Position numbers and translations under genes: made by a program
The notes under the pieces: model-generated
Databases searched by the model: none
What the model was told of the DNA's origin: nothing
Seen by the model: only the letters and a program-made list of their open reading frames with translations
Shown: positions 1-64,000 of the stretch, one piece after another
How positions within the stretch are numbered: position 1 is the stretch's first letter
Layout: each line of letters begins with the position of its first letter
Assembly (NCBI GenBank): GCA_001800975.1
Contig: MGWK01000007.1
Location: 124,001-188,000 of the forward strand
Length of the DNA stretch: 64,000 nucleotides
Reading direction: 5' to 3'
Origin: Flavobacteria bacterium RIFCSPLOWO2_12_FULL_35_11
GTDB taxonomy: Bacteria > Bacteroidota > Bacteroidia > Flavobacteriales > Flavobacteriaceae

Positions 1-1306
1 CCAAAATATATTTATTGACGCCAACTATAATATCTCTTGTGCTGTCAATTCTGGCTTGCTTTTTTGCGGAAGCTTCTTCAATGCGCAATTTCGGAATGCC
101 TTGCTCAATGGCTTTGGTCATTCCGCCGAGTGCTGAGACTTCCTGCAACAATTCCCAGGCGGTGTTTACCATTTCTTCGGTTCGTTTTTCAACAAAATCT
201 GAACCAGCCCAAGGATCGACGGTTTTGGTAATTTTTGTTTCTTCCTGTATATAAATTTGGGTGTTACGTGCAATTCTGGCAGAAAAATCGGTTGGCAACG
301 CAATGGCTTCATCGAGCGCATTGGTATGCAAACTTTGTGTGCCGCCAAACGCTGCTGCCATAGCTTCAATGGCGGTTCGTGCCACATTGTTAAATGGATC
401 CTGTTCTGTTAAACTCCAGCCGCTTGTTTGGCAATGTGTTCTCAACACCAACGATTTTGGATTTTTTGGATTGAATTGTTTTACCATTTTCGCCCACAAC
501 ATACGAGCAGCCCTCATTTTTGCAATTTCACCGAAATGATCCATACCAATAGCCCAGAAAAAGGACAAACGTGGCGCAAAAGTATCAATGTCCATTCCTG
601 CTGCAATGCCGGTTTTGATGTATTCCAATCCGTCTGCCAAGGTGTAGGCCAATTCAATTTCGGGTGTGGCACCGGCTTCTTGCATATGATACCCAGAAAT
701 AGAAATTGAATTGAATTTTGGCATATTTTTGCTGGCATATTCAAATATGTCAGCGATAATTTTCATGGATGGCGTTGGTGGATAAATATAGGTATTGCGC
801 ACCATAAATTCTTTCAAAATATCGTTTTGAATGGTGCCTTCCAATAATTTTTCAGCAACGCCTTGCTCTTTTGCAGCCACAATATAAAAGGCCAAAATGG
901 GTAAAACGGCGCCGTTCATGGTCATAGAAACCGACATTTGGTCTAGCGGGATTTGGTCGAAAAGCATTTTCATGTCTTCAACCGAATCAATCGCTACGCC
1001 AGCTTTGCCAACATCGCCTTGCACACGTTCGTGATCCGAATCATAACCGCGGTGCGTTGCCAAATCAAAAGCAACGGACAAACCTTTTTGGCCTGCCGCC
1101 AAGTTTCTGCGGTAAAATGCATTGCTTTCTTCGGCAGTTGAAAATCCGGCATATTGACGAATGGTCCAAGGTTGACGAACAAACATGGTAGAATATGGCC
1201 CTCTTAAATAAGGCTCAATTCCCGCCACATAATTTTCGTGTTCAAAATTGGGTTCTTTCTCAGTTAGACTAACTATTTTTAGTTGTGAAAAATCTTTACG
1301 CTTCAT
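1..1306 (-). CDS. mutB: methylmalonyl-CoA mutase large (catalytic) subunit, C-terminus cut by window edge
   Basis: Catalytic subunit of the B12-dependent isomerisation of succinyl-CoA and methylmalonyl-CoA (propionate metabolism, cytosol). The translation starts [10 protein letters not shown] and runs without a stop to position 2, about 435 residues; the rest, including the C-terminal B12-binding domain, lies outside the window. Recognisable family segments are [28 protein letters not shown] (broken here as [13 protein letters not shown] and [13 protein letters not shown]), the substrate-binding [23 protein letters not shown] and a long TIM-barrel stretch ending near DPWAGS. The ATG at 1304-1306 overlaps the end of the small-subunit gene by 11 bp, so the two are translationally coupled in one operon. 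Family assignment is secure; only the missing end is unknown. Confidence 0.95.
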
Positions 1307-2651
1307 CTTTCAGTCTTTTTTGTTCTAATTTTTCTGACAATCTAACAGGGATTATAGGAATTATCAGGGTTTTTTGTGGATTTCTGGCAACAAATGGATT
1401 CACCTGTAAATCGTGTTTCATGCGGTCTTGTGCATTCGGATATTTATTGGTTCCCAGTAAAACCAATTCGCCTGCATCAAATTGCGCTTGTTCTTTTTGT
1501 GCGTTTTCTTTTATTTTTCGCTGAATAATGCCTTCTTTTAATTGAGTTAAAAATCCGCCTCCTTTTTCAATTTCTTTAAAAATGTCCAACGCTTTTTCAG
1601 CAATTTGCTTGGTAATGGATTCAATATAATACGAATTTGTGGCAATTTGCTGTCCGTGTTCAAAATAGCATTCTTCCTTTAAAATAAGCAATTGGTTACG
1701 GGCAATGCGGTCGCCAAAATCATTGGAATCGTGAAATAGTGCATCATAAGCACAATTTGAAATGGTGTTTGCGCCGCTTAAAATGGCACTCATGCTTTCG
1801 GTGGTGGTGCGCAATAAATTCACGTTATAATCGTAAATGGTTTTGTTGCGCGAACTTGGTTCAGCAAAAACTGTGGCATTTGCATTGGTTTCATATTGGC
1901 TGAGCATTAAATTGTAAACGTATTTAAAAGCCCTTATTTTTGAAATTTCGAAGAAATAATTATTGCCGACAGCAAAATTAAATTGAATTTTTTGGGCGAT
2001 TTCTGCGCCAAACCTGGTTAAATATTCGTTGGCAATGGCCAAAGCATAAGCAACTTGCTGCACTGCATTTGCGCCGGCATTTTGGTAAATGTCGGCATTG
2101 ACGCCCAAAATAAATGCAGCCTTATTTTTAGAAATAAGGTTTTCCAAAGTTTTAAAATCGTCATTCAGGGATTTGTGCCAATTTCCGGTTCTTGCCAGCT
2201 TGCCAACAATATCAATATTGTAAAAAACCGTTTCATTTTTAAGCAACTCGGCAAGTTCATTAATAAATACTTCGGATAAAAACTCAAAATGAAAATGAAA
2301 TTCAATTTTTTTCGCTAATAGGTTTCTAAATAACAATTCGGCATTGAACGGTTTTTTCGCAATAAATTTTAACGAATTGGCCCCTTTGTTGGTGGCATCA
2401 ACCGCTTTGGCATTTGCATCACTTTCATCGGAGATAATTATTTTCTGGCAGATTTTAAAATCTTCTTCTGTGAGTGGAATTTTTAGTTTTTCGAATTCGT
2501 CTGCGTGGTAAAAAGGCTTTATGGTAATGCCTTCATTTGTTTTGGTGAGAAGGGTTTCGTTGTAATCGGCTCCTTTTAAATCGGCCTGAATTTTTTGCTT
2601 CCAGGCAGCAGCCGAAACAGGCTGAAATTCATCAGTAATAAAATTACTCAT
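1296..2651 (-). CDS. mutA: methylmalonyl-CoA mutase small (beta) subunit
   Basis: Non-catalytic partner of the heterodimeric methylmalonyl-CoA mutase. The 451-residue protein starts [27 protein letters not shown], where the N-terminal segment that wraps around the large subunit is recognisable, and continues as a degenerate TIM-barrel homologous to the large subunit. It is shorter than the roughly 600-residue actinobacterial and proteobacterial small subunits and lacks a C-terminal B12 domain, which is normal for Flavobacteriia as I know them. It is followed with an 11-bp overlap by the large-subunit gene. The order small-then-large on the minus strand indicates a single transcript. Confidence 0.93.
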
Positions 2652-2733
2652 AGTAAAGAATTTTAAACAAATTTCGGAAATAATTGTCAGAAGTCTGCCA
2701 TAAACCCTTATTAATTTGTTAAAATATATTTAG

Positions 2734-3054
2734 CTATTCTTCAGGAATCGTGTCGTATTCAATGATATAAATTTCCTCATTTTCTTTCTTCATTTTATAT
2801 TGTTCCCTTGCAAATTTTTCCAATTCTTCGCGGTCATTGTGTTTATTGATAAAATCTCTGTCCTGATTTATTTCCGACTTATAATAATCTTTTTCACTTT
2901 TAAGCTTGTCAATTTCCTTGTCAAATTCCCGATGGTTTACCCAGGAATTTTCATCAAAAAAAAGCATCCAAACAACAAATATTGCAAGAATCATTACGTA
3001 ACGGTTCGTAATAAATCTTACAGTGGGTTTGTCTTTAAGTTGCTTAAGAGTCAT
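2734..3054 (-). CDS. septum formation initiator family protein (DivIC/FtsB-like)
   Basis: Small bitopic cell-division protein of the FtsB/DivIC family, 106 residues. One membrane segment lies at about residues 18-34 (YVMILAIFVVWMLFF), followed by a coiled coil at about 45-90 rich in Lys/Glu, ending in the family-typical region REELEKFAREQYKMKKENEEIYII. The protein should sit in the inner membrane with the coiled coil in the periplasm and join the divisome. It begins 3 bp after the uridine kinase stop codon, so the two genes are cotranscribed, an arrangement common in Flavobacteriia. No catalytic motif is expected or seen. Confidence 0.88.
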   Translation of the reverse strand: MTLKQLKDKPTVRFITNRYVMILAIFVVWMLFFDENSWVNHREFDKEIDKLKSEKDYYKSEINQDRDFINKHNDREELEKFAREQYKMKKENEEIYIIEYDTIPEE

Positions 3055-3057
3055 GAA

Positions 3058-3663
3058 CTAAAGTTTGTGGCTTATTACTGTTCTAACGATATCAATGGCT
3101 ACCGTATTGTACCGGTCATTTGGAATAATAATATCGGCGTAATTTTTAGTGGGTTCAATAAATTGCTGATGCATTGGTTTTAGGGTGTTTTGATAACGAT
3201 CCAGCACTTCCGTAATATTTCGGCCACGCTCTTCAATATCGCGTTTTACACGACGTATCAGGCGCTCATCCGTATCTGCGTGCACAAATATTTTGATATC
3301 AAATAAATCGCGCAATTCTTTGTTGTTAAAAATTAGGATTCCTTCAACAATAATCACTTTTCTTGGATGGGTAATTAAGGTGTCGGCGGTGCGATTATGG
3401 GTCACAAATGAATATACGGGCTGTTCAATAATTTCGCCATTTTTTAATCGCTTTAAATGGTCGACCAAAAGATCAAAATCAATGGCTTTCGGATGGTCAA
3501 AATTAATTTTTGTGCGCTCTTCATAAGACAAGTCGGTGGTCACATTGTAATAGGAATCTTGCGAAATTACGCAAACTTCATCCGTAGGCAATTCATGTAT
3601 AATTTGATTCACAACGGTCGTTTTTCCGCTTCCTGTCCCTCCGGCAATTCCAATTATTAGCAT
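3058..3663 (-). CDS. udk: uridine kinase
   Basis: Phosphorylates uridine or cytidine to the monophosphate in the pyrimidine salvage pathway. The 201-residue length is typical. A P-loop GGTGSGKTT is at residues 8-16, the substrate region SQDSYY at about 34-39, NFDHPKAID follows, and the lid segment RRVKRDIEERGR at about 136-147 matches family members. The ATG is 3661-3663; a Bacteroidota -7 box TAAATTTG lies about 30 bp upstream. It heads a two-gene unit with the DivIC-like gene. It lies apart from other nucleotide genes. Confidence 0.95.
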   Translation of the reverse strand: MLIIGIAGGTGSGKTTVVNQIIHELPTDEVCVISQDSYYNVTTDLSYEERTKINFDHPKAIDFDLLVDHLKRLKNGEIIEQPVYSFVTHNRTADTLITHPRKVIIVEGILIFNNKELRDLFDIKIFVHADTDERLIRRVKRDIEERGRNITEVLDRYQNTLKPMHQQFIEPTKNYADIIIPNDRYNTVAIDIVRTVISHKL

Positions 3664-3810
3664 CTAAATCATTAATTTTAAATTCGTTCAAATTTAATCA
3701 ATATAAAATAGCAAAAAACAGATTTAAATAATATTTTGAATGCTGTTTTAAATTTATTAGCGCGGCCTGTTTAATTTTCAATATTTTGGGCCTGCCCGCC
3801 TTTTTGGAGG

Positions 3811-3906
3811 GCGTTCCCGCTGAAAAAGCGGTCGGGCTTTCCGTTGCAAGTCCTCGTAACGCAAAAAAAAGCGTTCCTGTGGGCTTTCCACTTCAATCCC
3901 TTACGC
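3811..3906. repeat. dispersed non-coding repeat, copy 1 of 3
   Basis: About 96 bp running from GCGTTCCCGCTGAAAAAGCG through GTCGGGCTTTCCGTTGCAAG to CTTCAATCCCTTACGC. The ends GCGTT and TTACGC form short inverted repeats and the inside contains a small GC hairpin (CCCGCTGAAAAAGCGG). Related copies are at 32618-32708 (opposite orientation) and 43439-43524. It sits downstream of the minus-strand tRNA-Thr genes and upstream of udk, with no protein in it. Similar sequences are familiar to me from other Flavobacteriia intergenic regions. Confidence 0.75.
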
Positions 3907-4022
3907 GGTTTTGAATTAATATTCACATTTCCCCGCTAGCGCGAGCTTTTAGCTCGTGACTACACGAATAAAAGGTTAACAAAAGCAAGAGTGTGACGCT
4001 TGCGCCAACAGAGTCTGTCAGT

Positions 4023-4155
4023 CTGCGCTCGGGATAAACTTCTCGCCCAGAAACTTTTTCAATACTTGGAGCCGACAGAGGGGCTTCCCTCGACTGCGCT
4101 CGGGATAAACTTCTCGCCAGAAACTTTTTCAATACTTTGAGCCGACAGAGGGGCT
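4023..4155. repeat. tandem duplication containing a tRNA-Thr 3' stub
   Basis: Two near-identical blocks, 4023-4085 and 4094-4155, differ by one indel and one substitution. Each contains CTGCGCTCGGGATAAACTTC, then AGAAACTTTTTCAATACTT, then the last 15 nt of tRNA-Thr. Block 2 runs into the intact tRNA gene; block 1 ends in the stub followed by TTCCCTCGACTGCGCTCGGG, a palindrome-like repeat that recurs at 4343. The open reading frame across this region is an accident of the repeats. Confidence 0.8.
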
Positions 4156-4212
4156 CGAACCCACGACCTGCTGATTACGATTCAGCTGCTCTACCAACTG
4201 AGCTATGTCGGC
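4140..4212 (-). tRNA. tRNA-Thr (anticodon CGT)
   Basis: The 73-nt cloverleaf read on the minus strand has acceptor GCCGACA/TGTCGGC, D stem GCTC/GAGC, anticodon stem GCTGA/TCAGC with loop ATCGTAA (anticodon CGT), and T loop TTCGAGC. The discriminator is U and CCA is not encoded. One U-U mismatch lies in the T stem, as in the second tRNA-Thr nearby. Confidence 0.95.
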
Positions 4213-4291
4213 ATTTGTTGTGCCAATGCATTTGGCGCTGTTAAAAAAATATTAGGATTAAATTTACGGAATAATTTCAAGATTTTGAAAT

Positions 4292-4319
4292 AAAAAAAAT
4301 CTCTTCGTTTTGAAGAGGC
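4292..4319 (-). terminator. duplicated terminator-like hairpin
   Basis: On the minus strand the stem CTCTTC/GAAGAG with loop AAAAC is followed by an A/T run rich in T. It is an almost exact copy of the terminator at 4402-4429, 110 bp away, and is likewise preceded by a stub of the tRNA-Thr 3' end (GGAGCCG). Confidence 0.6.
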
Positions 4320-4401
4320 TTCTTGGAGCCGCCAGCCGGACTTCCCTCGACTGCACTCGGGACAGGCTTCTCGTCCCTTTTTACAATTTAAAATTAATTC
4401 A

Positions 4402-4429
4402 AAAAAAAACCTCTTCGTTTTGAAGAGGC
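4402..4429 (-). terminator. rho-independent terminator of tRNA-Thr(TGT)
   Basis: On the minus strand CCTCTTC-AAAAC-GAAGAGG is followed by nine T residues, beginning 8 nt after the tRNA 3' end at 4437. Confidence 0.8.
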
Positions 4430-4436
4430 TTCTTGG

Positions 4437-4510
4437 AGCCGATAGAGGGACTCGAACCCACGACCTGCTGATTACAAATCAGCTGCTCTAGCCAGCTGAG
4501 CTACATCGGC
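4437..4510 (-). tRNA. tRNA-Thr (anticodon TGT)
   Basis: The 74-nt cloverleaf has acceptor GCCGATG/TATCGGC, D stem GCTC/GAGC, anticodon stem GCTGA/TCAGC with loop TTTGTAA (anticodon TGT), and T loop TTCGAGT. The discriminator is U and no CCA is encoded. It probably precedes tRNA-Thr(CGT) on the minus strand but has its own terminator. Confidence 0.95.
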
Positions 4511-4708
4511 TTTTAATGTGTGCAAATTAAATTACTTTAAAAGTAATAAGCAACTATTTCAACACTTTTTTTTAAATAATTTTCATTTGATTGGCATTAA
4601 GGAAATTGAATAATTAAACGCAAATTTTTTGGACAATATAGTACTGTAAAGTTGTTTGAAGATAATTGTCAACTTTTTGAATGGGCTAAAAAGAGATCAC
4701 TTTTTTAA

Positions 4709-5179
4709 TTATTTATCAAGTAATTTTTGAATTTCATCTGTTCCCGGTAATTTTTTTTGTGCTGTTTTCTTCATTACATTTTCAACAACTTTAAAAATTT
4801 GTTGTTTAAGGTCTTTATATTTTTTTATGTAGGTATTTATTTCTACTTCTAATTTTTTATGATTTTCAATATAGTTTATATTTCCGGTAACGCTTTCGGT
4901 TGTGATCAATTCAGAAAGAATTTTCTCTTGTTCCCTAATGAGGTCTTGAAGTTCGGTTCCTAAATTTTTTTGAAGCGATATTTGTTTCACATTTTCTTCG
5001 ATTTTTTTATGCAAACCCGCTGCCAAAAAATCAATATAATTTGCGCTGAGCAAATGTTCCAAAAAGCGGATTTCATCTTTAATCAAATTTATTTCAGAAA
5101 CCCATACTTTAGAATCATTGTGCAATTCTTCTGTGTTTTTTTCCCTGCCAAACCAATCTTTTTTCATTTTAGTTTTCAT
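4709..5179 (-). CDS. hypothetical coiled-coil protein, paralogue of the 5284-5697 product
   Basis: I do not recognise a named family. The 156-residue protein is soluble, charged and mostly helical, with long predicted coiled coils (about 20-75 and 85-140) and no signal peptide. It shares a pattern with its neighbour at 5284-5697: TEELHNDSKVWVSEINLIKDEIRFLEHLL against MEELLYNISLWSAEFDFIHSELAFIKRLI, so the two arose by duplication. Each has its own Fnr-type promoter (here 5208-5250), which places it in the island regulon. The start ATG at 5179 is about 24 nt after the predicted transcription start. Function unknown; a small scaffold or stress-associated protein is possible. Confidence 0.75.
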   Translation of the reverse strand: MKTKMKKDWFGREKNTEELHNDSKVWVSEINLIKDEIRFLEHLLSANYIDFLAAGLHKKIEENVKQISLQKNLGTELQDLIREQEKILSELITTESVTGNINYIENHKKLEVEINTYIKKYKDLKQQIFKVVENVMKKTAQKKLPGTDEIQKLLDK

Positions 5180-5207
5180 CTTAAATCGAATTAGTTATTT
5201 TATCACA

Positions 5208-5250
5208 TAAAGTTAATTGCTTAAACTGAGGATTAATTTGATATTCATCA
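5208..5250 (-). promoter_or_regulatory. Fnr-type composite promoter P1
   Basis: On the minus strand the palindrome TGATGAATATCA (5239-5250) is followed after exactly 23 bp by the -7 element TAACTTTA (5208-5215). The target is the coiled-coil gene 4709-5179. Confidence 0.85.
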
Positions 5251-5283
5251 GTTTGCAAATTTTTTAAGATTTTATGGAAAAGA

Positions 5284-5697
5284 TTAATTAATGAGGCCAT
5301 TCACATATTCATATATTTGAATCTTTAAATTTTTGTAGTGTATCAAATACATGAAAACTTCTTCTGCTAATTTTTCATATTCCAAAAGGTAAAAATGGCC
5401 GCTTTCCAATACATTGATTTCTGGTGTTTCACTTAATTTAAGGTGATAACTGTTAATTTTTTTAGTGATATTGTTTTTTTCTTTTTCAAAATTGTCAAGT
5501 TCTAATGTAAATAATTGTAGGCGTTCGTACAAATTTGGAATTGTGGCAGTGAACGGATAGGCTTTAATGAGCCTTTTAATAAAGGCCAATTCGCTATGGA
5601 TAAAATCAAACTCTGCGCTCCATAAAGAAATATTGTAAAGCAATTCTTCCATGGTTTTATCTCTCGAAAATGATTTATAAACTGGGCTGGCTTGCAT
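5284..5697 (-). CDS. hypothetical coiled-coil protein, second paralogue
   Basis: This 137-residue protein has the same architecture as the 4709-5179 product: an N-terminal MEELLYNISLWSAEFDFIHSEL segment, then helical coiled coil, and an ending that contains VFMYLIHYKNLKIQIYEYV, matching TYIKKYKDLKQQIFKVVENV in the paralogue. No enzyme motif, membrane segment or signal peptide is visible. It has its own palindrome promoter at 5720-5762. The presence of two separately promoted paralogues at the edge of the island suggests that dosage or heteromer formation matters, but that is inference. Confidence 0.75.
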   Translation of the reverse strand: MQASPVYKSFSRDKTMEELLYNISLWSAEFDFIHSELAFIKRLIKAYPFTATIPNLYERLQLFTLELDNFEKEKNNITKKINSYHLKLSETPEINVLESGHFYLLEYEKLAEEVFMYLIHYKNLKIQIYEYVNGLIN

Positions 5698-5719
5698 CGC
5701 TGTTTTTTTTAATTCATAG

Positions 5720-5762
5720 CTAAGTAATTTATTTTAAGTTTTATAAAAAATGATATATATCA
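5720..5762 (-). promoter_or_regulatory. Fnr-type composite promoter P2
   Basis: A perfect palindrome TGATATATATCA (5751-5762), a 23-bp spacer, and the weakest -7 element of the set, TTACTTAG (5720-5727). The target is 5284-5697; the predicted start near 5715 leaves a leader of about 18 nt. Confidence 0.8.
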
Positions 5763-5908
5763 AATGGAAAATCAATTTTCGTATCGTAGTGGGTACAAAA
5801 ATTGGCGAAATTTCATAGTTTTTACCAATTCGAAAAATTTCTGCCCCTTATTTCATTGAAATTAATTTTTAAAAGCGATGCTTTAGTATCATTGGGCGCA
5901 TTTTAAAT

Positions 5909-5951
5909 TGAGCAATATCATTTTTTAAAACGGCAACTAAGTATAGCTTTA
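5909..5951 (+). promoter_or_regulatory. Fnr-type composite promoter P3
   Basis: On the plus strand TGAGCAATATCA (5909-5920; one mismatch in the first half-site) is followed by 23 bp and the -7 element TAGCTTTA (5944-5951). The predicted start near 5956 is 26 nt before the ATG of the four-gene operon 5982-8401. Confidence 0.82.
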
Positions 5952-5981
5952 TGTTATTATATTATTATAAAATATACGATC

Positions 5982-6596
5982 ATGAAAAAGCTGTTCCTAT
6001 TAATTCTTTGTTTTGGCATTCATTCGACTGCATTTGCGCAAATTTTAAGTGGTATTGATGAGGTTTATCCTTTGCAGGGAGAATTCGCTGCCATTAAAAA
6101 AGGAGATCAGTGGGCTTTTATCACAAAAGACGGAAAAATGGCCATTGATTTTAGAGATGATTTGGTGTTAACCAACAAGGTAAATGCTTCAAAACAAACA
6201 ACTTCATATCCTATTTTTTATGACGGAAGGTGTTTAATCAAAAAATTAATTGCAAATACTTATTACTTCGGTTTCATCAATGAAAAAGGCGTTGAAATAA
6301 TTAAACCTCAGTTTTTAAACGCAACCAATTTTTCAAATGGTTATGCCATTGTTGTTTTGGCGGCAAAAGATTCCATTGGTTTTAACCAAGTGCTAAGAAA
6401 ACCTATTATGTCAAATTATATGGAAGAATATGTCATTGACACCTCAGGAGAGTTGGTAAAATATTTATACAATCCAAGAAAAAACGTGTCGGCTAATAAT
6501 AAAAATGGCATTCCTACCATTGAATCGAAGTTTATAGCACCGAATTTGGTTGCCACAAAAACCAAAACTAAAAAATGGGAGATACATCAATTATAA
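5982..6596 (+). CDS. exported WG-repeat protein
   Basis: A 204-residue protein with a cleavable signal peptide (about residues 1-19, ending STAFAQ). Two WG-type repeats are visible, QWAFITKDGKMAIDF at about 43-57 and YYFGFINEKGVEIIKPQF at about 92-109; these short beta-hairpin repeats (tryptophan or aromatic, then G) are usually surface-exposed and bind ligands or partners, without enzymatic activity. It is the first gene of an operon with DUF2267, hydrolase and phosphoribosyltransferase genes (gaps of 17, 21 and 15 bp). It probably acts in the periplasm or outer envelope. Its precise role is unknown. Confidence 0.75.
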   Translation: MKKLFLLILCFGIHSTAFAQILSGIDEVYPLQGEFAAIKKGDQWAFITKDGKMAIDFRDDLVLTNKVNASKQTTSYPIFYDGRCLIKKLIANTYYFGFINEKGVEIIKPQFLNATNFSNGYAIVVLAAKDSIGFNQVLRKPIMSNYMEEYVIDTSGELVKYLYNPRKNVSANNKNGIPTIESKFIAPNLVATKTKTKKWEIHQL

Positions 6597-6613
6597 CTTA
6601 AAAAATAGAGGTC

Positions 6614-7060
6614 ATGTCACTAAATTTTAATCAATACGCAAGAGAAGGCAATGCATTTTTAAAGGATTATGCAAAAAAATTAAATATGCCCGACGATACC
6701 GACAGGGCGGGAAGAATTTTGTCTTCTATTTTACACGGGTTGCGTGAAGTAATTACCGTGGAAGAATCTTTACAGCTAATTTCCCAGTTCCCCATGTTTT
6801 TAAAAGCAGTGTATGTGAACAGATGGACCACACGCAAAAAGCATAAAGTTAAAAACATGACCGATTTTATTGATTTAATTCGAGAATTGGACGGGGTCAC
6901 TGCCTTACACGATTTCGGATCTGAGGAAATTGCTGAAAATTATATCAATTCAACATTTATGATTTTGCGTAAATACATTTCTTTGGGCGAATTAGAGGAT
7001 ATTAGAACGGTACTTCCTAGAGATCTTAAATCCATTGTATATCAAAATTTGATGTTTTAA
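6614..7060 (+). CDS. DUF2267 domain protein
   Basis: The 148-residue soluble protein consists almost wholly of a DUF2267 domain: the segment DRAGRILSSILHGLREVITVEESLQLISQFPMFLKAVYVNRW (residues about 30-72) matches the family pattern of RAxRxLxAvLhaLRerLxxeEaxxLxAQLPxlLRgxYxxGW. DUF2267 proteins have no established biochemical role but recur in stress gene clusters with Usp and BON genes, as here. It is the second gene of the P3-driven operon. Assignment to the family is good; function is open. Confidence 0.85.
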   Translation: MSLNFNQYAREGNAFLKDYAKKLNMPDDTDRAGRILSSILHGLREVITVEESLQLISQFPMFLKAVYVNRWTTRKKHKVKNMTDFIDLIRELDGVTALHDFGSEEIAENYINSTFMILRKYISLGELEDIRTVLPRDLKSIVYQNLMF

Positions 7061-7081
7061 AAAACGCTAAAAAATAAAGTT

Positions 7082-7732
7082 ATGAAAAGTACTGTTCAAA
7101 CCTATAAAGAAATTGACATTGATATAGGTGAAATATGTTTAAAAGGAAATTTAAGACTAGCCGACCATTCAAAGGGAATCATTTTATTTTCACATGGAAG
7201 CGGCAGCAGCAGACTGAGCATCAGAAATAATTATGTGGCAAGTTTGTTGATTGAAGAGGGTTTTTCAAGCTTGCTTTTTGATTTATTATCGGCCAAAGAA
7301 GACATGGTTTACGAAAATCGGTTTGATATTGAATTGCTTACACAACGGCTGGTGAAAGTCACAAAATGGGTGATGAAATATGAGGAAATAAAAAAATTGC
7401 CTATCGGATATTTTGGTGCCAGCACAGGCGCAGCTTCTGCCTTAAGCGCCGCCGCTGAAATGGGAAAAAGCATAAAAGCGATTGTTTCCAGAGGTGGCCG
7501 CCCAGATTTGGCAATGCCGATTTTAAAAGACATAAAAACACCTACGCTTTTAATCGTTGGCGGAGATGACGAAGTGGTTATTGAATTGAATAAAAAAGCA
7601 AAAGATACCATTGAAGGGGTATGTGAATTAAAAATTGTTGAGGGCGCCACACACTTATTTCCAGAAGCAGGAAAATTGGAAATTGTTGCCAAACTTACGG
7701 CAGATTGGTTTGATAAATATTTAAAAAAATAG
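7082..7732 (+). CDS. alpha/beta hydrolase (dienelactone hydrolase-like)
   Basis: A cytosolic serine hydrolase of 216 residues. The nucleophile elbow is G-A-S-T-G with Ser114, the oxyanion-hole segment HGSGSS is at 38-43, and the likely acid is in GGDDE (Asp162/163) with His191 in GATHLF. This variant, with GASTG and the RGGRPDLA segment, is the type found next to or fused to a phosphoribosyltransferase of the next gene's kind; in Mycobacterium tuberculosis the two domains are fused in Rv0571c, a DosR-regulon protein, as I recall. Here they are separate, 15 bp apart. The substrate is unknown. Confidence 0.85.
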   Translation: MKSTVQTYKEIDIDIGEICLKGNLRLADHSKGIILFSHGSGSSRLSIRNNYVASLLIEEGFSSLLFDLLSAKEDMVYENRFDIELLTQRLVKVTKWVMKYEEIKKLPIGYFGASTGAASALSAAAEMGKSIKAIVSRGGRPDLAMPILKDIKTPTLLIVGGDDEVVIELNKKAKDTIEGVCELKIVEGATHLFPEAGKLEIVAKLTADWFDKYLKK

Positions 7733-7747
7733 CTAAAACAAATTGAG

Positions 7748-8401
7748 ATGTTTACAAATAGGGAAGAAGCAGGCAATTTGGTTGCTGAGAAATTGTTGCA
7801 ATACAAAGCCAATAAAGAGACCGTTATTGTCACAATTCCAAGGGGCGGCGTTGCTACCGGATATGCAATTGCCAAAAAATTAGCGTTGCCGTTGGAAATT
7901 GTCCTCTCCAAAAAGATCGGACATCCGTTTAACAAAGAATATGCAATTGGCGCCGTAACTTTAAAAAACAGTATTTTAAGTGATGCGGCTTTGGAAGTTT
8001 CACAAGTATATATTCATGACGAAACCGAACAAATAAGAAAGTTGTTGAAACAACGCCTTGAATCGTATTATGGAGACAGAAAGCCAATGGATCTTAAAGA
8101 TAAAATAGTTATTTTGGTTGATGATGGAATTGCCACAGGAAATACAATGATTTCCTGCATTCAACTTATTGAAATGCAAAATCCGTTAAAAATTATTGTT
8201 GCTTTGCCGGTTGCACCGCCTTCTGCATTTAAAAAGATAAAGGAAATGGAAGAGGTTGACGAAGCAATTTGCTTGTCAACGCCAGTAAATTTTCAGGCAG
8301 TAGGACAGTTCTATGAAGAATTTAGTCAGATTGATGACAAGGAAGTCATAGAATTACTAAAAAACGCGAACGAAAAGCTTGGTTTGAAAAAAGCAAACTG
8401 A
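7748..8401 (+). CDS. phosphoribosyltransferase family protein
   Basis: A type I phosphoribosyltransferase fold of 217 residues. The PRPP-binding signature VILVDDGIATGNT is at residues 121-133 and the PRGG pyrophosphate loop at 31-34. The flexible part with KKIGHPFNKEYAIGAV is typical of the uncharacterised group that pairs with dienelactone hydrolase-like proteins. The acceptor base and product are not known. It is the last gene of the P3 operon and ends convergently, 6 bp from the stop codon of the ribonucleotide reductase, with no obvious terminator between them. Confidence 0.85.
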   Translation: MFTNREEAGNLVAEKLLQYKANKETVIVTIPRGGVATGYAIAKKLALPLEIVLSKKIGHPFNKEYAIGAVTLKNSILSDAALEVSQVYIHDETEQIRKLLKQRLESYYGDRKPMDLKDKIVILVDDGIATGNTMISCIQLIEMQNPLKIIVALPVAPPSAFKKIKEMEEVDEAICLSTPVNFQAVGQFYEEFSQIDDKEVIELLKNANEKLGLKKAN

Positions 8402-8407
8402 GCTGTT

Positions 8408-10132
8408 TTATTGACAATCTTTGGATATATTATTGAAATCACATTTTTGAATCACCTGTTTTTCCCTGCTTCCATATCTGTAAATGGTGATGCCCTTGAG
8501 GTTATATTCCCAAGCTGTCCAATAAATTTCGGCAATTTCTTCGGGGGAAGTATTTTCGGGTAAATTTATTGTTTTAGAAACCGCATTGTCTGTGAATTCC
8601 TGAAAGGCTTTTTGATGCAATAAATGATATTTCCAAGGGATTTCCTGGCTTGTTTCAAACACTTTTTTAAGTGAACTAGGAATTGCCTCATAGTTTTTTA
8701 TGCTTCCGGTTTCAAATATGTGTTTCTTTAGGACGGTATTCCAAAGTTCGAGCGATTTCATTTTGTCTTTAAAAAGTTTGTTCACTTCAATCTGAGTTTT
8801 GCCGCCGAGAATTCCGGATCGTTTAAAGGCCAATGCAAATAAAGGTTCAATAGAATAGGAGGCATCTGCTATTACAGAAATCGTTCCTGTTGGCGCAATG
8901 CTGTTGCAGGTTGCATTTCTAAGTGGATTTCCGTTGTAGTGTTTGCTGTTTTTCCATTCGGGGAACATTCCTTTTTCTATAGCCAAACTTTTGGATGTTT
9001 GGTAGCTTTTTTCTTTGATAAACCGCATCACCTTTTTGGCTAAATCAAGCGCTTCCAAAGATGCATAAGGAACATTAAGTTTAATGAGCATTTCTGCCCA
9101 ACCCATGACGCCCAATCCAATTTTCCGATTTCTTAGGGTAATTGATTTTATTTGTGGCAATAAATAATAATTTACAGAAACAACATTGTCTAAAAATCGA
9201 ATGGCAGTTTCAATTGTTGCTGTTAATTTATCCCAGTTTATTTCGGCAAAATTTTCTTTTTGCGTTACCATGTGCGATAAATTTATGGAGCCGAGATTGC
9301 AACTTTCATAATCCAGCAAAGGTACTTCCCCGCAAGGATTTGTGCTCTCAATTTTTCCAATTGCAGGTGTCGGATTGTGCTTATTGACAGTGTCTAAAAA
9401 AACAAGTCCGGGATCGCCAGTTTTCCAGGCTTCATCAATTATCAATTGCCATAAAATACGTGCATTTATTTTTTTTTCAATTTTCAGCGTTCTTGGATTG
9501 ATGAGTTTCCATACCTTGTTATTTTTTACGGCTTCCATAAAATCATTGGTGATTCCCACAGAAATATTAAAATTTTGAAGCTCGTTTTGGAAGGTTTTGA
9601 TTGTTATGAAATCTTCAATATCCGGATGGTTTATGTTTAGAATTCCCATATTTGCGCCCCTGCGTTTTCCGCCTTGTTTCACATTTTCTGTTGCCGTGTC
9701 ATAAATTTTCATAAAGGCAATTGGTCCCGAAGAAGTTCCCTGATTCGATGAAGTTTTATCATTCTTCGGCCTTAACCTGGAAAAATTAAATCCGGTTCCG
9801 CCGCCGCTTTGGTGAATTAATGCGGCATTTTTTAAGGTGGTGAAAATGCTTTTTAAACTGTCATTCACCGGTAAAACAAAGCAGGCGCTTAACTGTCCTT
9901 TTGGCGTGCCTGCATTCATAAGCGTAGGAGAATTTGGAAGAAAATCGAGATTGTTCATGAGGTTGAAAAATCGCTTTTCCCACTCGATTTTGTTATTGAT
10001 TTCTGCGGAAGCCAAAAATTTTGAAACGCGTTTAAATAGTTGTTTGGGCGTTTCCATAATAATCCCGTTGCGATCTCTTAGAAGATATCGGTCATTTAAA
10101 ATTTCCTTGGCATTTTTTGTTAAAGCAGCCAT
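8408..10132 (-). CDS. nrdZ: adenosylcobalamin-dependent (class II) ribonucleotide reductase, NrdZ/NrdJ type
   Basis: Oxygen-independent reduction of ribonucleotides to deoxyribonucleotides using B12. The 574-residue protein carries the class II signatures: redox Cys84 in LSACFVLP, HQSGGGTGFNFSRLRP at about 107-122, the radical Cys267 in NPCGE (265-269), second redox Cys409 in ATCNSIAPTGT. No N-terminal ATP cone is present, and the tail ends with two cysteines eight residues apart, which could serve as the re-reduction pair. It follows the HPF gene by 9 bp, so P4 drives both. The small NrdZ form is part of hypoxic regulons elsewhere (DosR in mycobacteria), which fits the promoter. Confidence 0.93.
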   Translation of the reverse strand: MAALTKNAKEILNDRYLLRDRNGIIMETPKQLFKRVSKFLASAEINNKIEWEKRFFNLMNNLDFLPNSPTLMNAGTPKGQLSACFVLPVNDSLKSIFTTLKNAALIHQSGGGTGFNFSRLRPKNDKTSSNQGTSSGPIAFMKIYDTATENVKQGGKRRGANMGILNINHPDIEDFITIKTFQNELQNFNISVGITNDFMEAVKNNKVWKLINPRTLKIEKKINARILWQLIIDEAWKTGDPGLVFLDTVNKHNPTPAIGKIESTNPCGEVPLLDYESCNLGSINLSHMVTQKENFAEINWDKLTATIETAIRFLDNVVSVNYYLLPQIKSITLRNRKIGLGVMGWAEMLIKLNVPYASLEALDLAKKVMRFIKEKSYQTSKSLAIEKGMFPEWKNSKHYNGNPLRNATCNSIAPTGTISVIADASYSIEPLFALAFKRSGILGGKTQIEVNKLFKDKMKSLELWNTVLKKHIFETGSIKNYEAIPSSLKKVFETSQEIPWKYHLLHQKAFQEFTDNAVSKTINLPENTSPEEIAEIYWTAWEYNLKGITIYRYGSREKQVIQKCDFNNISKDCQ

Positions 10133-10141
10133 AGTGAGCGC

Positions 10142-10444
10142 TTATAAATAGTGCTTCATTTCGTTTTTTCGTTTTTGAAGTTGCTTTTCTATGTCACGGA
10201 TGGTTTCATCGGTGGCAGCTTCAAAGCTAGCCTCATCAGAAAAAGCAAAAATTCTTGGACCGGGAAGACTTAATCTGATTTCACAAATTTTTCCTTTTCC
10301 TTTTGTGTCATGTTCTAATTTATAAAATACATCAGCCTTAATGAGCCATTCATATTTTTCAGCCATTTTAAGTAATCTTTTAATGGCGAAAGATTCCACA
10401 GCTTCACTTTTAGGCACTTGAACAAATTGAATTATAATTTCCAT
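10142..10444 (-). CDS. hpf: ribosome hibernation promoting factor / YfiA family protein (short type)
   Basis: About 100 residues from MEIIIQFVQVPKSEAVESF, the short HPF/RaiA fold with conserved EIRLSLPGPRIFAFSDEASFEAATDETIRDIEKQLQKRKNEM split as ribosome-binding strands and the final helix. It binds the small ribosomal subunit and silences translation in resting cells. An in-frame ATG at 10477 would add eleven residues, but the predicted transcription start from P4 is near 10474, so the internal ATG at 10444 is the better start. The gene is cotranscribed with nrdZ, coupling ribosome silencing to anaerobic dNTP supply. Confidence 0.85.
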   Translation of the reverse strand: MEIIIQFVQVPKSEAVESFAIKRLLKMAEKYEWLIKADVFYKLEHDTKGKGKICEIRLSLPGPRIFAFSDEASFEAATDETIRDIEKQLQKRKNEMKHYL

Positions 10445-10478
10445 AATAAAATTTTTAAATTGAAATTTTAAGAACAAT

Positions 10479-10521
10479 TAAAGTTATTCAAGACAGTTGC
10501 AATTGCCAATGATATATATCA
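10479..10521 (-). promoter_or_regulatory. Fnr-type composite promoter P4
   Basis: A perfect palindrome TGATATATATCA (10510-10521), a 23-bp spacer, and -7 element TAACTTTA (10479-10486). It drives hpf-nrdZ and rules out the upstream HPF start codon. Confidence 0.88.
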
Positions 10522-10583
10522 AATACAGCGACACCAACACTAAATTTAGTTGGAAAAAAGTTGTTGTGGAAACTCTTTAAAAT

Positions 10584-10973
10584 TTAAAGATTGGCAAGAA
10601 CTCGTTTAAGTTTGTCTCCAATTTCCAATGCGATTGGGGCCAAAGATTCATTTACCACGGCTTGCATGGAAACAATCGGGTTTATGGCAGAAACTTCAAT
10701 AATCCCTGGTTCTTTTTCCTGGACAATAACGTTGCAAGGAAGCATGGTTCCAATTTTATCTTCAGCTTTTAAAGCTTTGTAAGCAAATGGTGCATTGCAG
10801 GCTCCCAAAATTCTGTAATTGTAAAAATCAACATCCAGTTTTTTCTTTAAGGTGGCTTTTATGTCTATTTCGGTAAGCACGCCAAATCCTTCTTTTTGAA
10901 GTTCTGAAGTTACTTTTTCTATGGCTTCCTCAAAAGTGATGTTGTTTAATATGGTTGAATAATAATAGTCCAT
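10584..10973 (-). CDS. DUF302 domain protein
   Basis: A 129-residue DUF302 protein: the segment FEEAIEKVTSELQKEGFGVLTEIDIKATLKKKLDVDFYNYRILGACNAPFAYKAL (split here) is the family core, with the conserved LGACNAP at about 59-65 and LLPCNV-like MLPCNVIV at about 78-85. Family members are small soluble alpha/beta proteins of unknown role, common near redox and stress genes. It has no signal peptide. Only a marginal palindrome (TGAAATAAATGT, 11025-11036) lies upstream, so membership of the Fnr-type regulon is uncertain. Confidence 0.88.
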   Translation of the reverse strand: MDYYYSTILNNITFEEAIEKVTSELQKEGFGVLTEIDIKATLKKKLDVDFYNYRILGACNAPFAYKALKAEDKIGTMLPCNVIVQEKEPGIIEVSAINPIVSMQAVVNESLAPIALEIGDKLKRVLANL

Positions 10974-11132
10974 TTTTATAGGTTTTTGAATTTATAATTT
11001 GCTTTAGTAAACAGGTAATTTACGACATTTATTTCAATAAAAAATGTTAAAACTAAAACAGAAGATTCCAAACCACTTATATTGAATGGATTATAAAATT
11101 GAGTTATGCATCTTTTATTTTTGGAAATTGTG

Positions 11133-11531
11133 TTATAATGGGATTCTCAATGTTATTGTCGGCTGCGCTTTTGTCACAAAAGTATTGTGTTTAGGAAAAT
11201 TCGTTTTTTGATAATTAAAACTGATGGTGGCAGCTTTGTTTGCATTTTTTGCAGAACTTATAAAAAATGGAATGCTGGCTAAACCGGCAGCCGCACCACC
11301 CAACATCATAAAACCGCCAGTATCTACTGAACTCCAATCATCCGATTCATCAAAGATAATTGCTCCAACAACAGCTATAGTTGTTTCGCCTGCGAGTAAA
11401 ACCCAGCCTGTTTTCTTTTGACTTTTGCTTTTTTGTAAATAATCTTCTTTTGAAAGTGATGGATTTTATGCTTGGCAGAATGTATTTGCGGTAAAAAATA
11501 AGATAATTAAAAGAGCGGTAATTGTTTTCAT
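11133..11531 (-). pseudogene. exported small protein gene interrupted by a nonsense codon
   Basis: Reading the minus strand from ATG 11531 gives a signal peptide (MKTITALLIILFFTANTFCQ) and then TAA at 11466-11468 as codon 22, after which the same frame stays open for 110 more codons to a TAA at 11133. The downstream part (NPSLSKEDYLQKSKSQKK, then WVLLAGETTIAVVGAIIF and FMMLGGAAAGLASIPFFIS) has two glycine-rich hydrophobic segments and resembles a small membrane-associated family common in Flavobacteriia, in which a lysine codon sits where this stop is; a single AAA to TAA change would explain it. It lies directly downstream of the RNA-like repeat array. Confidence 0.75.
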
Positions 11532-11539
11532 TTGGAAAG

Positions 11540-12724
11540 GATTTTTAATTTTTTCACAGATAGGCTGTTTTTTTAAATAGAAACAGGAGGTCGCAACCTC
11601 CTGTTTCCTGAAGAGATTAAGTTTGTTTTATAACGCTAAACTAATTTTTCACATTAATTTATCTCTAAAATAACATCAATACTAAAATGAGTTTTAACTA
11701 AACAACAACTTGAAAATCTTCATTTCAATCTGCATTGCTCTTCGACAATGAAAATCTATTTTTTAATAGAAACAGGAAGCCGAAACTTCCTGTTTCCTGA
11801 AGAGGTTAAATTTGTTAGGTAATTTACGCTAATTTTAAATCTGGTTTATTGCTAAAACAACACCAAAATTAGTTTCAATTAAACAACACCCTTAACTTCT
11901 CCATTTCGGTTTTGCGCTATTTTTCAATAGTGCAAACCTATTTTTTAATAGAAACAGGAAGCCGAAACTTCCTGTTTCCTGAAGAGGTTAAATTTGTTAG
12001 GTAATTTACGCTAATTTTAAATACTGGTTTATTGCTAAAACAACACCAAAATTAGTTTCAATTAAACAACACCCTTAACTTCTCCATTTCGGTTTTGCGC
12101 TATTTTTCAATGGTGCAAACCTATTTTTTAGTAGAAACAGGAAGCCGTAACTTCCTGTTTCCTGAAGAGGTTAAGTTTTTAATAACGTTAAACTAACTTT
12201 TTGTAGCACTTTATTTCTAAAACAATACTAAAATTGGCTCTAATAAATAAAAACTCGAGACTCCTCATTTCAATCTGCATTGCTTCTCAACAATGAAGAT
12301 TTATTTTTTTAGGAGAAGCAGGAAGTTTCAAGTTCCTGCTTCCTGAAGAGGTTAAGTAGTTAGTTTTATAACGATAACTAATTTTTCATAGCGTCTCATT
12401 TCTAAAACAGCACTAAAATTAGTTTCAAACAAACCATCACTTAAACCTTCATATTGATCTTCATTATTTTTCAACAATGGAGACCTGTTTTTTGATAGAA
12501 GCAGGAGGGGTCGGCCTCCTGCTTCTAACTTGAAGAAATTAAGTTGTTTACTATAACTTTTATTCAATTTCTTACGTCACCTTATTTCTAAGGCAAAACT
12601 AAAATTAATTTTAGTTATGGACATCTTAAACTCTTCAATATAGATCATATTGCTATGTAAAATGCAAATTTACATGTGTGGGGAAATTTTTTTTTTCTAA
12701 AAATCAATGAACTTTTTATTTAAT
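11540..12724 (-). ncRNA. predicted regulated transcript carrying the structured repeat array
   Basis: Promoter P5 (12729-12771) points leftward into a 1.2-kb stretch with no convincing reading frame. The predicted RNA would start near 12724 and cross six repeat units, each with a strong hairpin. No rho-independent terminator is visible at the left end, so the transcript may continue into the broken gene at 11133-11531 and the array may be its 5' leader. Transcription itself is inferred from the promoter only. Confidence 0.5.
11580..12525. repeat. six-unit tandem array of structured ~183-bp repeats
   Basis: Six hairpins at 11580-11607, 11771-11798, 11951-11978, 12134-12161, 12315-12342 and 12498-12525 are spaced 191, 180, 183, 181 and 183 bp apart. 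Each is GAAACAGGAAG/CTTCCTGTTTC or a compensated variant (GAAGCAGG/CCTGCTTC in the two rightmost units). Between hairpins, read on the minus strand, come a second stem-loop (for example GGTTTGC...GCAAAACC or CATTG...CAATG) and a third stem CTAATTTT...AAAATTAG, then TTAACCTCTTCAGG. The two central spacers are nearly identical; the outer ones have diverged. A seventh, hairpin-less unit lies at about 12526-12680. Confidence 0.9.
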
Positions 12725-12728
12725 GAGG

Positions 12729-12771
12729 TAAAATTAATACCAAAATAGTAAGCTTGAAATGATATGCATCA
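12729..12771 (-). promoter_or_regulatory. Fnr-type composite promoter P5, facing the repeat array
   Basis: On the minus strand TGATGCATATCA (12760-12771), 23 bp, TAATTTTA (12729-12736). It fits the set exactly and points away from the membrane-protein gene at 12825, into the array. Confidence 0.82.
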
Positions 12772-12824
12772 ATTTGGCATATGATTGTTATCAGTTATTG
12801 AAATTTTTTTTCATCCTTTTTTTA

Positions 12825-13214
12825 TTAAAATATCACAATTCCATAACCCATATTCAATAAGAATAAGCCAATAAAAAAGAGCAGCATATAAATTACCTGA
12901 ACAAATTTAATATTGAGATAATCCAAATATAAAACGGTTCTTTTTGGAAAAATAAAGAGCGACAATCCGATTAAAAGTGCCAGCCAGCCAATTAAAGTGA
13001 TGAGCAGTCTCCAATCATCTTCCCAAATATTATGGAATAAAATATTAAGCAATCCAATAACAATAGCTGCAAAAGAGATAACAATCACAAATTTTTGGTC
13101 TTCTAAATCTTTTATGATTTGTACAATTCTTTTTGGGTTGAAGCTTAATATCAAAAAGAAAATAATTAAGTACCATCCCCAAAATTTGGCTAAAAATATA
13201 GATGTTTCATCCAT
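12825..13214 (-). CDS. small integral membrane protein, unknown function
   Basis: The 129-residue protein has four hydrophobic segments (about 12-26, 42-60, 68-88 and 105-128) and short charged loops, so it should be an inner-membrane protein. No family motif is recognised. It starts 18 bp after the Usp gene stop and is presumably cotranscribed from P6, which makes it part of the stress regulon. It ends just before P5, which faces away from it. Confidence 0.7.
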   Translation of the reverse strand: MDETSIFLAKFWGWYLIIFFLILSFNPKRIVQIIKDLEDQKFVIVISFAAIVIGLLNILFHNIWEDDWRLLITLIGWLALLIGLSLFIFPKRTVLYLDYLNIKFVQVIYMLLFFIGLFLLNMGYGIVIF

Positions 13215-13232
13215 GATTGCAGTATATGTTTC

Positions 13233-14078
13233 TTACTCGTGTAAAACTAAAAACGGAATGTCGGTATGATAACTAATCTCTTCTACAGTAGGCCTGAATA
13301 AAATACGTTGAAAAAGATTAAGGTTCTTGGCAATCATAATAATCATATCAATATCTCTGCTTTCCACAAAACATTGAACGCCTTCTTCAATTTTTTTATT
13401 GGTGATTTTATGAAAACTATGCTTTTCTTCTGCAAAGAAATTGGTTAAAAATTCTTTATTTTCCCTTTGAAATTCGGTAAATTCTTCATCTTTTTTAACA
13501 ATGTGCACAATTCTTAAAGTGGCGTCAAACATCTTGGTAAATTCCAAAATGCTGTTCAAAATTTTTGTTGGATAAAAAAGATGATAATCTGTTGGGAAAG
13601 CAATTTCTTTTAGGTCTATGAACTCTGCGTTTTCAGGAACAATCAGTACCGGACATTTTACCCTGGTAATTAAATCACCGGTATTGCTGCCGATCATTAC
13701 TTTTTTTAGTCCTGATGCGCCTTTTGTTCCCATAACAATAAGATCAATATCTTTTTCATCAACGTGGCTTCTTACGGCGTCAATAAAATAATCATAATTG
13801 TTAAGTGTGTAAAATTTATGCTTTGGGTTGTGCGGTAATTCATTAATTTTTTTAAGTAATTTTTTTAAATTGGTTTTGGCCTGTTTTAATATGGTTTTGT
13901 CAATAACTTCAACAGCCGGAAGCGGCATTATTGGAGATTCACCACTGGCGTAGTTGTAAATTAAAGTGACATGCAATAGATAAAAATCACAAGCGGTGTT
14001 TTTAAAAAACGCCAAAGCGTATTTTAAGGCGTTCCATGAATTTTCCGAAAAGTCGGTTGGAATTAAAATATTTTTCAT
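13233..14078 (-). CDS. tandem universal stress protein (UspA family)
   Basis: 281 residues comprising two Usp domains. The N-terminal one (about 1-150) has the family ending VMGTKGASGLKKVMIGSNTGDLITRVKCPVLIVPE, whose G-2x-G-9x-G(S/T)-like loop suggests ATP binding. The second (about 155-281) is degenerate: it ends IIMIAKNLNLFQRILFRPTVEEISYHTDIPFLVL and lacks the glycine loop, so it is probably non-binding. This arrangement is common in Bacteroidota. It acts in the cytosol under stress. Promoter P6 lies 26-68 bp upstream. Confidence 0.92.
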   Translation of the reverse strand: MKNILIPTDFSENSWNALKYALAFFKNTACDFYLLHVTLIYNYASGESPIMPLPAVEVIDKTILKQAKTNLKKLLKKINELPHNPKHKFYTLNNYDYFIDAVRSHVDEKDIDLIVMGTKGASGLKKVMIGSNTGDLITRVKCPVLIVPENAEFIDLKEIAFPTDYHLFYPTKILNSILEFTKMFDATLRIVHIVKKDEEFTEFQRENKEFLTNFFAEEKHSFHKITNKKIEEGVQCFVESRDIDMIIMIAKNLNLFQRILFRPTVEEISYHTDIPFLVLHE

Positions 14079-14103
14079 TTGACCTTTTTATTAGAGTTAT
14101 GCT

Positions 14104-14146
14104 TAAAATTAGGTCCTAAAATTTTATTGTAAAATGATATATATCA
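14104..14146 (-). promoter_or_regulatory. Fnr-type composite promoter P6
   Basis: A perfect palindrome TGATATATATCA (14135-14146), a 23-bp spacer, and TAATTTTA (14104-14111). The target is the Usp gene and its membrane-protein partner. Confidence 0.88.
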
Positions 14147-14247
14147 ATTGAATAAGTTAAAAGTTAAAAGTTCAAAGACCGAAGACTGAAGACTGAAGTT
14201 GAAAATTATCATTACAGGAATAATTTTGCTAAAATCAAATATTTTGG

Positions 14248-15303
14248 CTAATACACTTTTTTTAGTTTTTCAATATTCAAAATTTTGATATTTCTTCCTT
14301 CTATGTCAATAAGACCGTCTCTTTTAAAATCGGATAGTGTCCTTATAAAAGTTTCAGTTGCAATACCGGCGATACCTGCAAGATCGGTTCTTGATATTTT
14401 TGGATTGTCGTTGTGCGCTTTTTTCATTTTTTCTGAAAATTGCAGCAGGGTATTTGCAGTTTTTTTTCGCACCGAACTATAAGCCATTTGTAGCAATTGG
14501 TCTTTAATTTCCGATACGTTATCTGTCAAGTGATCTATCAATTCGAAGGTAACTTCGTGATTTTTTTGTAAAATATTTTTGAATTCGCTTTTTAACAATC
14601 GTAAAACTTTTACATTTTCAATGGCTGCAGCAGATTCCTGATACGCAATATTGTTTGAGAAGGACGTAAAACCAAAAAAGTCATCTTCTTTATGCAATCC
14701 CGTAATTAACTCTTTGCCTTGTTCGTCAATTTTAAATGTTTTTACGATGCCTTCGCTTATTAAAAACACAAAATTGGAATTATCTCCATCATGGTAAATA
14801 ATCTCGCCAGGACTAAATTCGAATTCTTCTACATTATCCGCGAAAAAGTTTTTAAGATGATTAAGTGTTTTTAGTTCATTTTCTGCATAATAAAGTTCCG
14901 TGCTTCCAACTTTCTCCATATTTTCTTTAATGATGGCAACCCTGGCCAATCTGCTTTCTATGGCGCTAAAAAGTTCAGATTCATCAAAAGGCTTCGTGAT
15001 ATAATCATCGGCGCCCAAATCCATTCCTTTGCGGATATCTTTATGTTCTGTTTTTGCCGATAAAAAAATAAATGGAATATGTTTTGTTTCGGGTTCTTTT
15101 GAGAGTATTTGAAGCACGCCGTAACCGTTTAATTCGGGCATCATAATGTCGCAGAGAATAATGTCCGGAAGCTGTTTTTTGGCTTCAGAAACACCAATTT
15201 TGCCATTTGCGGCAGTATATACCTTATAATTGGCCAACTCCAAAAGTTCAGCAGTATTCTCCCTAACCACTTCATCATCTTCTATTAATAAAACTTTTTT
15301 CAT
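14248..15303 (-). CDS. response regulator fused to a Crp/Fnr-type DNA-binding module
   Basis: A 351-residue transcription factor with three parts: receiver domain (1-120; acidic pocket Glu8/Asp9/Asp10, phosphoacceptor Asp52 in LCDIMMP, Lys104 in TKPF); cyclic-nucleotide-binding beta-roll (about 140-260, EFSPGEIIYHDGD...FLISEGIVKTF); winged helix-turn-helix (about 280-350). The recognition helix reads ATETFIRTLSDFK, with Glu317 and Arg321 at the positions that read the TTGAT half-site in Fnr-like proteins. The four-cysteine iron-sulfur set of E. coli Fnr is absent, so any oxygen sensing must come through the receiver. The gene overlaps the kinase gene by 4 bp (ATGA). It is the best candidate to bind the 13 palindromes. 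Confidence 0.93.
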   Translation of the reverse strand: MKKVLLIEDDEVVRENTAELLELANYKVYTAANGKIGVSEAKKQLPDIILCDIMMPELNGYGVLQILSKEPETKHIPFIFLSAKTEHKDIRKGMDLGADDYITKPFDESELFSAIESRLARVAIIKENMEKVGSTELYYAENELKTLNHLKNFFADNVEEFEFSPGEIIYHDGDNSNFVFLISEGIVKTFKIDEQGKELITGLHKEDDFFGFTSFSNNIAYQESAAAIENVKVLRLLKSEFKNILQKNHEVTFELIDHLTDNVSEIKDQLLQMAYSSVRKKTANTLLQFSEKMKKAHNDNPKISRTDLAGIAGIATETFIRTLSDFKRDGLIDIEGRNIKILNIEKLKKVY

Positions 15304-16544
15304 GATTCCTTAATTATTGGCAATTCAACTAAAAAAACAGAACCTTTATTTTCTAGGCTTTTAAAACTAATGGTTCCGCCTAGGTTTTCTAAATGTTCTT
15401 TAACAATATTTAAACCAATGCCAGTTCCCTTAATATTCAACACATTCTCTGCCCTAAAATAGCGATTAAAGATAAATTTTTGGTCGTTTTCGGGAATTCC
15501 AACCCCTTTATCGGTAATTTTAAAAACGAGGTTATCTGCCTTTTTATATATTTCTAAATTAATATCTGTGTTCTCGGGCGAATATTTTATGGCATTATAG
15601 ATGATATTATTTAGGGAAAGTTCTAAAATTTTTTCATCTTGGTGCAGCACAAAATCTGAAATGTTTTGAGAAATATTTATATGCTGACCGCTTTTCAAAA
15701 GCATATTGGCATTGTAAACCACCTCATTAATTACTTTGCTTAAATTAAAGACCGTAAATTTATAATTTACATTGCTGGTATCTAAACGCTCCACGGATAA
15801 AAAATCATTTAAAATATTATTGAGGTAATTTACTTTGTTTGTGATTGTTTTTAAATGTTTGTCCCTTTTTTCCTGTTGTTCGCTCAATTGGTATTTTTCC
15901 AATAAAATGACCGAGGTTAAAATACCGCTTAAAGGCGTTTTAAATTCATGGGAAACCAGCGATAAAAATTTAGATTTTAGTTCATTTAGTTCTCTTTCCT
16001 TTTTTAAGGCATCATTAATTTTACCCTCTATTTTAATTCTTCGTTGTAATTCTTTTTTATAATTGAGATTGACTTCTTTTAATTTTGCTATGGTTTTTTC
16101 CAATTTGACAGTTCCTATTTTAACTTTTTCTTCCAGCACAACATTTAAAGAATCTATTTTTTTTTCAGTTTCTCTATGAACAGTCATATCAATGATTAGG
16201 GCCATAACGAACTCTTTTTCATAAAGAGTAAAAGAATTTAGTGAAATTTCAAGAGGAAATTCTATGTTGTTTTTTGTTAAGCCAAATAAGTACAGTCCAC
16301 TGGTGTTCTTTCCTCGGTTAATTTGTTTTGTAAAATAGTTTAATTGATTTTTATGGGTGGTTAGGTATCTTTTTGGCAGAAGGATATCTTTAGGTTGATT
16401 GAGCAATTCCCCTTTTTCATAACCAAACATTTTTTCGGCTGAAGAATTTGCGGCAATGATATTGGTATCTTTATCAACAATGAAAATCCCTCCAGGAATA
16501 GCTTCAAAAAGGATATTAAAGATATCTTGATTTTGATTAAACAC
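15300..16544 (-). CDS. PAS-domain sensor histidine kinase (FixL-like)
   Basis: Soluble hybrid-free kinase; PAS domain, coiled coil, HisKA and HATPase_c. Numbered from a TTG at 16673, which gives 457 residues, PAS spans about 45-165, a coiled-coil linker 165-235, the phospho-His is 242 in SHEFKTP, the N-box Asn360, the G1 box DKGVGIP and G2 box GTGIGLN. No ATG precedes the PAS domain. I prefer the GTG at 16544 because a consensus promoter lies just upstream (16566-16573), inside the longer frame. The PAS aligns without gaps to the haem PAS of FixL (His107 at the proximal haem position) but Leu replaces the distal Arg. Its partner is the overlapping regulator gene. Confidence 0.88.
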   Translation of the reverse strand: MFNQNQDIFNILFEAIPGGIFIVDKDTNIIAANSSAEKMFGYEKGELLNQPKDILLPKRYLTTHKNQLNYFTKQINRGKNTSGLYLFGLTKNNIEFPLEISLNSFTLYEKEFVMALIIDMTVHRETEKKIDSLNVVLEEKVKIGTVKLEKTIAKLKEVNLNYKKELQRRIKIEGKINDALKKERELNELKSKFLSLVSHEFKTPLSGILTSVILLEKYQLSEQQEKRDKHLKTITNKVNYLNNILNDFLSVERLDTSNVNYKFTVFNLSKVINEVVYNANMLLKSGQHINISQNISDFVLHQDEKILELSLNNIIYNAIKYSPENTDINLEIYKKADNLVFKITDKGVGIPENDQKFIFNRYFRAENVLNIKGTGIGLNIVKEHLENLGGTISFKSLENKGSVFLVELPIIKES

Positions 16545-16565
16545 CGTATTTTTATTGATTTTGAA

Positions 16566-16573
16566 CAAAATTA
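16566..16573 (-). promoter_or_regulatory. -7 box of the kinase-regulator operon
   Basis: TAATTTTG on the minus strand matches the Bacteroidota TAnnTTTG consensus and would start transcription near 16561, 17 nt before the GTG at 16544. No Fnr-type palindrome lies 23 bp upstream of it. Confidence 0.5.
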
Positions 16574-16680
16574 ATTTTGGATAAAAGGTAGTGAAAAAAT
16601 AAATAGGTAAGATTGAAAAAGCGCAATATTTTAGAATGAATGATTTTTTTTGACAAAAGTGCCAACAATTCAACTAAATT

Positions 16681-16723
16681 TTGTCAATATCATTTAATTA
16701 TACATTTATAAATATTACCTTTA
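16681..16723 (+). promoter_or_regulatory. Fnr-type composite promoter P7 (degenerate first half-site)
   Basis: TTGTCAATATCA (16681-16692) keeps only the second half-site, then 23 bp and TACCTTTA (16716-16723). The predicted start near 16728 leads into a 20-codon frame and then the CDP-alcohol phosphatidyltransferase operon. Confidence 0.6.
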
Positions 16724-16730
16724 ATTTAAT

Positions 16731-16793
16731 ATGAAAAACCTAATGAACTTTGTTGAAAAGCAAAAAATGGCTGCTTTTGGTTTGCATAAATAA
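16731..16793 (+). CDS. possible 20-residue small protein or leader peptide
   Basis: The frame ATG 16731 to TAA 16791-16793 encodes MKNLMNFVEKQKMAAFGLHK. It starts about 3 nt after the predicted P7 transcription start and lies 50 bp before the phosphatidyltransferase gene. Support is positional only; it may be chance. Confidence 0.3.
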   Translation: MKNLMNFVEKQKMAAFGLHK

Positions 16794-16843
16794 AATTGGA
16801 TAAATTAAGTCATAAATTTTAATACAATAAATTTAAAAAAGGT

Positions 16844-17455
16844 ATGCTAACATTTAAAAATTTTAATATTGCCGATTGGTTTTCATTTTACAGAATTGCT
16901 GCTGCACCATTTTTATTGCTTATTTTATGGTTGGATGAGCGGGAAGTTTTTACATCGTTCCTATTGGTAAGTTACTGTACGGATATGATTGATGGTTTTT
17001 TGGCGAGAAGGTTAAAAATAACAAGTCCAAGAGGCTCGCAATTGGATTCTTTTGGGGATCAAATTACTTTTGTGGTTGGCATAATTGGTTTGCTAGTTTA
17101 TGAATTCGACTTCATGAAAGAACATTCCTTTTATATAATTCTTGTTTTTGTGCCTTATATTTTTCAAATGATTATCGCATTTGTAAAATATGGCAAAGCC
17201 ACTGCTTTTCATACATATTTGGCCAAATTGTCGGCAATTACACAGGCTTTTTTTATTCTTTGGCTGTTGTTCTTTGGGCCAATTTACTGGTTGTTTTATG
17301 TGATGATTGTATTGGGTTTGCTGGAAACGATTGAAGAGATTGCACTTATTTTTATGTATGATAACTGGGTTGCGGGTGTTAAAGGCATTTATTGGGCACT
17401 TAGAGACAAAAGGCGGTTAAGAAAAAAAACAGCCATCAAAAAAAGAACAAATTAA
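16844..17455 (+). CDS. CDP-alcohol phosphatidyltransferase family protein
   Basis: An inner-membrane enzyme of 203 residues that joins an alcohol to a CDP-activated lipid. The catalytic signature is complete: D47-x2-D50-G51-x2-A54-R55-x8-G64-x3-D68-x3-D72. About five to six membrane segments follow. The alcohol substrate (glycerol-3-phosphate, inositol or another) cannot be read from sequence. It is followed 11 bp later by a membrane metallophosphoesterase gene, so a phospholipid-related phosphatase step is a reasonable guess. Promoter P7 is 121-163 bp upstream. Confidence 0.88.
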   Translation: MLTFKNFNIADWFSFYRIAAAPFLLLILWLDEREVFTSFLLVSYCTDMIDGFLARRLKITSPRGSQLDSFGDQITFVVGIIGLLVYEFDFMKEHSFYIILVFVPYIFQMIIAFVKYGKATAFHTYLAKLSAITQAFFILWLLFFGPIYWLFYVMIVLGLLETIEEIALIFMYDNWVAGVKGIYWALRDKRRLRKKTAIKKRTN

Positions 17456-17466
17456 ACCATTTTGGG

Positions 17467-18681
17467 ATGCGTTCGTATTCATTTTTTACCATTATGCTGT
17501 TATGTTTGGCCATATTGCTTGTGGATACGCTTGCTTTTTATTGGCTTAAATCCATTACCCAATTGTTACAATCGGTATTTTTGCAAAACTTTATTCATAT
17601 CACTTTTTGGACATTCACCATTGGGCTCATTACCGCCATTATTTTACTGAGACTTAGATTAAAAGTGACACATCCTTACCTAAACCAATTATTGATAACG
17701 TCACTTTATGGACTTACCATATCGTCTTTTATACCAAAAATAATTTTCGTTGTCGTAATTTCTATTCTTTATTTCACAAACTATGTTTTTTCTGAGGAAG
17801 AATCACTAATTGCAATTCCCATTATAGGTTTATTTGCAGGATTTCTTCCTTTTTTGATGATTTGTTACAGCATTTTCAGAACACTTTACCGCTTTAAAGT
17901 ACATCGCATAAAAATTAATTTTGATGAATTGCCTCCCAATTTCAACGGATTAAAAATTGTTCATATTTCCGACCTTCACCTTGGGAGTTTTCGTTCTCGC
18001 TATCATATTTTGGACAGAGCCATAAAGCTGATTAACCATTTAGAACCCGATTTTATATTTTTCACAGGCGATTTAGTCAATAACCACGCATGGGAATTGA
18101 AAGGCTGGCAATCTGTTTTAAAAAAATTGAACGCCAAAACCGGGAAATTTGGAGTTTTGGGAAATCACGATTATGGTGATTATGGCAAATGGAAATCAGA
18201 AGAAAGGAAACAGGCCAATTTCGAAACAATCAAATATTTTTACAAAAAAATTGATTTCAAATTATTGCTGAATGAAGCCGTCAGTATTGAAAATGATGGC
18301 CAAAAAATAGCCATTGTTGGCGTTGAAAATTGGGGAAATCCGCCGTTTAAACAATATGGCGATTTAAAAAAGGCTTTAAAAAGCGTTGATAATATTCCTT
18401 TTAAAATACTACTTTCCCACGATCCTTCGCATTGGAATGAAGAAGTTTTGGAAAAAACGGATATTGCACTCACGCTTTCTGGCCACACACATGGAATGCA
18501 AGCCGGAATTAATATTAAAAGCAAAAATTGGAGCCCTATTCAATATAAATATCAACATTGGGCTGGATTGTATAAACGTTTTAATCAATACCTTTATGTT
18601 ACCAGAGGTTTGGGTTGGATGGGATTTCCCGGACGGCTTGGAATGCGGCCCGAAATTACCTTTATTGAGCTTCATCAATAA
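17467..18681 (+). CDS. membrane-anchored metallophosphoesterase
   Basis: 404 residues with about four N-terminal membrane segments (1-140) followed by a calcineurin-like phosphoesterase domain. The metal-binding blocks are in order: SDLHLG (about 167-172), GDLVNN (about 198), GNHDYG (about 225), SHDP (about 317) and SGHTHG (about 338). This architecture is that of YkuE/YaeI-like enzymes. The frame starts at ATG 17467, 11 bp after the phosphatidyltransferase, so the pair is an operon. The active site should face the cytosol or periplasm depending on topology, which I cannot decide. The substrate is unknown. Confidence 0.9.
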   Translation: MRSYSFFTIMLLCLAILLVDTLAFYWLKSITQLLQSVFLQNFIHITFWTFTIGLITAIILLRLRLKVTHPYLNQLLITSLYGLTISSFIPKIIFVVVISILYFTNYVFSEEESLIAIPIIGLFAGFLPFLMICYSIFRTLYRFKVHRIKINFDELPPNFNGLKIVHISDLHLGSFRSRYHILDRAIKLINHLEPDFIFFTGDLVNNHAWELKGWQSVLKKLNAKTGKFGVLGNHDYGDYGKWKSEERKQANFETIKYFYKKIDFKLLLNEAVSIENDGQKIAIVGVENWGNPPFKQYGDLKKALKSVDNIPFKILLSHDPSHWNEEVLEKTDIALTLSGHTHGMQAGINIKSKNWSPIQYKYQHWAGLYKRFNQYLYVTRGLGWMGFPGRLGMRPEITFIELHQ

Positions 18682-18702
18682 TTGATGTTGAGAAATTATA
18701 TT

Positions 18703-19473
18703 TTAACTAAATAATAGCGAAGATTTTTTAAGCTGCTTAATTTTATTTTGGGCAGTATCATAGCCAATGTTGAAAATTTCGTCAATATGGTTTTTGTCAA
18801 ACATTCCAAATTTAGCCAATGGAGGATATAGCAATAAATTGCAATGGGAAAACTTTTGCGATGAGGCATTTGAAAAGTTTATTCTGATGGCTCTTTCCAA
18901 CAAATCAACAGCATATTTTAAACTATCAGCTTTTATGTCACTTATTGGACTTACATAAATGCCTATTATTTGTTTACAATTTAATTTTAAAGGCGCTATC
19001 GGAAAATTATCCAGGATACCGCCATCAGCATACAAACCGTCGTTAATGGCAACAGGTGAACATATTCCCGGAAAAGCGGATGATGCCAAAATAGGCCTTA
19101 TCAACTCACCTTTATCAAAAACTTTCAAATTTCCTGTAAGCATATCAACGGTAGTTACAAATAGTTTTTTTTGAAGCGCCTTAAAATTATCTTCAGGAAA
19201 ATATTTTTTAAAGTCCTGATAAAAATTTGCTGGATCTATAATTCCTGGCTTTCCAAAAGCATATCTGGTTGGATAAAAAAGAGGGACGGCTTTAAAAAAC
19301 GCCAATATTTCTTTAGGCGGATATCCTGCAGCATAGAATGCGCCTACCATGGCACCCATACTGCTGCCCGAGATGTGGGTAGGGTGAATGTTGTTTTCCT
19401 CAAGCGCCTTAATGACCCCAATATGAGCAATACCTTTCATGCCTCCGCCGGAGAGCGCCAATCCTATACTCAT
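18703..19473 (-). CDS. patatin-like phospholipase (RssA/YchK type)
   Basis: A 256-residue lipid acyl hydrolase of the patatin fold. The oxyanion loop GGGMKG is at 9-14, the nucleophile Ser38 in GSSMG (36-40), and the catalytic dyad Asp150 in DGG (150-152). There is no signal peptide, so it acts inside the cell or at the inner leaflet. It is the second gene after a lipoprotein gene (20-bp gap) and is presumably transcribed from P8. Together with the adjacent mlaEFD operon and the upstream phosphatidyltransferase, it indicates that membrane lipid turnover is part of the island. Confidence 0.9.
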   Translation of the reverse strand: MSIGLALSGGGMKGIAHIGVIKALEENNIHPTHISGSSMGAMVGAFYAAGYPPKEILAFFKAVPLFYPTRYAFGKPGIIDPANFYQDFKKYFPEDNFKALQKKLFVTTVDMLTGNLKVFDKGELIRPILASSAFPGICSPVAINDGLYADGGILDNFPIAPLKLNCKQIIGIYVSPISDIKADSLKYAVDLLERAIRINFSNASSQKFSHCNLLLYPPLAKFGMFDKNHIDEIFNIGYDTAQNKIKQLKKSSLLFS

Positions 19474-19493
19474 AATGGTTTTGTTTTAAACGA

Positions 19494-19874
19494 TTAATTT
19501 CTTCTGTTAACAGAACTTCTTCTGTTTAGATTGCTTCTGTTGTCGTTGTGATATTTTTTTATGTCATCTCCAAAATAATTGTGGATTCGAACTTGTGGAC
19601 TTCGTCTTAAATTAATATGGTTAAATCTGGCAGGCAAAACATTAGAAGTTATCCAAATGCCATTATCAAAATAGAGATAATTTCTTATTGAAAAATCATA
19701 ATAAATCTCATGATCCGGAAAATAGATATAACGCACCACTTCGGCTCGATTTGGATAAAACCATGGCGGTGGCGGCGTTCCAATTCTTGAAGTTACCACC
19801 ACAGGTCCGCAACTTTCTAATGATAAAATAAAGGAAAACAACATTACCAGCATTAAAAAAACAGTTTTTTTCAT
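19494..19874 (-). CDS. small lipoprotein, unknown function
   Basis: 126 residues with a type II signal (hydrophobic 4-18, lipobox LESC with Cys22) so it should be anchored in an envelope membrane. The mature part is rich in aromatic residues and Pro (TPPPPWFYPNRAEVVRYIYFPDHEIYYDF, split as PPPPWFYPNRAE and VRYIYFPDHEIYYDF) and ends in a basic Asn/Arg tail. The pattern is seen in a family of small Flavobacteriia lipoproteins without known role. Promoter P8 lies 21-63 bp upstream and the patatin gene follows. Confidence 0.75.
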   Translation of the reverse strand: MKKTVFLMLVMLFSFILSLESCGPVVVTSRIGTPPPPWFYPNRAEVVRYIYFPDHEIYYDFSIRNYLYFDNGIWITSNVLPARFNHINLRRSPQVRIHNYFGDDIKKYHNDNRSNLNRRSSVNRRN

Positions 19875-19894
19875 AATCTTAGTATTTAATAAAA

Positions 19895-19937
19895 CTAATT
19901 TACAAAGAAGCTAAAATGGCTGAAATGATATATATCA
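19895..19937 (-). promoter_or_regulatory. Fnr-type composite promoter P8
   Basis: A perfect palindrome TGATATATATCA (19926-19937), a 23-bp spacer, and TAAATTAG (19895-19902). The targets are the lipoprotein and patatin genes. Confidence 0.87.
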
Positions 19938-19956
19938 ATCTTGAAAGGCAGCTTCA

Positions 19957-20943
19957 TTAATTTTTCTTTGCTTCTTCCTTTCGTTGTTGTTTCTCTAACT
20001 TTCTAAAATAACCCCTAAACAGAAAGTTATGTTTTAAAGCTTCCATATTATCATTTAAACGAGCGCTTCCTTCCTTAATATTTTTCATTGTTTCATCGAT
20101 ATTATTGACCAAAATAGTATCGTTTATCATATAATTTATGGTGCCTTCTCCATTTTTGAAATCTAAAACTACCGAATTTAAATTGTTAATGACTGAATCA
20201 ATGTCCAAGCTCGATTGTTCAATGTTTTCAATAATTGATTTCATTTTATTTGCGGAAGCGGTATCGCTTAACAACACCGCAGCCAGGCTTTCATCATAAT
20301 TAATGGCGGTGATAATTTTTTTCAATTCATTCACTGTTGCCGAAGCATTTGCGCTCGCTGTTCTTAAATTCACCACGGTTTGTTTTACTTCGGAAGCCAT
20401 TTCCGCATCTTCAATTAACATGCCAATGGTGCCTTTTCCCTGTTTAATGGTTTCGGTTATCTTCAATAAATCGGAAGTTAATTTGGCCGCATTGTCATTG
20501 GTGGTATTGAGTGTTTCGAGCATATCGGTGGTTGATGTTTTATTGTAAGATTTAATGGTGTCGCCTGGTTTTAAAGCCGCAGAAATCTCTTTTCCGGGCA
20601 CAATATTGATCACCATGCTTCCAACCAAACCATCTGAACCAATTGCGGCTACCGCATTTTTTTTCATATGTTTAAGCATTTTGTCTTCAATAATCATATC
20701 AACACAAATGGTGCTGTCATTAATCATCACAATATTTTTTACGGTGCCAATATTAATGCCGGAATACCGCACGTTATTGCCTAATATTAAACCGTTTACA
20801 TTATTAAATACAGCGCTTATTCTAAAAGTATGGCCAAAAATATTTTGCTTGTTGCCAATTAAATAAAGTGCAAAAACAAAAATAATTGTAGCTATAAAAA
20901 TAAACAATCCAAGACTAAATTTTTGTGTATTTGAAGTTTTCAT
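19957..20943 (-). CDS. mlaD: MlaD-family (MCE domain) lipid-transfer substrate-binding protein
   Basis: 328 residues: one N-terminal membrane anchor (about 8-27), an MCE domain (about 38-118, with FRISAVFNNVNGLILGNNVRYSGINIGTVKNI split as VNGLILGNNVRYSGI), and a long helical C-terminal part with repeated coiled-coil segments and a Lys/Glu tail. MCE proteins form hexameric rings in the periplasm that carry phospholipids between membranes. It follows the ATPase gene by 9 bp. The extended helical tail is longer than in E. coli MlaD and may form a tube-like extension, which is inference. Confidence 0.9.
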   Translation of the reverse strand: MKTSNTQKFSLGLFIFIATIIFVFALYLIGNKQNIFGHTFRISAVFNNVNGLILGNNVRYSGINIGTVKNIVMINDSTICVDMIIEDKMLKHMKKNAVAAIGSDGLVGSMVINIVPGKEISAALKPGDTIKSYNKTSTTDMLETLNTTNDNAAKLTSDLLKITETIKQGKGTIGMLIEDAEMASEVKQTVVNLRTASANASATVNELKKIITAINYDESLAAVLLSDTASANKMKSIIENIEQSSLDIDSVINNLNSVVLDFKNGEGTINYMINDTILVNNIDETMKNIKEGSARLNDNMEALKHNFLFRGYFRKLEKQQRKEEAKKN

Positions 20944-20952
20944 AGGTGAATA

Positions 20953-21693
20953 TTATTTAAAAAATGCCTGTATTTTTTCGTCTTTGTTAGTGGACAATTC
21001 CTCAAAAGTTCCTTCAGCATAATTAATGCCGTCAATCAATAAAATCATTCTGTTTGAAATTACCCTGGCGCAATCCACATCATGAGTGATAATAAGCGAT
21101 GAGGTTTTATAATTTTGCTGAATATTCCGCATTAGCTGTATAATTTCTTTTGCAGTTATGGGATCTAGCCCCGTAGTTGGCTCATCGTAAATGATAATTT
21201 TTGGCCTCAAAATAATTGCCCTTGCAAGTGCAATCCTTCTTTTCATTCCGCCGGAAAGTTCATCGGGCATTAAATCTATCGCATCTTTCAATCCAACACT
21301 TTCCAATGCATCAAGCACCAATTTAAGGGATTCTTCTTCTGTTTTATTTTGCTGGCGCATCGGAAATTCCAGATTTTCCCGAACGGTCATAGAATCGTAC
21401 AAGGCGCTTCCCTGAAACAGAAAGCCCAATTGTGTGCGCAACTCATTGAATTCTTTCTGTTCCAGTTTGCTGATATCTTTACCCATAATTTCAAGAGATC
21501 CCTCATCAGGCAGCATTAAACCAACCAAACATTTTATCATCACCGATTTTCCAGAACCTGATTTTCCCATTAAGACCAAATTTTCGCCTTCAAACAATTC
21601 CAAGGTAAATCCGTTTAGCACGTGATTGTCGCCAAAGCTTTTCTTTAAATCTTTGATTCTTAAAATGGGTTCTATGTTATTTTTTTTATCCAT
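20953..21693 (-). CDS. mlaF: MlaF-like ABC transporter ATPase
   Basis: The 246-residue cytosolic ATPase of the Mla-type phospholipid transporter. Walker A GKSGSGKS is at 43-50, the ABC signature LSGGM at 146-150, and Walker B IIIYDEPTTGLDP at about 166-178, with the switch His in ITHDVD. It lies between permease and MCE genes with gaps of 2 and 9 bp. The order E-F-D corresponds to the conserved core of this system. Confidence 0.95.
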   Translation of the reverse strand: MDKKNNIEPILRIKDLKKSFGDNHVLNGFTLELFEGENLVLMGKSGSGKSVMIKCLVGLMLPDEGSLEIMGKDISKLEQKEFNELRTQLGFLFQGSALYDSMTVRENLEFPMRQQNKTEEESLKLVLDALESVGLKDAIDLMPDELSGGMKRRIALARAIILRPKIIIYDEPTTGLDPITAKEIIQLMRNIQQNYKTSSLIITHDVDCARVISNRMILLIDGINYAEGTFEELSTNKDEKIQAFFK

Positions 21694-21695
21694 AC

Positions 21696-22478
21696 CTAAA
21701 GTTCAAAGAAAATATCGGTAACAAAAACGGCTATAAAGTCGATGATGAATAAAAGCATGGAGGTATAAACTACGGCCGAATTTGAGGCTTCTCCAACGCC
21801 AACGGTTCCTTTTGTACAATTATACCCTTTAAAACTTCCCACCAAGCCAATTGCAAAACCGAAGAAAAATGATTTCACTGTGGCAGGAAGGATGTCTGAA
21901 AATTCAATGGCATTAAAAACCTTATTAAAATACAGTTGAAAAGAAACATCTCCTTTTAAAAATTCTATTAGCGATGAACCAAATAAGGCAATGGCATCAC
22001 CAAAAATAATAAGCAATGGGATCATTAGCGTTGCCGCCATAATGCGGGTTACCACCAAATATTTAAACGGATTTGTGCCGGAAACTTCCATGGCGTCAAT
22101 TTGTTCCGTTACGCGCATGGAACCCAATTCTGCCCCAATTCCCGAACTTATTTTTCCTGCGCAAATAAGCGCAATAATCACCGGACCAATTTCTCGCACT
22201 ATTGAAATGCTCACCATGGAAGGCATCCAACCTTCTGCGCCAAACTCCATCAATGTTGGTCTGGATTGCAATGAAAAAACCAAGCCCAAAATAAAACCGG
22301 TAACACCCACCAACAATAGCGATTTATTGGCCATATTGTAACATTGCCGCAACAATTCTTTAAACTCAAATGGTTTTGTAAACACCTCTTTAAAAAAACG
22401 GCCTGCAAAAAAAGACAATTCGCCAACGTCAATAAAAAAGTTTCTGAGGGCATTTCCTATTTGAATGGATGTGATCAT
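21696..22478 (-). CDS. mlaE: MlaE-like ABC transporter permease
   Basis: Permease of the Mla-type lipid transporter, about 260 residues, with the characteristic VREIGPVIIALICAGKISSGIGAELGSMRVTEQIDAMEVSGTNP region (split as VREIGPVIIALICAGKISSG and GAELGSMRVTEQIDAMEV) and about five to six membrane segments. The frame could begin at 22502, but promoter P9 overlaps that codon and predicts a transcript starting near 22497. The ATG at 22490 or, with a usual leader, 22478 is therefore more likely; I use 22478. Confidence 0.9.
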   Translation of the reverse strand: MITSIQIGNALRNFFIDVGELSFFAGRFFKEVFTKPFEFKELLRQCYNMANKSLLLVGVTGFILGLVFSLQSRPTLMEFGAEGWMPSMVSISIVREIGPVIIALICAGKISSGIGAELGSMRVTEQIDAMEVSGTNPFKYLVVTRIMAATLMIPLLIIFGDAIALFGSSLIEFLKGDVSFQLYFNKVFNAIEFSDILPATVKSFFFGFAIGLVGSFKGYNCTKGTVGVGEASNSAVVYTSMLLFIIDFIAVFVTDIFFEL

Positions 22479-22501
22479 CAGTTTCAGCATTTTTTCCATC
22501 A

Positions 22502-22544
22502 TAAAGTTATTGCTGATTTCTATCGTATAAAATGATTTATATCA
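22502..22544 (-). promoter_or_regulatory. Fnr-type composite promoter P9
   Basis: Oriented TGATATAAATCA (22533-22544), a 23-bp spacer, and TAACTTTA (22502-22509). It drives mlaEFD. Confidence 0.85.
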
Positions 22545-22675
22545 ATTTTACAGTCCTAAAAAAGGAATAAATTGATAATAATTTGACAGAATTCGAATTC
22601 GCGTCCGCTTAAAATGAAATTCAACAAATTTCTTTAAAAAAAAACACAAAAAACCACTTAATAACACCCATTACT

Positions 22676-22718
22676 TGATATTTATCATTTAAAGTTAAAA
22701 TAGCAGTTTTTAACTTTA
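22676..22718 (+). promoter_or_regulatory. Fnr-type composite promoter P10
   Basis: TGATATTTATCA (22676-22687), a 23-bp spacer, and TAACTTTA (22711-22718). The predicted start near 22723 is 54 nt before the ATG of the sigma-like gene. It is divergent from P9, with 131 bp between the two palindromes. Confidence 0.86.
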
Positions 22719-22776
22719 CGGAAGTATGTTTAAACTTAAACATGAAAAAGTATTAAAAACCACTAATTCTTAAATT

Positions 22777-23475
22777 ATGAAAATTAAAGAATCACAGTAT
22801 CTCAAACAAGAAAACGATTTCCAGGAATTTTATAAAAAAAGTTCGAAGGTTCTTCCAAGTTTGAAAAAGTTCGCAGCTGCAAAATTAAAATTGGCCGAAA
22901 AAGAAGGCTTAATTGACAAAGGATTTTACGATGCCAATGAAATTTTAGATGAAGTGTTTATGGATGTTTTTAAAACTTATTCTGATGACATTGATGAAAA
23001 ACAGTTAAAACAAACCCTCTTTTTAAAAACCATACTAAAAATAAACCATAAAATTGAGAGGGAGAATCAATTCGCCGACATTATAAATATTGATACTATT
23101 TTAAAGGATGAAATGAATTCATTGAAAGAAGATTATTCAATAGAGGCTGATGGAGATTATATATTTGATGAAGAACTTGATGATATTTCCTACAAACAAA
23201 ACAGTTTTAATCCTGTTCATTTTATTTTAGACCAGCCAATGGAAATGGAACTCACCGGGAAATTGGATTTGAGCGATATATCGTTGGTTTCAGACAAAAA
23301 CAGAATATTGTTTGGCGCTTCATTTTATACATTGCCACCTATAAGCAAAACCATTATTGAATTGTATGTATTTGGAGATCAAGAAATAGCTGAAATAGCT
23401 GAAACCTTGTCAGTTGATAAAAAAACAGTTCAAAATGTGATTGACAGGGTGAGAGAAAGGCTTGAAAAACTATAA
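22777..23475 (+). CDS. divergent sigma-70-family (ECF-like) protein
   Basis: A 232-residue protein whose end is a clear sigma region 4: LPPISKTIIELYVFGDQEIAEIAETLSVDKKTVQNVIDRVRERLEKL (split as SKTIIELYVFGDQEIAEI and SVDKKTVQNVIDRVRERL), residues about 185-232. The N-terminal part (about 40-95) contains YDANEILDEVFMDVFKTYSD, which resembles sigma region 2 only loosely, and an acidic linker (about 105-155) separates the two. It may be a sigma factor or a region-4 DNA-binding regulator. Its promoter P10 places it under the island regulator, which would make a second tier of control. Confidence 0.7.
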   Translation: MKIKESQYLKQENDFQEFYKKSSKVLPSLKKFAAAKLKLAEKEGLIDKGFYDANEILDEVFMDVFKTYSDDIDEKQLKQTLFLKTILKINHKIERENQFADIINIDTILKDEMNSLKEDYSIEADGDYIFDEELDDISYKQNSFNPVHFILDQPMEMELTGKLDLSDISLVSDKNRILFGASFYTLPPISKTIIELYVFGDQEIAEIAETLSVDKKTVQNVIDRVRERLEKL

Positions 23476-23544
23476 TATCAGAAATTTTTTATTAAGAAAA
23501 TTAGTTAACTTTTCTGAATTACCGATTCAGATAGGGTGTTCTCG

Positions 23545-25488
23545 CTATTCGTCAAATAAAGCAAAAGGGTGGTTTTCCAAAAGTTTCGGACTTACATTTG
23601 TGGGTGTAATTGGCGTTATGGCTTGTGATTCATTAAAAAATATGTACTCATCAAATTGGGCAGGAAGCACTGCCTGAAAATAATGACTTTGGCGTTCTGT
23701 TTCGGGTCTGTAAATTACGCCTATCGCACGTTCAAGTTTTGGGGTGTTAAGCAGTTTTCTTAGTTTTTTGCCGGCAAATTGTTCGCGCAATGGCAATGTG
23801 AATGAACTTATTTGGGTTTTATGGCATAGGTTTTCATAACTTTTTGGCAAGGAATTATTGACTTTTATCACGTTCATGGCATTTCCCCAATTGTGTGCGG
23901 CTGCAACGGTGCCGGTGTGGGTGCCAAAACCAATATGGTACGATTTCTCGCCAAAATGTTCTTTGCACAAATGGCCAATATTAATTTCTCCCCTTGAATA
24001 CATTTCTGTTGCCAAGGCATTTCCTATATGCGAATTGTGCGCCCATATAACAGCCTTTGTTTGGGGTCCAAAATAAGACAATAGCGATTTTAATGTGTAA
24101 AACATATGAAAGTCGCGCAAATTCCATGATTCCGCGCTTCCATAATACATCGCTTTATAATACCTTTCAGCATCCACAATCACATTTGCATTTTGATAAG
24201 CATAAAAATATTCGGGTGCATGGTTTAACTTATTTTTGTTTTTAAGTAAATCGACCAGCATTTTTAAAACTTCTTTTTCACAGCTTTCTAGTTGGTGGCT
24301 AACGACCAGTTTACCATAAATCGCGGGATCGGTCATATAAGGCGTAATGCATGAATACTTGCTTTTTGCCAAATTTGCCAAATCGGCATCAACCTTTTCT
24401 AAATAATTGATGACCAATTCTATGGAATTTTCCAGTCCGTATAAGTCTAATCCGTAAAATCCGGTTTTATTATTATTTTTTGCATTGTACTTTTTCATCC
24501 ATTCCACAAAATGAAGCACTTCTTTATTTTTCCACATCCATTGAGGAAAACGCATAAATGGTGCCCAATCTTTTTGGGTTTGTTGATTTCTGACATAACT
24601 GTTTATTTGCTCGGCATCCGACCAATCAGCCTCGGCGCAAACAAAATTAAATCCTTTTTTTTCGATTAAAGCCTTCGTGATTTCTTGTCGCGTTACATAA
24701 AATTCGGAAGTTCCGTGTGAAGCTTCACCTAACAAAACAACTTGGGCATCTCCGATTCTTTCCAAAAGTTTGTCCATTGGAAATTCTTTAATACTGCTAA
24801 ATGCTTGGGTTTTTGCTGTAATTTCATCAACAATTTCTTTTTCAGGGAAATCTTCAGTGCCTATTTCGGGCAATATTTTAGGATTGCGAATAAAGAAATT
24901 ATCCTTTAATTTTTCAATGTTGTAACCGGTTTCTGAAACCCTTTCTATTATTTCAAATATAATGTGCGCCCAATCCGGACCTATGGGAACCAATAACTGT
25001 CCGCCAATTTTTAACTGTTCCTTTATATGATTTGAAACCTCTTCAAATTCTGAAGTTATTAAAATGGCATCGAACGGCGCTTTTTCTTTCCAACCCTTTT
25101 TATGATTGCCCACTGCGATAAAAACATTGGTAATATTTACGTTTTTTAATACTTCTAACGCCCATTCTGCATAGGCTTCATTCTCTTCAACAGTATAAAC
25201 TTCCTTACAAATCCCAGAAAGAATGGCTAATACATAAACAGAATCTAGCCCAATTGCCAAAATTTTGTCGCCCGTTTTAATTTTTAGATTTTCCAGCATT
25301 TTTGCCACTGCGAAAATTCGCGGTTCAACTTTAATGAGCTCATTTTCAATGGTTGTGTTCTCAAAAGTATACGGATAAAATTCTTTTGATAAAAAAAATG
25401 TTTTAGGAATATTTTCAAAAGCATCAAGCAATAACTGATTTTTGATGCCTTTATCTTTTAATTGGGTTCGGATTTCAAATTTTTTCAT
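23545..25488 (-). CDS. fusion of a degenerate isoaspartyl methyltransferase and an erythromycin-esterase-family domain
   Basis: 647 residues with two domains. Residues about 1-215 follow the protein-L-isoaspartate O-methyltransferase fold (FFLSKEFYPYTFENTTI, then DAILITSEFEEV and LKIGGQLLVPIG), but the SAM loop is ILAIGLDSVYVLA where active enzymes have GTGSGY, so SAM binding is doubtful. Residues about 240-635 match the erythromycin esterase family: LGEASHGTSEFY (about 253-264), ADWSDAEQIN, and WAHNSHIGNA (about 495-504), where Glu and His are the presumed catalytic residues. Such family members occur in stress clusters and rarely have drug substrates. The substrate is unknown. It follows the exonuclease gene by 52 bp. 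Confidence 0.85.
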   Translation of the reverse strand: MKKFEIRTQLKDKGIKNQLLLDAFENIPKTFFLSKEFYPYTFENTTIENELIKVEPRIFAVAKMLENLKIKTGDKILAIGLDSVYVLAILSGICKEVYTVEENEAYAEWALEVLKNVNITNVFIAVGNHKKGWKEKAPFDAILITSEFEEVSNHIKEQLKIGGQLLVPIGPDWAHIIFEIIERVSETGYNIEKLKDNFFIRNPKILPEIGTEDFPEKEIVDEITAKTQAFSSIKEFPMDKLLERIGDAQVVLLGEASHGTSEFYVTRQEITKALIEKKGFNFVCAEADWSDAEQINSYVRNQQTQKDWAPFMRFPQWMWKNKEVLHFVEWMKKYNAKNNNKTGFYGLDLYGLENSIELVINYLEKVDADLANLAKSKYSCITPYMTDPAIYGKLVVSHQLESCEKEVLKMLVDLLKNKNKLNHAPEYFYAYQNANVIVDAERYYKAMYYGSAESWNLRDFHMFYTLKSLLSYFGPQTKAVIWAHNSHIGNALATEMYSRGEINIGHLCKEHFGEKSYHIGFGTHTGTVAAAHNWGNAMNVIKVNNSLPKSYENLCHKTQISSFTLPLREQFAGKKLRKLLNTPKLERAIGVIYRPETERQSHYFQAVLPAQFDEYIFFNESQAITPITPTNVSPKLLENHPFALFDE

Positions 25489-25540
25489 GACAAGGTACTA
25501 TTTGAGCATATGAAACAAACAGTTTTTTTGATGCATTTTT

Positions 25541-26305
25541 TTATATATCAATTTCCAAACTTATGGGGCAATGGTCTGATCCATAGAAATCTTGATTTAT
25601 GGTAGCAGATTTTACTTTATTGATGAGCGATTCACTGATTAAAAAATAATCGATGCGCCAACCTACATTTTTGGCCCGCGAATTAAAGCGGTAAGTCCAA
25701 TAAGTGTATGCCACTTCTTTTGGGTGAAAATACCGAAATGAATCAACAAATCCCGCGTTGGTTATGGCATTCATGCCGTCTATTTCAATTTGGGTATATC
25801 CCGCCGTTTTATTGTAATTGGCCGCGTCATTTTTTAAATCGATAGGATGATGCGCCACGTTAAAATCGCCACAGGCGATTACGGGTTTTACTTTATCCAA
25901 ATCTTTTAAATATTCAAGAAAATTGGAATTCCAAACTTTCTTATAACCCAACCGTTCCAATTCTTGTCCGGAATTTGGCGCGTAAACATTTACAAGGTAA
26001 AAATTTGGATATTCAGCACAAATTAATCTTCCTTCCGAATCGCCATCAACCATAGATATTGAATCGTTGATATTTATGGGTTTAATTTTACTGAGCAATG
26101 CCGTGCCCGAATATCCTTTTCTGTCGGCCGAATTGTTATGAATAAAATAATTGGTAAAAGGCAACAATGTCTGGCTAACCTCATTATTGGCTGCTTTTGT
26201 TTCCTGCACACAAAGTATGTCGGGATTCATCTTTTTTACTGATTCAATAAAATCTTTATTTATGATGGCTCTTAGTCCATTTACATTCCAAGAAACGATA
26301 CGCAT
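25541..26305 (-). CDS. xth: exodeoxyribonuclease III
   Basis: AP endonuclease and 3'-5' exonuclease of base-excision repair, 254 residues, usual length. The active-site blocks are present: SWNVNGLRA (4-12), QETKA (about 35-39), YSGTALLSK (about 64-72), NVYAPNSG (about 105-112), GDFNVAHHPID (about 145-155) and SDHCPI (about 243-248). There is no partner gene requirement. It has no Fnr-type box; its upstream region is short and contains the BON gene terminator. Confidence 0.96.
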   Translation of the reverse strand: MRIVSWNVNGLRAIINKDFIESVKKMNPDILCVQETKAANNEVSQTLLPFTNYFIHNNSADRKGYSGTALLSKIKPININDSISMVDGDSEGRLICAEYPNFYLVNVYAPNSGQELERLGYKKVWNSNFLEYLKDLDKVKPVIACGDFNVAHHPIDLKNDAANYNKTAGYTQIEIDGMNAITNAGFVDSFRYFHPKEVAYTYWTYRFNSRAKNVGWRIDYFLISESLINKVKSATINQDFYGSDHCPISLEIDI

Positions 26306-26381
26306 AGCTGATTTTATTTATTAACGGGCAACTTTTTTAATAGCATTCTTTATTCAAAATGAAATAGACTTTCTGCATTTT

Positions 26382-26420
26382 AAAAAAACAGCCCTAATCA
26401 AACAAAGTTAATTAGGGCTG
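26382..26420 (-). terminator. rho-independent terminator of the BON gene
   Basis: Stem CAGCCCTAAT/ATTAGGGCTG (26389-26398 and 26411-26420), followed on the minus strand by seven T residues. Confidence 0.85.
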
Positions 26421-26465
26421 TAAATGATTTAAACAAATGATGATATTGCTCAACATTTACTTTAG

Positions 26466-27134
26466 TTAAGCATATTCTGGATGATATTGCACTTTTAGCT
26501 CATTTTTAACTTCATATACGCCAGGTGCGAAATAAGCCGCTCTTTGAGCTTCCTCTTTTTCGGCAATTGAATTAACGGTTCCGCGCAAGGTAACTGTATG
26601 TCCGTCAACTGCAACAGTAACGTTTCTGGCATTAACATCCGCAGAGCGTTCAAATGCTTTTGTAATTCTTTCTTTTATTTGAGAAGGTTCCAAAGCTTGT
26701 TTTATTTGAATGCTGTTGACCACGCCTTTTACGCCAAGCAAATTTTCAACTGCTTTTTTTGCGGCATCTTTTTGATAAAACCATTTTAGTTCTCCGGATA
26801 AATAAACCCAGCCATCTTCCACTTTTATAGAAACTTTTTCTTCAGGTACAGAAGTATCCCAGGCCAAAGCATTTACAACTGCTTTTGCAATTTCTTTATC
26901 AGTTTTTTTGTAGTCGGTTCCATATTTAACATCAATATCAAGTGCAACTGCTTTTACGCCTTTTACCGTTTTTACGGCTTTTTCTGCGGCTACTTTTTTT
27001 GTGTAATTGTCTACAACGCCGCTGAGCGTTACAACACCATCTTCAACAATAACACCAATTTTTGTTTCATCAATGTTTGGTTGCCAGGCCAATTCATCTA
27101 ACACATCATTTTTAATTTCGGCATCGGTTTTCAT
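26466..27134 (-). CDS. triple BON-domain protein
   Basis: 222 residues made of three BON domains at about 3-70, 77-145 and 152-219, each with the repeated V-x-V-x-G-x-V-x-L-x-G-x-V core (for example VIVEDGVVTLSGVVDNYTKK, VEDGWVYLSGELKWF, VDGHTVTLRGTVNS). BON domains bind membranes or ligands; OsmY is a two-domain periplasmic example. This protein has no signal peptide, so it is probably cytosolic. Such three-BON cytosolic proteins appear in Usp-type stress clusters. Promoter P11 lies upstream and a terminator downstream, so it is a single-gene unit. Confidence 0.92.
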   Translation of the reverse strand: MKTDAEIKNDVLDELAWQPNIDETKIGVIVEDGVVTLSGVVDNYTKKVAAEKAVKTVKGVKAVALDIDVKYGTDYKKTDKEIAKAVVNALAWDTSVPEEKVSIKVEDGWVYLSGELKWFYQKDAAKKAVENLLGVKGVVNSIQIKQALEPSQIKERITKAFERSADVNARNVTVAVDGHTVTLRGTVNSIAEKEEAQRAAYFAPGVYEVKNELKVQYHPEYA

Positions 27135-27171
27135 AATAATATAGTTTTAATTAAACAAAATATTTAGAAGT

Positions 27172-27214
27172 CAAAAATAGGTTAACAGTTCTTCAATTAA
27201 AATGAGGGAAATCA
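27172..27214 (-). promoter_or_regulatory. Fnr-type composite promoter P11 (degenerate box, consensus -7)
   Basis: Oriented TGATTTCCCTCA (27203-27214; one mismatch in the second half-site), a 23-bp spacer, and a full-consensus TATTTTTG (27172-27179). The target is the BON gene. Confidence 0.72.
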
Positions 27215-27391
27215 ATCAGCTAAATTTTTTATGAAAAATTTTATTAGGTAGTTTTTTTATTATTCTGAAAAAATGAAAATGATTAATTTTTGCCTATTGT
27301 GTGTTAAGTTTTTCTCCTAATATGTTTATTTTAAAACTATTATCCACAATGATTAATTATTTAAAACTATTAGAAATCGTTTTAAACCAAA

Positions 27392-27434
27392 TGATTTATA
27401 TCAATTCTTAAAGCGATGAAAATTTATAATTTTA
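27392..27434 (+). promoter_or_regulatory. Fnr-type composite promoter P12
   Basis: TGATTTATATCA (27392-27403), a 23-bp spacer, and TAATTTTA (27427-27434). The predicted start near 27439 is 39 nt before the LOG-family ATG. The 343-bp gap between the BON and LOG genes is explained by P11 and P12. Confidence 0.86.
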
Positions 27435-27477
27435 AACGGTAAATCAGGGTTTAAAGAATTAAAATAACAGTAAAACG

Positions 27478-28242
27478 ATGGAATCCACAAATGGCAATCT
27501 TAAAAATTATTTAATTGAAGAAAGTCCATTTCTTCAGGGGCCCCGTAATAGGCTTAAAGAATTATGGTTCACATTTAAAGTGCAATACTATTTTATAAAA
27601 GCGTTTAGAAAATTGCACTTTATTGGGCCTTGCGTTACTGTGTTTGGTTCGGCAAGGTTTGATGAAAACAATTTCTTTTATAAAAAAGCGGAAGAAGTGG
27701 GAGCGGCCTTGGCCAAGTTGGGATTTACCGTGATGACCGGTGGCGGACAAGGTATCATGGAAGCTGTAAACAAGGGCGCTTACGAAGCCGGCGGTTATTC
27801 CGTCGGTTGTAATATTGTGCTTCCGAAAGAACAAAAACCAAATGCCTATTTGCACAAATGGATCAATATTCCTTACTTTTTTGTGCGTAAATTTTTGCTG
27901 ATGAAATATTCTTTTGGTTTTGTTGTGATGCCTGGCGGAATTGGAACTTTGGATGAATTGTTTGAAGCGCTTACCTTAATTCACACAAAAATGATCAAGG
28001 ATTTCCCCATAGTAATTTTTGGCAAGGAATATCATAAGGAATTGTACCACCATATTAAACTCATGGCAAAAAATGAAAGCATTGAAAAGGAAGATATGAA
28101 ACTGCTTTTTATGACTGATTCTGTAGATGAAATGATTGCCCATTTAAAAGTTCATGCAGTTAAAAAATTTGGGCTTAAAAATAAATCATATAAATCCAAA
28201 TGGTGGTTTGGTGAATTAAAACCACCAAAAAAAAGAGTATAA
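27478..28242 (+). CDS. LOG-family protein (TIGR00730-type nucleotide phosphoribohydrolase)
   Basis: 254 residues with the Rossmann-like LOG fold. The signatures GGGQGIMEA (88-96) and PGGIGTLDE (152-160) are complete, as in enzymes that release the base from nucleoside 5'-monophosphates; such enzymes activate cytokinins in plants and degrade AMP or other NMPs in bacteria (PpnN type). An N-terminal extension of about 50 residues with an aromatic-rich segment precedes the fold. In this island a nucleotide-degrading enzyme next to a class II reductase and phosphoribosyltransferase suggests nucleotide-pool management in resting cells, by inference. Confidence 0.9.
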   Translation: MESTNGNLKNYLIEESPFLQGPRNRLKELWFTFKVQYYFIKAFRKLHFIGPCVTVFGSARFDENNFFYKKAEEVGAALAKLGFTVMTGGGQGIMEAVNKGAYEAGGYSVGCNIVLPKEQKPNAYLHKWINIPYFFVRKFLLMKYSFGFVVMPGGIGTLDELFEALTLIHTKMIKDFPIVIFGKEYHKELYHHIKLMAKNESIEKEDMKLLFMTDSVDEMIAHLKVHAVKKFGLKNKSYKSKWWFGELKPPKKRV

Positions 28243-28283
28243 AACAATAAAAAAGGAGCCAAAGGCTCCTTTTTTATTGTTTT
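28241..28283. terminator. bidirectional terminator
   Basis: A perfect 20-bp stem (28241-28260 with 28264-28283) with an AAA loop contains GGAGCC/GGCTCC flanked by A and T runs, so it ends transcription from both convergent genes. It overlaps the last bases of the LOG gene. Confidence 0.9.
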
Positions 28284-28292
28284 AACAAGCGT

Positions 28293-28805
28293 TTAAAGGA
28301 AATTTCCTTCTTCATCACATTTCACTCTAATTCGGTCATCACCATTTTTCAATAAAATTTTGTATCTTTTGGTAATTTTACCTACATCGCCGGCATCATG
28401 ATAGTTTACCAAGTAAACATCATTTGCGAAAGTCCAACCTGGATAGGTTCTTGCAACAGATTCAATAACTTTTTTAGGCAATGCCACATCTTTAAATCTT
28501 TCTGCAGTTCTTAAAATATTTCCTTGTCCGTCATAAGATGCCAAAATATAGCCATCCGGAATATAAAAGGACACTTCATAAGTTCCATATTCATCTACAT
28601 AAAAATCAGCATCTTTAATATTGAAACCTGCCACTTTTTGTTCCAATAAAGCAACTGACACAGATGCATTTTCAAGACCTGTTTTGTTGAGATATTTGTA
28701 ATTTGTGGCTGATATTACAACTTCAGACAATTCTTCGGTTCTTATCTGACCATAAGTTTGGATGGTTAATCCAAAAATTATTAAACCATAGATTATTTTT
28801 TTCAT
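28293..28805 (-). CDS. exported PepSY-like protein
   Basis: 170 residues with a signal peptide (1-19, ending QTYGQ). The mature part carries a PepSY-like unit at about 85-170: YDGQGNILRTAERFKDVALP, then VARTYPGWTFANDVYLVNY and the strand pair KRYKILLKNGDDRIRVKCDEEG. Such proteins are common periplasmic proteins of Bacteroidota with a suspected inhibitor or sensing role, not proved. The two conserved -7 and palindrome elements of P13 lie 61-103 bp upstream. It is a single-gene unit ending in the bidirectional terminator. Confidence 0.75.
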   Translation of the reverse strand: MKKIIYGLIIFGLTIQTYGQIRTEELSEVVISATNYKYLNKTGLENASVSVALLEQKVAGFNIKDADFYVDEYGTYEVSFYIPDGYILASYDGQGNILRTAERFKDVALPKKVIESVARTYPGWTFANDVYLVNYHDAGDVGKITKRYKILLKNGDDRIRVKCDEEGNFL

Positions 28806-28865
28806 GTGTTAAAATGTTTAAATTAATAACTGAGCAAATAAAAAGATGCTTCTAATTTTATAGGT

Positions 28866-28908
28866 CAAAATTATTAATCATAACATATTAGTACAATGAG
28901 AAAAATCA
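28866..28908 (-). promoter_or_regulatory. Fnr-type composite promoter P13 (degenerate box, consensus -7)
   Basis: Oriented TGATTTTTCTCA (28897-28908), a 23-bp spacer, and a full-consensus TAATTTTG (28866-28873). The target is the PepSY-like gene. This is the rightmost member of the set. Confidence 0.7.
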
Positions 28909-29025
28909 ATTTTAAAATGATTGGGAATGATTATAACCCAGATTTTTACCTAAAGGGGTGATTGTTATCAAGGTTCCGATAAAAAACAGCAAGGGTTAAT
29001 TTATTTTAAGAGTAAATAATAAATT

Positions 29026-29068
29026 AAAAAGGCTTAAAAATTCAAATGAATTTTTAAGCCTTTTTTTG
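29026..29068 (-). terminator. terminator after tRNA-Pro
   Basis: Long stem AAGGCTTAAAAATTC/GAATTTTTAAGCCTT with a four-base loop; on the minus strand it is followed by T residues. It begins 2 nt after the tRNA 3' end. Confidence 0.85.
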
Positions 29069-29069
29069 G

Positions 29070-29144
29070 TCGGGGTGGCAGGATTCGAACCTGCGACCTC
29101 CTGCTCCCAAAGCAGGCGCGATAACCGGGCTACGCTACACCCCG
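29070..29144 (-). tRNA. tRNA-Pro (anticodon TGG)
   Basis: The 75-nt cloverleaf read on the minus strand has acceptor CGGGGTG/CACCCCG, anticodon stem CCTGC/GCAGG with loop TTTGGGA (anticodon TGG), and T arm GCAGG-TTCGAAT-CCTGC. The discriminator is A and no CCA is encoded. Confidence 0.96.
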
Positions 29145-29199
29145 AAGGTGTGTTTACTTTTATTTATCTGGGCGTAGTTTATGCCGTGCTTGTCACGGT

Positions 29200-29233
29200 G
29201 CTACACCCCGAATAATTTCGGTGTGCAAATATA
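29200..29233 (-). promoter_or_regulatory. tRNA-Pro promoter with a copied tRNA 5' end
   Basis: The -7 box TATATTTG (29226-29233) on the minus strand is followed by a 13-bp copy of the tRNA-Pro 5' end and its flank (29200-29212, identical to 29134-29146). The primary transcript would therefore contain a decoy acceptor strand about 65 nt before the mature tRNA. Confidence 0.55.
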
Positions 29234-29259
29234 GGGCTAAAAATAGGTTTTGCAAGCAA

Positions 29260-29598
29260 TTATTCGAAAATAAGTTTGTAAGGTCTCAAAATGGCAGATT
29301 GCAATTCGTAAATGCCAATATTTCTGCTTTTTCTGATGGTTTCTTTGCCTTCAAAAAACACCAAGATTGTGGGTTCAACAAAGGCGCTATATTTTGCCGC
29401 TATTTCAGGAGAAAAATTCATATCTATTTTGTAAAAAGCCATCTTCGGAAAATCGGCATTCAACAATTCTTGCACTTTAGGTTCCAAAGCTTCCCCAACA
29501 TTGCATGAAATTGTAGAAAAATAGACCAAAACGGCAGTGTTTTCCTGCAAGATATTTTCAAGTTGCTCCAAAGAATTTATGGTTTTGATTTCGTTCAT
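29260..29598 (-). CDS. thioredoxin-like protein with a single active-site cysteine
   Basis: 112 residues with the thioredoxin fold (strand VLVYFSTIS, then LLNADFPKMAFYKIDMNFSPEIAAKYSAFVEPTILVFFEG split at the cis-Pro VEPT, about 75). Where thioredoxins have WCGPC this protein reads SCNVG, so only Cys32 remains; a dithiol exchange is impossible but a monothiol or glutathionylation role is not. Its -7 box TAAATTTG is at 29620-29627. It is divergent from the thioredoxin reductase gene, 168 bp away, which makes a partner role conceivable. Confidence 0.85.
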   Translation of the reverse strand: MNEIKTINSLEQLENILQENTAVLVYFSTISCNVGEALEPKVQELLNADFPKMAFYKIDMNFSPEIAAKYSAFVEPTILVFFEGKETIRKSRNIGIYELQSAILRPYKLIFE

Positions 29599-29766
29599 TT
29601 TATTTAGTTAATTAAAAATCAAATTTACCACAATTTTCAATTTGTAACGTAAGGAATGTTTCAAATGGTTTCTGGTTATAATGGCATCATAAAAAATAAT
29701 GGCCAAAGGAGTTAATTTATAATAAATTGCCATAAATTTGTTACTTATTAAAATAAAAAAGTGATC

Positions 29767-30714
29767 ATGTCTGATAAAATTGAAAGAATAAAATGTTTAA
29801 TAATTGGGTCGGGTCCTGCCGGATACACTGCAGCAATTTATGCCGCCAGAGCCGATTTAAAACCTGTGATGTATACAGGAATGCAAATGGGAGGCCAATT
29901 AACCACCACAACTGAAGTCGATAATTTCCCCGGATATCCAGAAGGAACCGATGGAACTGTAATGATGGAAGATTTAAAAAAACAAGCCGAACGTTTTGGA
30001 ACTGAAGTGAGATTTGGTGTGGTAACCAGCGTAGATTTCAGTAAAGAAGCTGGCGGTATTCATAAAGTTACGGTAGATGAATCCATTCAAATTGAAGCGA
30101 ACACCATCATTATTTCAACAGGTGCAACCGCTAAATATTTAGGCATAGAAAGTGAACAACGTTTAATTGGCGGAGGCGTTTCTGCCTGTGCAACTTGCGA
30201 TGGATTCTTTTATAAAGGACAGGAAGTGGTTGTGGTTGGTGCCGGCGATACCGCTGCAGAGGAAGCGACTTATTTGGCCAACCTTTGTAAAAAAGTGACT
30301 ATTTTAGTGCGAAAAGATTTTATGCGGGCGTCAAAAGCAATGCAAAAAAGAGTGGAAACAACCAAGAATATTGAAGTGAAATACAATACCGAAATTGAGG
30401 AGGTTTTAGGTGAAAAGGTGGTAGAAGGCGTTCGCGTTGTGAACAACAAAACAGGTAAAAAAGAAGTAATTGAGGTAACCGGAATTTTTATTGCGATAGG
30501 GCACGTGCCAAATACCGATATATTTAAAGGTGTATTGGATATGGATGAAACGGGTTATTTAATCACAAAAGGGAAATCCACCAAAACAAATTTACCCGGA
30601 ATATTTGCCGCAGGCGATGTGCAGGATAAAGAATACCGACAAGCAGTTACCGCAGCCGGCACTGGCTGTATGGCCGCTTTGGATGCCGAGCGTTATTTGG
30701 GGTCCTTGCATTAG
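29767..30714 (+). CDS. trxB: thioredoxin reductase
   Basis: A low-molecular-weight NADPH:FAD thioredoxin reductase. From ATG 29767 the protein has 315 residues, with the FAD-binding GSGPAGYTAAIYAAR (15-29), redox CATC (Cys141 and Cys144), NADPH-binding GAGDTAAEEA (about 156-165) and the FAD motif GIFAAGDVQDKEYRQAVTAAG (split GIFAAGDV, near 285). A GTG six bases upstream is in frame but less likely. A strong terminator follows at 30736-30768. Confidence 0.97.
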   Translation: MSDKIERIKCLIIGSGPAGYTAAIYAARADLKPVMYTGMQMGGQLTTTTEVDNFPGYPEGTDGTVMMEDLKKQAERFGTEVRFGVVTSVDFSKEAGGIHKVTVDESIQIEANTIIISTGATAKYLGIESEQRLIGGGVSACATCDGFFYKGQEVVVVGAGDTAAEEATYLANLCKKVTILVRKDFMRASKAMQKRVETTKNIEVKYNTEIEEVLGEKVVEGVRVVNNKTGKKEVIEVTGIFIAIGHVPNTDIFKGVLDMDETGYLITKGKSTKTNLPGIFAAGDVQDKEYRQAVTAAGTGCMAALDAERYLGSLH

Positions 30715-30735
30715 AATTAAAAAAAATTATAAGTA

Positions 30736-30768
30736 AAGCCTAATATTATTAAATTAGGCTTTTTTTTA
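30736..30768 (+). terminator. rho-independent terminator of trxB
   Basis: Stem AAGCCTAAT/ATTAGGCTT followed by eight T residues, 20 bp after the trxB stop codon. Confidence 0.88.
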
Positions 30769-30862
30769 TCCTTTAATTATTGCAATCGTTTTCGTAAATA
30801 GTAGTGCCATTAATAGGAAATGAGCCTATTTAGTATTTAATTTTGCCTAATAAATTAAGGTC

Positions 30863-32440
30863 ATGGATTTGTTTTCAAATAGTTATTTTGTATTATTTCT
30901 GATAATATTAATTGGATTTATTATCGGTCGAATTAAAATAAAAGGGATTTCTCTGGATGTTTCCGCCGTAATTTTTGTGGCCTTGTTTTTTGGCCATTAT
31001 GGGGTGGTTGTTCCTATTGATTTTCAATATATCGGATTGGTGCTATTCATTTTTACTATTGGAATCCAGGCCGGACCCAGTTTCTTTGAATCGTTTAAAA
31101 GGAACGGACGCGAACTGGCCATTTTGGCTTCATTACTTATTCTAAGTGCGGGATTAATCACTTTTCTGATTTCTTATTTCTTAGGCGTTGACAAAAATTT
31201 AGCTATCGGATTGCTGAATGGTGCATTAACCAGCACGCCAGGTTTGGCAACAGCCATTGATATTACAGGTTCTCCTTTGGCATCCATCGGTTATGGTATC
31301 GGTTATCCGTTTGGGGTTATTGGCGTCATTCTTTTTGTGAATTTTTTACCTCGGATCCTTCATATAAACATAAAAGAGCAGGAAAAAATATATAATTCTG
31401 AAATGACAGCCCTATATCCTGAAATTTTAGCCAAACATTTTGTGGTTGAAAATGAAAATGTAATTGGAAAAAGTCTTAGGGATTTAAGCATTCGTTTTAT
31501 GACCAAAGCAGTTATTTCAAGGATTATGCATGAAAACACCGTGATTATTCCTGAAGCCGAGGTTATTCTGCAAAAAGGGGATACCATAAGAGCTGTTGGC
31601 TCAAATGAAGCATTAGAAAGAGTGAAACTGCTGGTGGGCCCGGAAACAAAAAAAGAAATTCCGTTAGACACCAAATACGATGTGCGTTCCATTTTAGTGA
31701 CCAATAAAGAGGTGGTTAAAAAAACATTGGGACAGCTTCAAATTTTAGAAACTTATAATGCAACTATAACAAGAGTTAGACGCTCAGGAATAGATATTTC
31801 ACCAAGTCCTTCCTTAAAATTGCAATTTGGAGACAAGTTAATTGTTATTTGCTCCAAAGAAAATATGTCGGAAGTAAGCCGAATTTTTGGGGATGACAAA
31901 CTTTCAAGCACCGATTTTTTACCCATAGCTTTAGGAATTATTTTAGGAATATTGGTTGGTAAAATGAGTATTAATTTTGATAATTTTTCATTCGGACTTG
32001 GATTAACCGGAGGAATTTTAATTGTGGCGCTTATTTTGGGAAGAACCGGGAAAACCGGACCAATTATGTGGACAATGACCGGCGAAGCAAATCAAATTTT
32101 GAGACAGTTCGGATTGTTGTTCTTTTTGGCGGCAGTTGGCACCAGCGCTGGTTCCCATCTTGAAAGCACTTTTCAGGAATATGGCTTGGAGTTATTTGCA
32201 TATGGAGCCCTAATTACACTGATTCCTATGATAATCACAGCGATAGCGGCACGTTATTTTTATAAATTAAACATGCTTACTTTACTTGGAACGCTTGCAG
32301 GAAGCATGACCAGCACACCCGGTTTGGCGGCAACAGACAATATGGTAGATTCAGATGCACCTGCGATTGCTTACGCAACGGTATATCCCATTGCAATGGT
32401 ATTGCTGATTATCGTAGTGCAAATTTTGAGTTTGATTTGA
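30863..32440 (+). CDS. AspT/YidE-family transporter with two RCK-C domains
   Basis: An inner-membrane carrier of 525 residues. The two homologous AspT membrane halves (about 5-165 and 355-525) each contain the family motif ALTSTPGLATA (about 123-133) or GSMTSTPGLAAT (about 483-494), and flank a cytosolic part with two RCK-C (TrkA-C) domains at about 190-265 and 275-345. Aspartate:alanine antiport is known for the founding member; most YidE-type relatives have unknown substrates. The RCK-C domains suggest regulation by a ligand. A -7 box TAATTTTG (30838-30845) lies upstream. It stands alone. Confidence 0.88.
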   Translation: MDLFSNSYFVLFLIILIGFIIGRIKIKGISLDVSAVIFVALFFGHYGVVVPIDFQYIGLVLFIFTIGIQAGPSFFESFKRNGRELAILASLLILSAGLITFLISYFLGVDKNLAIGLLNGALTSTPGLATAIDITGSPLASIGYGIGYPFGVIGVILFVNFLPRILHINIKEQEKIYNSEMTALYPEILAKHFVVENENVIGKSLRDLSIRFMTKAVISRIMHENTVIIPEAEVILQKGDTIRAVGSNEALERVKLLVGPETKKEIPLDTKYDVRSILVTNKEVVKKTLGQLQILETYNATITRVRRSGIDISPSPSLKLQFGDKLIVICSKENMSEVSRIFGDDKLSSTDFLPIALGIILGILVGKMSINFDNFSFGLGLTGGILIVALILGRTGKTGPIMWTMTGEANQILRQFGLLFFLAAVGTSAGSHLESTFQEYGLELFAYGALITLIPMIITAIAARYFYKLNMLTLLGTLAGSMTSTPGLAATDNMVDSDAPAIAYATVYPIAMVLLIIVVQILSLI

Positions 32441-32617
32441 TGAAATTGTTAATAGTTTGAAGACCGAAGTAAAAATTAAAGTTTGAAGAAACGAATTTCA
32501 TCAAACTTCTTAGAAGCTCATTGGTAATAATGCCTGACAGACTATTTACCAACTATTTTTCAGTATTATGCCAAATTGATAATTCAACATCCAAAATTCA
32601 TAATTCACAATTCTAAC

Positions 32618-32708
32618 GCGTTAGGGGTTGAAGTGGAAATCCTTTTTTGAGGTTTTTTCCGAAAAAAAGTTTGCAACGAAAAACCCGACCGCTTTTTAGC
32701 GGGAACGC
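32618..32708. repeat. dispersed non-coding repeat, copy 2 of 3
   Basis: 91 bp in the opposite orientation to copy 1: GCGTTAGGGGTTGAAGTGGA, then AAAAAGTTTGCAACGAAAAA, then CCCGACCGCTTTTTAGCGGG and AACGC. The short inverted ends GCGTT/AACGC are perfect. It occupies the 293-bp gap between the transporter and the DUF2807 gene, together with low-complexity sequence (AGTTTGAAGACCGAAG and similar). Confidence 0.8.
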
Positions 32709-32733
32709 ACAAAATATTATGATTGTTAAATGA

Positions 32734-33561
32734 TTACCTTTTGAAGAGGCCAGCTTTGTCAAAAAATTCTGTCAAAGTGATTTTAGGATTCGAAAATAAA
32801 TAAACTTCACCTGAATTTTTTATTAATAAATCTACTGTTTCTGTGGCATTTATATAAGCAATTGAATTGTTTGAAGTATTTACCACAGCAGTTGCGGATT
32901 TAAAATCTTTTCCTTTAAAAGCGCTGTTATGTAAAGTTTCTATTTCAAAATTGGTGGTGTTGCCGCTCAAATTAACGGAAGCCCTGTCCAAAGTATGGAT
33001 AACCATATTTTTGGTGTCAATAATTCCCTTTATGTTGCTTGATTCTTCTGAAATTATAAAAGTGTCTTCACTCAAAATTTCCAATTCTAAATTGCTTGTT
33101 TTTTTAGCATTGATATGAACAATTTTTGAGCTCAGTTTTAAATTGATATCCGAATTGTCAAAAGCACTTAAAGCAATGGCATCAATTCGAAGGGAATTGT
33201 TCGATTTTACCTTGGCTTTGTTGTAGGCATAAATTTCATCCAATGCACTGTTTACTTTCACATGGACGATTAATTTCTTGGTTCTCACTATTTTAGAACT
33301 CGTTTTTATAACTAGCGATCCGTTGTTAATTTCAGTAATTATGGCACTTTGTATGTTGGAATCAGTTTCAACCATTACAGATTGCTTGTCGTTATAAACC
33401 AATAAAACGGTTACGTCATCAATGACTTCAATTTTCGTGAATTCTGAAAGATCTCTGTTTTCTATGGTTACATCTTTGTTTCCTATTAATTTTTCTTGTG
33501 CGTTTATGGCAGAGAAAATAAGTAAAAAAGAAACTAGAATTCGTGTTTTAACTGTTTTCAT
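32734..33561 (-). CDS. exported DUF2807 (GIN domain) protein
   Basis: 275 residues from ATG 33561, with a signal peptide (MKTVKTRILVSFLLIFSAINA, ending at about 20). The rest is a right-handed beta-helix of the DUF2807/GIN type, starting with the family-typical FTKIEVIDDVTVLLVYND and followed by many short repeats of polar beta strands (INLKLSSKIVHINAKKTSNLELEIL and similar). A longer frame begins with TTG at 33588, but the -7 box TATTTTTG overlaps that codon. It is probably periplasmic or surface located; no enzymatic activity is expected. Confidence 0.85.
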   Translation of the reverse strand: MKTVKTRILVSFLLIFSAINAQEKLIGNKDVTIENRDLSEFTKIEVIDDVTVLLVYNDKQSVMVETDSNIQSAIITEINNGSLVIKTSSKIVRTKKLIVHVKVNSALDEIYAYNKAKVKSNNSLRIDAIALSAFDNSDINLKLSSKIVHINAKKTSNLELEILSEDTFIISEESSNIKGIIDTKNMVIHTLDRASVNLSGNTTNFEIETLHNSAFKGKDFKSATAVVNTSNNSIAYINATETVDLLIKNSGEVYLFSNPKITLTEFFDKAGLFKR

Positions 33562-33606
33562 TGAAAGGTTTTCAACAAAAATACGCAAAATAAATTTTAC
33601 ATTTAA

Positions 33607-33637
33607 TTTGTGTATTTAAAAATCTATGCTAAATTTG
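33607..33637 (+). promoter_or_regulatory. trp operon promoter
   Basis: The -33 element TTTG (33607-33610), 19 bp, and the -7 element TAAATTTG (33630-33637) match the Bacteroidota consensus exactly. Transcription should start at about 33641-33643, virtually at the leader-peptide ATG. Confidence 0.85.
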
Positions 33638-33643
33638 CAACAA

Positions 33644-33697
33644 ATGACATTAAAAAATACAAATACTAATTGGTGGTGGAACTCTCTTAATTTATAA
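33644..33697 (+). CDS. trpL: trp leader peptide with three tandem Trp codons
   Basis: A 17-codon frame encodes MTLKNTNTNWWWNSLNL, with TGG-TGG-TGG at 33671-33679. It precedes a terminator hairpin and trpE, so translation speed at the Trp codons senses charged tRNA-Trp and controls termination. The ATG begins within about 3 nt of the predicted transcription start, so translation is leaderless or nearly so. Confidence 0.9.
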   Translation: MTLKNTNTNWWWNSLNL

Positions 33698-33738
33698 GCG
33701 AGCCGAAACTACTATATTTATATTTAAAATATATAACA

Positions 33739-33770
33739 AAAGGACTTATCTCGCGGTAAGTCCTTTTTTA
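33739..33770 (+). terminator. trp attenuator
   Basis: Stem AGGACTTA/TAAGTCCT (33741-33748 and 33757-33764), extendable by a G-U and a C-G pair, is followed by six T residues 15 bp before the trpE ATG. GCGAG at 33698-33702, just after the leader stop codon, can pair with CTCGC at 33750-33754 in the loop region, a possible antiterminator. Confidence 0.88.
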
Positions 33771-33785
33771 TTTGAACAAAATACG

Positions 33786-35177
33786 ATGAAAGAATTAAAA
33801 TTTAAGACAATTTCTAAAACGTTGTTGGCAGACACGATAACGCCAGTTGGAATGTACTCGAAAATTAGGGACAAATACGCCAACAGTTTGCTGCTGGAAA
33901 GCTCCGATTATCACAGTAAAGAGGAAAGTTTCACCTTTATTTGCGCCGAACCTATGGTGACCTTAAAGGCTGATAATAATGTATTTACGTATCATTATAA
34001 AAATAAGGAACACGACCGCAAGGAAATAAATCGTGATTTTTATCCGATTTTTGAAAGCTATACTGATACGGTAAAAGTGGATTGTGATGCTGCCATAAAA
34101 GGTTTCAACGGATTTTACGGCTATGTTTCTTACAATTCCATTCAGTATTTTGAAACGATCAAACTAAATGCCAAAAAAGCGGCTTCCGAAATTCCCGATT
34201 TTCAGTTTAGCTTTTTCAAATTCATCATTGCCATCAACCATTTTAACAACGAACTTATTTTAATTGAAAATATTGCCGAAGGCGAAGCGTCAAGAATTCA
34301 TGAAATTGAAACGTTGATTAACGCTCGCACTTACGGATTGTACAATTTTGAGACAGCCGGCGAAGAATCTTCCAATTGTACCGATGAAGATTTTAAAAAT
34401 TATGTGGTTAAAGCAAAAGAGCATTGCAAACGCGGCGATGTGTTTCAATTGGTGTTGTCGCGTCAGTTTCAGCAATCTTTTAAAGGTGATGAATTCAATG
34501 TTTACCGTGCTTTGCGCTCCATAAATCCGTCACCGTATTTGTTTTATTTCGATTATGGAAGCTTTAAATTGATGGGTTCTTCGCCGGAAGCACAAATTAA
34601 GATTGACGAAGAAAAAGCCATTATCAACCCGATTGCTGGAACTTTTAAACGCACCGGAATAATGGCGCAAGATATTTTGCTGGGTGAAAAATTATCAAAA
34701 GACAAAAAGGAAAATGCGGAGCATGTAATGTTGGTTGATTTGGCCAGAAACGATTTAAGCAAACACGCAAGCAACGTAAGTGTTGAAGTTTTTAAAGAAG
34801 TGCAATATTTTAGCCACGTGATTCATTTGGTGTCAACCGTTCAGGGAAAACCTATCGGGAAAGCCATTGAAATTGTGGGAGACACCTTTCCTGCAGGCAC
34901 ATTAAGCGGCGCGCCAAAGTTTAAAGCGATGGAATTGATTGATACATATGAAAACCAGACACGTGGATTTTACGGTGGCGCAGTCGGATTTATAGGTTTA
35001 AACAATACGGTGAATTTGGCCATTGCCATTCGATCATTTGTGAGTAAAAACAACACCTTGTTTTATCAGGCAGGCGCTGGAATTGTGATCAATTCAACTG
35101 AAGAAGGGGAATTACAGGAAGTAAATAACAAGTTGGCGGCATTAAAAAAAGCGCTGATTTTAGCAGAAAAAATATAA
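33786..35177 (+). CDS. trpE: anthranilate synthase component I
   Basis: Converts chorismate and ammonia to anthranilate, the first step of tryptophan synthesis. 463 residues. The chorismate-binding part carries GDVFQLVLSRQFQ (about 215-227), NPSPYLFYFDYG, LMGSSPEAQI, PIAGTFKRTG (about 285-294), LVDLARNDL, and the final FPAGTLSGAPKFKAMELI and YQAGAGIVINST. The N-terminal regulatory part has LLESSD at about 37-42, part of the Trp feedback site in known enzymes. First structural gene of the operon, 4 bp from trpG. Confidence 0.97.
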   Translation: MKELKFKTISKTLLADTITPVGMYSKIRDKYANSLLLESSDYHSKEESFTFICAEPMVTLKADNNVFTYHYKNKEHDRKEINRDFYPIFESYTDTVKVDCDAAIKGFNGFYGYVSYNSIQYFETIKLNAKKAASEIPDFQFSFFKFIIAINHFNNELILIENIAEGEASRIHEIETLINARTYGLYNFETAGEESSNCTDEDFKNYVVKAKEHCKRGDVFQLVLSRQFQQSFKGDEFNVYRALRSINPSPYLFYFDYGSFKLMGSSPEAQIKIDEEKAIINPIAGTFKRTGIMAQDILLGEKLSKDKKENAEHVMLVDLARNDLSKHASNVSVEVFKEVQYFSHVIHLVSTVQGKPIGKAIEIVGDTFPAGTLSGAPKFKAMELIDTYENQTRGFYGGAVGFIGLNNTVNLAIAIRSFVSKNNTLFYQAGAGIVINSTEEGELQEVNNKLAALKKALILAEKI

Positions 35178-35181
35178 AAAA

Positions 35182-35757
35182 ATGAAAATACTCATCATAG
35201 ACAATTACGACTCATTTACCTACAATTTGGTCCACTTGGTCGAGAAAATTACGGGCGAATATCCTTCGGTTTTCAGAAATGACGAAATTACGGTTAAAGA
35301 AGTTGGAAAATACGATATCATCATGCTTTCTCCCGGACCCGGAATTCCTGATGAAGCCGGAATTTTAAAAGAAGTGATTAAAACCTACGCCGCAACAAAA
35401 CCAATTTTTGGCGTTTGTTTGGGCTTGCAGGCCATCACCGAAGTGTTTGGAGGTTCGTTAGAGAATTTGGAAAATGTATTTCACGGCGTTGCCACCACGA
35501 TGAAAGTTCAAAGTCCGGATGCGGTTATTTACAAAAATATTCCTGCGGAATTTGAAGCGGCGCGTTATCATTCCTGGATCGCTTCATTAAGTGATTTTCC
35601 CGAAGAATTGGAAATTACGGCGGTTGATGAATTTGGATCGGTGATGTCTTTGCAGCATAAAAAGTACAATATTTGTGCGGTTCAATACCATCCTGAATCT
35701 ATTTTAACACCGATTGGAGAACAAATTATCAGAAATTTTATAGAAGCAAACTCATAA
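35182..35757 (+). CDS. trpG: anthranilate synthase component II (glutamine amidotransferase)
   Basis: 191 residues, class I amidotransferase. Nucleophile Cys in FGVCLGLQAI (Cys at about 79), His/Glu in VQYHPESI (about 171-178), and the oxyanion segment SPGPGIP at about 51-57. It supplies ammonia to TrpE. It overlaps trpD by one base (TAATG). Confidence 0.97.
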   Translation: MKILIIDNYDSFTYNLVHLVEKITGEYPSVFRNDEITVKEVGKYDIIMLSPGPGIPDEAGILKEVIKTYAATKPIFGVCLGLQAITEVFGGSLENLENVFHGVATTMKVQSPDAVIYKNIPAEFEAARYHSWIASLSDFPEELEITAVDEFGSVMSLQHKKYNICAVQYHPESILTPIGEQIIRNFIEANS

Positions 35758-36746
35758 TGAAGACGATATTAAGCAAATTAATTGAACAGCAATATTTAAC
35801 AAAAGCGGAAGCAAGCGAAGTGCTTGTGCAAATTGCGAACAACAGCTACAATGCTTCTCAAATGGCGTCATTTTTAACCGTTTTTATGATGCGGCCAATT
35901 TCTGTGGAAGAACTTTCCGGCTTTCAGGAAGCCTTGTTGGATTTGGCGGTGAAAGTTGATTTATCGGAATTTAACACGATCGATTTATGCGGAACCGGCG
36001 GAGACGGAAAAAACACTTTTAACATTTCAACCCTAACATCATTTATTGTTGCAGGAACAGGAAATAAAGTGGCCAAGCACGGGAATTACGGTGTTTCTTC
36101 CGTAAGCGGTTCCTCAAATATGCTGGAGTTTCTGGGTTATAAATTCACCAACGACGAAACTGTTTTAAAACGCCAGATGGAGCGCGCCAATATTTGTTTT
36201 TTGCATGCGCCTTTGTTTCATCCGGCGATGAAAGCTGTTGGTCCGGTGAGAAAAGAACTGGGCGTGAAAACATTTTTCAATATGTTGGGGCCATTGGTAA
36301 ATCCGAGTCGGCCACAAAATCAGATGGTTGGTGTTTTCAACTTGGAAGTGGCGAGAATTTACAATTATTTGTTGCAAAAAACAGCCACAAATTACGGCAT
36401 CGTTTACAGTTTGGACGGCTATGATGAAATTGCATTGACAAGCGGATTCAAATTATTTACCAAAGAAAATGAACAACTGATAACGCCCGAAGAATTGGGA
36501 TTGAAAAGATTGAACCAGTCCGATATTTACGGAGGAAATTCAGTAAAAGAAGCCGCAGAAATTTTCAGTTCCATAATAAATGGCGAAGGAACCGATGCCC
36601 AAAATAATGCCGTTTTGGCAAATGCCGCGTTCGCCTTAAAAATAATTGACAGCAACAAATCTTTTGAAACAGCATTTGAAGAAGCCAAAGATTCCTTGTT
36701 CGGATTAAAGGCAAAAGAAAGTTTAAATAAATTAGTTAACTATTAA
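35757..36746 (+). CDS. trpD: anthranilate phosphoribosyltransferase
   Basis: Attaches phosphoribose from PRPP to anthranilate. 329 residues. Signatures: CGTGGDGKNTFNIST (about 78-92), KHGNYGVSSVSGSSNMLE (split KHGNYGVSS, GSSNMLE; about 105-124), and LGPLVNPSRPQNQMVGVF (about 176-193). It is followed after 65 bp by trpC; that gap contains a small palindromic repeat at 36775-36795. Confidence 0.97.
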   Translation: MKTILSKLIEQQYLTKAEASEVLVQIANNSYNASQMASFLTVFMMRPISVEELSGFQEALLDLAVKVDLSEFNTIDLCGTGGDGKNTFNISTLTSFIVAGTGNKVAKHGNYGVSSVSGSSNMLEFLGYKFTNDETVLKRQMERANICFLHAPLFHPAMKAVGPVRKELGVKTFFNMLGPLVNPSRPQNQMVGVFNLEVARIYNYLLQKTATNYGIVYSLDGYDEIALTSGFKLFTKENEQLITPEELGLKRLNQSDIYGGNSVKEAAEIFSSIINGEGTDAQNNAVLANAAFALKIIDSNKSFETAFEEAKDSLFGLKAKESLNKLVNY

Positions 36747-36774
36747 GGATAAATTATTAATAAACCTAAGCGTC

Positions 36775-36795
36775 ATGCTGAACTTGTTTCAGCAT
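36775..36795. repeat. small palindromic repeat inside the trp operon
   Basis: ATGCTGAA-CTTGT-TTCAGCAT forms an 8-bp stem in the trpD-trpC gap. It belongs to the GTCATGCTGAACTTG type that I know as a dispersed intergenic element in Flavobacteriia. It lacks a T run, so it should not terminate. Confidence 0.65.
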
Positions 36796-36811
36796 CTCAA
36801 TAAATTAGAAA

Positions 36812-37597
36812 ATGAACATTTTAGAGAAAATAATCGCCTATAAAAAACTGGAAGTCGCCAAATTGATGCGCGAAGTTTCCTTGGAAAAATTGGTGAAAAG
36901 CCCAAATTTTAACCGCACGCCAATTTCCTTGAAAAAAGCGCTGACCGCTAAAAATTCGACAGGAATTATTGCCGAGTTCAAAAGAAAATCGCCATCAAAA
37001 GGAATTATCAACGATAAAGTGTCGATTGGCGAAGTAACGCAAGGTTATTTGGATGCCGATGTTGCCGCACAATCTATTTTGACCGAAACGGAATTTTTCG
37101 GCGGAAGCATTATCGATTTAATTCAGGCACGTGCCGTAAACGAAACCATTCCAATTTTAAGAAAGGACTTTATTGTGGACGGATTTCAAATTGTGGAGGC
37201 AAAAGCGATTGGTGCAGATGCCATTTTGCTGATTGCGGCCTGTTTGACAAAAGAAGAATTGAAGAATTACGGCAAGTTGGCCGAAGATTTGGGAATGGAA
37301 GTGTTGTATGAAGTGCACAATCAGGAAGAATTGGATAAAATTGACTTGAACCATAAAATCATCGGCATTAACAACCGGAATCTTAAAACATTTGAAGTCG
37401 ATTTAGAGCATTCTATTGCATTGATAAAAAACATTCCGGAGAATTGCATCAAAGTTTCTGAAAGTGGCATCAGCGACCCAAGAATTATAACCGGACTTAA
37501 AGAATACGGGTTTCAAGGGTTTTTAATTGGCGAAACTTTTATGAAAACGGAAAATCCGGGATTGGCGTGTTTGGAATTTATTTCTCAAATCAGGTAA
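36812..37597 (+). CDS. trpC: indole-3-glycerol phosphate synthase
   Basis: Ring closure and decarboxylation of CdRP to indole-glycerol phosphate. 261 residues, TIM barrel. Signatures: IIAEFKRKSPSKGII (about 51-65), VLTETEFFGGS-like SILTETEFFGGS (about 88-99), LRKDFIVD (about 112-119), INNRNLKTFEVDLEHS (about 186-201), VSESGI (about 219-224). It is separated from trpF by 1 bp. Confidence 0.97.
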   Translation: MNILEKIIAYKKLEVAKLMREVSLEKLVKSPNFNRTPISLKKALTAKNSTGIIAEFKRKSPSKGIINDKVSIGEVTQGYLDADVAAQSILTETEFFGGSIIDLIQARAVNETIPILRKDFIVDGFQIVEAKAIGADAILLIAACLTKEELKNYGKLAEDLGMEVLYEVHNQEELDKIDLNHKIIGINNRNLKTFEVDLEHSIALIKNIPENCIKVSESGISDPRIITGLKEYGFQGFLIGETFMKTENPGLACLEFISQIR

Positions 37598-37598
37598 T

Positions 37599-38207
37599 AT
37601 GAAGATTAAAGTTTGTGGTATGCGTGACAAGGAAAATATTTTAGGCTTATTGGCTTTGAAACCAGATTTTATCGGATTTATATTTTACGATAAATCAAAA
37701 CGCTTTGTGACCGATTTTCCGCAAAATGAAATTCCTTCAACCACCAAAAAAGTGGGCGTTTTTGTCAATGAAACTATCGAAGAAATTATAGAAAAAGCAA
37801 ATCAACACACATTGGATTTTGTGCAGTTGCACGGAAATGAAACTTCGGAATTTTGTGAAAAACTGGTAGCTAAAAATATAAAAATCATCAAGGCATTTTC
37901 TGTGGATGAAAATTTTGATTTTTCAGCAATAAAATCTTTTGAAAAGCATGTTTCTCTTTTTTTATTCGACACAAAAGGAAACAATTACGGAGGAAATGGC
38001 ATCAAATTCAATTGGGAGTTGCTTCAAAAGTATTTAGGAAGAAAGCCTTTTTTATTGAGCGGAGGCATCAGTATAAATGATGCGGCCGAAATTAAGAAAA
38101 TAAAACATCCCGCATTTTTGGGAATTGACATCAACAGCGGTTTTGAAATGGAACCCGGGTTAAAAAACATCAAAGAAATTAAAGAATTTAAAAGTTTATT
38201 AATATGA
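37599..38207 (+). CDS. trpF: phosphoribosylanthranilate isomerase
   Basis: Amadori rearrangement of PRA to CdRP. 202 residues. Signatures: KVCGMRD (about 3-9, catalytic Cys), FVQLHGNE (about 72-79), [20 protein letters not shown] (split [16 protein letters not shown]; about 124-142) and LLSGGIS (about 154-160). It overlaps trpB by 4 bp. Confidence 0.96.
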
Positions 38208-39385
38208 GTTATTTTGTAGATAAGAAAGGTTATTACGGGGAATTTGGCGGGGCTTTTATCCCGGAAATGCTGTATCCGAATGTGAAAGAATTGGAAGATA
38301 ATTATTTGAAAATTATGCAAGAGCCTTCTTTTCAAGAGGAATTTCAAAATTTGCTAAAGGAATATGTAGGCAGGCCAACGCCCTTATATTTTGCAAAACG
38401 ACTTTCGGAAAAGTACCAGACAAAAATTTACTTAAAACGAGAAGATTTGTGCCATACCGGCGCCCATAAAATAAATAACACCATCGGACAAATATTGGTG
38501 GCGAAAAGGTTGGGGAAAACCAGGGTGATTGCAGAAACTGGCGCAGGGCAACACGGCGTTGCAACCGCTACGGTTTGCGCATTGATGGGCATAGAATGTG
38601 TGGTTTATATGGGCGAAATTGACATTGCGCGACAAGCGCCAAACGTGGCCCGCATGAAAATGTTGGGCGCTAAAGTTGTGCCGGCATTGTCGGGCAGCAA
38701 AACGTTAAAAGACGCCACAAACGAAGCGATTCGAGATTGGATCAACAATCCGGTAAACACGCACTACATCATTGGTTCGGTAGTTGGGCCGCATCCGTAT
38801 CCCGATATGGTGGCACGATTTCAATCGGTGATTTCAGAAGAAATAAAAAAGCAATTGAAAGTGCATGAGAACAAGGAAAATCCCGATTATGTCATTGCCT
38901 GCGTGGGCGGCGGAAGCAATGCCGCAGGGGCTTTTTACCATTATTTGGATGAAGAAAACGTGAATTTAATCGCTGTTGAAGCAGCGGGTTTGGGCATTCA
39001 TTCCGGGGAAAGCGCCGCAACCAGCATTTTGGGAAAAGAAGGCGTGATTCACGGAAGCAAAACGTTGTTGATGCAAAGTGAGGACGGACAAATAACGGAG
39101 CCTTATTCTATTTCCGCAGGATTGGATTATCCGGGAATCGGACCATTGCACGCCCATTTATACAGATCCAAACGCGCTGAATTTATTTCAATTACCGATG
39201 CTGAAGCGATGGAGGCAGGATTGGAATTGTGTAAATTGGAAGGCATTATTCCGGCTATTGAAAGTGCCCACGCACTGGCGGTTTTTAACATGAAAAAGTT
39301 TAAGGAAAGCGATGTTGTGGTGTTGAATTTATCTGGACGCGGCGATAAGGATTTGGACACGTATGTAAAATATTTTAAGTTGTAG
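38204..39385 (+). CDS. trpB: tryptophan synthase beta chain
   Basis: PLP enzyme that condenses indole and serine. 393 residues. The PLP lysine lies in HTGAHKINN (about 82-90), the substrate segment in [12 protein letters not shown] (about 108-119), the phosphate-binding [10 protein letters not shown] at about 228-237, and the end LSGRGDKD at about 380-387. Overlaps trpF and is followed 3 bp later by trpA. Partner of TrpA in the alpha2beta2 complex. Confidence 0.98.
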
Positions 39386-39388
39386 AAA

Positions 39389-40153
39389 ATGAACAGAATA
39401 AATCAAAAATTACAGGAAAATAAAAAATTGTTGTCCATTTATTTTACGGCTGGTTTTCCGAAGATAAATGACACGGTTTCCATTATTGAAAATTTGGAGA
39501 AAAGCGGTGTCGATTTTATTGAAATCGGTTTGCCTTTTAGCGATCCGCTGGCTGACGGACCAACCATTCAGGCGAGTTCCACAAAAGCGTTGGACAACGG
39601 AATGACTTCAGAAGTCCTGTTCAATCAGCTAAAAGATATTCGTAAAACGGTCAAAATTCCCTTAATAATTATGGGTTATTTCAATCCGATGATGCAGTTT
39701 GGGATTGAAAATTTCTGCAAAAAATGCGCTGAAATTGGCATCGACGGATTGATTATTCCCGATTTGCCTTTGGACGTTTACAACGATAATTACAAAGCCG
39801 TTTTTGTAAAATATGGTTTGATTAATGTGTTTTTGATTACGCCGCAAACATCATTGGAACGCATTCAGTTTATCGATAAAATTTCGGACGGATTTATTTA
39901 TATGGTGAGTTCGGCCAGCGTTACCGGTTCACAAAATGCTTTTGGAAAAACACAGGATGATTATTTTAAGCGCATTGCCGACCTGAATTTAAAATCGCCT
40001 CAAATTGTTGGATTTGGAATTTCAAATGCAGAAACGTTTAAACAAGCGACTAAATATGCAAAAGGTGCCATTATTGGCTCTGCATTTGTGAAATATTTGG
40101 ATGAAAATGGCACAGCCAACATAAATAAATTTGTGAGTGGCATTATAGATTGA
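39389..40153 (+). CDS. trpA: tryptophan synthase alpha chain
   Basis: Cleaves indole-glycerol phosphate and channels indole to TrpB. 254 residues, TIM barrel. Signatures: FIEIGLPFSDPLADGPTIQASS (split EIGLPFSDPLADGP, about 47-60), with catalytic Glu near 47 and Asp near 58; GLIIPDLPLD (about 126-135); VSSASVTGSQ (about 174-183); VGFGIS (about 209-214). Last trp gene; a CDGSH gene follows after 30 bp. Confidence 0.97.
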   Translation: MNRINQKLQENKKLLSIYFTAGFPKINDTVSIIENLEKSGVDFIEIGLPFSDPLADGPTIQASSTKALDNGMTSEVLFNQLKDIRKTVKIPLIIMGYFNPMMQFGIENFCKKCAEIGIDGLIIPDLPLDVYNDNYKAVFVKYGLINVFLITPQTSLERIQFIDKISDGFIYMVSSASVTGSQNAFGKTQDDYFKRIADLNLKSPQIVGFGISNAETFKQATKYAKGAIIGSAFVKYLDENGTANINKFVSGIID

Positions 40154-40183
40154 TATCTTTAACAAAAATCAAAAAATCAAAAA

Positions 40184-40417
40184 ATGGAATTACCTAAAAG
40201 AGCCGGAGACAATCCTATAGCAGTTGAATTGGAAGAAGGAAAAAAATATGCCTGGTGCACTTGCGGCTTGTCTGAAAGTCAGCCATTTTGCAACGGATTG
40301 CATAAAGGCTCAGGAATGAGTCCGATTGTTTTTACTGCCGAAAAAACAGAAACAAAATACTTGTGTACATGTAAACAAACCAAAAATGCGCCTTTTTGCG
40401 ACGGCTCGCATAAATAA
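40184..40417 (+). CDS. double CDGSH-type iron-sulfur protein
   Basis: 77 residues with two [2Fe-2S] CDGSH motifs, CTCGLSESQPFCNGLH (about 25-40; Asn replaces Asp) and CTCKQTKNAPFCDGSH (about 61-76). Each has the C-x-C-x8-10-P-F-C-x-G-x-H ligand set (three Cys and one His). No signal peptide or membrane anchor, so it is cytosolic; role probably electron or Fe-S transfer. It may be read through from trpA. It ends abutting the convergent UDG-like gene. Confidence 0.93.
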   Translation: MELPKRAGDNPIAVELEEGKKYAWCTCGLSESQPFCNGLHKGSGMSPIVFTAEKTETKYLCTCKQTKNAPFCDGSHK

Positions 40418-41083
40418 TCAGAAGAACTTTTTATACTGCAGCACCCTAAAATCAAACGTATTGAATTTAGGGTTTTGTTTTTTTAAGAATTGGTATTGCG
40501 GGTTGCTTCCAACCGCCCGGTTTGCGCTTCCGGAAGGCGCCGTTAATGAAATGACTTTTATTTTTCGGATTGTTTCATCTTCAATAAATTCAAATTCATG
40601 AATTTTTGGCGTTTCCGCAGAAATTAGTTTAAACGGTATATTTTTTTCTTTTAATTGTCTTCTCAAATGATATTCCGGTCCGTTTTTGCTGCTTCCGCCA
40701 GTTAACAAAAGTGTTTGGACTGAAGTATGTTTTTTGATGTAAAACAACAAATCTCTTAATTCAATAGTTGACATTCCCAAATCGGAAGCGTCCATTTTTT
40801 TTCGTTCGCAAGATTCAACAATATCACAAATGCCCATATTATTTTCAATCAAGAATTTTTTTCGTTGTTGAATGGCCAATTCAGTCGTTTCAAAAAGCAG
40901 GTTCAACGTAAATATTTCGTCTAAAATTTTCCATAATTGTCCGTCAATGCTGCCATAACAAAAATCAACATCGCCCTTTTTTAAAATTCCCATTGAAAAG
41001 CGGGGAGGAGGCAAGGTGCCCACAATAAGTTTAGTTGCTCCTTCAGGAATAAACGGTTTGTATGGATGTTTATGAGTAAACAT
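40418..41083 (-). CDS. uracil-DNA glycosylase superfamily protein
   Basis: 221 residues of the UDG-like fold: KLIVGTLPPPRFS (about 18-30; the GTLP water-activating type of motif), VDFCYGSIDGQLW (about 38-50) and, near the end, ISLTAPSGSANRAVGSNP, which matches the position of the family's leucine-loop motif S/PSPS. Substrate specificity is not clear; members of this branch include single-strand-selective or unproved glycosylases. It is monocistronic and convergent with the CDGSH gene. Confidence 0.7.
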   Translation of the reverse strand: MFTHKHPYKPFIPEGATKLIVGTLPPPRFSMGILKKGDVDFCYGSIDGQLWKILDEIFTLNLLFETTELAIQQRKKFLIENNMGICDIVESCERKKMDASDLGMSTIELRDLLFYIKKHTSVQTLLLTGGSSKNGPEYHLRRQLKEKNIPFKLISAETPKIHEFEFIEDETIRKIKVISLTAPSGSANRAVGSNPQYQFLKKQNPKFNTFDFRVLQYKKFF

Positions 41084-41190
41084 TGGTTGATATTAGGTTT
41101 TCTTTAAATAATTGTTAATTGTGCCAATATAAAGACAAAAAGTAAATGAAGTGAAAAATACGATGTAAATTTGCCATCGAATTAAATTTT

Positions 41191-43419
41191 ATGATAGAAA
41201 CGGTAATTAGGTTTTTTAAAAGTCTGGATTTTCTTAAAGGAATTGTATTGGCAGTGGCGATGTTGATACCTGTTTTTTTGAGCATCTATATTTTTGAGGA
41301 TATCAGTATTGGTTTCAGTATCGCTCTGGGCGTTTTGTTTTGTTCGCCAACCGACGTGCCCGGAAGCAACAAACACGTGTTTTTTGGGATATTAATAGCC
41401 ACATTTTTATCGTTTGGATTAACCTTGCTTTTTGGTACTGTTGCCAATACTTTATGGTTATTATTGCCTTTATTGGGTATTTTTGTATTTCTTGTTTCTT
41501 ATATTTCAGTTTTCGGTTTTAGGGCTTCATTGATTTCCTTTGTTGGTTTGCTGGCCATTGTTTTAAGTTTTATCCATGATTATTCCGAAGTAAGTTTGCT
41601 GTTGCATGCTTCATTAATTGCGCTGGGCGGCTTGTGGTATTTGTCGCTTACCTATTTAAAATCAATTTTGTTTACAAAAATTCAGGTTGATCAATTGTTT
41701 ATTAAAACCATCGAAAAAACGGTCGAATATTTAAGAATTAGGAGCGAATTGCTAGGTGATTCAGACAATAGAAAAGATTTGCAGCACAAATTGTTTGAAC
41801 TTCAGATTGAAATAAATGAACATCACGAAACGCTTAGGGAAATAATTTTAGCAAGCAGGAATAAATCAGGATCTTCAAACAGAACCAGAAGGCAACAATT
41901 GATTTTTACCGAATTGGTGGATATTTTGGAACTCGCCATAGCAAATCCGGTCGATTATGAGAAGTTTGATGTTGTGTTTAAAAAACACAAAGAGAAAATA
42001 GCAGAATTTAAAATGTTGGTTTTTGAAATTGCGAATCAATTGGAGCACATTTCAAAAGTGATCAGAAAAGAAGAAAAACTTAAGGAGAATACCAAAATTC
42101 CCGAGATTTTAAGAAACATTGACAGGCATATTGATTATTACCGCATTTTAGTGGGTTTGCCAAAAGCCAGGGTGGGAGCTTTAATGTTGTTAAATCTTAA
42201 AAATTATCAGGAGAAGCAGGCCCAAAACGTAACGGCTATAGAACGGGTGTTGAATAATTACAGGAAAAATGATGAAATTTTAAGTTCAAGGGAAGCCAAC
42301 AGATTTATTACGCCACAGGATTATGATCTTAAAAAGTTAACCGAAAATTTTAGTTTTAATTCTCCAATTTTTAAACATTCATTGCGGTTGGCGGTGGTTG
42401 TTTTGCTTGGTTTTGCGATAGGAAAATCATTTTCTATGCAAAATCCCTATTGGATTTTACTGACCGTAATAATCATTATGCGCCCAAGTTTTGGGCTAAC
42501 AAAATCTAGGTCAATTCATAGGGTTGTTGGCACGTTGATAGGCGCAGCAATTTCAACCGTAATTATATTAATTACCCAAAATACCATTGTTTATGGTATT
42601 GTTGCCGCAATTTCTCTGCCGTTGGCTTATTCTTTAGTTCAATTAAATTTTAGAAATGCCGCAGTTTTTGTAACGATCAATGTTATTTTCGTATATGCCA
42701 TTTTTGAACCCAATATTTTATCGGTAGTTCAGTATAGAATTGTAGATACTTTAATTGGTGCCTCATTGGCATTTGCTTCAAATTATTTTTTATGGCCAAC
42801 CTGGCAATTTCAAAATATTAGTGAAAATTTCAGCAAAGCGATTACATCCAATCAAAATTTTTTAAAGCAAGTCGCCGTGTTTTATCGCGAAAAAGGAGAA
42901 GTTTCCACGGTCTATAAATTATCGAGAAAAGAAGCTTTTTTGAACATAGGCGACTTAAATGCGGCATTTCAACGGATGAGCCAGGATCCTAAATCCAAAC
43001 AAGTGGAACTCTCCACAATTTATGAAATTGTTGTTTTTAACAATACTTTTTTATCGTCTTTAACCGCTTTGGGAACTTTTATAAAAAATAACAAAACCTC
43101 TGAAGTTCCTGAAGAATTCAATATTTATGTGGAAAATATCTGTTCAAATCTTGAATTGGCAAAACAGGTATTGGAAAAAAGTGAGGCTGTAAAAGAGGTG
43201 AATTCAACGAATCTTAAGGACGCAGAAAATTTATACGATACTTTTTTTGAAAATCTTTCCAAAAAACGCGACCATGAAATTGCATTTGGTGAGGAGCATT
43301 CTATGACAACCCGAGTGAAGTTAAGAGAAACATTGCTGATTTCCGAGCAGTTGAAATGGCTTTATAATTTGTCGGAAAAACTAATTGCTTCCGCAAAAAA
43401 ATACAATTCAACTGTTTAG
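41191..43419 (+). CDS. FUSC-family inner-membrane protein (YccS/YhfK-like)
   Basis: 742 residues in two homologous halves. Each half has about five to six closely spaced membrane segments (about 10-155 and 388-520) followed by a cytosolic helical domain (about 160-370 and 530-742). The second membrane half contains NPYWILLTVIIIMRPSFGLTKSRSIHRVVGTLIGA (split PYWILLTVIIIMRPSFG and RSIHRVVGTLIGA), the FUSC hallmark. The family is linked to aromatic acid efflux (AaeB) and fusaric acid resistance, but YccS-like members have no proved substrate. A -7 box TAAATTTG lies just upstream. Confidence 0.92.
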   Translation: MIETVIRFFKSLDFLKGIVLAVAMLIPVFLSIYIFEDISIGFSIALGVLFCSPTDVPGSNKHVFFGILIATFLSFGLTLLFGTVANTLWLLLPLLGIFVFLVSYISVFGFRASLISFVGLLAIVLSFIHDYSEVSLLLHASLIALGGLWYLSLTYLKSILFTKIQVDQLFIKTIEKTVEYLRIRSELLGDSDNRKDLQHKLFELQIEINEHHETLREIILASRNKSGSSNRTRRQQLIFTELVDILELAIANPVDYEKFDVVFKKHKEKIAEFKMLVFEIANQLEHISKVIRKEEKLKENTKIPEILRNIDRHIDYYRILVGLPKARVGALMLLNLKNYQEKQAQNVTAIERVLNNYRKNDEILSSREANRFITPQDYDLKKLTENFSFNSPIFKHSLRLAVVVLLGFAIGKSFSMQNPYWILLTVIIIMRPSFGLTKSRSIHRVVGTLIGAAISTVIILITQNTIVYGIVAAISLPLAYSLVQLNFRNAAVFVTINVIFVYAIFEPNILSVVQYRIVDTLIGASLAFASNYFLWPTWQFQNISENFSKAITSNQNFLKQVAVFYREKGEVSTVYKLSRKEAFLNIGDLNAAFQRMSQDPKSKQVELSTIYEIVVFNNTFLSSLTALGTFIKNNKTSEVPEEFNIYVENICSNLELAKQVLEKSEAVKEVNSTNLKDAENLYDTFFENLSKKRDHEIAFGEEHSMTTRVKLRETLLISEQLKWLYNLSEKLIASAKKYNSTV

Positions 43420-43438
43420 AAGTATGCTATAAATTTGG

Positions 43439-43524
43439 GCGTTCCCCTGCGGGTCGGGTTTTTCGTTACAATCTTTTTTTCGGCGAAAACCTCAAAAAAG
43501 GATTTTCACTTCAACCCCTAACGC
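43439..43524. repeat. dispersed non-coding repeat, copy 3 of 3
   Basis: 86 bp in the same orientation as copy 1: GCGTTCCCCTGCGGGTCGGG, then TTTTTCGTTACAATC, then AAAAAAGGATTTTCACTTCA and ACCCCTAACGC. Ends GCGTT/AACGC. It is followed by a second small palindrome, CCTGACTGCCTCAGGCAGG, at about 43549-43567. Confidence 0.8.
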
Positions 43525-43622
43525 AAAATGAATTACGAATTTAGACCTGACTGCCTCAGGCAGGTTTAGGATTTACGATTTTTTAGATTTGCTTGAAACC
43601 TGAAACTTTCAACTCAAAAAAA

Positions 43623-45239
43623 CTACTTCACTTTTACGCCGCCAACATAGGTTTCATCAATGGTAATCGCTGGAATTTTATTCGCTTCAATTTCCATAAT
43701 GTTTTTGTTAAGCATAATAAAATCGGCCATTTTCCCTACTTCAATGCTTCCTTTTTCTTGTTCCTCAAAATTGGAATAGGCTGCCCAAATGGTCATTCCT
43801 TTTAAAGTTTCTTCTCTTGTTAAAGCATTTTCCATTTGAAAACCATTTTCAGGGAAATTGTTTAAATCTTTACGGGCAACTGCCGCGTAAAAAGTTAACA
43901 ACGGACTTACTTTTTCAACCGGGAAATCGGTTCCCAAAGCTATTTTACTATAAGTGTTCAACAAAACTTTATAGGCATAAGCGCCTTTCATACGCTCGGC
44001 ACCAACCCGATCTTGCGCCCAATACATATCAGAAGTTGCGTGTGTTGGTTGCACAGAAGGCAAGATATTTTCAAAATAATTAAAATCGTCCGTATCAATA
44101 ATTTGCGCATGCTCAATTCTCCATCGGCTGTCTTTTTTTCCTTTTAAAACTTCTTTGTAGGTTTTTAACATCACGTAATTTGCTGAGTCACCAATGGCGT
44201 GTGTGTTCATTTGAAAGTCGGTTAAGGCAATTTTTTCGGCATATTCTTTCAGTTTTTCCAGAGGTGTTACCAAAGCACCAAAATGATTGTGCTGGTCGCT
44301 GTAGGATTTTTTCATAGCGGCGCCACGTGAGCCCAATGCACCATCAGCATAGACTTTAAAAGAGCGCACGTTTAAACGATCGGTCTTTATAATGCCTTTT
44401 TTTGCATAATAATCAATGTTTTTATCACTTGCCGAAACCATGGCGTAAATCCGCATTTTCAATGCTCCGGCTTGCTGCAAGCTGTCAATTAATTCAATGG
44501 TTTCTCTTGAAAGTCCGGCATCATCAACGGTTGTTAATCCCAAATCGAAACAGATTCTTTCTGCATCTTTTAAGGCTTCAATATTTTCTTTTTTAGAAGG
44601 TGCAGGAATTTTAGCTTCAATTAATTCCATTGGCGCATCAATAAAAATACCTGTTAATTTTCCGTTTTTCTGAAGAATTTCTCCGCCCGAAAAAGGCATT
44701 TTTACCGTAATTCCAGCCAAATCTATGGCAGCCTGATTTGCCAGCAGCGCGTGTCCGTCTATTCTGGTAATGGCGATTGGCGTGTTTGGAAACAATTCAT
44801 CCAATTTATCTTTTGTTGGAAATTCTTTCACTTCCCAATCGTTTTGATCCCAGCCACGGCCCGTGATGTAAGCTGCATTATGTTCTTTTTGAAAATCAAC
44901 AATTCGCTGCACAACTTCCTCAAAACTCTTGGTTTCTGTTAAATCAACTTTTTGTTGTTGCAATCCCAATCCAAAAAAATGGCAGTGTGCATCAATAAAT
45001 CCGGGAACAATTGTTTTTCCTTTTGCATCATTTACATAGGTTGCGGCATATTTTGCCTGAATTTCGGCTGTTGTTCCAACAGCAACAATTTTACCGTCTT
45101 TTATGGCAAATGCTTCCGCCTTGTCAAAATTATCATTAACTGTATAAATATTGGCATTGATGACAATGGTGTCAACTTTTTCTTTCTTTGTGCACGAAAT
45201 TCCTGTAATTAACAAGAGCAGTAAAATAGTTTTTTTCAT
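43623..45239 (-). CDS. amidohydrolase-family lipoprotein (YtcJ-like)
   Basis: 538 residues. A type II signal with lipobox TGISC (Cys16) places it in the envelope. Metal-dependent hydrolase fold: VPGFIDAHCHFFGLG (about 78-92, HxH), KVYADGALGSRGA (about 292-304), NTHAIGDSANY (about 346-356) and GTDFPVE (about 455-461). YtcJ-type members have poorly known substrates; amide, imide or formamide hydrolysis is usual. It is followed by the M28 peptidase gene on the other side with a 6-bp gap, so it is cotranscribed with it. Confidence 0.9.
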   Translation of the reverse strand: MKKTILLLLLITGISCTKKEKVDTIVINANIYTVNDNFDKAEAFAIKDGKIVAVGTTAEIQAKYAATYVNDAKGKTIVPGFIDAHCHFFGLGLQQQKVDLTETKSFEEVVQRIVDFQKEHNAAYITGRGWDQNDWEVKEFPTKDKLDELFPNTPIAITRIDGHALLANQAAIDLAGITVKMPFSGGEILQKNGKLTGIFIDAPMELIEAKIPAPSKKENIEALKDAERICFDLGLTTVDDAGLSRETIELIDSLQQAGALKMRIYAMVSASDKNIDYYAKKGIIKTDRLNVRSFKVYADGALGSRGAAMKKSYSDQHNHFGALVTPLEKLKEYAEKIALTDFQMNTHAIGDSANYVMLKTYKEVLKGKKDSRWRIEHAQIIDTDDFNYFENILPSVQPTHATSDMYWAQDRVGAERMKGAYAYKVLLNTYSKIALGTDFPVEKVSPLLTFYAAVARKDLNNFPENGFQMENALTREETLKGMTIWAAYSNFEEQEKGSIEVGKMADFIMLNKNIMEIEANKIPAITIDETYVGGVKVK

Positions 45240-45245
45240 TTTATG

Positions 45246-46649
45246 TTATTCTAAATAATTATCGAGCAAATAAACCAAAGAAGCCATAGAAGCGGCGCCC
45301 AGTTCAAGTTCTCTTTTGTTTACTTTGTCAAAAGTGTCATTTGCCGCATGGTGATAATCAAAATAACGTTGGGAATCGGGTCTGTAACCCATCAAACTAA
45401 TGATTTCAGACTTTAATGGTCCAATATCCGATCCTGCATGTCCTTCACTAATATCGTGCAATCCGTATGGCGCAAGTAACGATTTCCAGCTTTTAATCAA
45501 CTCCAAATTTTTACTGTTGGCATCAATTGAAAATCCCCTCGGCGTAAATCCGCCAGAATCCGATTCTAAAGCAGCGATATGAATTTCATTATTGGCTTTG
45601 GCTTCTTCAGCATATTTTTTACCGCCTTTCAAACCATTTTCTTCATTCATAAATAATACGACACGAATGGTATGTTTTGGTTTGATGCCGTTTAATTGGA
45701 ACAGTCTTAAAACTTCAATTGATTGCACAATTCCTGCGCCATCATCGTGGGCACCATCGCCCAAATCCCAAGAATCTAAATGTCCGCCAACGGTAATAAA
45801 TGTATTTGGATATTCGCTTCCGGTGATTTCTCCAATCACGTTAAACGAAGGAGCATCAGGCAAGGTTTCACAACTTTGTTTGAAGTAAAATTTCAAGTTC
45901 GGATTTTCTTTTAATTTTTCACTCAACAAATTGGCGGCTTGCGTGCTAATTGCTGCAGCCGGAACTTTTTCATTTTCAGGGATATCGCCGTATCCCATAG
46001 CTCCGGTATGTGGTAAATTGTCGATACTGTGTGTCATGGAACGTACAATTACGCCTAAAACACCAAATTTACCGGTTACTTTAGCGCCGCCGCCACGTTG
46101 GTCAACACAACCGCCGTACGACTTAAAAGTTTCAATTGGGGTGTCTTCAAACGGACGGTTAAAAAAGACTATTTTTCCCCTTAGTTTTTCACCCAAAGCT
46201 TCCGCTTCTGCCAAGCTATTTACTTCAATAACTTCGCCTGAAATACCTTTTTTAGGTGTTGCAACAGAACCGCCCAAGGCGCAAATCGCAACATTATATT
46301 TGATTTTGTTAACGGTAAAATAAGCTTCTTCTTTTTCGCCTCTCACCCAATGAGGAACCATCACGGGTTGCAACCAAACTTTGTCAAAACCCAGTTCGCC
46401 CATTAATTTTTCGCCCCATTCAACAGCTTGTTGCGCTTGCGGGGAACCAGACAATCTTCCGCCAATATTGTTGGATAAATAATCTAGCCATTGATACGAT
46501 TTTCCATTGCTTAAAGCGGTGTTAAACAGTTGTTTAACAATGGTTGAATCGTTTTTATTTACGGGTTGTTCAATGCTTTTTACAGTTTTAAGGCTGCCAA
46601 AAGAGGAAAGTGCAATAAGTATAATTACTGCAATAAAAAAATGTTTCAT
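45246..46649 (-). CDS. M28-family zinc peptidase, exported
   Basis: 467 residues with a signal peptide (about 1-20). Catalytic region: FITVGGHLDSWDLGDGAHDDGAG (split GGHLDSWDLGDGAHDD, about 282-297; first zinc His and bridging Asp), MNEENGLKGGKKYAEEA (about 334-350; Glu catalytic and zinc), LESDSGG, and YRPDSQRYFDYHHAANDT (about 425-442; last zinc His). A PA-like insertion (about 120-240) is likely. It is an aminopeptidase or carboxypeptidase-like enzyme of the periplasm. First gene of a pair with the amidohydrolase. Confidence 0.93.
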   Translation of the reverse strand: MKHFFIAVIILIALSSFGSLKTVKSIEQPVNKNDSTIVKQLFNTALSNGKSYQWLDYLSNNIGGRLSGSPQAQQAVEWGEKLMGELGFDKVWLQPVMVPHWVRGEKEEAYFTVNKIKYNVAICALGGSVATPKKGISGEVIEVNSLAEAEALGEKLRGKIVFFNRPFEDTPIETFKSYGGCVDQRGGGAKVTGKFGVLGVIVRSMTHSIDNLPHTGAMGYGDIPENEKVPAAAISTQAANLLSEKLKENPNLKFYFKQSCETLPDAPSFNVIGEITGSEYPNTFITVGGHLDSWDLGDGAHDDGAGIVQSIEVLRLFQLNGIKPKHTIRVVLFMNEENGLKGGKKYAEEAKANNEIHIAALESDSGGFTPRGFSIDANSKNLELIKSWKSLLAPYGLHDISEGHAGSDIGPLKSEIISLMGYRPDSQRYFDYHHAANDTFDKVNKRELELGAASMASLVYLLDNYLE

Positions 46650-46710
46650 TTGGAGTAGTTTTTTAAAGTGCTAAAACTACATAAAAAAGTTTAATTTTTT
46701 AAAGATTGTT

Positions 46711-48450
46711 TTATAAATCAAATTTATAGGTAATGCCTCCCAAAATTTGTAAGGTCTGCACCTGATAATTTAAAAATCGGTGGTATTTTTCGCCAAGGGC
46801 ATTGTTAATTTTTGCAAAAGCGGTAAGCCTGTCGGAAAAGTTATAACCTCCATTCAAATTTAAATCCATGTACGATTCGTTTGTTACGATGTTTCCGTTT
46901 TCAGATGTAAAACCATATGGAATCACAAAATCCTCAGTTTCGCCATTGTAAAATATTTTTGCGCCTGCAAACCAATTTTTATTTTGATAGTCGGCTGAAA
47001 TAGTTGCCTTCATTTTTGGTGTATTCCATGCTTCTAGCAGCGTTTCAACGGTGTGATGCGCATAATTGACAGATCCGCTAAAATTAAATTCTTTAGAAGC
47101 GTCAATGGTTATTTCCCCAAAAAATCCCAGGGTTTTCACATTGTCGTAAACCACGCCAAATGAATTTCCGGCTTCATAGGCTTTTTCAACAATGATATTC
47201 CCGTCGGTTTTTGTTTGATTTTGGATGAAAAACGGTTTATTTTTTTCAGAAGTATGGCTTACATTGAAATTATAGCCAATATTTGAAGCCAATTTACCTT
47301 TTGTGCCAGCATAAGCGCTGTATTGTTTGTCTGTTTGCAGAATATTTAATGTTGGAGAAATAAACGGATTTTCATTTGCGAAATCTTTATACGAATTTTG
47401 CTCTAAATCACCGGTTACGCCAGCAACCAAAATAAGCACATCATCAACCAATTTAACCGATGCCGTAACGTTTGGATAGGCGTAATAGTCGGTATTTTTA
47501 TGTTCTAAATCGTTTACATAATAAAATTTTGCGCCTAAGTTGATGGTCAGATTTTCCCTGATAATCTCAAAATTCGGATTAAAACCAAGATTTAAAAAGC
47601 TGTAATTTACATCTGTTCCTTCCGTATAAGTTTGTTTGAATCTTCCTGAAATAAGATCGATTAAAAATTCGCCATTAATCTTTTCTTTAGAAATTGGAAA
47701 TTCTATTTTGGGTTTTACCATTAATCGTATTTCATTGCTGTTATAATCATCGGAAAAATTTAAAACTTCAGCAGTTGCACCCTGAAAAAAGGAATCTTCA
47801 AAACTAATTTTTCCGCCACCATAAACAGTTTTATAGATTTGTTTCTCATCCATTGCTTCAATAAAAGGATTATTAAAAGTGATGTCGCTTGGCAATCCGT
47901 AATAATTTTGCAGTTTGCGTTGCACACCCGTATTCACTTGCCAGTTATAATCCTTGTCAAACTGTTTGTAATAAACGTCAATTTTTGAGTCTGAAAAATT
48001 ATCGTCCAACAGAACATCTTTTATGCCGCCTTCTGACGAAATATGATTTAAGAAAATTCCGAAGTCGTTATTTTTTTTGTCTCCTGTGTGAAGATAGGCT
48101 TCAAAAATCGGAGTATTGAAATTTCCATATCCGGCCGAAATATAATTTTCGTATAAATGTTCTTTGGGACCTCTTGCAATACTTTGCGCTTTTCCTTTTG
48201 AAGGCGTAAAAGTGGAAGCTACCGGAATTGAAAAAATACTGTAACCCACCTTTTCTTTTCCTAAATTTTTTGTTTCATTTTCAATATTGGGATTCGACCT
48301 TACTTTAAACGCGTCTGAAATAGTTGGCGCATAAGGTTTTTCAACAGTAATTTCCTCTGTTTTTAAGGTGTCCTTTTTCTTTGTTATTTGAGAAAAGGAA
48401 ACGCTTGTCACTAAAATTAAAAATGAAGTTATAAGGAGTTTGTTATGCAT
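46711..48450 (-). CDS. outer-membrane beta-barrel protein related to TonB-dependent receptors
   Basis: 579 residues with a signal peptide (about 1-20). The body is a series of amphipathic antiparallel strands ending LQILGGITYKFDL, a C-terminal aromatic-terminated barrel strand. There is no plug-domain or TonB box in recognisable form and the length is well below that of full receptors, so it is a barrel-only relative. It follows the TPR protein gene by 55 bp, and the pair appears to be conserved in Flavobacteriia. Function unknown. Confidence 0.8.
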   Translation of the reverse strand: MHNKLLITSFLILVTSVSFSQITKKKDTLKTEEITVEKPYAPTISDAFKVRSNPNIENETKNLGKEKVGYSIFSIPVASTFTPSKGKAQSIARGPKEHLYENYISAGYGNFNTPIFEAYLHTGDKKNNDFGIFLNHISSEGGIKDVLLDDNFSDSKIDVYYKQFDKDYNWQVNTGVQRKLQNYYGLPSDITFNNPFIEAMDEKQIYKTVYGGGKISFEDSFFQGATAEVLNFSDDYNSNEIRLMVKPKIEFPISKEKINGEFLIDLISGRFKQTYTEGTDVNYSFLNLGFNPNFEIIRENLTINLGAKFYYVNDLEHKNTDYYAYPNVTASVKLVDDVLILVAGVTGDLEQNSYKDFANENPFISPTLNILQTDKQYSAYAGTKGKLASNIGYNFNVSHTSEKNKPFFIQNQTKTDGNIIVEKAYEAGNSFGVVYDNVKTLGFFGEITIDASKEFNFSGSVNYAHHTVETLLEAWNTPKMKATISADYQNKNWFAGAKIFYNGETEDFVIPYGFTSENGNIVTNESYMDLNLNGGYNFSDRLTAFAKINNALGEKYHRFLNYQVQTLQILGGITYKFDL

Positions 48451-48505
48451 TGCTTTTATGTTGTTTAATCGTTTATAAATTAATTTTTATCCCGAATGTG
48501 CGGGA

Positions 48506-51500
48506 TTAATTATTAATTGATTCATTGGTTTTTGCCTGTTCCGTTTTAATTTTATTAAGTGCTGCAGTGGCTTCTTCAACCACATCGCTAAACTGGGCAA
48601 AGTTTTTTATGACGCTTTCTAAAATATAAGTGGCCTGGTAGGCATCATTTAATTTGTAATTATTATCGGCCATCAGCACCAATCCTTTTGCGCCCCAATA
48701 TTTGTAAGCGGAGTATTCAGCAGCGATTTTTTGCACAATTTCACTTGATACTTTATAATTTCCATCTTTGTTTTGAAAGTAGGCGCTATAATATAAAGCT
48801 TCGGCTTTTAATTCGCCGGAGGCAATTTTTTCAACGGTTGCATAGGCGCTTCTGGCCTTAGTTTCGTTATTGGTTTTAATTGCCGAGCGCGCAATAATGA
48901 TATGTGCATCCGATTTTACGCGGTCTTCCAATTTGTTATTTTTCAAGACCAATTCGGCATAATCTACAGCTTTACTGTAATTTTTATCGGCGTAATAACC
49001 TTTCATTAAGTTCGATTGCGCAAAAATGATGTTTTGTGGCAGGTTGGCTTCACTTTCCAATCGTTCTAAAAGTGGAATGGCTTTTTGCCAATTGTTATTT
49101 TCCAAATAAACCAAAGATAAGCGTGAAAGCGCGTCTTCAGTAAATTCATTTTGTGGCTGATTTACAACGTAACTATAATTCGGAATTGCTTCGGAATGTT
49201 TGTTATCTGAAAATAATGATTGTGCCAAATAAAAATTGGCATGCAAAGCATGAAGACCACTTGGAAAACTTCCCAAGTATTTTTTAAAGCTTTCAATCGC
49301 TTTTTTATGGTTGTTTTGCAGGTATTGTTTTTCAGCCGATTCGTAGGTGTCATTGTCCAATTCTGCATCAGATACATTTACAAAATCTACCGTTTTTACC
49401 CAAGATGCGTATTCGTCAACCCTTCCTAAATCAACATAAATTTGTCGTGCATTCTTAACCGCTTGTTTGGCATCAGCCGAATTTGGAAATTGTTGCACAA
49501 CGGCTTTATAAGTTGTTAAAGCTTGGTCATTTTTATTGCTGTTGTAATAAATCAATCCTTTTTTAAGCATCGCTTTAGAAACTAGCGGACTTTTTTTATA
49601 GTTGGCAATGAGTTTGTCATAATTTTCAATGGCCAATTCATTTTGATTTTTTTCGAGATATGAATTTCCTAAAACATAATAGGCATCGTCTTTATAGGCA
49701 GATTTTGAGGAGGAATTTAAAAAGGCGTTCAATGCTGTTATTTTAGCATTTTGATTGCCTGTAAGTCCGTAACTTATTGCTTTTTGAAATTGTGCGTAAT
49801 CAGCATCAATTCCTTTCATTTCAATGGCTTTATTGTAATATTCTACGGCGTTTGAATAGCTGCTGGTCACAAAATAACTGTCACCAATTCTTAAATAAGT
49901 GTCGTTTTTTCTTACGGCGTCATCCGAATTTTTCGCACTGTATTTTTTGAAGGCTTCAATGGCATTTCCATAGTCTTTTTGTTTAAAATAAGCATAGCCT
50001 AAATTGTAATATAATTCTTTAAATTCTGGGGTTTTTGAAGCTTCGGAATTTGCCGCGAATTTTTGGAAATCTGTGGAAGCTTCCCTAAAATTGTTCAAAA
50101 GGTAATTTGATTCCCCTTTCCAATAAGTTGCTCTTGCAGTAATATTGGCATCCAATGGAACGGAAAGTGAATTTTCAAAACTCTCTTTTGCCAAATCGTA
50201 ATTTCCTTCAGCAAAAAGTTCTGTACCTCTATAAAATGCCACTTTTTGAAAAAGTGCACGTTCTTTGGCGCTTTTTTTGTCTTTTAAATAATCCAAAGCA
50301 CCTTTATAATCTTTTGAAGTAATGTAGGCGCTGATGATTAATTCGTTGATTTCATCTCGATGCGTTGAATTTGGGTACAACTCAATATATTCTTTTAAAA
50401 CATCGGGAACACTTTTGTACGGATTTCCAATTTCGTAACTTAATTTGGCGTAATTTAACCAGGCATCTTTCTGAATTTCCGGTTCAAACTGCATTTGCGA
50501 AGCGTTTCTGAAGGCATTTAAAGCTTCTTGTTTTTTGTCTGTTTTCAAGTAACATTCCGCCAAATGATAATAGGCGTTTTGCGCAACAGCATTGTTTCCG
50601 CCAATTATTTTATTGAAAGTGCTAATGGCATTTTCATAGTCGTTTTGTTTGTAATAGGCATATCCCAACAAATAATAATCGGTATTGTTCCATTTGCCTT
50701 TCTGTCCTTTATAATTTTTTAAATGAGGAATCGCTTCTTCAAATTTTTGGAGATTGAAATAACTTTCGCCCACTATTTTGGAAATTTCGGAATGTTCTAT
50801 TCCTTTTGATTTTGGAAGCAAAGGCAAGCCGTTTTCAATGGCTTTGTCAAAATTTCCCAATTTAAAATTCATATCAGCCAAATAATAGGAAACATTGGTT
50901 TTAAATGAGGTGTTATCGGCTACTTCACCCAAATAGGTTTTGGCAGTTTCATAATCATCCTGATTGTAAGCAATGTACCCGTAATAATATTTAGCCTGAA
51001 CACCATATGCTGGAGAATCCAACAAATTTAAAAAATAAGGTTTTGCTTTTGAATACTCTTTGTTTGCGAATAATGAGTAAGCATAGTTAAAATTATAGGT
51101 TTCTTCCTCCCTTAAAGTTAAATTGGTCGGATTAACTTTTGCATACCATTTTGCAGCAAAGCCGTATTTCCCGACTTTAAAATAATAGTCGGCAATATCA
51201 ATAGAAGCCCTGTTATGTTTTGTACTGGTAGGATATTTCTCAACAAATTCCTGCATTAATTCATCGGAATTTGGTTGTTCTAAACGAATGGCGCAATTGG
51301 CAATATAGTAGTCGCAATTGGCTTCTAATTCATCAGAATTTTCGAACTGGGGTTTTATGCCAATAAATTTTTCCTGGGCGGCTAAGTACGCTTTGTTTTG
51401 GTATAATTCAACTGCGTGGTTATAGGCGGAAAGAGCGTTTGTGTAAATTGACGTTTGTTGCGCTGATATTGATACGGCAGTAAGTAACACAACTAACGGA

Positions 51501-51523
51501 AGGACAATTTTTCTATAATTCAT
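48506..51523 (-). CDS. large exported TPR-repeat protein
   Basis: 1005 residues with a signal peptide (about 1-21, ending SAQ). Almost the whole length is made of tetratricopeptide repeats of about 34 residues; recognisable consensus pieces are YNFNYAYSLFANKEYSKAKPYF, NAYYHLAECYLKTDKKQEALNAF and LYYNLGYAYFKQKDYGNAIEAFKKY (given split by repeat). TPR solenoids bind other proteins, probably in the periplasm. It is the first gene of a unit with the barrel protein, suggesting an envelope assembly or trafficking module. No catalytic motif. Confidence 0.88.
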   Translation of the reverse strand: MNYRKIVLPLVVLLTAVSISAQQTSIYTNALSAYNHAVELYQNKAYLAAQEKFIGIKPQFENSDELEANCDYYIANCAIRLEQPNSDELMQEFVEKYPTSTKHNRASIDIADYYFKVGKYGFAAKWYAKVNPTNLTLREEETYNFNYAYSLFANKEYSKAKPYFLNLLDSPAYGVQAKYYYGYIAYNQDDYETAKTYLGEVADNTSFKTNVSYYLADMNFKLGNFDKAIENGLPLLPKSKGIEHSEISKIVGESYFNLQKFEEAIPHLKNYKGQKGKWNNTDYYLLGYAYYKQNDYENAISTFNKIIGGNNAVAQNAYYHLAECYLKTDKKQEALNAFRNASQMQFEPEIQKDAWLNYAKLSYEIGNPYKSVPDVLKEYIELYPNSTHRDEINELIISAYITSKDYKGALDYLKDKKSAKERALFQKVAFYRGTELFAEGNYDLAKESFENSLSVPLDANITARATYWKGESNYLLNNFREASTDFQKFAANSEASKTPEFKELYYNLGYAYFKQKDYGNAIEAFKKYSAKNSDDAVRKNDTYLRIGDSYFVTSSYSNAVEYYNKAIEMKGIDADYAQFQKAISYGLTGNQNAKITALNAFLNSSSKSAYKDDAYYVLGNSYLEKNQNELAIENYDKLIANYKKSPLVSKAMLKKGLIYYNSNKNDQALTTYKAVVQQFPNSADAKQAVKNARQIYVDLGRVDEYASWVKTVDFVNVSDAELDNDTYESAEKQYLQNNHKKAIESFKKYLGSFPSGLHALHANFYLAQSLFSDNKHSEAIPNYSYVVNQPQNEFTEDALSRLSLVYLENNNWQKAIPLLERLESEANLPQNIIFAQSNLMKGYYADKNYSKAVDYAELVLKNNKLEDRVKSDAHIIIARSAIKTNNETKARSAYATVEKIASGELKAEALYYSAYFQNKDGNYKVSSEIVQKIAAEYSAYKYWGAKGLVLMADNNYKLNDAYQATYILESVIKNFAQFSDVVEEATAALNKIKTEQAKTNESINN

Positions 51524-51813
51524 ATGTAAGTATTATTTGTTTTTATTCGGTCATATGGAATTCGCATATTTATATTTCTATTCGAAGCATATTTCCGTTT
51601 TACTCATTTCATTTAAATAAAAATTGAAGGTTTTAAACTATCATGTAATAACGCATTTTTTTTTCGAAATTGCCTTACCAAAAAATAATTTTTTTAACAA
51701 AGTTGTATCAAGAAGTGTTCCCCGTTTAATATTTTGGGTATAATGCACTAAATATTCGAAAAAACAGCTGTATTATTAATTGCTTTAATGTTGATACTTT
51801 ACTTTAAAATATC

Positions 51814-51821
51814 TAGTTTTG
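51814..51821 (+). promoter_or_regulatory. -7 box of the FtsE-like gene
   Basis: TAGTTTTG fits TAnnTTTG and predicts a start near 51825, so the ATG at 51840, and not the in-frame TTG at 51819, is the start codon. The rest of the 316-bp gap (51524-51839) is AT-rich and shows nothing else. Confidence 0.6.
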
Positions 51822-51839
51822 TCAAAAACAGCGCGTACT

Positions 51840-52529
51840 ATGTCAGAAGTCATTCTTTCCTTACAAAATGCACAAATATATCAAAGAGAAAACTTGGTTT
51901 TGGCCGATGTTAATTTGCAAATTAATATGGGTGAATTTGTTTATTTAATTGGAAAAACCGGGAGTGGAAAAAGCAGCTTAATGAAAACCCTTTATGGCGA
52001 TTTGCCTTTGGAAAAAGGAGAAGGAAGCATTGTTGGGTTTAATTTAAAAACTTTAAAAGAAGACGAAATTCCTTTTCTGCGCCGCAAACTTGGCATTGTG
52101 TTTCAAGATTTTAAGCTGTTGAATGACAGAAATGTCCATGACAATTTGTTGTTTGTATTGAAAGCAACCGGATGGAAAGATGTGGTGAAAATGAAAGAGA
52201 AAATTAATGAAGTCTTGTTAAAAGTTGGCATGGAAACAAAAGGTTTTAAAATGCCATATTTACTCTCAGGCGGCGAACAGCAAAGAATCGCCATTGCAAG
52301 GGCGTTGTTAAATGATCCAGATCTTATTTTAGCCGATGAGCCAACAGGGAATTTAGATCCCGCCACTTCGGTAGACGTTTTAAATGTGCTGAAAGACATA
52401 CACGACAGCGGAAAAACCATCTTGATGGGAACCCATGATTATGCACTTATTTTAAAATTCCCTTACAAAACCATCAAATGTGAAGGCGGAGAGTTGTTTG
52501 AAGTGGTACAGCACAAAAGTGCCCATTAA
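51840..52529 (+). CDS. ftsE: FtsE-like ABC ATPase
   Basis: 229 residues from ATG 51840. Walker A GKTGSGKSS (about 36-44), Q-loop VFQDFKLL, signature LSGGEQQRIAIARALL (about 135-150), Walker B LILADEPTGNLDP (about 155-167) and switch His in GTHDYA. FtsE partners FtsX in activating septal peptidoglycan hydrolases. No ftsX is adjacent here; in many Flavobacteriia it is elsewhere. Other ABC functions are possible. Confidence 0.85.
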   Translation: MSEVILSLQNAQIYQRENLVLADVNLQINMGEFVYLIGKTGSGKSSLMKTLYGDLPLEKGEGSIVGFNLKTLKEDEIPFLRRKLGIVFQDFKLLNDRNVHDNLLFVLKATGWKDVVKMKEKINEVLLKVGMETKGFKMPYLLSGGEQQRIAIARALLNDPDLILADEPTGNLDPATSVDVLNVLKDIHDSGKTILMGTHDYALILKFPYKTIKCEGGELFEVVQHKSAH

Positions 52530-52553
52530 AAATCATTTCAACTTTTTTTGTTG

Positions 52554-52799
52554 CTATGCTTTTGCAAAAGCCACTTTTCTTTTATAAGTCAAATAATAAA
52601 CATTGACCATCAAAATAAATGCGTTTGTGATAATGATAGGATAAGAAGTCTGCAACATAATTCCATAAACCACAAAAAGTATTGCGCCTAAGGAATTGAT
52701 AATTCTGAGGGTATTTATATTTTTCATCATAAATGAAATAATCAGCGCTAAAGAGGCCGCGTACCCAACCCATTCTGTAATTGTAATTCCTAAAAGCAT
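52554..52799 (-). CDS. YgjV-like small membrane protein
   Basis: 81 residues with three membrane segments (about 7-25, 30-50 and 54-72). The sequence SFMMKNINTLRIINSLGAILFVVYGIMLQ (split here MKNINTLRIINSLGAI and FVVYGIML) is typical of the YgjV/inner-membrane family, where a pair of Asn residues lies next to the second segment. Homologues are sometimes mislabelled uroporphyrinogen decarboxylase. Function unknown. Confidence 0.75.
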   Translation of the reverse strand: MLLGITITEWVGYAASLALIISFMMKNINTLRIINSLGAILFVVYGIMLQTSYPIIITNAFILMVNVYYLTYKRKVAFAKA

Positions 52800-52858
52800 A
52801 GTTTATGTTTGTATTTGAGCGGGCAAAGATACTTATAAAATTGAAATGGGAAAGTGTC

Positions 52859-52932
52859 TAAAAAAAGAAACCTCACTCAAGGAGAGTGAGGAAAATTGCT
52901 ATGAAAAAGATGGTAAGCTATGAAACTTACCG
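52859..52932 (-). ncRNA. probable small RNA, copy 1
   Basis: On the minus strand the -7 box TATCTTTG (52936-52943) with TTTG 18 bp upstream precedes a ~73-nt RNA with hairpin GGTAAG-TTTCATAG-CTTACC, a U-rich linker and a terminator hairpin CCTCACTC-TCCTT-GAGTGAGG followed by T residues. There is no convincing frame. Confidence 0.6.
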
Positions 52933-53153
52933 AGGCAAAGATACAATTAAATTTAATTTACCAAAAATAAATATGTTAAAATTTTGTAAAATAAAAAAGT
53001 TTCTTTAGAATTTAAAGTTCCTTGTAAAAAATACAGGAAGCTACAAATGCTAACATTTTCATTTCATTTGAAACTAACGAAAATGCTTAAAAAAGCAATT
53101 GTTTTTTATTTTGGGCCAATAAAGAATATTTCAAAAAAGTATTTAAAATGAGG

Positions 53154-53225
53154 CAAAAAAAAACCTCACCCAAGGAGAGTGAGGAAAATTGCTATGAAAA
53201 AGATGGTAAGCTATGAAACTTACCG
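53154..53225 (-). ncRNA. probable small RNA, copy 2
   Basis: About 70 bp nearly identical to copy 1, 294 bp away, in the same orientation. Both hairpins are kept; a C-A mismatch weakens the terminator stem (copy 1 has T-A). Its -7 box is TATCTTCG (53229-53236), one base from consensus, so this copy may be weaker. It lies just downstream of the NagZ fusion gene. Confidence 0.55.
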
Positions 53226-53329
53226 TGACGAAGATACAAACTTATTCCAAATAAAAAAGAAAAATTTTGTTAAAAAGTTCGAAAAAAACAGATTTGTAAA
53301 TAGTTTAACAAAAAACTATTTTTTGTTAA

Positions 53330-56248
53330 TTATTTTTCAATGATTGCCTCATAAATTAAGTTATGAATATCTGTTCTAATATTCTGGTCTCCAAGTTTAT
53401 TGTTGTTCATTGTAGGGAAAACCCTATTTGACAAAAATACATATAGAATTCCATTATCCGGATCAACCCACGTGTATGTTCCTGTAAAACCGCTATGCCC
53501 AAAACTATTTGCTGAAGCATATTTGCTTGCGGCACTTATTTTAGGATTAAAATCTGGTTTATCAAAACCAAGTCCTCTTCTAATACTGTCATTCTCATAA
53601 TACCTATGATTAAATTTATCTATGGTTTTTGTTTCAAAATATCTTTTTCCTCCATAATAACCTTTTTGCAAGTACATTTGCATCATTTTAGCAAGATCGT
53701 TTGAATTTGCAAACAAACCGGCATGGCCACTCACGCCGCCCATCATTGCGGCACCCATATCGTGCACAAATCCCTGTAATAGTTGGTATCTGTAGTAGTC
53801 ATCCATTTCTGTGGGAGCAACTTCAGAGGCTGCGAATTTATTCAAAGGATTAAAAGTTATAGATTTAGCTCCTAAAGGTTTATAAAAGACAGAATCATTT
53901 ATTTTATCCAGGGATTGATTATAAGTCTCTTTTATGTATTTTTCAAATAAAATAGATGGTAAATCACTGTATTTGTAACCATTTACTTTGTTTTGAGGCA
54001 CTTCAGCAATTTTTTTATAAATGGAATCTTTATAGGAATTTATCAGGTACAAATTTTCGGCAACTTTAATTGAGAATTCCTTACTTTTTGTTGTTCTGTA
54101 TAAATTGGATAATGGCAGGTTTGTAACGCTGTCAATAGTTTTTAAATAGAAAGGAATCCAGGGGTTTATTTTTCCAACGTGGGATAATACTTCTTTAATC
54201 GTAAGATTTTCTTTATTTGTCCCTTTTAAATAGGGTAACATTTCACCAAGGGTTGTGTCCAGATTTAGCAATCCGGTTTCTTCACTTTTCATAATCATAG
54301 GCAAACCTCCAATTATTTTAGTTACTGAAGCTAAATCGTACAAATCTGTTAACTTCACTTCTTGTTTCTTATTGTATGTTTGAAACCCGAAGCTTTTATG
54401 ATAGATGACTGTTCCATTTCGTGCAACCAAAACTTGTCCGCCCGGTGCCATTAAAGAATCTACAACTATTTTGGTAACAGAATCTATTTTTTCGAGCAAT
54501 TTGCTGCTCATACCCACTTCTTCAGGAATTGAATAGGAGAGTCTCATTAAATTTGAGGTGTTTATTCCTGTACCTTCAGGAAATATCTTTTTAATGGAAA
54601 CTGGCAGTTTTCCTTTAGCTTCTATCGCGCCAAAAATGATTTGTGCTGAAATTTCCTGAGATTCAGAACTGTTTTGATAGGAAACCATAATGGCATCAAT
54701 GGAGTCAAAACCACTTACGTCCAAAAGTGTATACGGACTCGCGAAAACATCTAAAATTACCTTATTGTTTTTAGCAATTTCCTGGAGCCAGATTAGTTCT
54801 TCGGGTGACATTTTAAAATTTTTCCATGGAGTTTCATTTGATTTATGATAACCTATAATAACGGTGTCATACAATTTTAATTTTTGTAATAAATCGGTTA
54901 AATTATCATCTTCAACAATATCAATTTCTGTATATTTTTTTAATGTATTTGTGAAATTTAAATTATCTGAATCTCCTAGTTTTACATAAGCAATTTTATT
55001 ATTTGCCAGTTCTTTAATGGGCAGTATTTCGTTATTATTTTTAACAACGGTAATTGCCTCTTTCATTAAGGTTCTAAACAATAATTTATCTTTTATGGTG
55101 ATAATGTCGTCTTGTATTCCGGTTTCTTCAATGGGAATATAATGGTTTAAACCAGCCCAATATTTAGCTTTTAGTATTTTGTCTACGGATACGTTTAGGC
55201 GTTCTTTACTAATTTTATCTTTTCTAATGGCCTTTTTTATTTTTTTTATGGCCACTTTTATATCTTCAGGAATTAACAACATATCGTTTCCTGCAATGAA
55301 GGCCGCTAAATCAATATCTCCTGGTTTTGCAAAATTTGCAGCCCCCTTCATATTCAATGCATCGGTAAAAATTAAACCGTTAAAACCCATTTTTTCTTTT
55401 AAGAGTTCAGTAACCACTTTATAGGAGATTGAGGTTGGCACTCCTTTTTCCGGTTCCAATGAGGGCACATTCAAATGCGCAATCATAATGCTTGTCAAGT
55501 TTGTGCCAAACATTTTTTTGTAGGGATATAGTTCAATTGAGTCTAAGCGCTGTAAACTAAAATTTAAAAACGGCAATGTTTTATGCGAATCGGTTGAAGT
55601 GTCTCCATGACCCGGAAAATGTTTGGCATTTGCCAAAACACCGGTGCTTTGCATTCCTTTGGTAAATGAGATCGCTTTTTCTGTTACATTATATTTATTT
55701 TCGCCAAATGATCGGTTGCCAATAATAGGGTTTTCTGGATTTGTGTTGATGTCAACAACAGGCGCAAAGTTGACGTGAATTCCAATTCTTTTGCAGTGTT
55801 TTCCCAATTGAATTCCAAACTGCTCAATTAATTCATTGTTTTGTATTGCCCCTAAAGTCATATTCCAAGGATAGCGAAATGAATTTTGCAATCTCATATT
55901 TAAACCCCATTCTCCATCAAAACCAACTAATAATGGAATTTTAGACGATGCTTGAAACTTGTTTGTCAATTCGGCCTGTTTTTCAGGTGTTCCCTGCATA
56001 AAAATAAGTCCGCCAATACGATATTTTTTGATCGTTTTTTTAATTTTTGAGGTATGTTTTTTATCCCTGTTTGAATAAGCCTCAATCATAAAAAGCTGTC
56101 CAATTTTTTGTTTTAATGTGAGTTTATTCCTAATGCTGTCGACCCATTTTTGTTGATTTTTTAAATCAGATGTAAGTAAGGGGTCAACTTGTTGTCCGTA
56201 GCTTGTAACTAGGAATAAAATGAGGCTAACGGTAATTATTTTTTTCAT
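53330..56248 (-). CDS. exported GH3 beta-N-acetylglucosaminidase (NagZ-type) fused to a beta-lactamase-fold domain
   Basis: 972 residues with a signal peptide (about 1-18). The GH3 part (about 35-375) has the NagZ-type catalytic pair: His/Asp loop KHFPGHGDTSTDSH (209-222) and nucleophile Asp296 in FTDALNM. A GH3 C-terminal-like domain follows (about 395-560). Residues about 580-972 are a serine beta-lactamase/transpeptidase fold with Ser641-x-x-Lys644 (SVTK) and a Tyr in the YSD of NGYKYSDLP, suggesting amidase, carboxypeptidase or esterase action on muropeptides. In muropeptide recycling it would remove GlcNAc and process peptide. Last gene of the recycling operon. Confidence 0.93.
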   Translation of the reverse strand: MKKIITVSLILFLVTSYGQQVDPLLTSDLKNQQKWVDSIRNKLTLKQKIGQLFMIEAYSNRDKKHTSKIKKTIKKYRIGGLIFMQGTPEKQAELTNKFQASSKIPLLVGFDGEWGLNMRLQNSFRYPWNMTLGAIQNNELIEQFGIQLGKHCKRIGIHVNFAPVVDINTNPENPIIGNRSFGENKYNVTEKAISFTKGMQSTGVLANAKHFPGHGDTSTDSHKTLPFLNFSLQRLDSIELYPYKKMFGTNLTSIMIAHLNVPSLEPEKGVPTSISYKVVTELLKEKMGFNGLIFTDALNMKGAANFAKPGDIDLAAFIAGNDMLLIPEDIKVAIKKIKKAIRKDKISKERLNVSVDKILKAKYWAGLNHYIPIEETGIQDDIITIKDKLLFRTLMKEAITVVKNNNEILPIKELANNKIAYVKLGDSDNLNFTNTLKKYTEIDIVEDDNLTDLLQKLKLYDTVIIGYHKSNETPWKNFKMSPEELIWLQEIAKNNKVILDVFASPYTLLDVSGFDSIDAIMVSYQNSSESQEISAQIIFGAIEAKGKLPVSIKKIFPEGTGINTSNLMRLSYSIPEEVGMSSKLLEKIDSVTKIVVDSLMAPGGQVLVARNGTVIYHKSFGFQTYNKKQEVKLTDLYDLASVTKIIGGLPMIMKSEETGLLNLDTTLGEMLPYLKGTNKENLTIKEVLSHVGKINPWIPFYLKTIDSVTNLPLSNLYRTTKSKEFSIKVAENLYLINSYKDSIYKKIAEVPQNKVNGYKYSDLPSILFEKYIKETYNQSLDKINDSVFYKPLGAKSITFNPLNKFAASEVAPTEMDDYYRYQLLQGFVHDMGAAMMGGVSGHAGLFANSNDLAKMMQMYLQKGYYGGKRYFETKTIDKFNHRYYENDSIRRGLGFDKPDFNPKISAASKYASANSFGHSGFTGTYTWVDPDNGILYVFLSNRVFPTMNNNKLGDQNIRTDIHNLIYEAIIEK

Positions 56249-56261
56249 TTATATTAAATTT

Positions 56262-57275
56262 TTATTTGTTTAATAGTGCTCCAGTTCCATTTGTATTTGA
56301 GAATATGATATTTCCATTTTCTATTTTTACGCCTGAAGCCACATCATTTTTTAATAACAAAGCGCCATCCATATCAACAAAATCCAGTATCGGAGTTAAG
56401 TGCGCAATAGCTGAAATTCCTACCGAAGATTCTGTCATGCAGCCAACCATGGTTTTTAATCCCAATGATTTTGCTTTAGAAATCATTCTTTTGGCAGGCG
56501 TTAAACCGCCGCATTTCATCAATTTTATGTTGATGCCATGAAAGTGATTGTAACATTTTTCAACATCACTTTCCACAAGGCAGCTTTCGTCGGCAATAAT
56601 GGGTAAATAGGAATTATCAAACACTATTTTAGCGCCTTTCCAGTTGGTGGGTGCCAGCGGTTGCTCTATAAATTCTACGCCTAATTTTTGCAGTTCTATG
56701 GAGTTTTTAATGGTTTCGTTGACATTCCATCCGCAGTTTGCATCAATTCTAAAAACGGCGTCGGTAAGTTTTCTTAATTCAGTCACTATTTCCAGGTCGT
56801 TTTTTGTGCCTAACTTGATTTTGTAAATGGGCCAAGGCATTTCTTTCATTTTTGAGGCCATATTTTCTATAGTATCAATTCCTATGGTATAATTTGACTG
56901 GGGAAGATTTTTCAATTCTAAATCCCAATATTCATATAATTTAAGGTTTTTTTTGCGCGTATATAAATCTGTATAAGCTTCATCTAGGGCGCATAACAAA
57001 AACATGTTGTCTTTGAAATACGGGAACAAATAATCCCAATATTCTTCAGGTGTTTTGGTGGCAGCTATTTCAATAATCTCGCGCTTTTGAATGAACTCTT
57101 TTTCAAATTGTTCAACCGTTGTATGGTAATAAGGGTTTTCAGTCGCTTCTCCAAAACCAGAAAATCCATTTTCCTGAAGTTCAACAATGATTGAAGGAAT
57201 CTCAGTTCTGGTGCCTCTTGAAATGGTGAAAGGATGTTTTAATTGTAATTTATAGGATCTTATTATTAACTTCAT
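56262..57275 (-). CDS. L-Ala-D/L-Glu dipeptide epimerase-type enolase-superfamily enzyme
   Basis: 337 residues. Enolase-superfamily barrel with the catalytic Lys in YKIKLG (about 151-156), metal ligands Asp in RIDANCGW (about 175-182), Glu in FIEQPL (about 201-206) and Asp in ADESC (about 226-230), and a second Lys in KLMKCGG (about 250-256), i.e. the K-D-E-D-K set of dipeptide epimerases. It converts L-Ala-D-Glu from murein peptides to L-Ala-L-Glu for normal dipeptidases. It sits 1 bp after the FAD/Fe-S gene and 13 bp before the NagZ fusion. Confidence 0.92.
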   Translation of the reverse strand: MKLIIRSYKLQLKHPFTISRGTRTEIPSIIVELQENGFSGFGEATENPYYHTTVEQFEKEFIQKREIIEIAATKTPEEYWDYLFPYFKDNMFLLCALDEAYTDLYTRKKNLKLYEYWDLELKNLPQSNYTIGIDTIENMASKMKEMPWPIYKIKLGTKNDLEIVTELRKLTDAVFRIDANCGWNVNETIKNSIELQKLGVEFIEQPLAPTNWKGAKIVFDNSYLPIIADESCLVESDVEKCYNHFHGINIKLMKCGGLTPAKRMISKAKSLGLKTMVGCMTESSVGISAIAHLTPILDFVDMDGALLLKNDVASGVKIENGNIIFSNTNGTGALLNK

Positions 57276-57276
57276 T

Positions 57277-60192
57277 TTAAATAAGGGCTTCTCTTAAAAT
57301 AGTGATTGGATGTTTGGAAATTCTGTTGGTGCCATCCATAATTTGGTGTCGGCAACTTGTTCCGGCAGCAGCAATAATAGTCGTTTTTTCTGTGTTCCTA
57401 ATTTTAGGAAATAACGTATCCTCGCCAACTTGCATGCTTATTTCAAAATGTTCTTTTTCGTAGCCGAACGAACCCGCCATACCACAACAACCTGAATTTA
57501 TGATGGTCACGCTATAATTTTTAGGAATTGAAAGCATTTTAAATGTGGGTTCCATACTGCTCAAAGATTTTTGTTGGCAATGGCCATGGATTTTCAGTGT
57601 TTTATTTTTTGTGGTAAAAGATTGAGAAGCAATATTATTTTTTTCAAATTCTTGTTTGATAAATTCTTCAATGGTAAAGGTGTTTTCTGAAATATTTTTT
57701 GCCGCTGCTTTATCATCGGCCAATCTTAAATATTCATCCCTAAAAGTTAAAATAGCAGAAGGTTCAATCCCCACCAAAGGCGTTTCTTTAGAAATTAATT
57801 CTTTGAAAAAGTTGACGTTAACATTGGCTATTTTTTTGGCTTCATCCAAAAATCCTTTTGAAATAAAGCCGCGACCGCTCTCCTCATGCTTGGTTACGTT
57901 AACTTTATAACCCAGTTTTGTGAGCAATTCAATGGTGTCTATGCCAATATTGGCATCATAATAATTGGTGAATTCATCAACAAAAAGATAGATTTCTCCA
58001 TACTTATGAGGTTGCTTTGCTAAACGATTTTCATTTTTTTGGAACCATTTAAAAACGGTAGTTCTTGCCAATTTCGGAATACTTCTTTCTGTTGCAATAC
58101 CCATTAATTTTTTAGTGATTTTGGTGTTTAAAATCAAGTTGGTAAAAGTAGGGGCGAGGCTTCCCAGTTTGTTATATTTTACATTATTGGCAAACAATTT
58201 CGTTCTGAAAGGAACTTTATTTTCTTTGTAATATTGGTATAAAAATTCCGCTTTCAATGCAGCTATATCAACATTGCTTGGACATTCGCTGGCACAGGCT
58301 TTGCAACTTAAACACAAATCAAAAACATCATACAATTCTTTGTGGTTAAATTTATTTTCCTTTGTTGAATTCGTCAAAAATTCCCGCAAAGCATTGGCGC
58401 GCGCTCTTGTGCTGTCTTTTTCATTTCGGGTTGCTCTGTAACTCGGACACATTGTTCCGCCTGCGGAAGGCAATTTTCTGCAGTCGCCAGATCCATTGCA
58501 TTTTTCAGTGGCTCTTAAAATTCCTTCACTATCCGAAAAATCCTGAATGGTTTTTATTTCTGGTTCTTCACGGTCAATTTCATAGCGTAAACTTTGGTCC
58601 ATCGGAAAAGGATTTACAATTTTTCCTTTGTTAAAAATAGCATTCGGGTCGAAAGTGTGTTTAATGCGTTTTAACAATTCGTAATTTTTTTCTCCAATCA
58701 TGAGCGGAATAAACTCAGCGCGGACAATGCCATCACCGTGTTCCCCGCTAAAAGAACCGCCATATTTTTTGACGAGTTTTGCAGTTTTTGTGGTTATTTC
58801 CCGAAATAAAACGACATCCGCTTTTTTCTTTAAATTTAAAATAGGGCGTAAATGTATTTCGCCAGCGCCTGCATGGGCGTAATAAACGGCATCTTGTCCG
58901 AAATTTTCCATCATTTTGGAAAATTCGGCAATGTAATTTGGCAAATCTTTTACTTCAACTGCAGTATCTTCAATACAGGCAACCGCTTTATCGTCTCCAA
59001 CAATATTACCAAGTAATCCCAATCCGGCTTTGCGCAGTTCAACTGCTTGATTTATTTCACTGCCAATCAATTTTGGATGGGCGTAACCAAAGTTATTTTT
59101 TTCTAAATCTTTAATGAGTTTATCTGCCAGTTTATTGGATTCTTCGTCTGAATTTGTACAGATTTCAAACATCAAAAGCGCTTTAGGATCGCCTTTAACA
59201 AAAAACCTGTTTTTTAGCTGCTCCCGGTTATTTTTGGTGCAATCCATAACAGTTTTATCCATCAATTCACAAGTGTATAAATTGTGTTTCATAGCTACAA
59301 CCACCGCTTCCATACTTTCCTGAATGCTGTTAAAATGCGCTACAACCATAATGTTTTTCGCCGGCGGCAGGTCATCTAGCTGAATAGTAATTTCTGTGGA
59401 AAAAGCCAAAGTGCCTTCACTTCCAGTTAACAAAGTTGCTAAATTTATGGTGTTTTTTGTTCCTCCAAAAAGTTCAAAATTCAACAAAGCATCAACGGGA
59501 TAACCGTTGTTTCTGCGGTGGATTTCCTTTTTGGGAAATTCCTTTAAAATTTCATGCTGATTTTCTTCATTGGAAAGTTCGTTAAAGATGGTTTGGTAAA
59601 TCTTATTTTCTAAAGAACTTCCTATCCTTTTTTGATTGAATTCAGCCGTGTTTACTTCATTAAAAACAACTTCGGAACCATCACTTAAAATTGTTTTTAG
59701 TTCAATTACCTTATCGCGGGTAACGCCATATTTTATAGAGGTTGTGCCAGATGAATTGTTGCCAACCATACCGCCAATCATACATCTGTTGCTTGTTGAA
59801 GTGTTTGGCCCAAAAAATAATCCGTAGGGTTTTAAAAAAATATTGAGTTCGTCACGTATAATTCCGGGCTGGACCGTCACTGTTTTTTTATGTTCATCAA
59901 AGCCCAAAATTTTTGTGAAATGTTTGGAAACATCCACAATTAAACCTTCACCAACACATTGGCCGGCCAAAGAGGTTCCGGCGGTTCTTGGAATAAGTGT
60001 GATGTTATTTTTTGTGGCGAAATGAATAATCTTTTTTAGGTCTGCATTGTTTCTCGGATAAGCAACGCCTAAAGGAATTTTCCGATAAACGGAAGCGTCG
60101 GTTGCATAAATGCTTTTGTGCAAATTGTCAAAATGCACTTCACCTTCAATGATATTTGACAGTTCTTCCAGATTTATGTTAGTTAAAGACAT
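57277..60192 (-). CDS. FAD-linked and Fe-S dehydrogenase fusion, probable D-lactate (2-hydroxyacid) oxidase
   Basis: 971 residues. FAD-binding type 4 domain (about 20-215, RTAGTSLAGQCVGEGLIVD, then NSSGTTSIKYGVT), FAD-oxidase C-terminal domain (about 260-520, including AGAGEIHLRP and GEHGDGIVRAEF), a two-cluster ferredoxin part (CNGSGDCRKLPSAGGTMCPSY and CLSCKACASECPS), and a GlpC-like CCG domain (HGHCQQKS, SGCCGMAGSFG). Fused enzymes of this kind oxidise D-lactate, D-2-hydroxyglutarate or glycolate and pass electrons to the quinone pool. Position next to MurQ, which releases D-lactate from MurNAc-6-P, makes D-lactate the likely substrate. That is inference. Confidence 0.85.
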   Translation of the reverse strand: MSLTNINLEELSNIIEGEVHFDNLHKSIYATDASVYRKIPLGVAYPRNNADLKKIIHFATKNNITLIPRTAGTSLAGQCVGEGLIVDVSKHFTKILGFDEHKKTVTVQPGIIRDELNIFLKPYGLFFGPNTSTSNRCMIGGMVGNNSSGTTSIKYGVTRDKVIELKTILSDGSEVVFNEVNTAEFNQKRIGSSLENKIYQTIFNELSNEENQHEILKEFPKKEIHRRNNGYPVDALLNFELFGGTKNTINLATLLTGSEGTLAFSTEITIQLDDLPPAKNIMVVAHFNSIQESMEAVVVAMKHNLYTCELMDKTVMDCTKNNREQLKNRFFVKGDPKALLMFEICTNSDEESNKLADKLIKDLEKNNFGYAHPKLIGSEINQAVELRKAGLGLLGNIVGDDKAVACIEDTAVEVKDLPNYIAEFSKMMENFGQDAVYYAHAGAGEIHLRPILNLKKKADVVLFREITTKTAKLVKKYGGSFSGEHGDGIVRAEFIPLMIGEKNYELLKRIKHTFDPNAIFNKGKIVNPFPMDQSLRYEIDREEPEIKTIQDFSDSEGILRATEKCNGSGDCRKLPSAGGTMCPSYRATRNEKDSTRARANALREFLTNSTKENKFNHKELYDVFDLCLSCKACASECPSNVDIAALKAEFLYQYYKENKVPFRTKLFANNVKYNKLGSLAPTFTNLILNTKITKKLMGIATERSIPKLARTTVFKWFQKNENRLAKQPHKYGEIYLFVDEFTNYYDANIGIDTIELLTKLGYKVNVTKHEESGRGFISKGFLDEAKKIANVNVNFFKELISKETPLVGIEPSAILTFRDEYLRLADDKAAAKNISENTFTIEEFIKQEFEKNNIASQSFTTKNKTLKIHGHCQQKSLSSMEPTFKMLSIPKNYSVTIINSGCCGMAGSFGYEKEHFEISMQVGEDTLFPKIRNTEKTTIIAAAGTSCRHQIMDGTNRISKHPITILREALI

Positions 60193-60243
60193 TATTTTGA
60201 TTTACTATTTTTGACTTACTATTTTAAAACTAATCACAAAAAC

Positions 60244-61308
60244 TCACGACTCAAAAACAACGCCGCTGCTGTGATCTTTAGTTGCGCCTGTGACACTTTT
60301 TAAACAATTGTTTTTTCCTTCATCTTTTAAAAAGCCAAGCAAAGCAAAAACCAAAGCCTCTTTATAGTTAATAATGGTTTCTTCAGGAATTATCAATTGT
60401 GTTTTTGTGTACGATTGTAATCTTTCAATTAGAAAAGTATTGAAAGCGCCGCCACCGGTAACCAGCATAGTTTTTCCGGAAGCTGAATCTATTTTTTTTG
60501 AAATTTGTATGGCAATGTGCTCCACAAATGTTCTTAGAATGTCTTTTATGCTGAGGTTGTGCTTGTCAATCATTGGAAAAATTGTTTCCGCCACAAATTC
60601 GTATCCTAAAGATTTTGGTTTGACATCATTATAAAAGGCCAAAGAATTTAGTGCAGACAACAGATTTTTTTCAATGTTTCCTTCGGAAGCAATTTTGCCT
60701 TTGTCATCATATTCCATATTTAAAGAAGCAACATAATGATTCAATACAATATTTACCGGACAAATATCAAAAGCAATTCGTTGCTGATTTTTATTGAACG
60801 AAATATTTGAAAATCCGCCCAAATTTAAGCAATAATCGTATTCAGAAAATAACAACTCATCGCCAATAGGCACCAACGGCGCTCCTTGTCCGCCCAAAGC
60901 TACATCCTGAACCCTAAAATCGCAAATGGTTTTTATGCCGGTAATTGAAGTGATATATGGGCCATTTCCAATTTGGAAAGTGTACTTTTTTTCCGGATTG
61001 TGAAAAATGGTATGTCCGTGAGAAGCGATAAAATCAAGTTTTTCAATCCTGTTTTCTTCGATGAAATTTAAGAGGGTTTTTCCTAAATTTATGCCATAAT
61101 CGGCATCTAATTTCACCAATTTTTCACCCGATAAATGAAAACCTTCTTTTAGCGTCGATTTCCATTCATTGCTATAGGAAATAGTTTCCGCCTTTAATAT
61201 TTCGAAGCTATAGTTTTCCGCAGCATTTATTTTCACGTAAACAATATCAATGCCGTCCAATGAAGTTCCGCTCATTACACCAATAATATATTTAGTGGAG
61301 ATTTTCAT
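60244..61308 (-). CDS. anmK: anhydro-N-acetylmuramic acid kinase
   Basis: Cleaves and phosphorylates 1,6-anhydro-MurNAc to MurNAc-6-phosphate. 354 residues, slightly short of E. coli AnmK. ATP-binding GVMSGTSLDGIDIVYV (about 10-25), catalytic region NLGGFSNIS (about 156-164) and LVTGGGAFN (about 279-287) are present. It follows murQ by 1 bp, so the two consecutive steps are adjacent and coupled. Confidence 0.96.
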   Translation of the reverse strand: MKISTKYIIGVMSGTSLDGIDIVYVKINAAENYSFEILKAETISYSNEWKSTLKEGFHLSGEKLVKLDADYGINLGKTLLNFIEENRIEKLDFIASHGHTIFHNPEKKYTFQIGNGPYITSITGIKTICDFRVQDVALGGQGAPLVPIGDELLFSEYDYCLNLGGFSNISFNKNQQRIAFDICPVNIVLNHYVASLNMEYDDKGKIASEGNIEKNLLSALNSLAFYNDVKPKSLGYEFVAETIFPMIDKHNLSIKDILRTFVEHIAIQISKKIDSASGKTMLVTGGGAFNTFLIERLQSYTKTQLIIPEETIINYKEALVFALLGFLKDEGKNNCLKSVTGATKDHSSGVVFES

Positions 61309-61309
61309 T

Positions 61310-62131
61310 TTAAATAATTTTATTTTTATAAAGGTCTAGAACTTTTTTTACGCTTTTGTGTTTTTCTAAAAGGGTCTTGGCTAATTCTTCCGTAATTTGC
61401 AATTCTTCCACCAGCATTTCAACGCCTCTATTTACCAATTTTATATTAGACAATTGCATGTTTACCATTTTATTATCTATTACCCGCCCTAATTTAATCA
61501 TTACAGCGGTTGAAATCATGTTTAATGCCAGTTTTTGGGCGGTTCCAGCTTTCATTCTGGTACTTCCTGTAACAAATTCGGGACCTACAATTAGTTCAAT
61601 GGGATAATCGGCGACTAATGAAACTGGACTTTTTTCATTACAAACAATACATCCTGTAACAATATTGTGTTGTTTTGCTTTCTCAAGCCCTCCAATAACA
61701 TAAGGAGTAGTTCCGGAAGCCGCAATGCCAACTAAAACATCTTTATTTGTAATGTTATATTTTGATAAATCTTCCCAAGCAAGGTTCATATCATCTTCTG
61801 CATTTTCAATGGCTTTTCTAAGCGCTGAGTCTCCTCCGGCAATTAAACCGATTATCCAATTGTCTGAAACGCCGAAAGTTGGTGGGCATTCTGATGCGTC
61901 AAGAACACCTAATCTTCCGCTAGTTCCTGCGCCAATATAAAATAATCTTCCGCCTACACTCATTTTATTGTAAATAACATCTACTAATTTTTGAATTGAG
62001 GGTATGGCTTTTTCTAGCGTAAAAGGAACAGTTTTGTCTTCAGCATTCATATTTGAGAGCAACTCAAATGTGTCCATTTTTTCGAGATTGTTATAGTTCG
62101 AAGTTTGCTCGGTTGTTGGTTTAGTATTCAT
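61310..62131 (-). CDS. murQ: N-acetylmuramic acid 6-phosphate etherase
   Basis: Splits MurNAc-6-P into GlcNAc-6-P and D-lactate. 273 residues with one SIS domain. Signatures: TEQTSNYNNLEKM (7-19), YIGAGTSGRLGVLDASECPPTFG (split GAGTSGRLGVLDASECPPTF, about 66-85; catalytic Glu within ASECPPT), and GPEFVTGSTRMKAGTAQK (about 188-205). Its start overlaps the symporter gene end by 11 bp. Confidence 0.97.
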   Translation of the reverse strand: MNTKPTTEQTSNYNNLEKMDTFELLSNMNAEDKTVPFTLEKAIPSIQKLVDVIYNKMSVGGRLFYIGAGTSGRLGVLDASECPPTFGVSDNWIIGLIAGGDSALRKAIENAEDDMNLAWEDLSKYNITNKDVLVGIAASGTTPYVIGGLEKAKQHNIVTGCIVCNEKSPVSLVADYPIELIVGPEFVTGSTRMKAGTAQKLALNMISTAVMIKLGRVIDNKMVNMQLSNIKLVNRGVEMLVEELQITEELAKTLLEKHKSVKKVLDLYKNKII

Positions 62132-63578
62132 TTTTATTTTTTACAAGAATTAAACTTAAAATTGTTAACAGTGCATTTACCAATATATTCATAAAACCTA
62201 AATCAAATGAAAATTTTGTGATGGAAATATAATTTAAGTAATAGGTTAGTAGTGGCATTATAATACAGATATAAGGAACGGCCAAGTCATTTACTTTTCT
62301 TTTTGAAAAAATTCCGAATAAAAAGAGCCCTAATAAAGGTCCATAAGTATAACCGGCTATTTTAAAGATAGTTGAAATTACATCACCCTTACTTTCTGAA
62401 AATAACATTATTATTAAAAATATTACTGAAGAAAAACCTAAAAATACAATGTTTTTCATTCGTTTTTTTTCTTTTGAAGTTTTATGTTGAATATTTAAAA
62501 AATCATGGGTAAAAGAAGTAGTTAATGCTGTTAAGGCTGAATCTGCGCTTGAAAATGAAGCGGCAATTATTCCTAATATAAAACTTATGCTTGCAATTGT
62601 GCCAAAATGATTTAAAGATAGCATTGGAAATAAAGCATCGGTATTAATAAATTTACCGTTTTCAACTTCTAATTGAATGCCAAATTTTTCAGCATATAAA
62701 TATAGCATTACGCCCAATCCTAAAAATAAAAATTGAGCAACAGCTAAAAATAAACTAAAAGTGAGTATATTGTTTTGGGCTTCTTTTTTGTTTTTGCACG
62801 TAAGTGTTTTTTGCATCATATTTTGATCCAATCCTATCATTGCAACGGCAATTAAAATTCCCGAAATAAATTGTTTAAAAAAGTTGCTTCCTGAGTTAAA
62901 ATCCCAATCAAAAACTTTAAAATATTCGTGTTTAGTAACTGATGAAACTGTTTCTGAAATACTTAAATTTAAGGAGTCTTTTATCATATAAATAGATACA
63001 ACTGCCGCCATTAATAAAAATAATGTTTGTAGGGCATCTGTCCAAACGATGGTTTTAATGCCAGATTTATGAGTGTATAACCATATGAGTATCAAAATAA
63101 TGACCACAGTTAAAAAGAATGGTACATGAAAAGCGTCAAAAACCGCATAATGTATGATTTTTGCAGCAAGCAATAATCTAAGGGCGGCGCCAAATGATTG
63201 GGAGATTAAAAAAAATAGGGATCCAGTTTTATAGGTTTTAGTTCCAAATCTTGTTTCCAGATAGGTATATATTGAAACCAATTTTAAATCATAGTAGATT
63301 GGAATAAGGACATATGTTATAAAAAGGTATCCAACTATGTTTCCAAAAACAAACTGTAAGTAATACAGATAATTGGTGCCAACCATTCCCGGAATTGACA
63401 CAAAAGTAACACCGGAGATTACAGCACCAATCATTCCAAAAGCAACTATTTGCCAGGGTGATTTTCTGTCCCCCGTATAAAAGGAATCATCAGTTGTGTT
63501 TTTTGAGGTAAAGTGGGATATTAACATTAAAAGTCCAAAGTAAGCGGCGATTATTGTTAAAATTAATAATGGATTCAT
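62121..63578 (-). CDS. sodium:solute symporter family transporter
   Basis: 485 residues with about 13 membrane segments, SSS family: the N-terminal DDSFYTGDRKSPWQIVAFGMIGAVISGVTFVSIPG (split YTGDRKSPW, GAVISGVTFVSIPG) and the central GLDQNMMQKTLTCKNKKEA (about 262-280) are typical of this family. First gene of the recycling operon and overlapping murQ by 11 bp, so the probable cargo is a murein sugar (MurNAc or anhydro-MurNAc) or a related amino sugar; this rests on context only. The organism therefore seems not to use AmpG at this locus. Confidence 0.88.
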   Translation of the reverse strand: MNPLLILTIIAAYFGLLMLISHFTSKNTTDDSFYTGDRKSPWQIVAFGMIGAVISGVTFVSIPGMVGTNYLYYLQFVFGNIVGYLFITYVLIPIYYDLKLVSIYTYLETRFGTKTYKTGSLFFLISQSFGAALRLLLAAKIIHYAVFDAFHVPFFLTVVIILILIWLYTHKSGIKTIVWTDALQTLFLLMAAVVSIYMIKDSLNLSISETVSSVTKHEYFKVFDWDFNSGSNFFKQFISGILIAVAMIGLDQNMMQKTLTCKNKKEAQNNILTFSLFLAVAQFLFLGLGVMLYLYAEKFGIQLEVENGKFINTDALFPMLSLNHFGTIASISFILGIIAASFSSADSALTALTTSFTHDFLNIQHKTSKEKKRMKNIVFLGFSSVIFLIIMLFSESKGDVISTIFKIAGYTYGPLLGLFLFGIFSKRKVNDLAVPYICIIMPLLTYYLNYISITKFSFDLGFMNILVNALLTILSLILVKNKNEY

Positions 63579-63754
63579 TATGAGTTTAAATTATTAATTG
63601 ATTATTAAAAATTATAATTTATTAATGAGAATATAATTTTTTATTTCCATTTATTTGGTTAAAACAAAATTCAATTAATTGGCATTGTCAATTTTTCGAA
63701 TAAATTTAATCGATGTCCAAAAGATCTTTTCATCGGTAACTCCTTTAAAAAATT

Positions 63755-63840
63755 CAAATCTAAAGTATTTTTTTGAGTTAATTAAATAAATTGTTTAATA
63801 ATTGCAAATTTATGCATTTAAAAACGCAAATAACTGCAAA
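63755..63840 (-). promoter_or_regulatory. possible promoter and operator of the recycling operon
   Basis: Two -7-like boxes on the minus strand, TAGATTTG (63755-63762) and TAAATTTG (63805-63812), lie in the gap between the DeoR-type gene and the symporter gene. Upstream of the second, TATTTGCAGTTATTTGCG (about 63823-63842) is a direct repeat of TATTTGC, a plausible operator. No -33 element is clear. The leader to the symporter would be about 170-220 nt. Confidence 0.35.
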
Positions 63841-63860
63841 TACAAATATTTTATTTGTGG

Positions 63861-64000
63861 CTATAGGATTTTAACGCCCTTTTCCTTGAAGTCTTCAAAT
63901 ATTATATCGTTTGGATCTGCATCTGTAACTATAATATCTATTTTTTGAATTGGGGCAACAGTATACCTTTTTATTTCATTAACTTTGTTTTGGGTGCAAA
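63861..64000 (-). CDS. DeoR/GlpR-family transcriptional regulator, C-terminal part only
   Basis: 46 residues to the window edge, ending IDIIVTDADPNDIIFEDF then KEKGVKIL and TAG at 63861-63863. The pattern V-D-I-I-(I/V)-T-D followed by a final G-V-x-I-L is the end of the DeoR effector domain (sugar-phosphate-sensing). Gene and helix-turn-helix lie beyond the window. Same strand, immediately upstream of the murein-recycling operon, so it probably responds to an amino-sugar phosphate such as MurNAc-6-P or GlcNAc-6-P. Confidence 0.7.
   Translation of the reverse strand, partial: CTQNKVNEIKRYTVAPIQKIDIIVTDADPNDIIFEDFKEKGVKIL

Follow-up and report, generated by a model that had tools for sequence, protein, structure and literature searches.

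A tRNA-bounded flavobacterial island of CRP/FNR-type composite promoters, probably switched at low oxygen by its own sensor and regulator

The 64-kb stretch of Flavobacteriaceae DNA analysed here (hereafter the window) carries a 24-kb cluster of survival genes, the island, which lies between tRNA-Thr and tRNA-Pro genes. The left edge is a tRNA-Thr gene (4434..4510, -), with a second tRNA-Thr gene at 4139-4212, and the right edge is a tRNA-Pro gene (29067..29144, -). The island may have arrived by insertion. No exact empty site was found: in genome G003, the tRNA-Pro and tRNA-Thr genes are 35 bp apart and the contig ends soon after, and in G047, which belongs to the same genus, other genes occupy the tRNA-Thr flank. 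A search of the island edges for att-like repeats, direct or inverted, of at least 12 bp found none.

Inside the island lie the genes of a presumed signalling pair. One (14248..15303, -) encodes a protein with receiver, cNMP-binding and HTH_Crp_2 domains (Pfam), hereafter RR-CRP, a response regulator, overlooked in the initial annotation, that we propose as an activator; the other (15300..16673, -) encodes a PAS histidine kinase (Pfam), its presumed partner, whose listed TTG start is probably too far upstream. The initial annotation had listed 13 promoter regions in which a palindrome is followed, in every case after exactly 23 bp, by a -7 element, its coordinates giving the first + strand position of each 12-bp palindrome. 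We scanned the window, the whole genome and relatives for the exact composite TGA-N6-TCA-N23-TANNTTTR (-7 element also written TAnnTTTR), and scored sites with a weight matrix of 49 columns and 230 sites, trained on other genomes only. Exact composites at 5208..5250 (-, 23.5 bits) and 5909..5951 (+, 24.6 bits) are predicted to drive, respectively, a coiled-coil gene (4709-5179) and the genes at 5982-8401 for WG-repeat, DUF2267, DLH hydrolase and phosphoribosyltransferase proteins (Pfam); between them, a weak, inexact composite with the -7 element TTACTTAG (5720..5762, -, site 5751, 11.9 bits) precedes a coiled-coil paralogue (5284-5697). The exact composite at 10479..10521 (-, 22.2 bits) is predicted to drive an HPF-like gene (10142-10477) and the B12-dependent ribonucleotide reductase gene NrdJ/Z (8408-10132; Pfam, NCBIfam), and that at 12729..12771 (-, 20.8 bits) lies upstream of a DUF302 gene and a non-coding tandem array (about 11570-12610, from repeat analysis), for which Rfam gave two matches far below the gathering scores that we regard as chance. 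Between RR-CRP and a universal stress protein (Usp) gene (13233-14078) stands the exact composite at 14104..14146 (-, 28.2 bits). Further right, a weaker composite with the -7 element TAAATTAG (19895..19937, -, site 19926, 17.2 bits) is predicted to drive the gene at 19494-19874 and a patatin gene (18703-19473). Exact composites also accompany an mlaEFD-like operon (22502..22544, -, 27.3 bits; operon 22502-19957, Pfam), whose listed start overlaps the -7 element so that a later ATG is likely; a gene for a sigma-like protein (22676..22718, +, 21.0 bits; 22777-23475, Pfam); a BON-domain gene and possibly also the genes to 23545 (27172..27214, -, 14.2 bits; 26466-27134); a LOG-family gene (27392..27434, +, 23.3 bits; 27478-28242); and a gene for 170 aa with no Pfam match (28866..28908, -, 21.4 bits; 28293-28805). 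The remaining claimed composite (16681..16723, +), ahead of a CDP-alcohol phosphatidyltransferase gene, is unsupported: its left half is TTG, not TGA, and it scores below 8 bits.

Ten of the 13 annotated sites (5239-, 5909+, 10510-, 12760-, 14135-, 22533-, 22676+, 27203-, 27392+ and 28897-) are thus exact composites, 5751 and 19926 are weaker in the -7 element, and 16681 has to be dropped. The spacing of 23 bp dominates in window, genome and family, and the annotated 33 bp from palindrome centre to -7 centre follows by arithmetic. In the window scan, every other spacing from 15 to 31 gave 0 or 1 exact composite, and 200 first-order Markov sequences contained a mean of 0.07 and a maximum of 2. 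All the annotated sites lie between 5.2 and 28.9 kb, and the statement that none occurs in the first 4 kb or past 29 kb is correct for exact composites by pattern scan; outside the island, the matrix gave a single weak match (32220, 11.3 bits). Over the window, the matrix yielded 15 matches above 8 bits, where 0.52 would be expected, and 13 above 14 bits, where 0.03 would be; all 13 of the latter lie within 4.6-28.9 kb. Of these, 11 are annotated sites, and the remaining two are palindrome 22533 read on the opposite strand and a neighbouring palindrome (12782, +).

Exact composites number 56 in the whole genome, where the reversed pattern occurs 3 times. Ten of the 56 lie in the island, where a uniform spread would place 0.38, and 46 elsewhere, some of which may be due to chance given the 3 reversed matches. 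Boxes of the form TGATN4ATCA have the spacing of 23 in 28 of 52 cases in the genome, and their composite form was found in 98 of 120 family genomes. The shared regulon proposed in the initial annotation is supported, but 'island-wide' is too narrow, and an island-only regulon is rejected, as 46 of the 56 exact composites lie outside; the island is a dense cluster of a genome- and family-wide promoter class. Among relatives, full-length RR-CRP occurs in 54 of the 120 family genomes, and we took the surroundings of 60 of its 69 copies (leaving out the window's own copy, another located at a contig edge, and seven second or third copies): these held 229 composites at spacing 23 and 1 to 8 at each other spacing, with 3 for the reversed control. 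Mere chance or composition, that is, TATA-rich palindromes falling close to TAnnTTTR in AT-rich DNA, might draw on the 65% A+T content of the DNA and on the three weak or unsupported sites among the 13, but it can be virtually dismissed and is ruled out for the ten exact sites by the shuffles, the spacing histograms and the reversed-pattern controls in genome and relatives.

In Flavobacterium psychrophilum, the measured -7 element is reported at -12 to -5 (PMC9723704), which would place the box of the composite at -47 to -36 and its centre at -41.5. This position and the fixed spacing of 23 support the annotated reading of the arrangement as a class II promoter of CRP/FNR type. The start codon follows the end of the -7 element by a median of 24 nt, and the 230-site family matrix contains no conserved TTTG -33 element. 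The main text of PMC9723704 contains no occurrence of Crp, Fnr or 'palindrom'. In the family matrix, TGA is preceded by C (0.52) or A (0.39) and TCA is followed by T (0.97), giving the consensus (A/C)TGAY-N4-RTCAT, which does not fit the classical FNR sequence TTGAT-N4-ATCAA. The annotated name 'Fnr-box' covers only one of the two likely readers: RR-CRP is encoded in the island, and genomes with RR-CRP only keep composites.

RR-CRP has the features expected of a two-component response regulator, as judged from its receiver, in which the phospho-acceptor Asp and the conserved Lys are each present in 61 of 61 proteins. Its output part consists of cNMP_binding and HTH_Crp_2 domains and is not of the NarL/LuxR type as in FixJ, and its recognition motif, ATE[ST]xIR, is common to FNR-like proteins. 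The PAS domain of the kinase has the FixL PAS as its best PDB match. The equivalent of the FixL proximal haem His is present in 54 of 58 kinases, that of the window included, and that of the distal haem-pocket Arg in 40 of 58; the window's kinase has Leu in place of this Arg, and putative haem binding is therefore least sure for it. In 46 of the 60 loci, a composite lies 9-79 bp past the end of RR-CRP, and the gene that follows it is Usp-type in 46 of 46; the composite at 14104..14146 occupies this family-conserved position. From a further set of 80 loci, we examined the 14 whose match extends over most of RR-CRP: nine have at least one composite, with 18 in total at spacing 23 and 1 for the reversed control. 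Eight matches at spacing 45 were also seen in these 14 loci. Autoregulation of the kinase/RR-CRP operon via the composite is mostly absent. The window's operon lacks an exact composite; none lies within 160 bp before RR-CRP in any of the 60 loci; and one stands ahead of the kinase in 4 of 57 orthologous pairs, those four being among the five most divergent copies.

A stand-alone FNR-like protein is encoded elsewhere in the genome, beside a ccoI-like gene. Its best NCBIfam model is Fnr (PRK11161; 85.6 bits, under the cut-off of 228), so that the Fnr model is not passed. Among the 30 best matches, taken with no motif filter, both ATE[ST]xIR and five cysteines are conserved in 30 of 30 loci, and the cysteines suggest that the protein is perhaps an Fe-S, oxygen-sensing one. 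We called it present where the best match was at least as strong as 2.5e-55; the next ones in strength begin at 6.4e-40. The number of composites is linked to both regulators across genomes, phylogeny being ignored: the mean per genome was 0.54 with neither (n=24), 4.29 with the FNR-like protein only (n=42), 5.93 with RR-CRP only (n=27) and 10.0 with both (n=27), and each regulator group differed from 'neither' with p of 5e-8 or less. Among the 'neither' genomes, the eight of at least 2.5 Mb averaged 0.125, and the only one with many composites (G048, with 7) has a completeness of 82% and a contamination of 6%.

The FNR-like protein might be the sole reader of all boxes, the island included, with RR-CRP serving other targets. 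The matching recognition motifs agree with this, as do the composites of genomes with the FNR-like protein only, a few of which lie at Usp and HPF genes; a Usp gene stands under a composite in two of six such genomes examined (G059 and G072), indicating that for Usp the FNR-like protein can suffice. However, the 27 genomes that have RR-CRP and lack the FNR-like protein carry composites nevertheless, and the 21 left after removal of six with another FNR-like match still average 5.05. Composites are also more tightly clustered in seven of eight RR-CRP-only genomes than in any of five FNR-like-only genomes; this comparison covers genomes with complete match lists (8 of 15 and 5 of 15, respectively) and leaves out G116 because of its fragmented assembly. 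With the composite abutting RR-CRP in most of its loci as well, we consider a single reader unlikely.

We instead favour two readers of the box, the stand-alone FNR-like protein and the island-encoded RR-CRP. A CRP/FNR-type dimer bound to (A/C)TGAY-N4-RTCAT at -41.5 would replace the missing -33 element and touch RNA polymerase, carrying the flavobacterial primary sigma factor, over the TAnnTTTG-type -7 element, thereby activating rather than repressing transcription. The FixL-related PAS histidine kinase would phosphorylate RR-CRP when oxygen falls (or in response to the state of the respiratory chain), and activated RR-CRP would bring about expression of the universal stress protein, the ribosome hibernation factor, the B12-dependent ribonucleotide reductase, the lipid-transport and lipid enzymes, BON and LOG. 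Such a chain from kinase through RR-CRP to the island genes would make the island a low-oxygen survival module, whose own sensor and regulator probably throw the promoter switch. Taken as a whole, this model, from class II promoters to survival island, appears to us likely.

Low oxygen as the signal is suggested by gene content and the FixL-like PAS domain. Nitric oxide, respiratory-chain redox state, carbon or starvation could act instead and leave the promoter logic unchanged. The Leu in the kinase of the window would fit such a signal, and so would reports that HcpR and other CRP/FNR relatives respond to NO (PMC12750200) and, from a wastewater-community study, that a Flavobacteriales CRP/FNR homologue, placed near MalR, is predicted to sense carbon, not oxygen (PMC8510549). 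Against it, many genome and family targets look anaerobic or micro-oxic, such as POR/PFOR and molybdopterin oxidoreductase, as well as CcoS-like and HemN-like proteins (both named by eye), and we therefore regard a signal other than oxygen as improbable. We examined 19 of the 46 non-island targets, ten chosen by eye as likely metabolic and nine added later: several composites stand ahead of genes for POR/PFOR subunits, ferredoxins, PPDK, ETF, molybdopterin oxidoreductase, flavodoxin and ResB; at least six of the 19 (FadL-like, glyoxalase, fasciclin, cation ATPase, LolA-like and sigma) show no obvious connection with low oxygen; and three lack any Pfam match.

Judging by the papers found, there has been little mapping of activator-dependent promoters or of regulation by low oxygen in the Flavobacteriaceae, and a literature search with few subscription journals found no paper on this RR-CRP or the composite. 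The constant arrangement of box, 23-bp spacing and -7 element makes the regulon readable from sequence in most sampled family genomes and points to two candidate regulators, each of which comes with a clear prediction. It further suggests that an anoxic-survival kit (Usp, hibernation factor and B12-dependent ribonucleotide reductase) has come under different two-component systems in different phyla.

Among known systems, the E. coli type of class II FNR/CRP promoter has its box centred at -41.5, as predicted here, but differs from the present one in that ours has the box (A/C)TGAY-N4-RTCAT and the Bacteroidota -7 element TAnnTTTG. The FixL-FixJ-FixK2 cascade of rhizobia shares with the island a PAS histidine kinase (here with a PAS nearest to FixL in the PDB), a receiver, and a CRP/FNR activator whose TTGA-N6-TCAA-like box lies about 40 bp ahead of the start. 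Whereas rhizobia use FixJ, whose output is of the NarL/LuxR type, plus FixK, receiver and CRP/FNR module are here in one protein. The outer box bases also differ, and here the promoter has a Bacteroidota -7 element and a Usp survival island is among the targets; a FixK2-like box in nosR is reported at 40.5 (PMC5582078). Two-component control is likewise shared with DosS/DosR of Mycobacterium, but the island regulator is CRP-type, no promoter is shared and the genes here lie in one island. DosR is a NarL-type regulator. Hypoxia or dormancy genes of Mycobacterium are reported to include a universal stress protein and the class II ribonucleotide reductase NrdZ, although one study cited there did not confirm nrdZ (PMC8044303). 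The lxa-type locus, described as a set of clustered genes that serves persistence under anoxia and includes six universal stress proteins (PMC9104464), belongs to a different phylum and was compared with the island for Usp alone. NmpRSTU of Myxococcus xanthus, an oxygen-linked phosphorelay reported to govern a universal stress protein, a cbb3 oxidase and HemN (PMC11841059), differs in its NtrC-type regulator and in that a sensor homologue in a relative is described as having a protoglobin domain. If RR-CRP reads exactly the same -41.5 box as the FNR-like protein, two sensors share one promoter class. We therefore speculate, with the chances evenly poised, that in flavobacteria the steps of FixJ and FixK have become fused, with a FixL-like kinase acting on a receiver-CRP/FNR protein that uses the box of the FNR-like protein, and that this pair is accompanied by a survival island centred on Usp, as the Bacteroidota counterpart of DosR and lxa.

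The initial annotation had placed 13 promoters in the survival-gene island (window about 4.6-28.9 kb), each with a palindrome followed by a -7 element after exactly 23 bp. The 13 positions are plus-coordinate starts of 12-bp palindromes, and a pattern scan of the window found the exact composite TGA-N6-TCA-N23-TANNTTTR at 10 of them, the chance expectation from first-order Markov sequences being 0.07 per window. When ranked with a weight matrix made from 230 composites of other genomes and none from the window, nine of the ten exact sites came out on top, followed by 19926 in tenth place (17.2 bits); 27203 scored 14.2 bits, 5751 scored 11.9 bits and 16681 fell below 8 bits. At 14 bits or more the window holds 13 places versus 0.03 expected, and at 16 bits or more 10 versus 0.02, all of them within 4.6-28.9 kb. 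On the strength of these exact-pattern and matrix results, we retain ten of the 13 promoters as firm and two (19926 and 5751) as weaker, whereas 16681 is unsupported.

The proposed whole-genome scan with a control, conducted on 3.56 Mb in 98 contigs, yielded 56 exact composites versus 3 with the reversed pattern. For the stricter box TGATN4ATCA followed by TANNTTTR, a gap of 23 accounts for 28 of the 52 matches at gaps of 10 to 38, and any other gap for at most three. The notion of an island-wide regulon is only partly upheld: the island is dense, with ten composites where an even spread would put 0.38 (P about 1e-11), but 46 of the 56 lie outside it. A Pfam scan of downstream genes covered 19 non-island targets, ten chosen by eye and nine more. 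The by-eye set comprises three pyruvate or 2-oxoacid:ferredoxin oxidoreductase subunits, two ferredoxin-type proteins and one each of pyruvate phosphate dikinase, electron transfer flavoprotein, molybdopterin oxidoreductase, flavodoxin and primary-type sigma factor; the further nine are ResB-like, FadL-like, glyoxalase, fasciclin, cation ATPase and LolA-like proteins and three without a Pfam match. Given these mixed results, anaerobic metabolism is well represented among the non-island targets, yet is not the whole regulon. At L040, a composite precedes a primary-type sigma factor gene (2333-3196; regions 1.2, 2, 3 and 4); therefore, the regulon may extend to the core transcription machinery. 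Within the island, a 232-aa protein with its own composite (22777-23475) matches only sigma-70 region 4 in Pfam, and its NCBIfam match is below the cut-off.

According to start-site mapping in Flavobacterium psychrophilum, TAnnTTTG lies at -12 to -5 (PMC9723704). Computed from that -7 position, a 23-bp gap places the 12-bp box at -47 to -36, centred on -41.5, in agreement with the class II activator position previously suggested. Because the matrix of 230 composites shows no TTTG at -33, the activator box occupies the place of the missing upstream core element. The family box consensus in the matrix is (A/C)TGAY-N4-RTCAT, and across 274 downstream ORFs the first chosen ATG follows the -7 end by a median of 24 nt.

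The box is linked to RR-CRP, the island response regulator with receiver, cNMP-binding and HTH_Crp_2 domains (14248-15303; Pfam). In 60 RR-CRP surroundings (1.156 Mb), 229 composites have spacing 23 versus 1 to 8 at each other spacing from 0 to 52, and the reversed control at spacing 23 gives 3. At least one composite occurs in 59 of the 60 loci; in 46 it starts 9 to 79 bp past the RR-CRP end, and in all 46 the next ORF belongs to the universal stress protein cluster. Its members account for 104 of the 230 composites at the 60 loci, occur in this role at 55 of them, and include the window's Usp; the window keeps the family order, with box 14135 between RR-CRP and Usp. Other targets at these loci are TerB-like, coiled-coil, HPF, WG-repeat, CcoS-like, MlaE-like, BON, thioredoxin-like and HemN-like proteins, names beyond the window's Pfam matches being provisional ones assigned from the sequence start. 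By eye, the post-RR-CRP composite precedes a D-lactate dehydrogenase-like gene, not Usp, in Mucilaginibacter (L284, about 11064) and Arcticibacter (L287, about 11073). Eight palindrome/-7 pairs at spacing 45, perhaps one repeat, were seen in named relatives (L276-L289).

A second candidate reader exists. Five HTH_Crp_2 proteins are encoded in the genome, and one is FNR-like, its top NCBIfam model being Fnr with a score below the cut-off; its gene adjoins a cation-ATPase gene with metal-binding and HMA domains, which we take to be ccoI. A full-length copy of RR-CRP is encoded by 54 of the 120 family genomes, and all 120 together hold 623 TGATN4ATCA composites versus 29 in the reversed control. 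We split these genomes, which are not independent, by presence of the two regulators, calls that depend on E-value cuts. Mean composites were 0.54 with neither (24 genomes; control 0.21), 4.29 with the FNR-like protein only (42), 5.93 with RR-CRP only (27) and 10.0 with both (27). Each regulator-bearing group exceeds the neither group (p between 8e-10 and 5e-8), and genomes with both exceed FNR-like-only genomes (p 4e-6). Removing six genomes with another FNR-like hit leaves an RR-CRP-only mean of 5.05 in 21 genomes, and neither-genomes of at least 2.5 Mb average 0.125. The two proteins share the presumed recognition helix ATE[ST]xIR: in RR-CRP, Glu and Arg are present in 61 of 61 sequences and Ile in 60, and in the FNR-like protein Glu, Ser, Ile and Arg are present in 30 of 30 loci. 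The Ile presumably corresponds to Ser212 of E. coli FNR, a substitution that fits the altered outer box bases. In RR-CRP-only genomes, composites gather around RR-CRP, one 75-kb stretch holding 39 to 83% of them in seven of eight genomes and 18% in the eighth; the range is 9 to 29% in five FNR-like-only genomes. Two of six FNR-like-only genomes examined place a Usp gene under a composite, which speaks against a clean split of targets between the regulators.

The island is bordered by tRNA-Thr genes (4139-4212 and 4434-4510) and a tRNA-Pro gene (29067-29144), which are separated by 35 bp in the family genome G003. In G047, of the same genus, the tRNA-Thr flank carries ECF-type sigma-like, channel-like and transposase-like genes instead (by eye). 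The two RR-CRP copies of G047 share only 51 and 49% identity with that of the window, while other genera reach 64%; the FNR-like proteins of G047 and the source genome are 85% identical. This pattern fits an island acquired from a source beyond the genus. A search of its edges for flanking repeats of at least 12 bp found none. The 12760 composite is followed by a tandem array (about 11570-12610, minus strand) of six units with a spacing of about 183 nt, each of which bears a GAAACAGGAAG...CTTCCTGTTTC-type hairpin. Rfam gave no family above gathering score for this array, which is possibly an RNA array expressed along with the island. Between it and the DUF302 gene, about 11180-11545 on the minus strand resembles a short interrupted gene by eye.

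The ORF preceding RR-CRP encodes a PAS histidine kinase (15300-16673; Pfam), and a kinase gene lies immediately upstream of RR-CRP in 57 of 60 fetched loci. The closest PDB matches of the kinase PAS are FixL PAS domains (E 4e-7). His stands at the FixL haem-ligand position (presumably His200) in 54 of 58 aligned kinases, including the window's; Arg stands at the distal position, which we take to be Arg220, in 40 of 58, and the window's kinase has Leu. RR-CRP is also found in other Bacteroidota (Aquimarina, Salinimicrobium, Mucilaginibacter, Chitinophaga and Jiulongibacter). At least one composite occurs in 53 of 148 phylum genomes, including 15 of 15 of its own family, and more than one in only 5 of 111 outside the class; the composite thus grows scarcer beyond the family.

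In the most likely view, the PAS kinase would sense a drop in oxygen or respiratory state, and phosphorylated RR-CRP would bind at -41.5 and recruit polymerase, with the FNR-like protein as a second input on the same promoters. The island products, from operons whose extents we infer, would hold back translation, safeguard proteins and membranes, and sustain deoxynucleotide supply without O2; the island RNR passes the B12-dependent NrdJ/Z model. In PMC8510549, a Flavobacteriales CRP/FNR homologue is predicted to respond to carbon, not oxygen. The island system would work like FixLJ-FixK, DosRS and lxa, although by its regulator type RR-CRP is a member of neither FixJ nor DosR.
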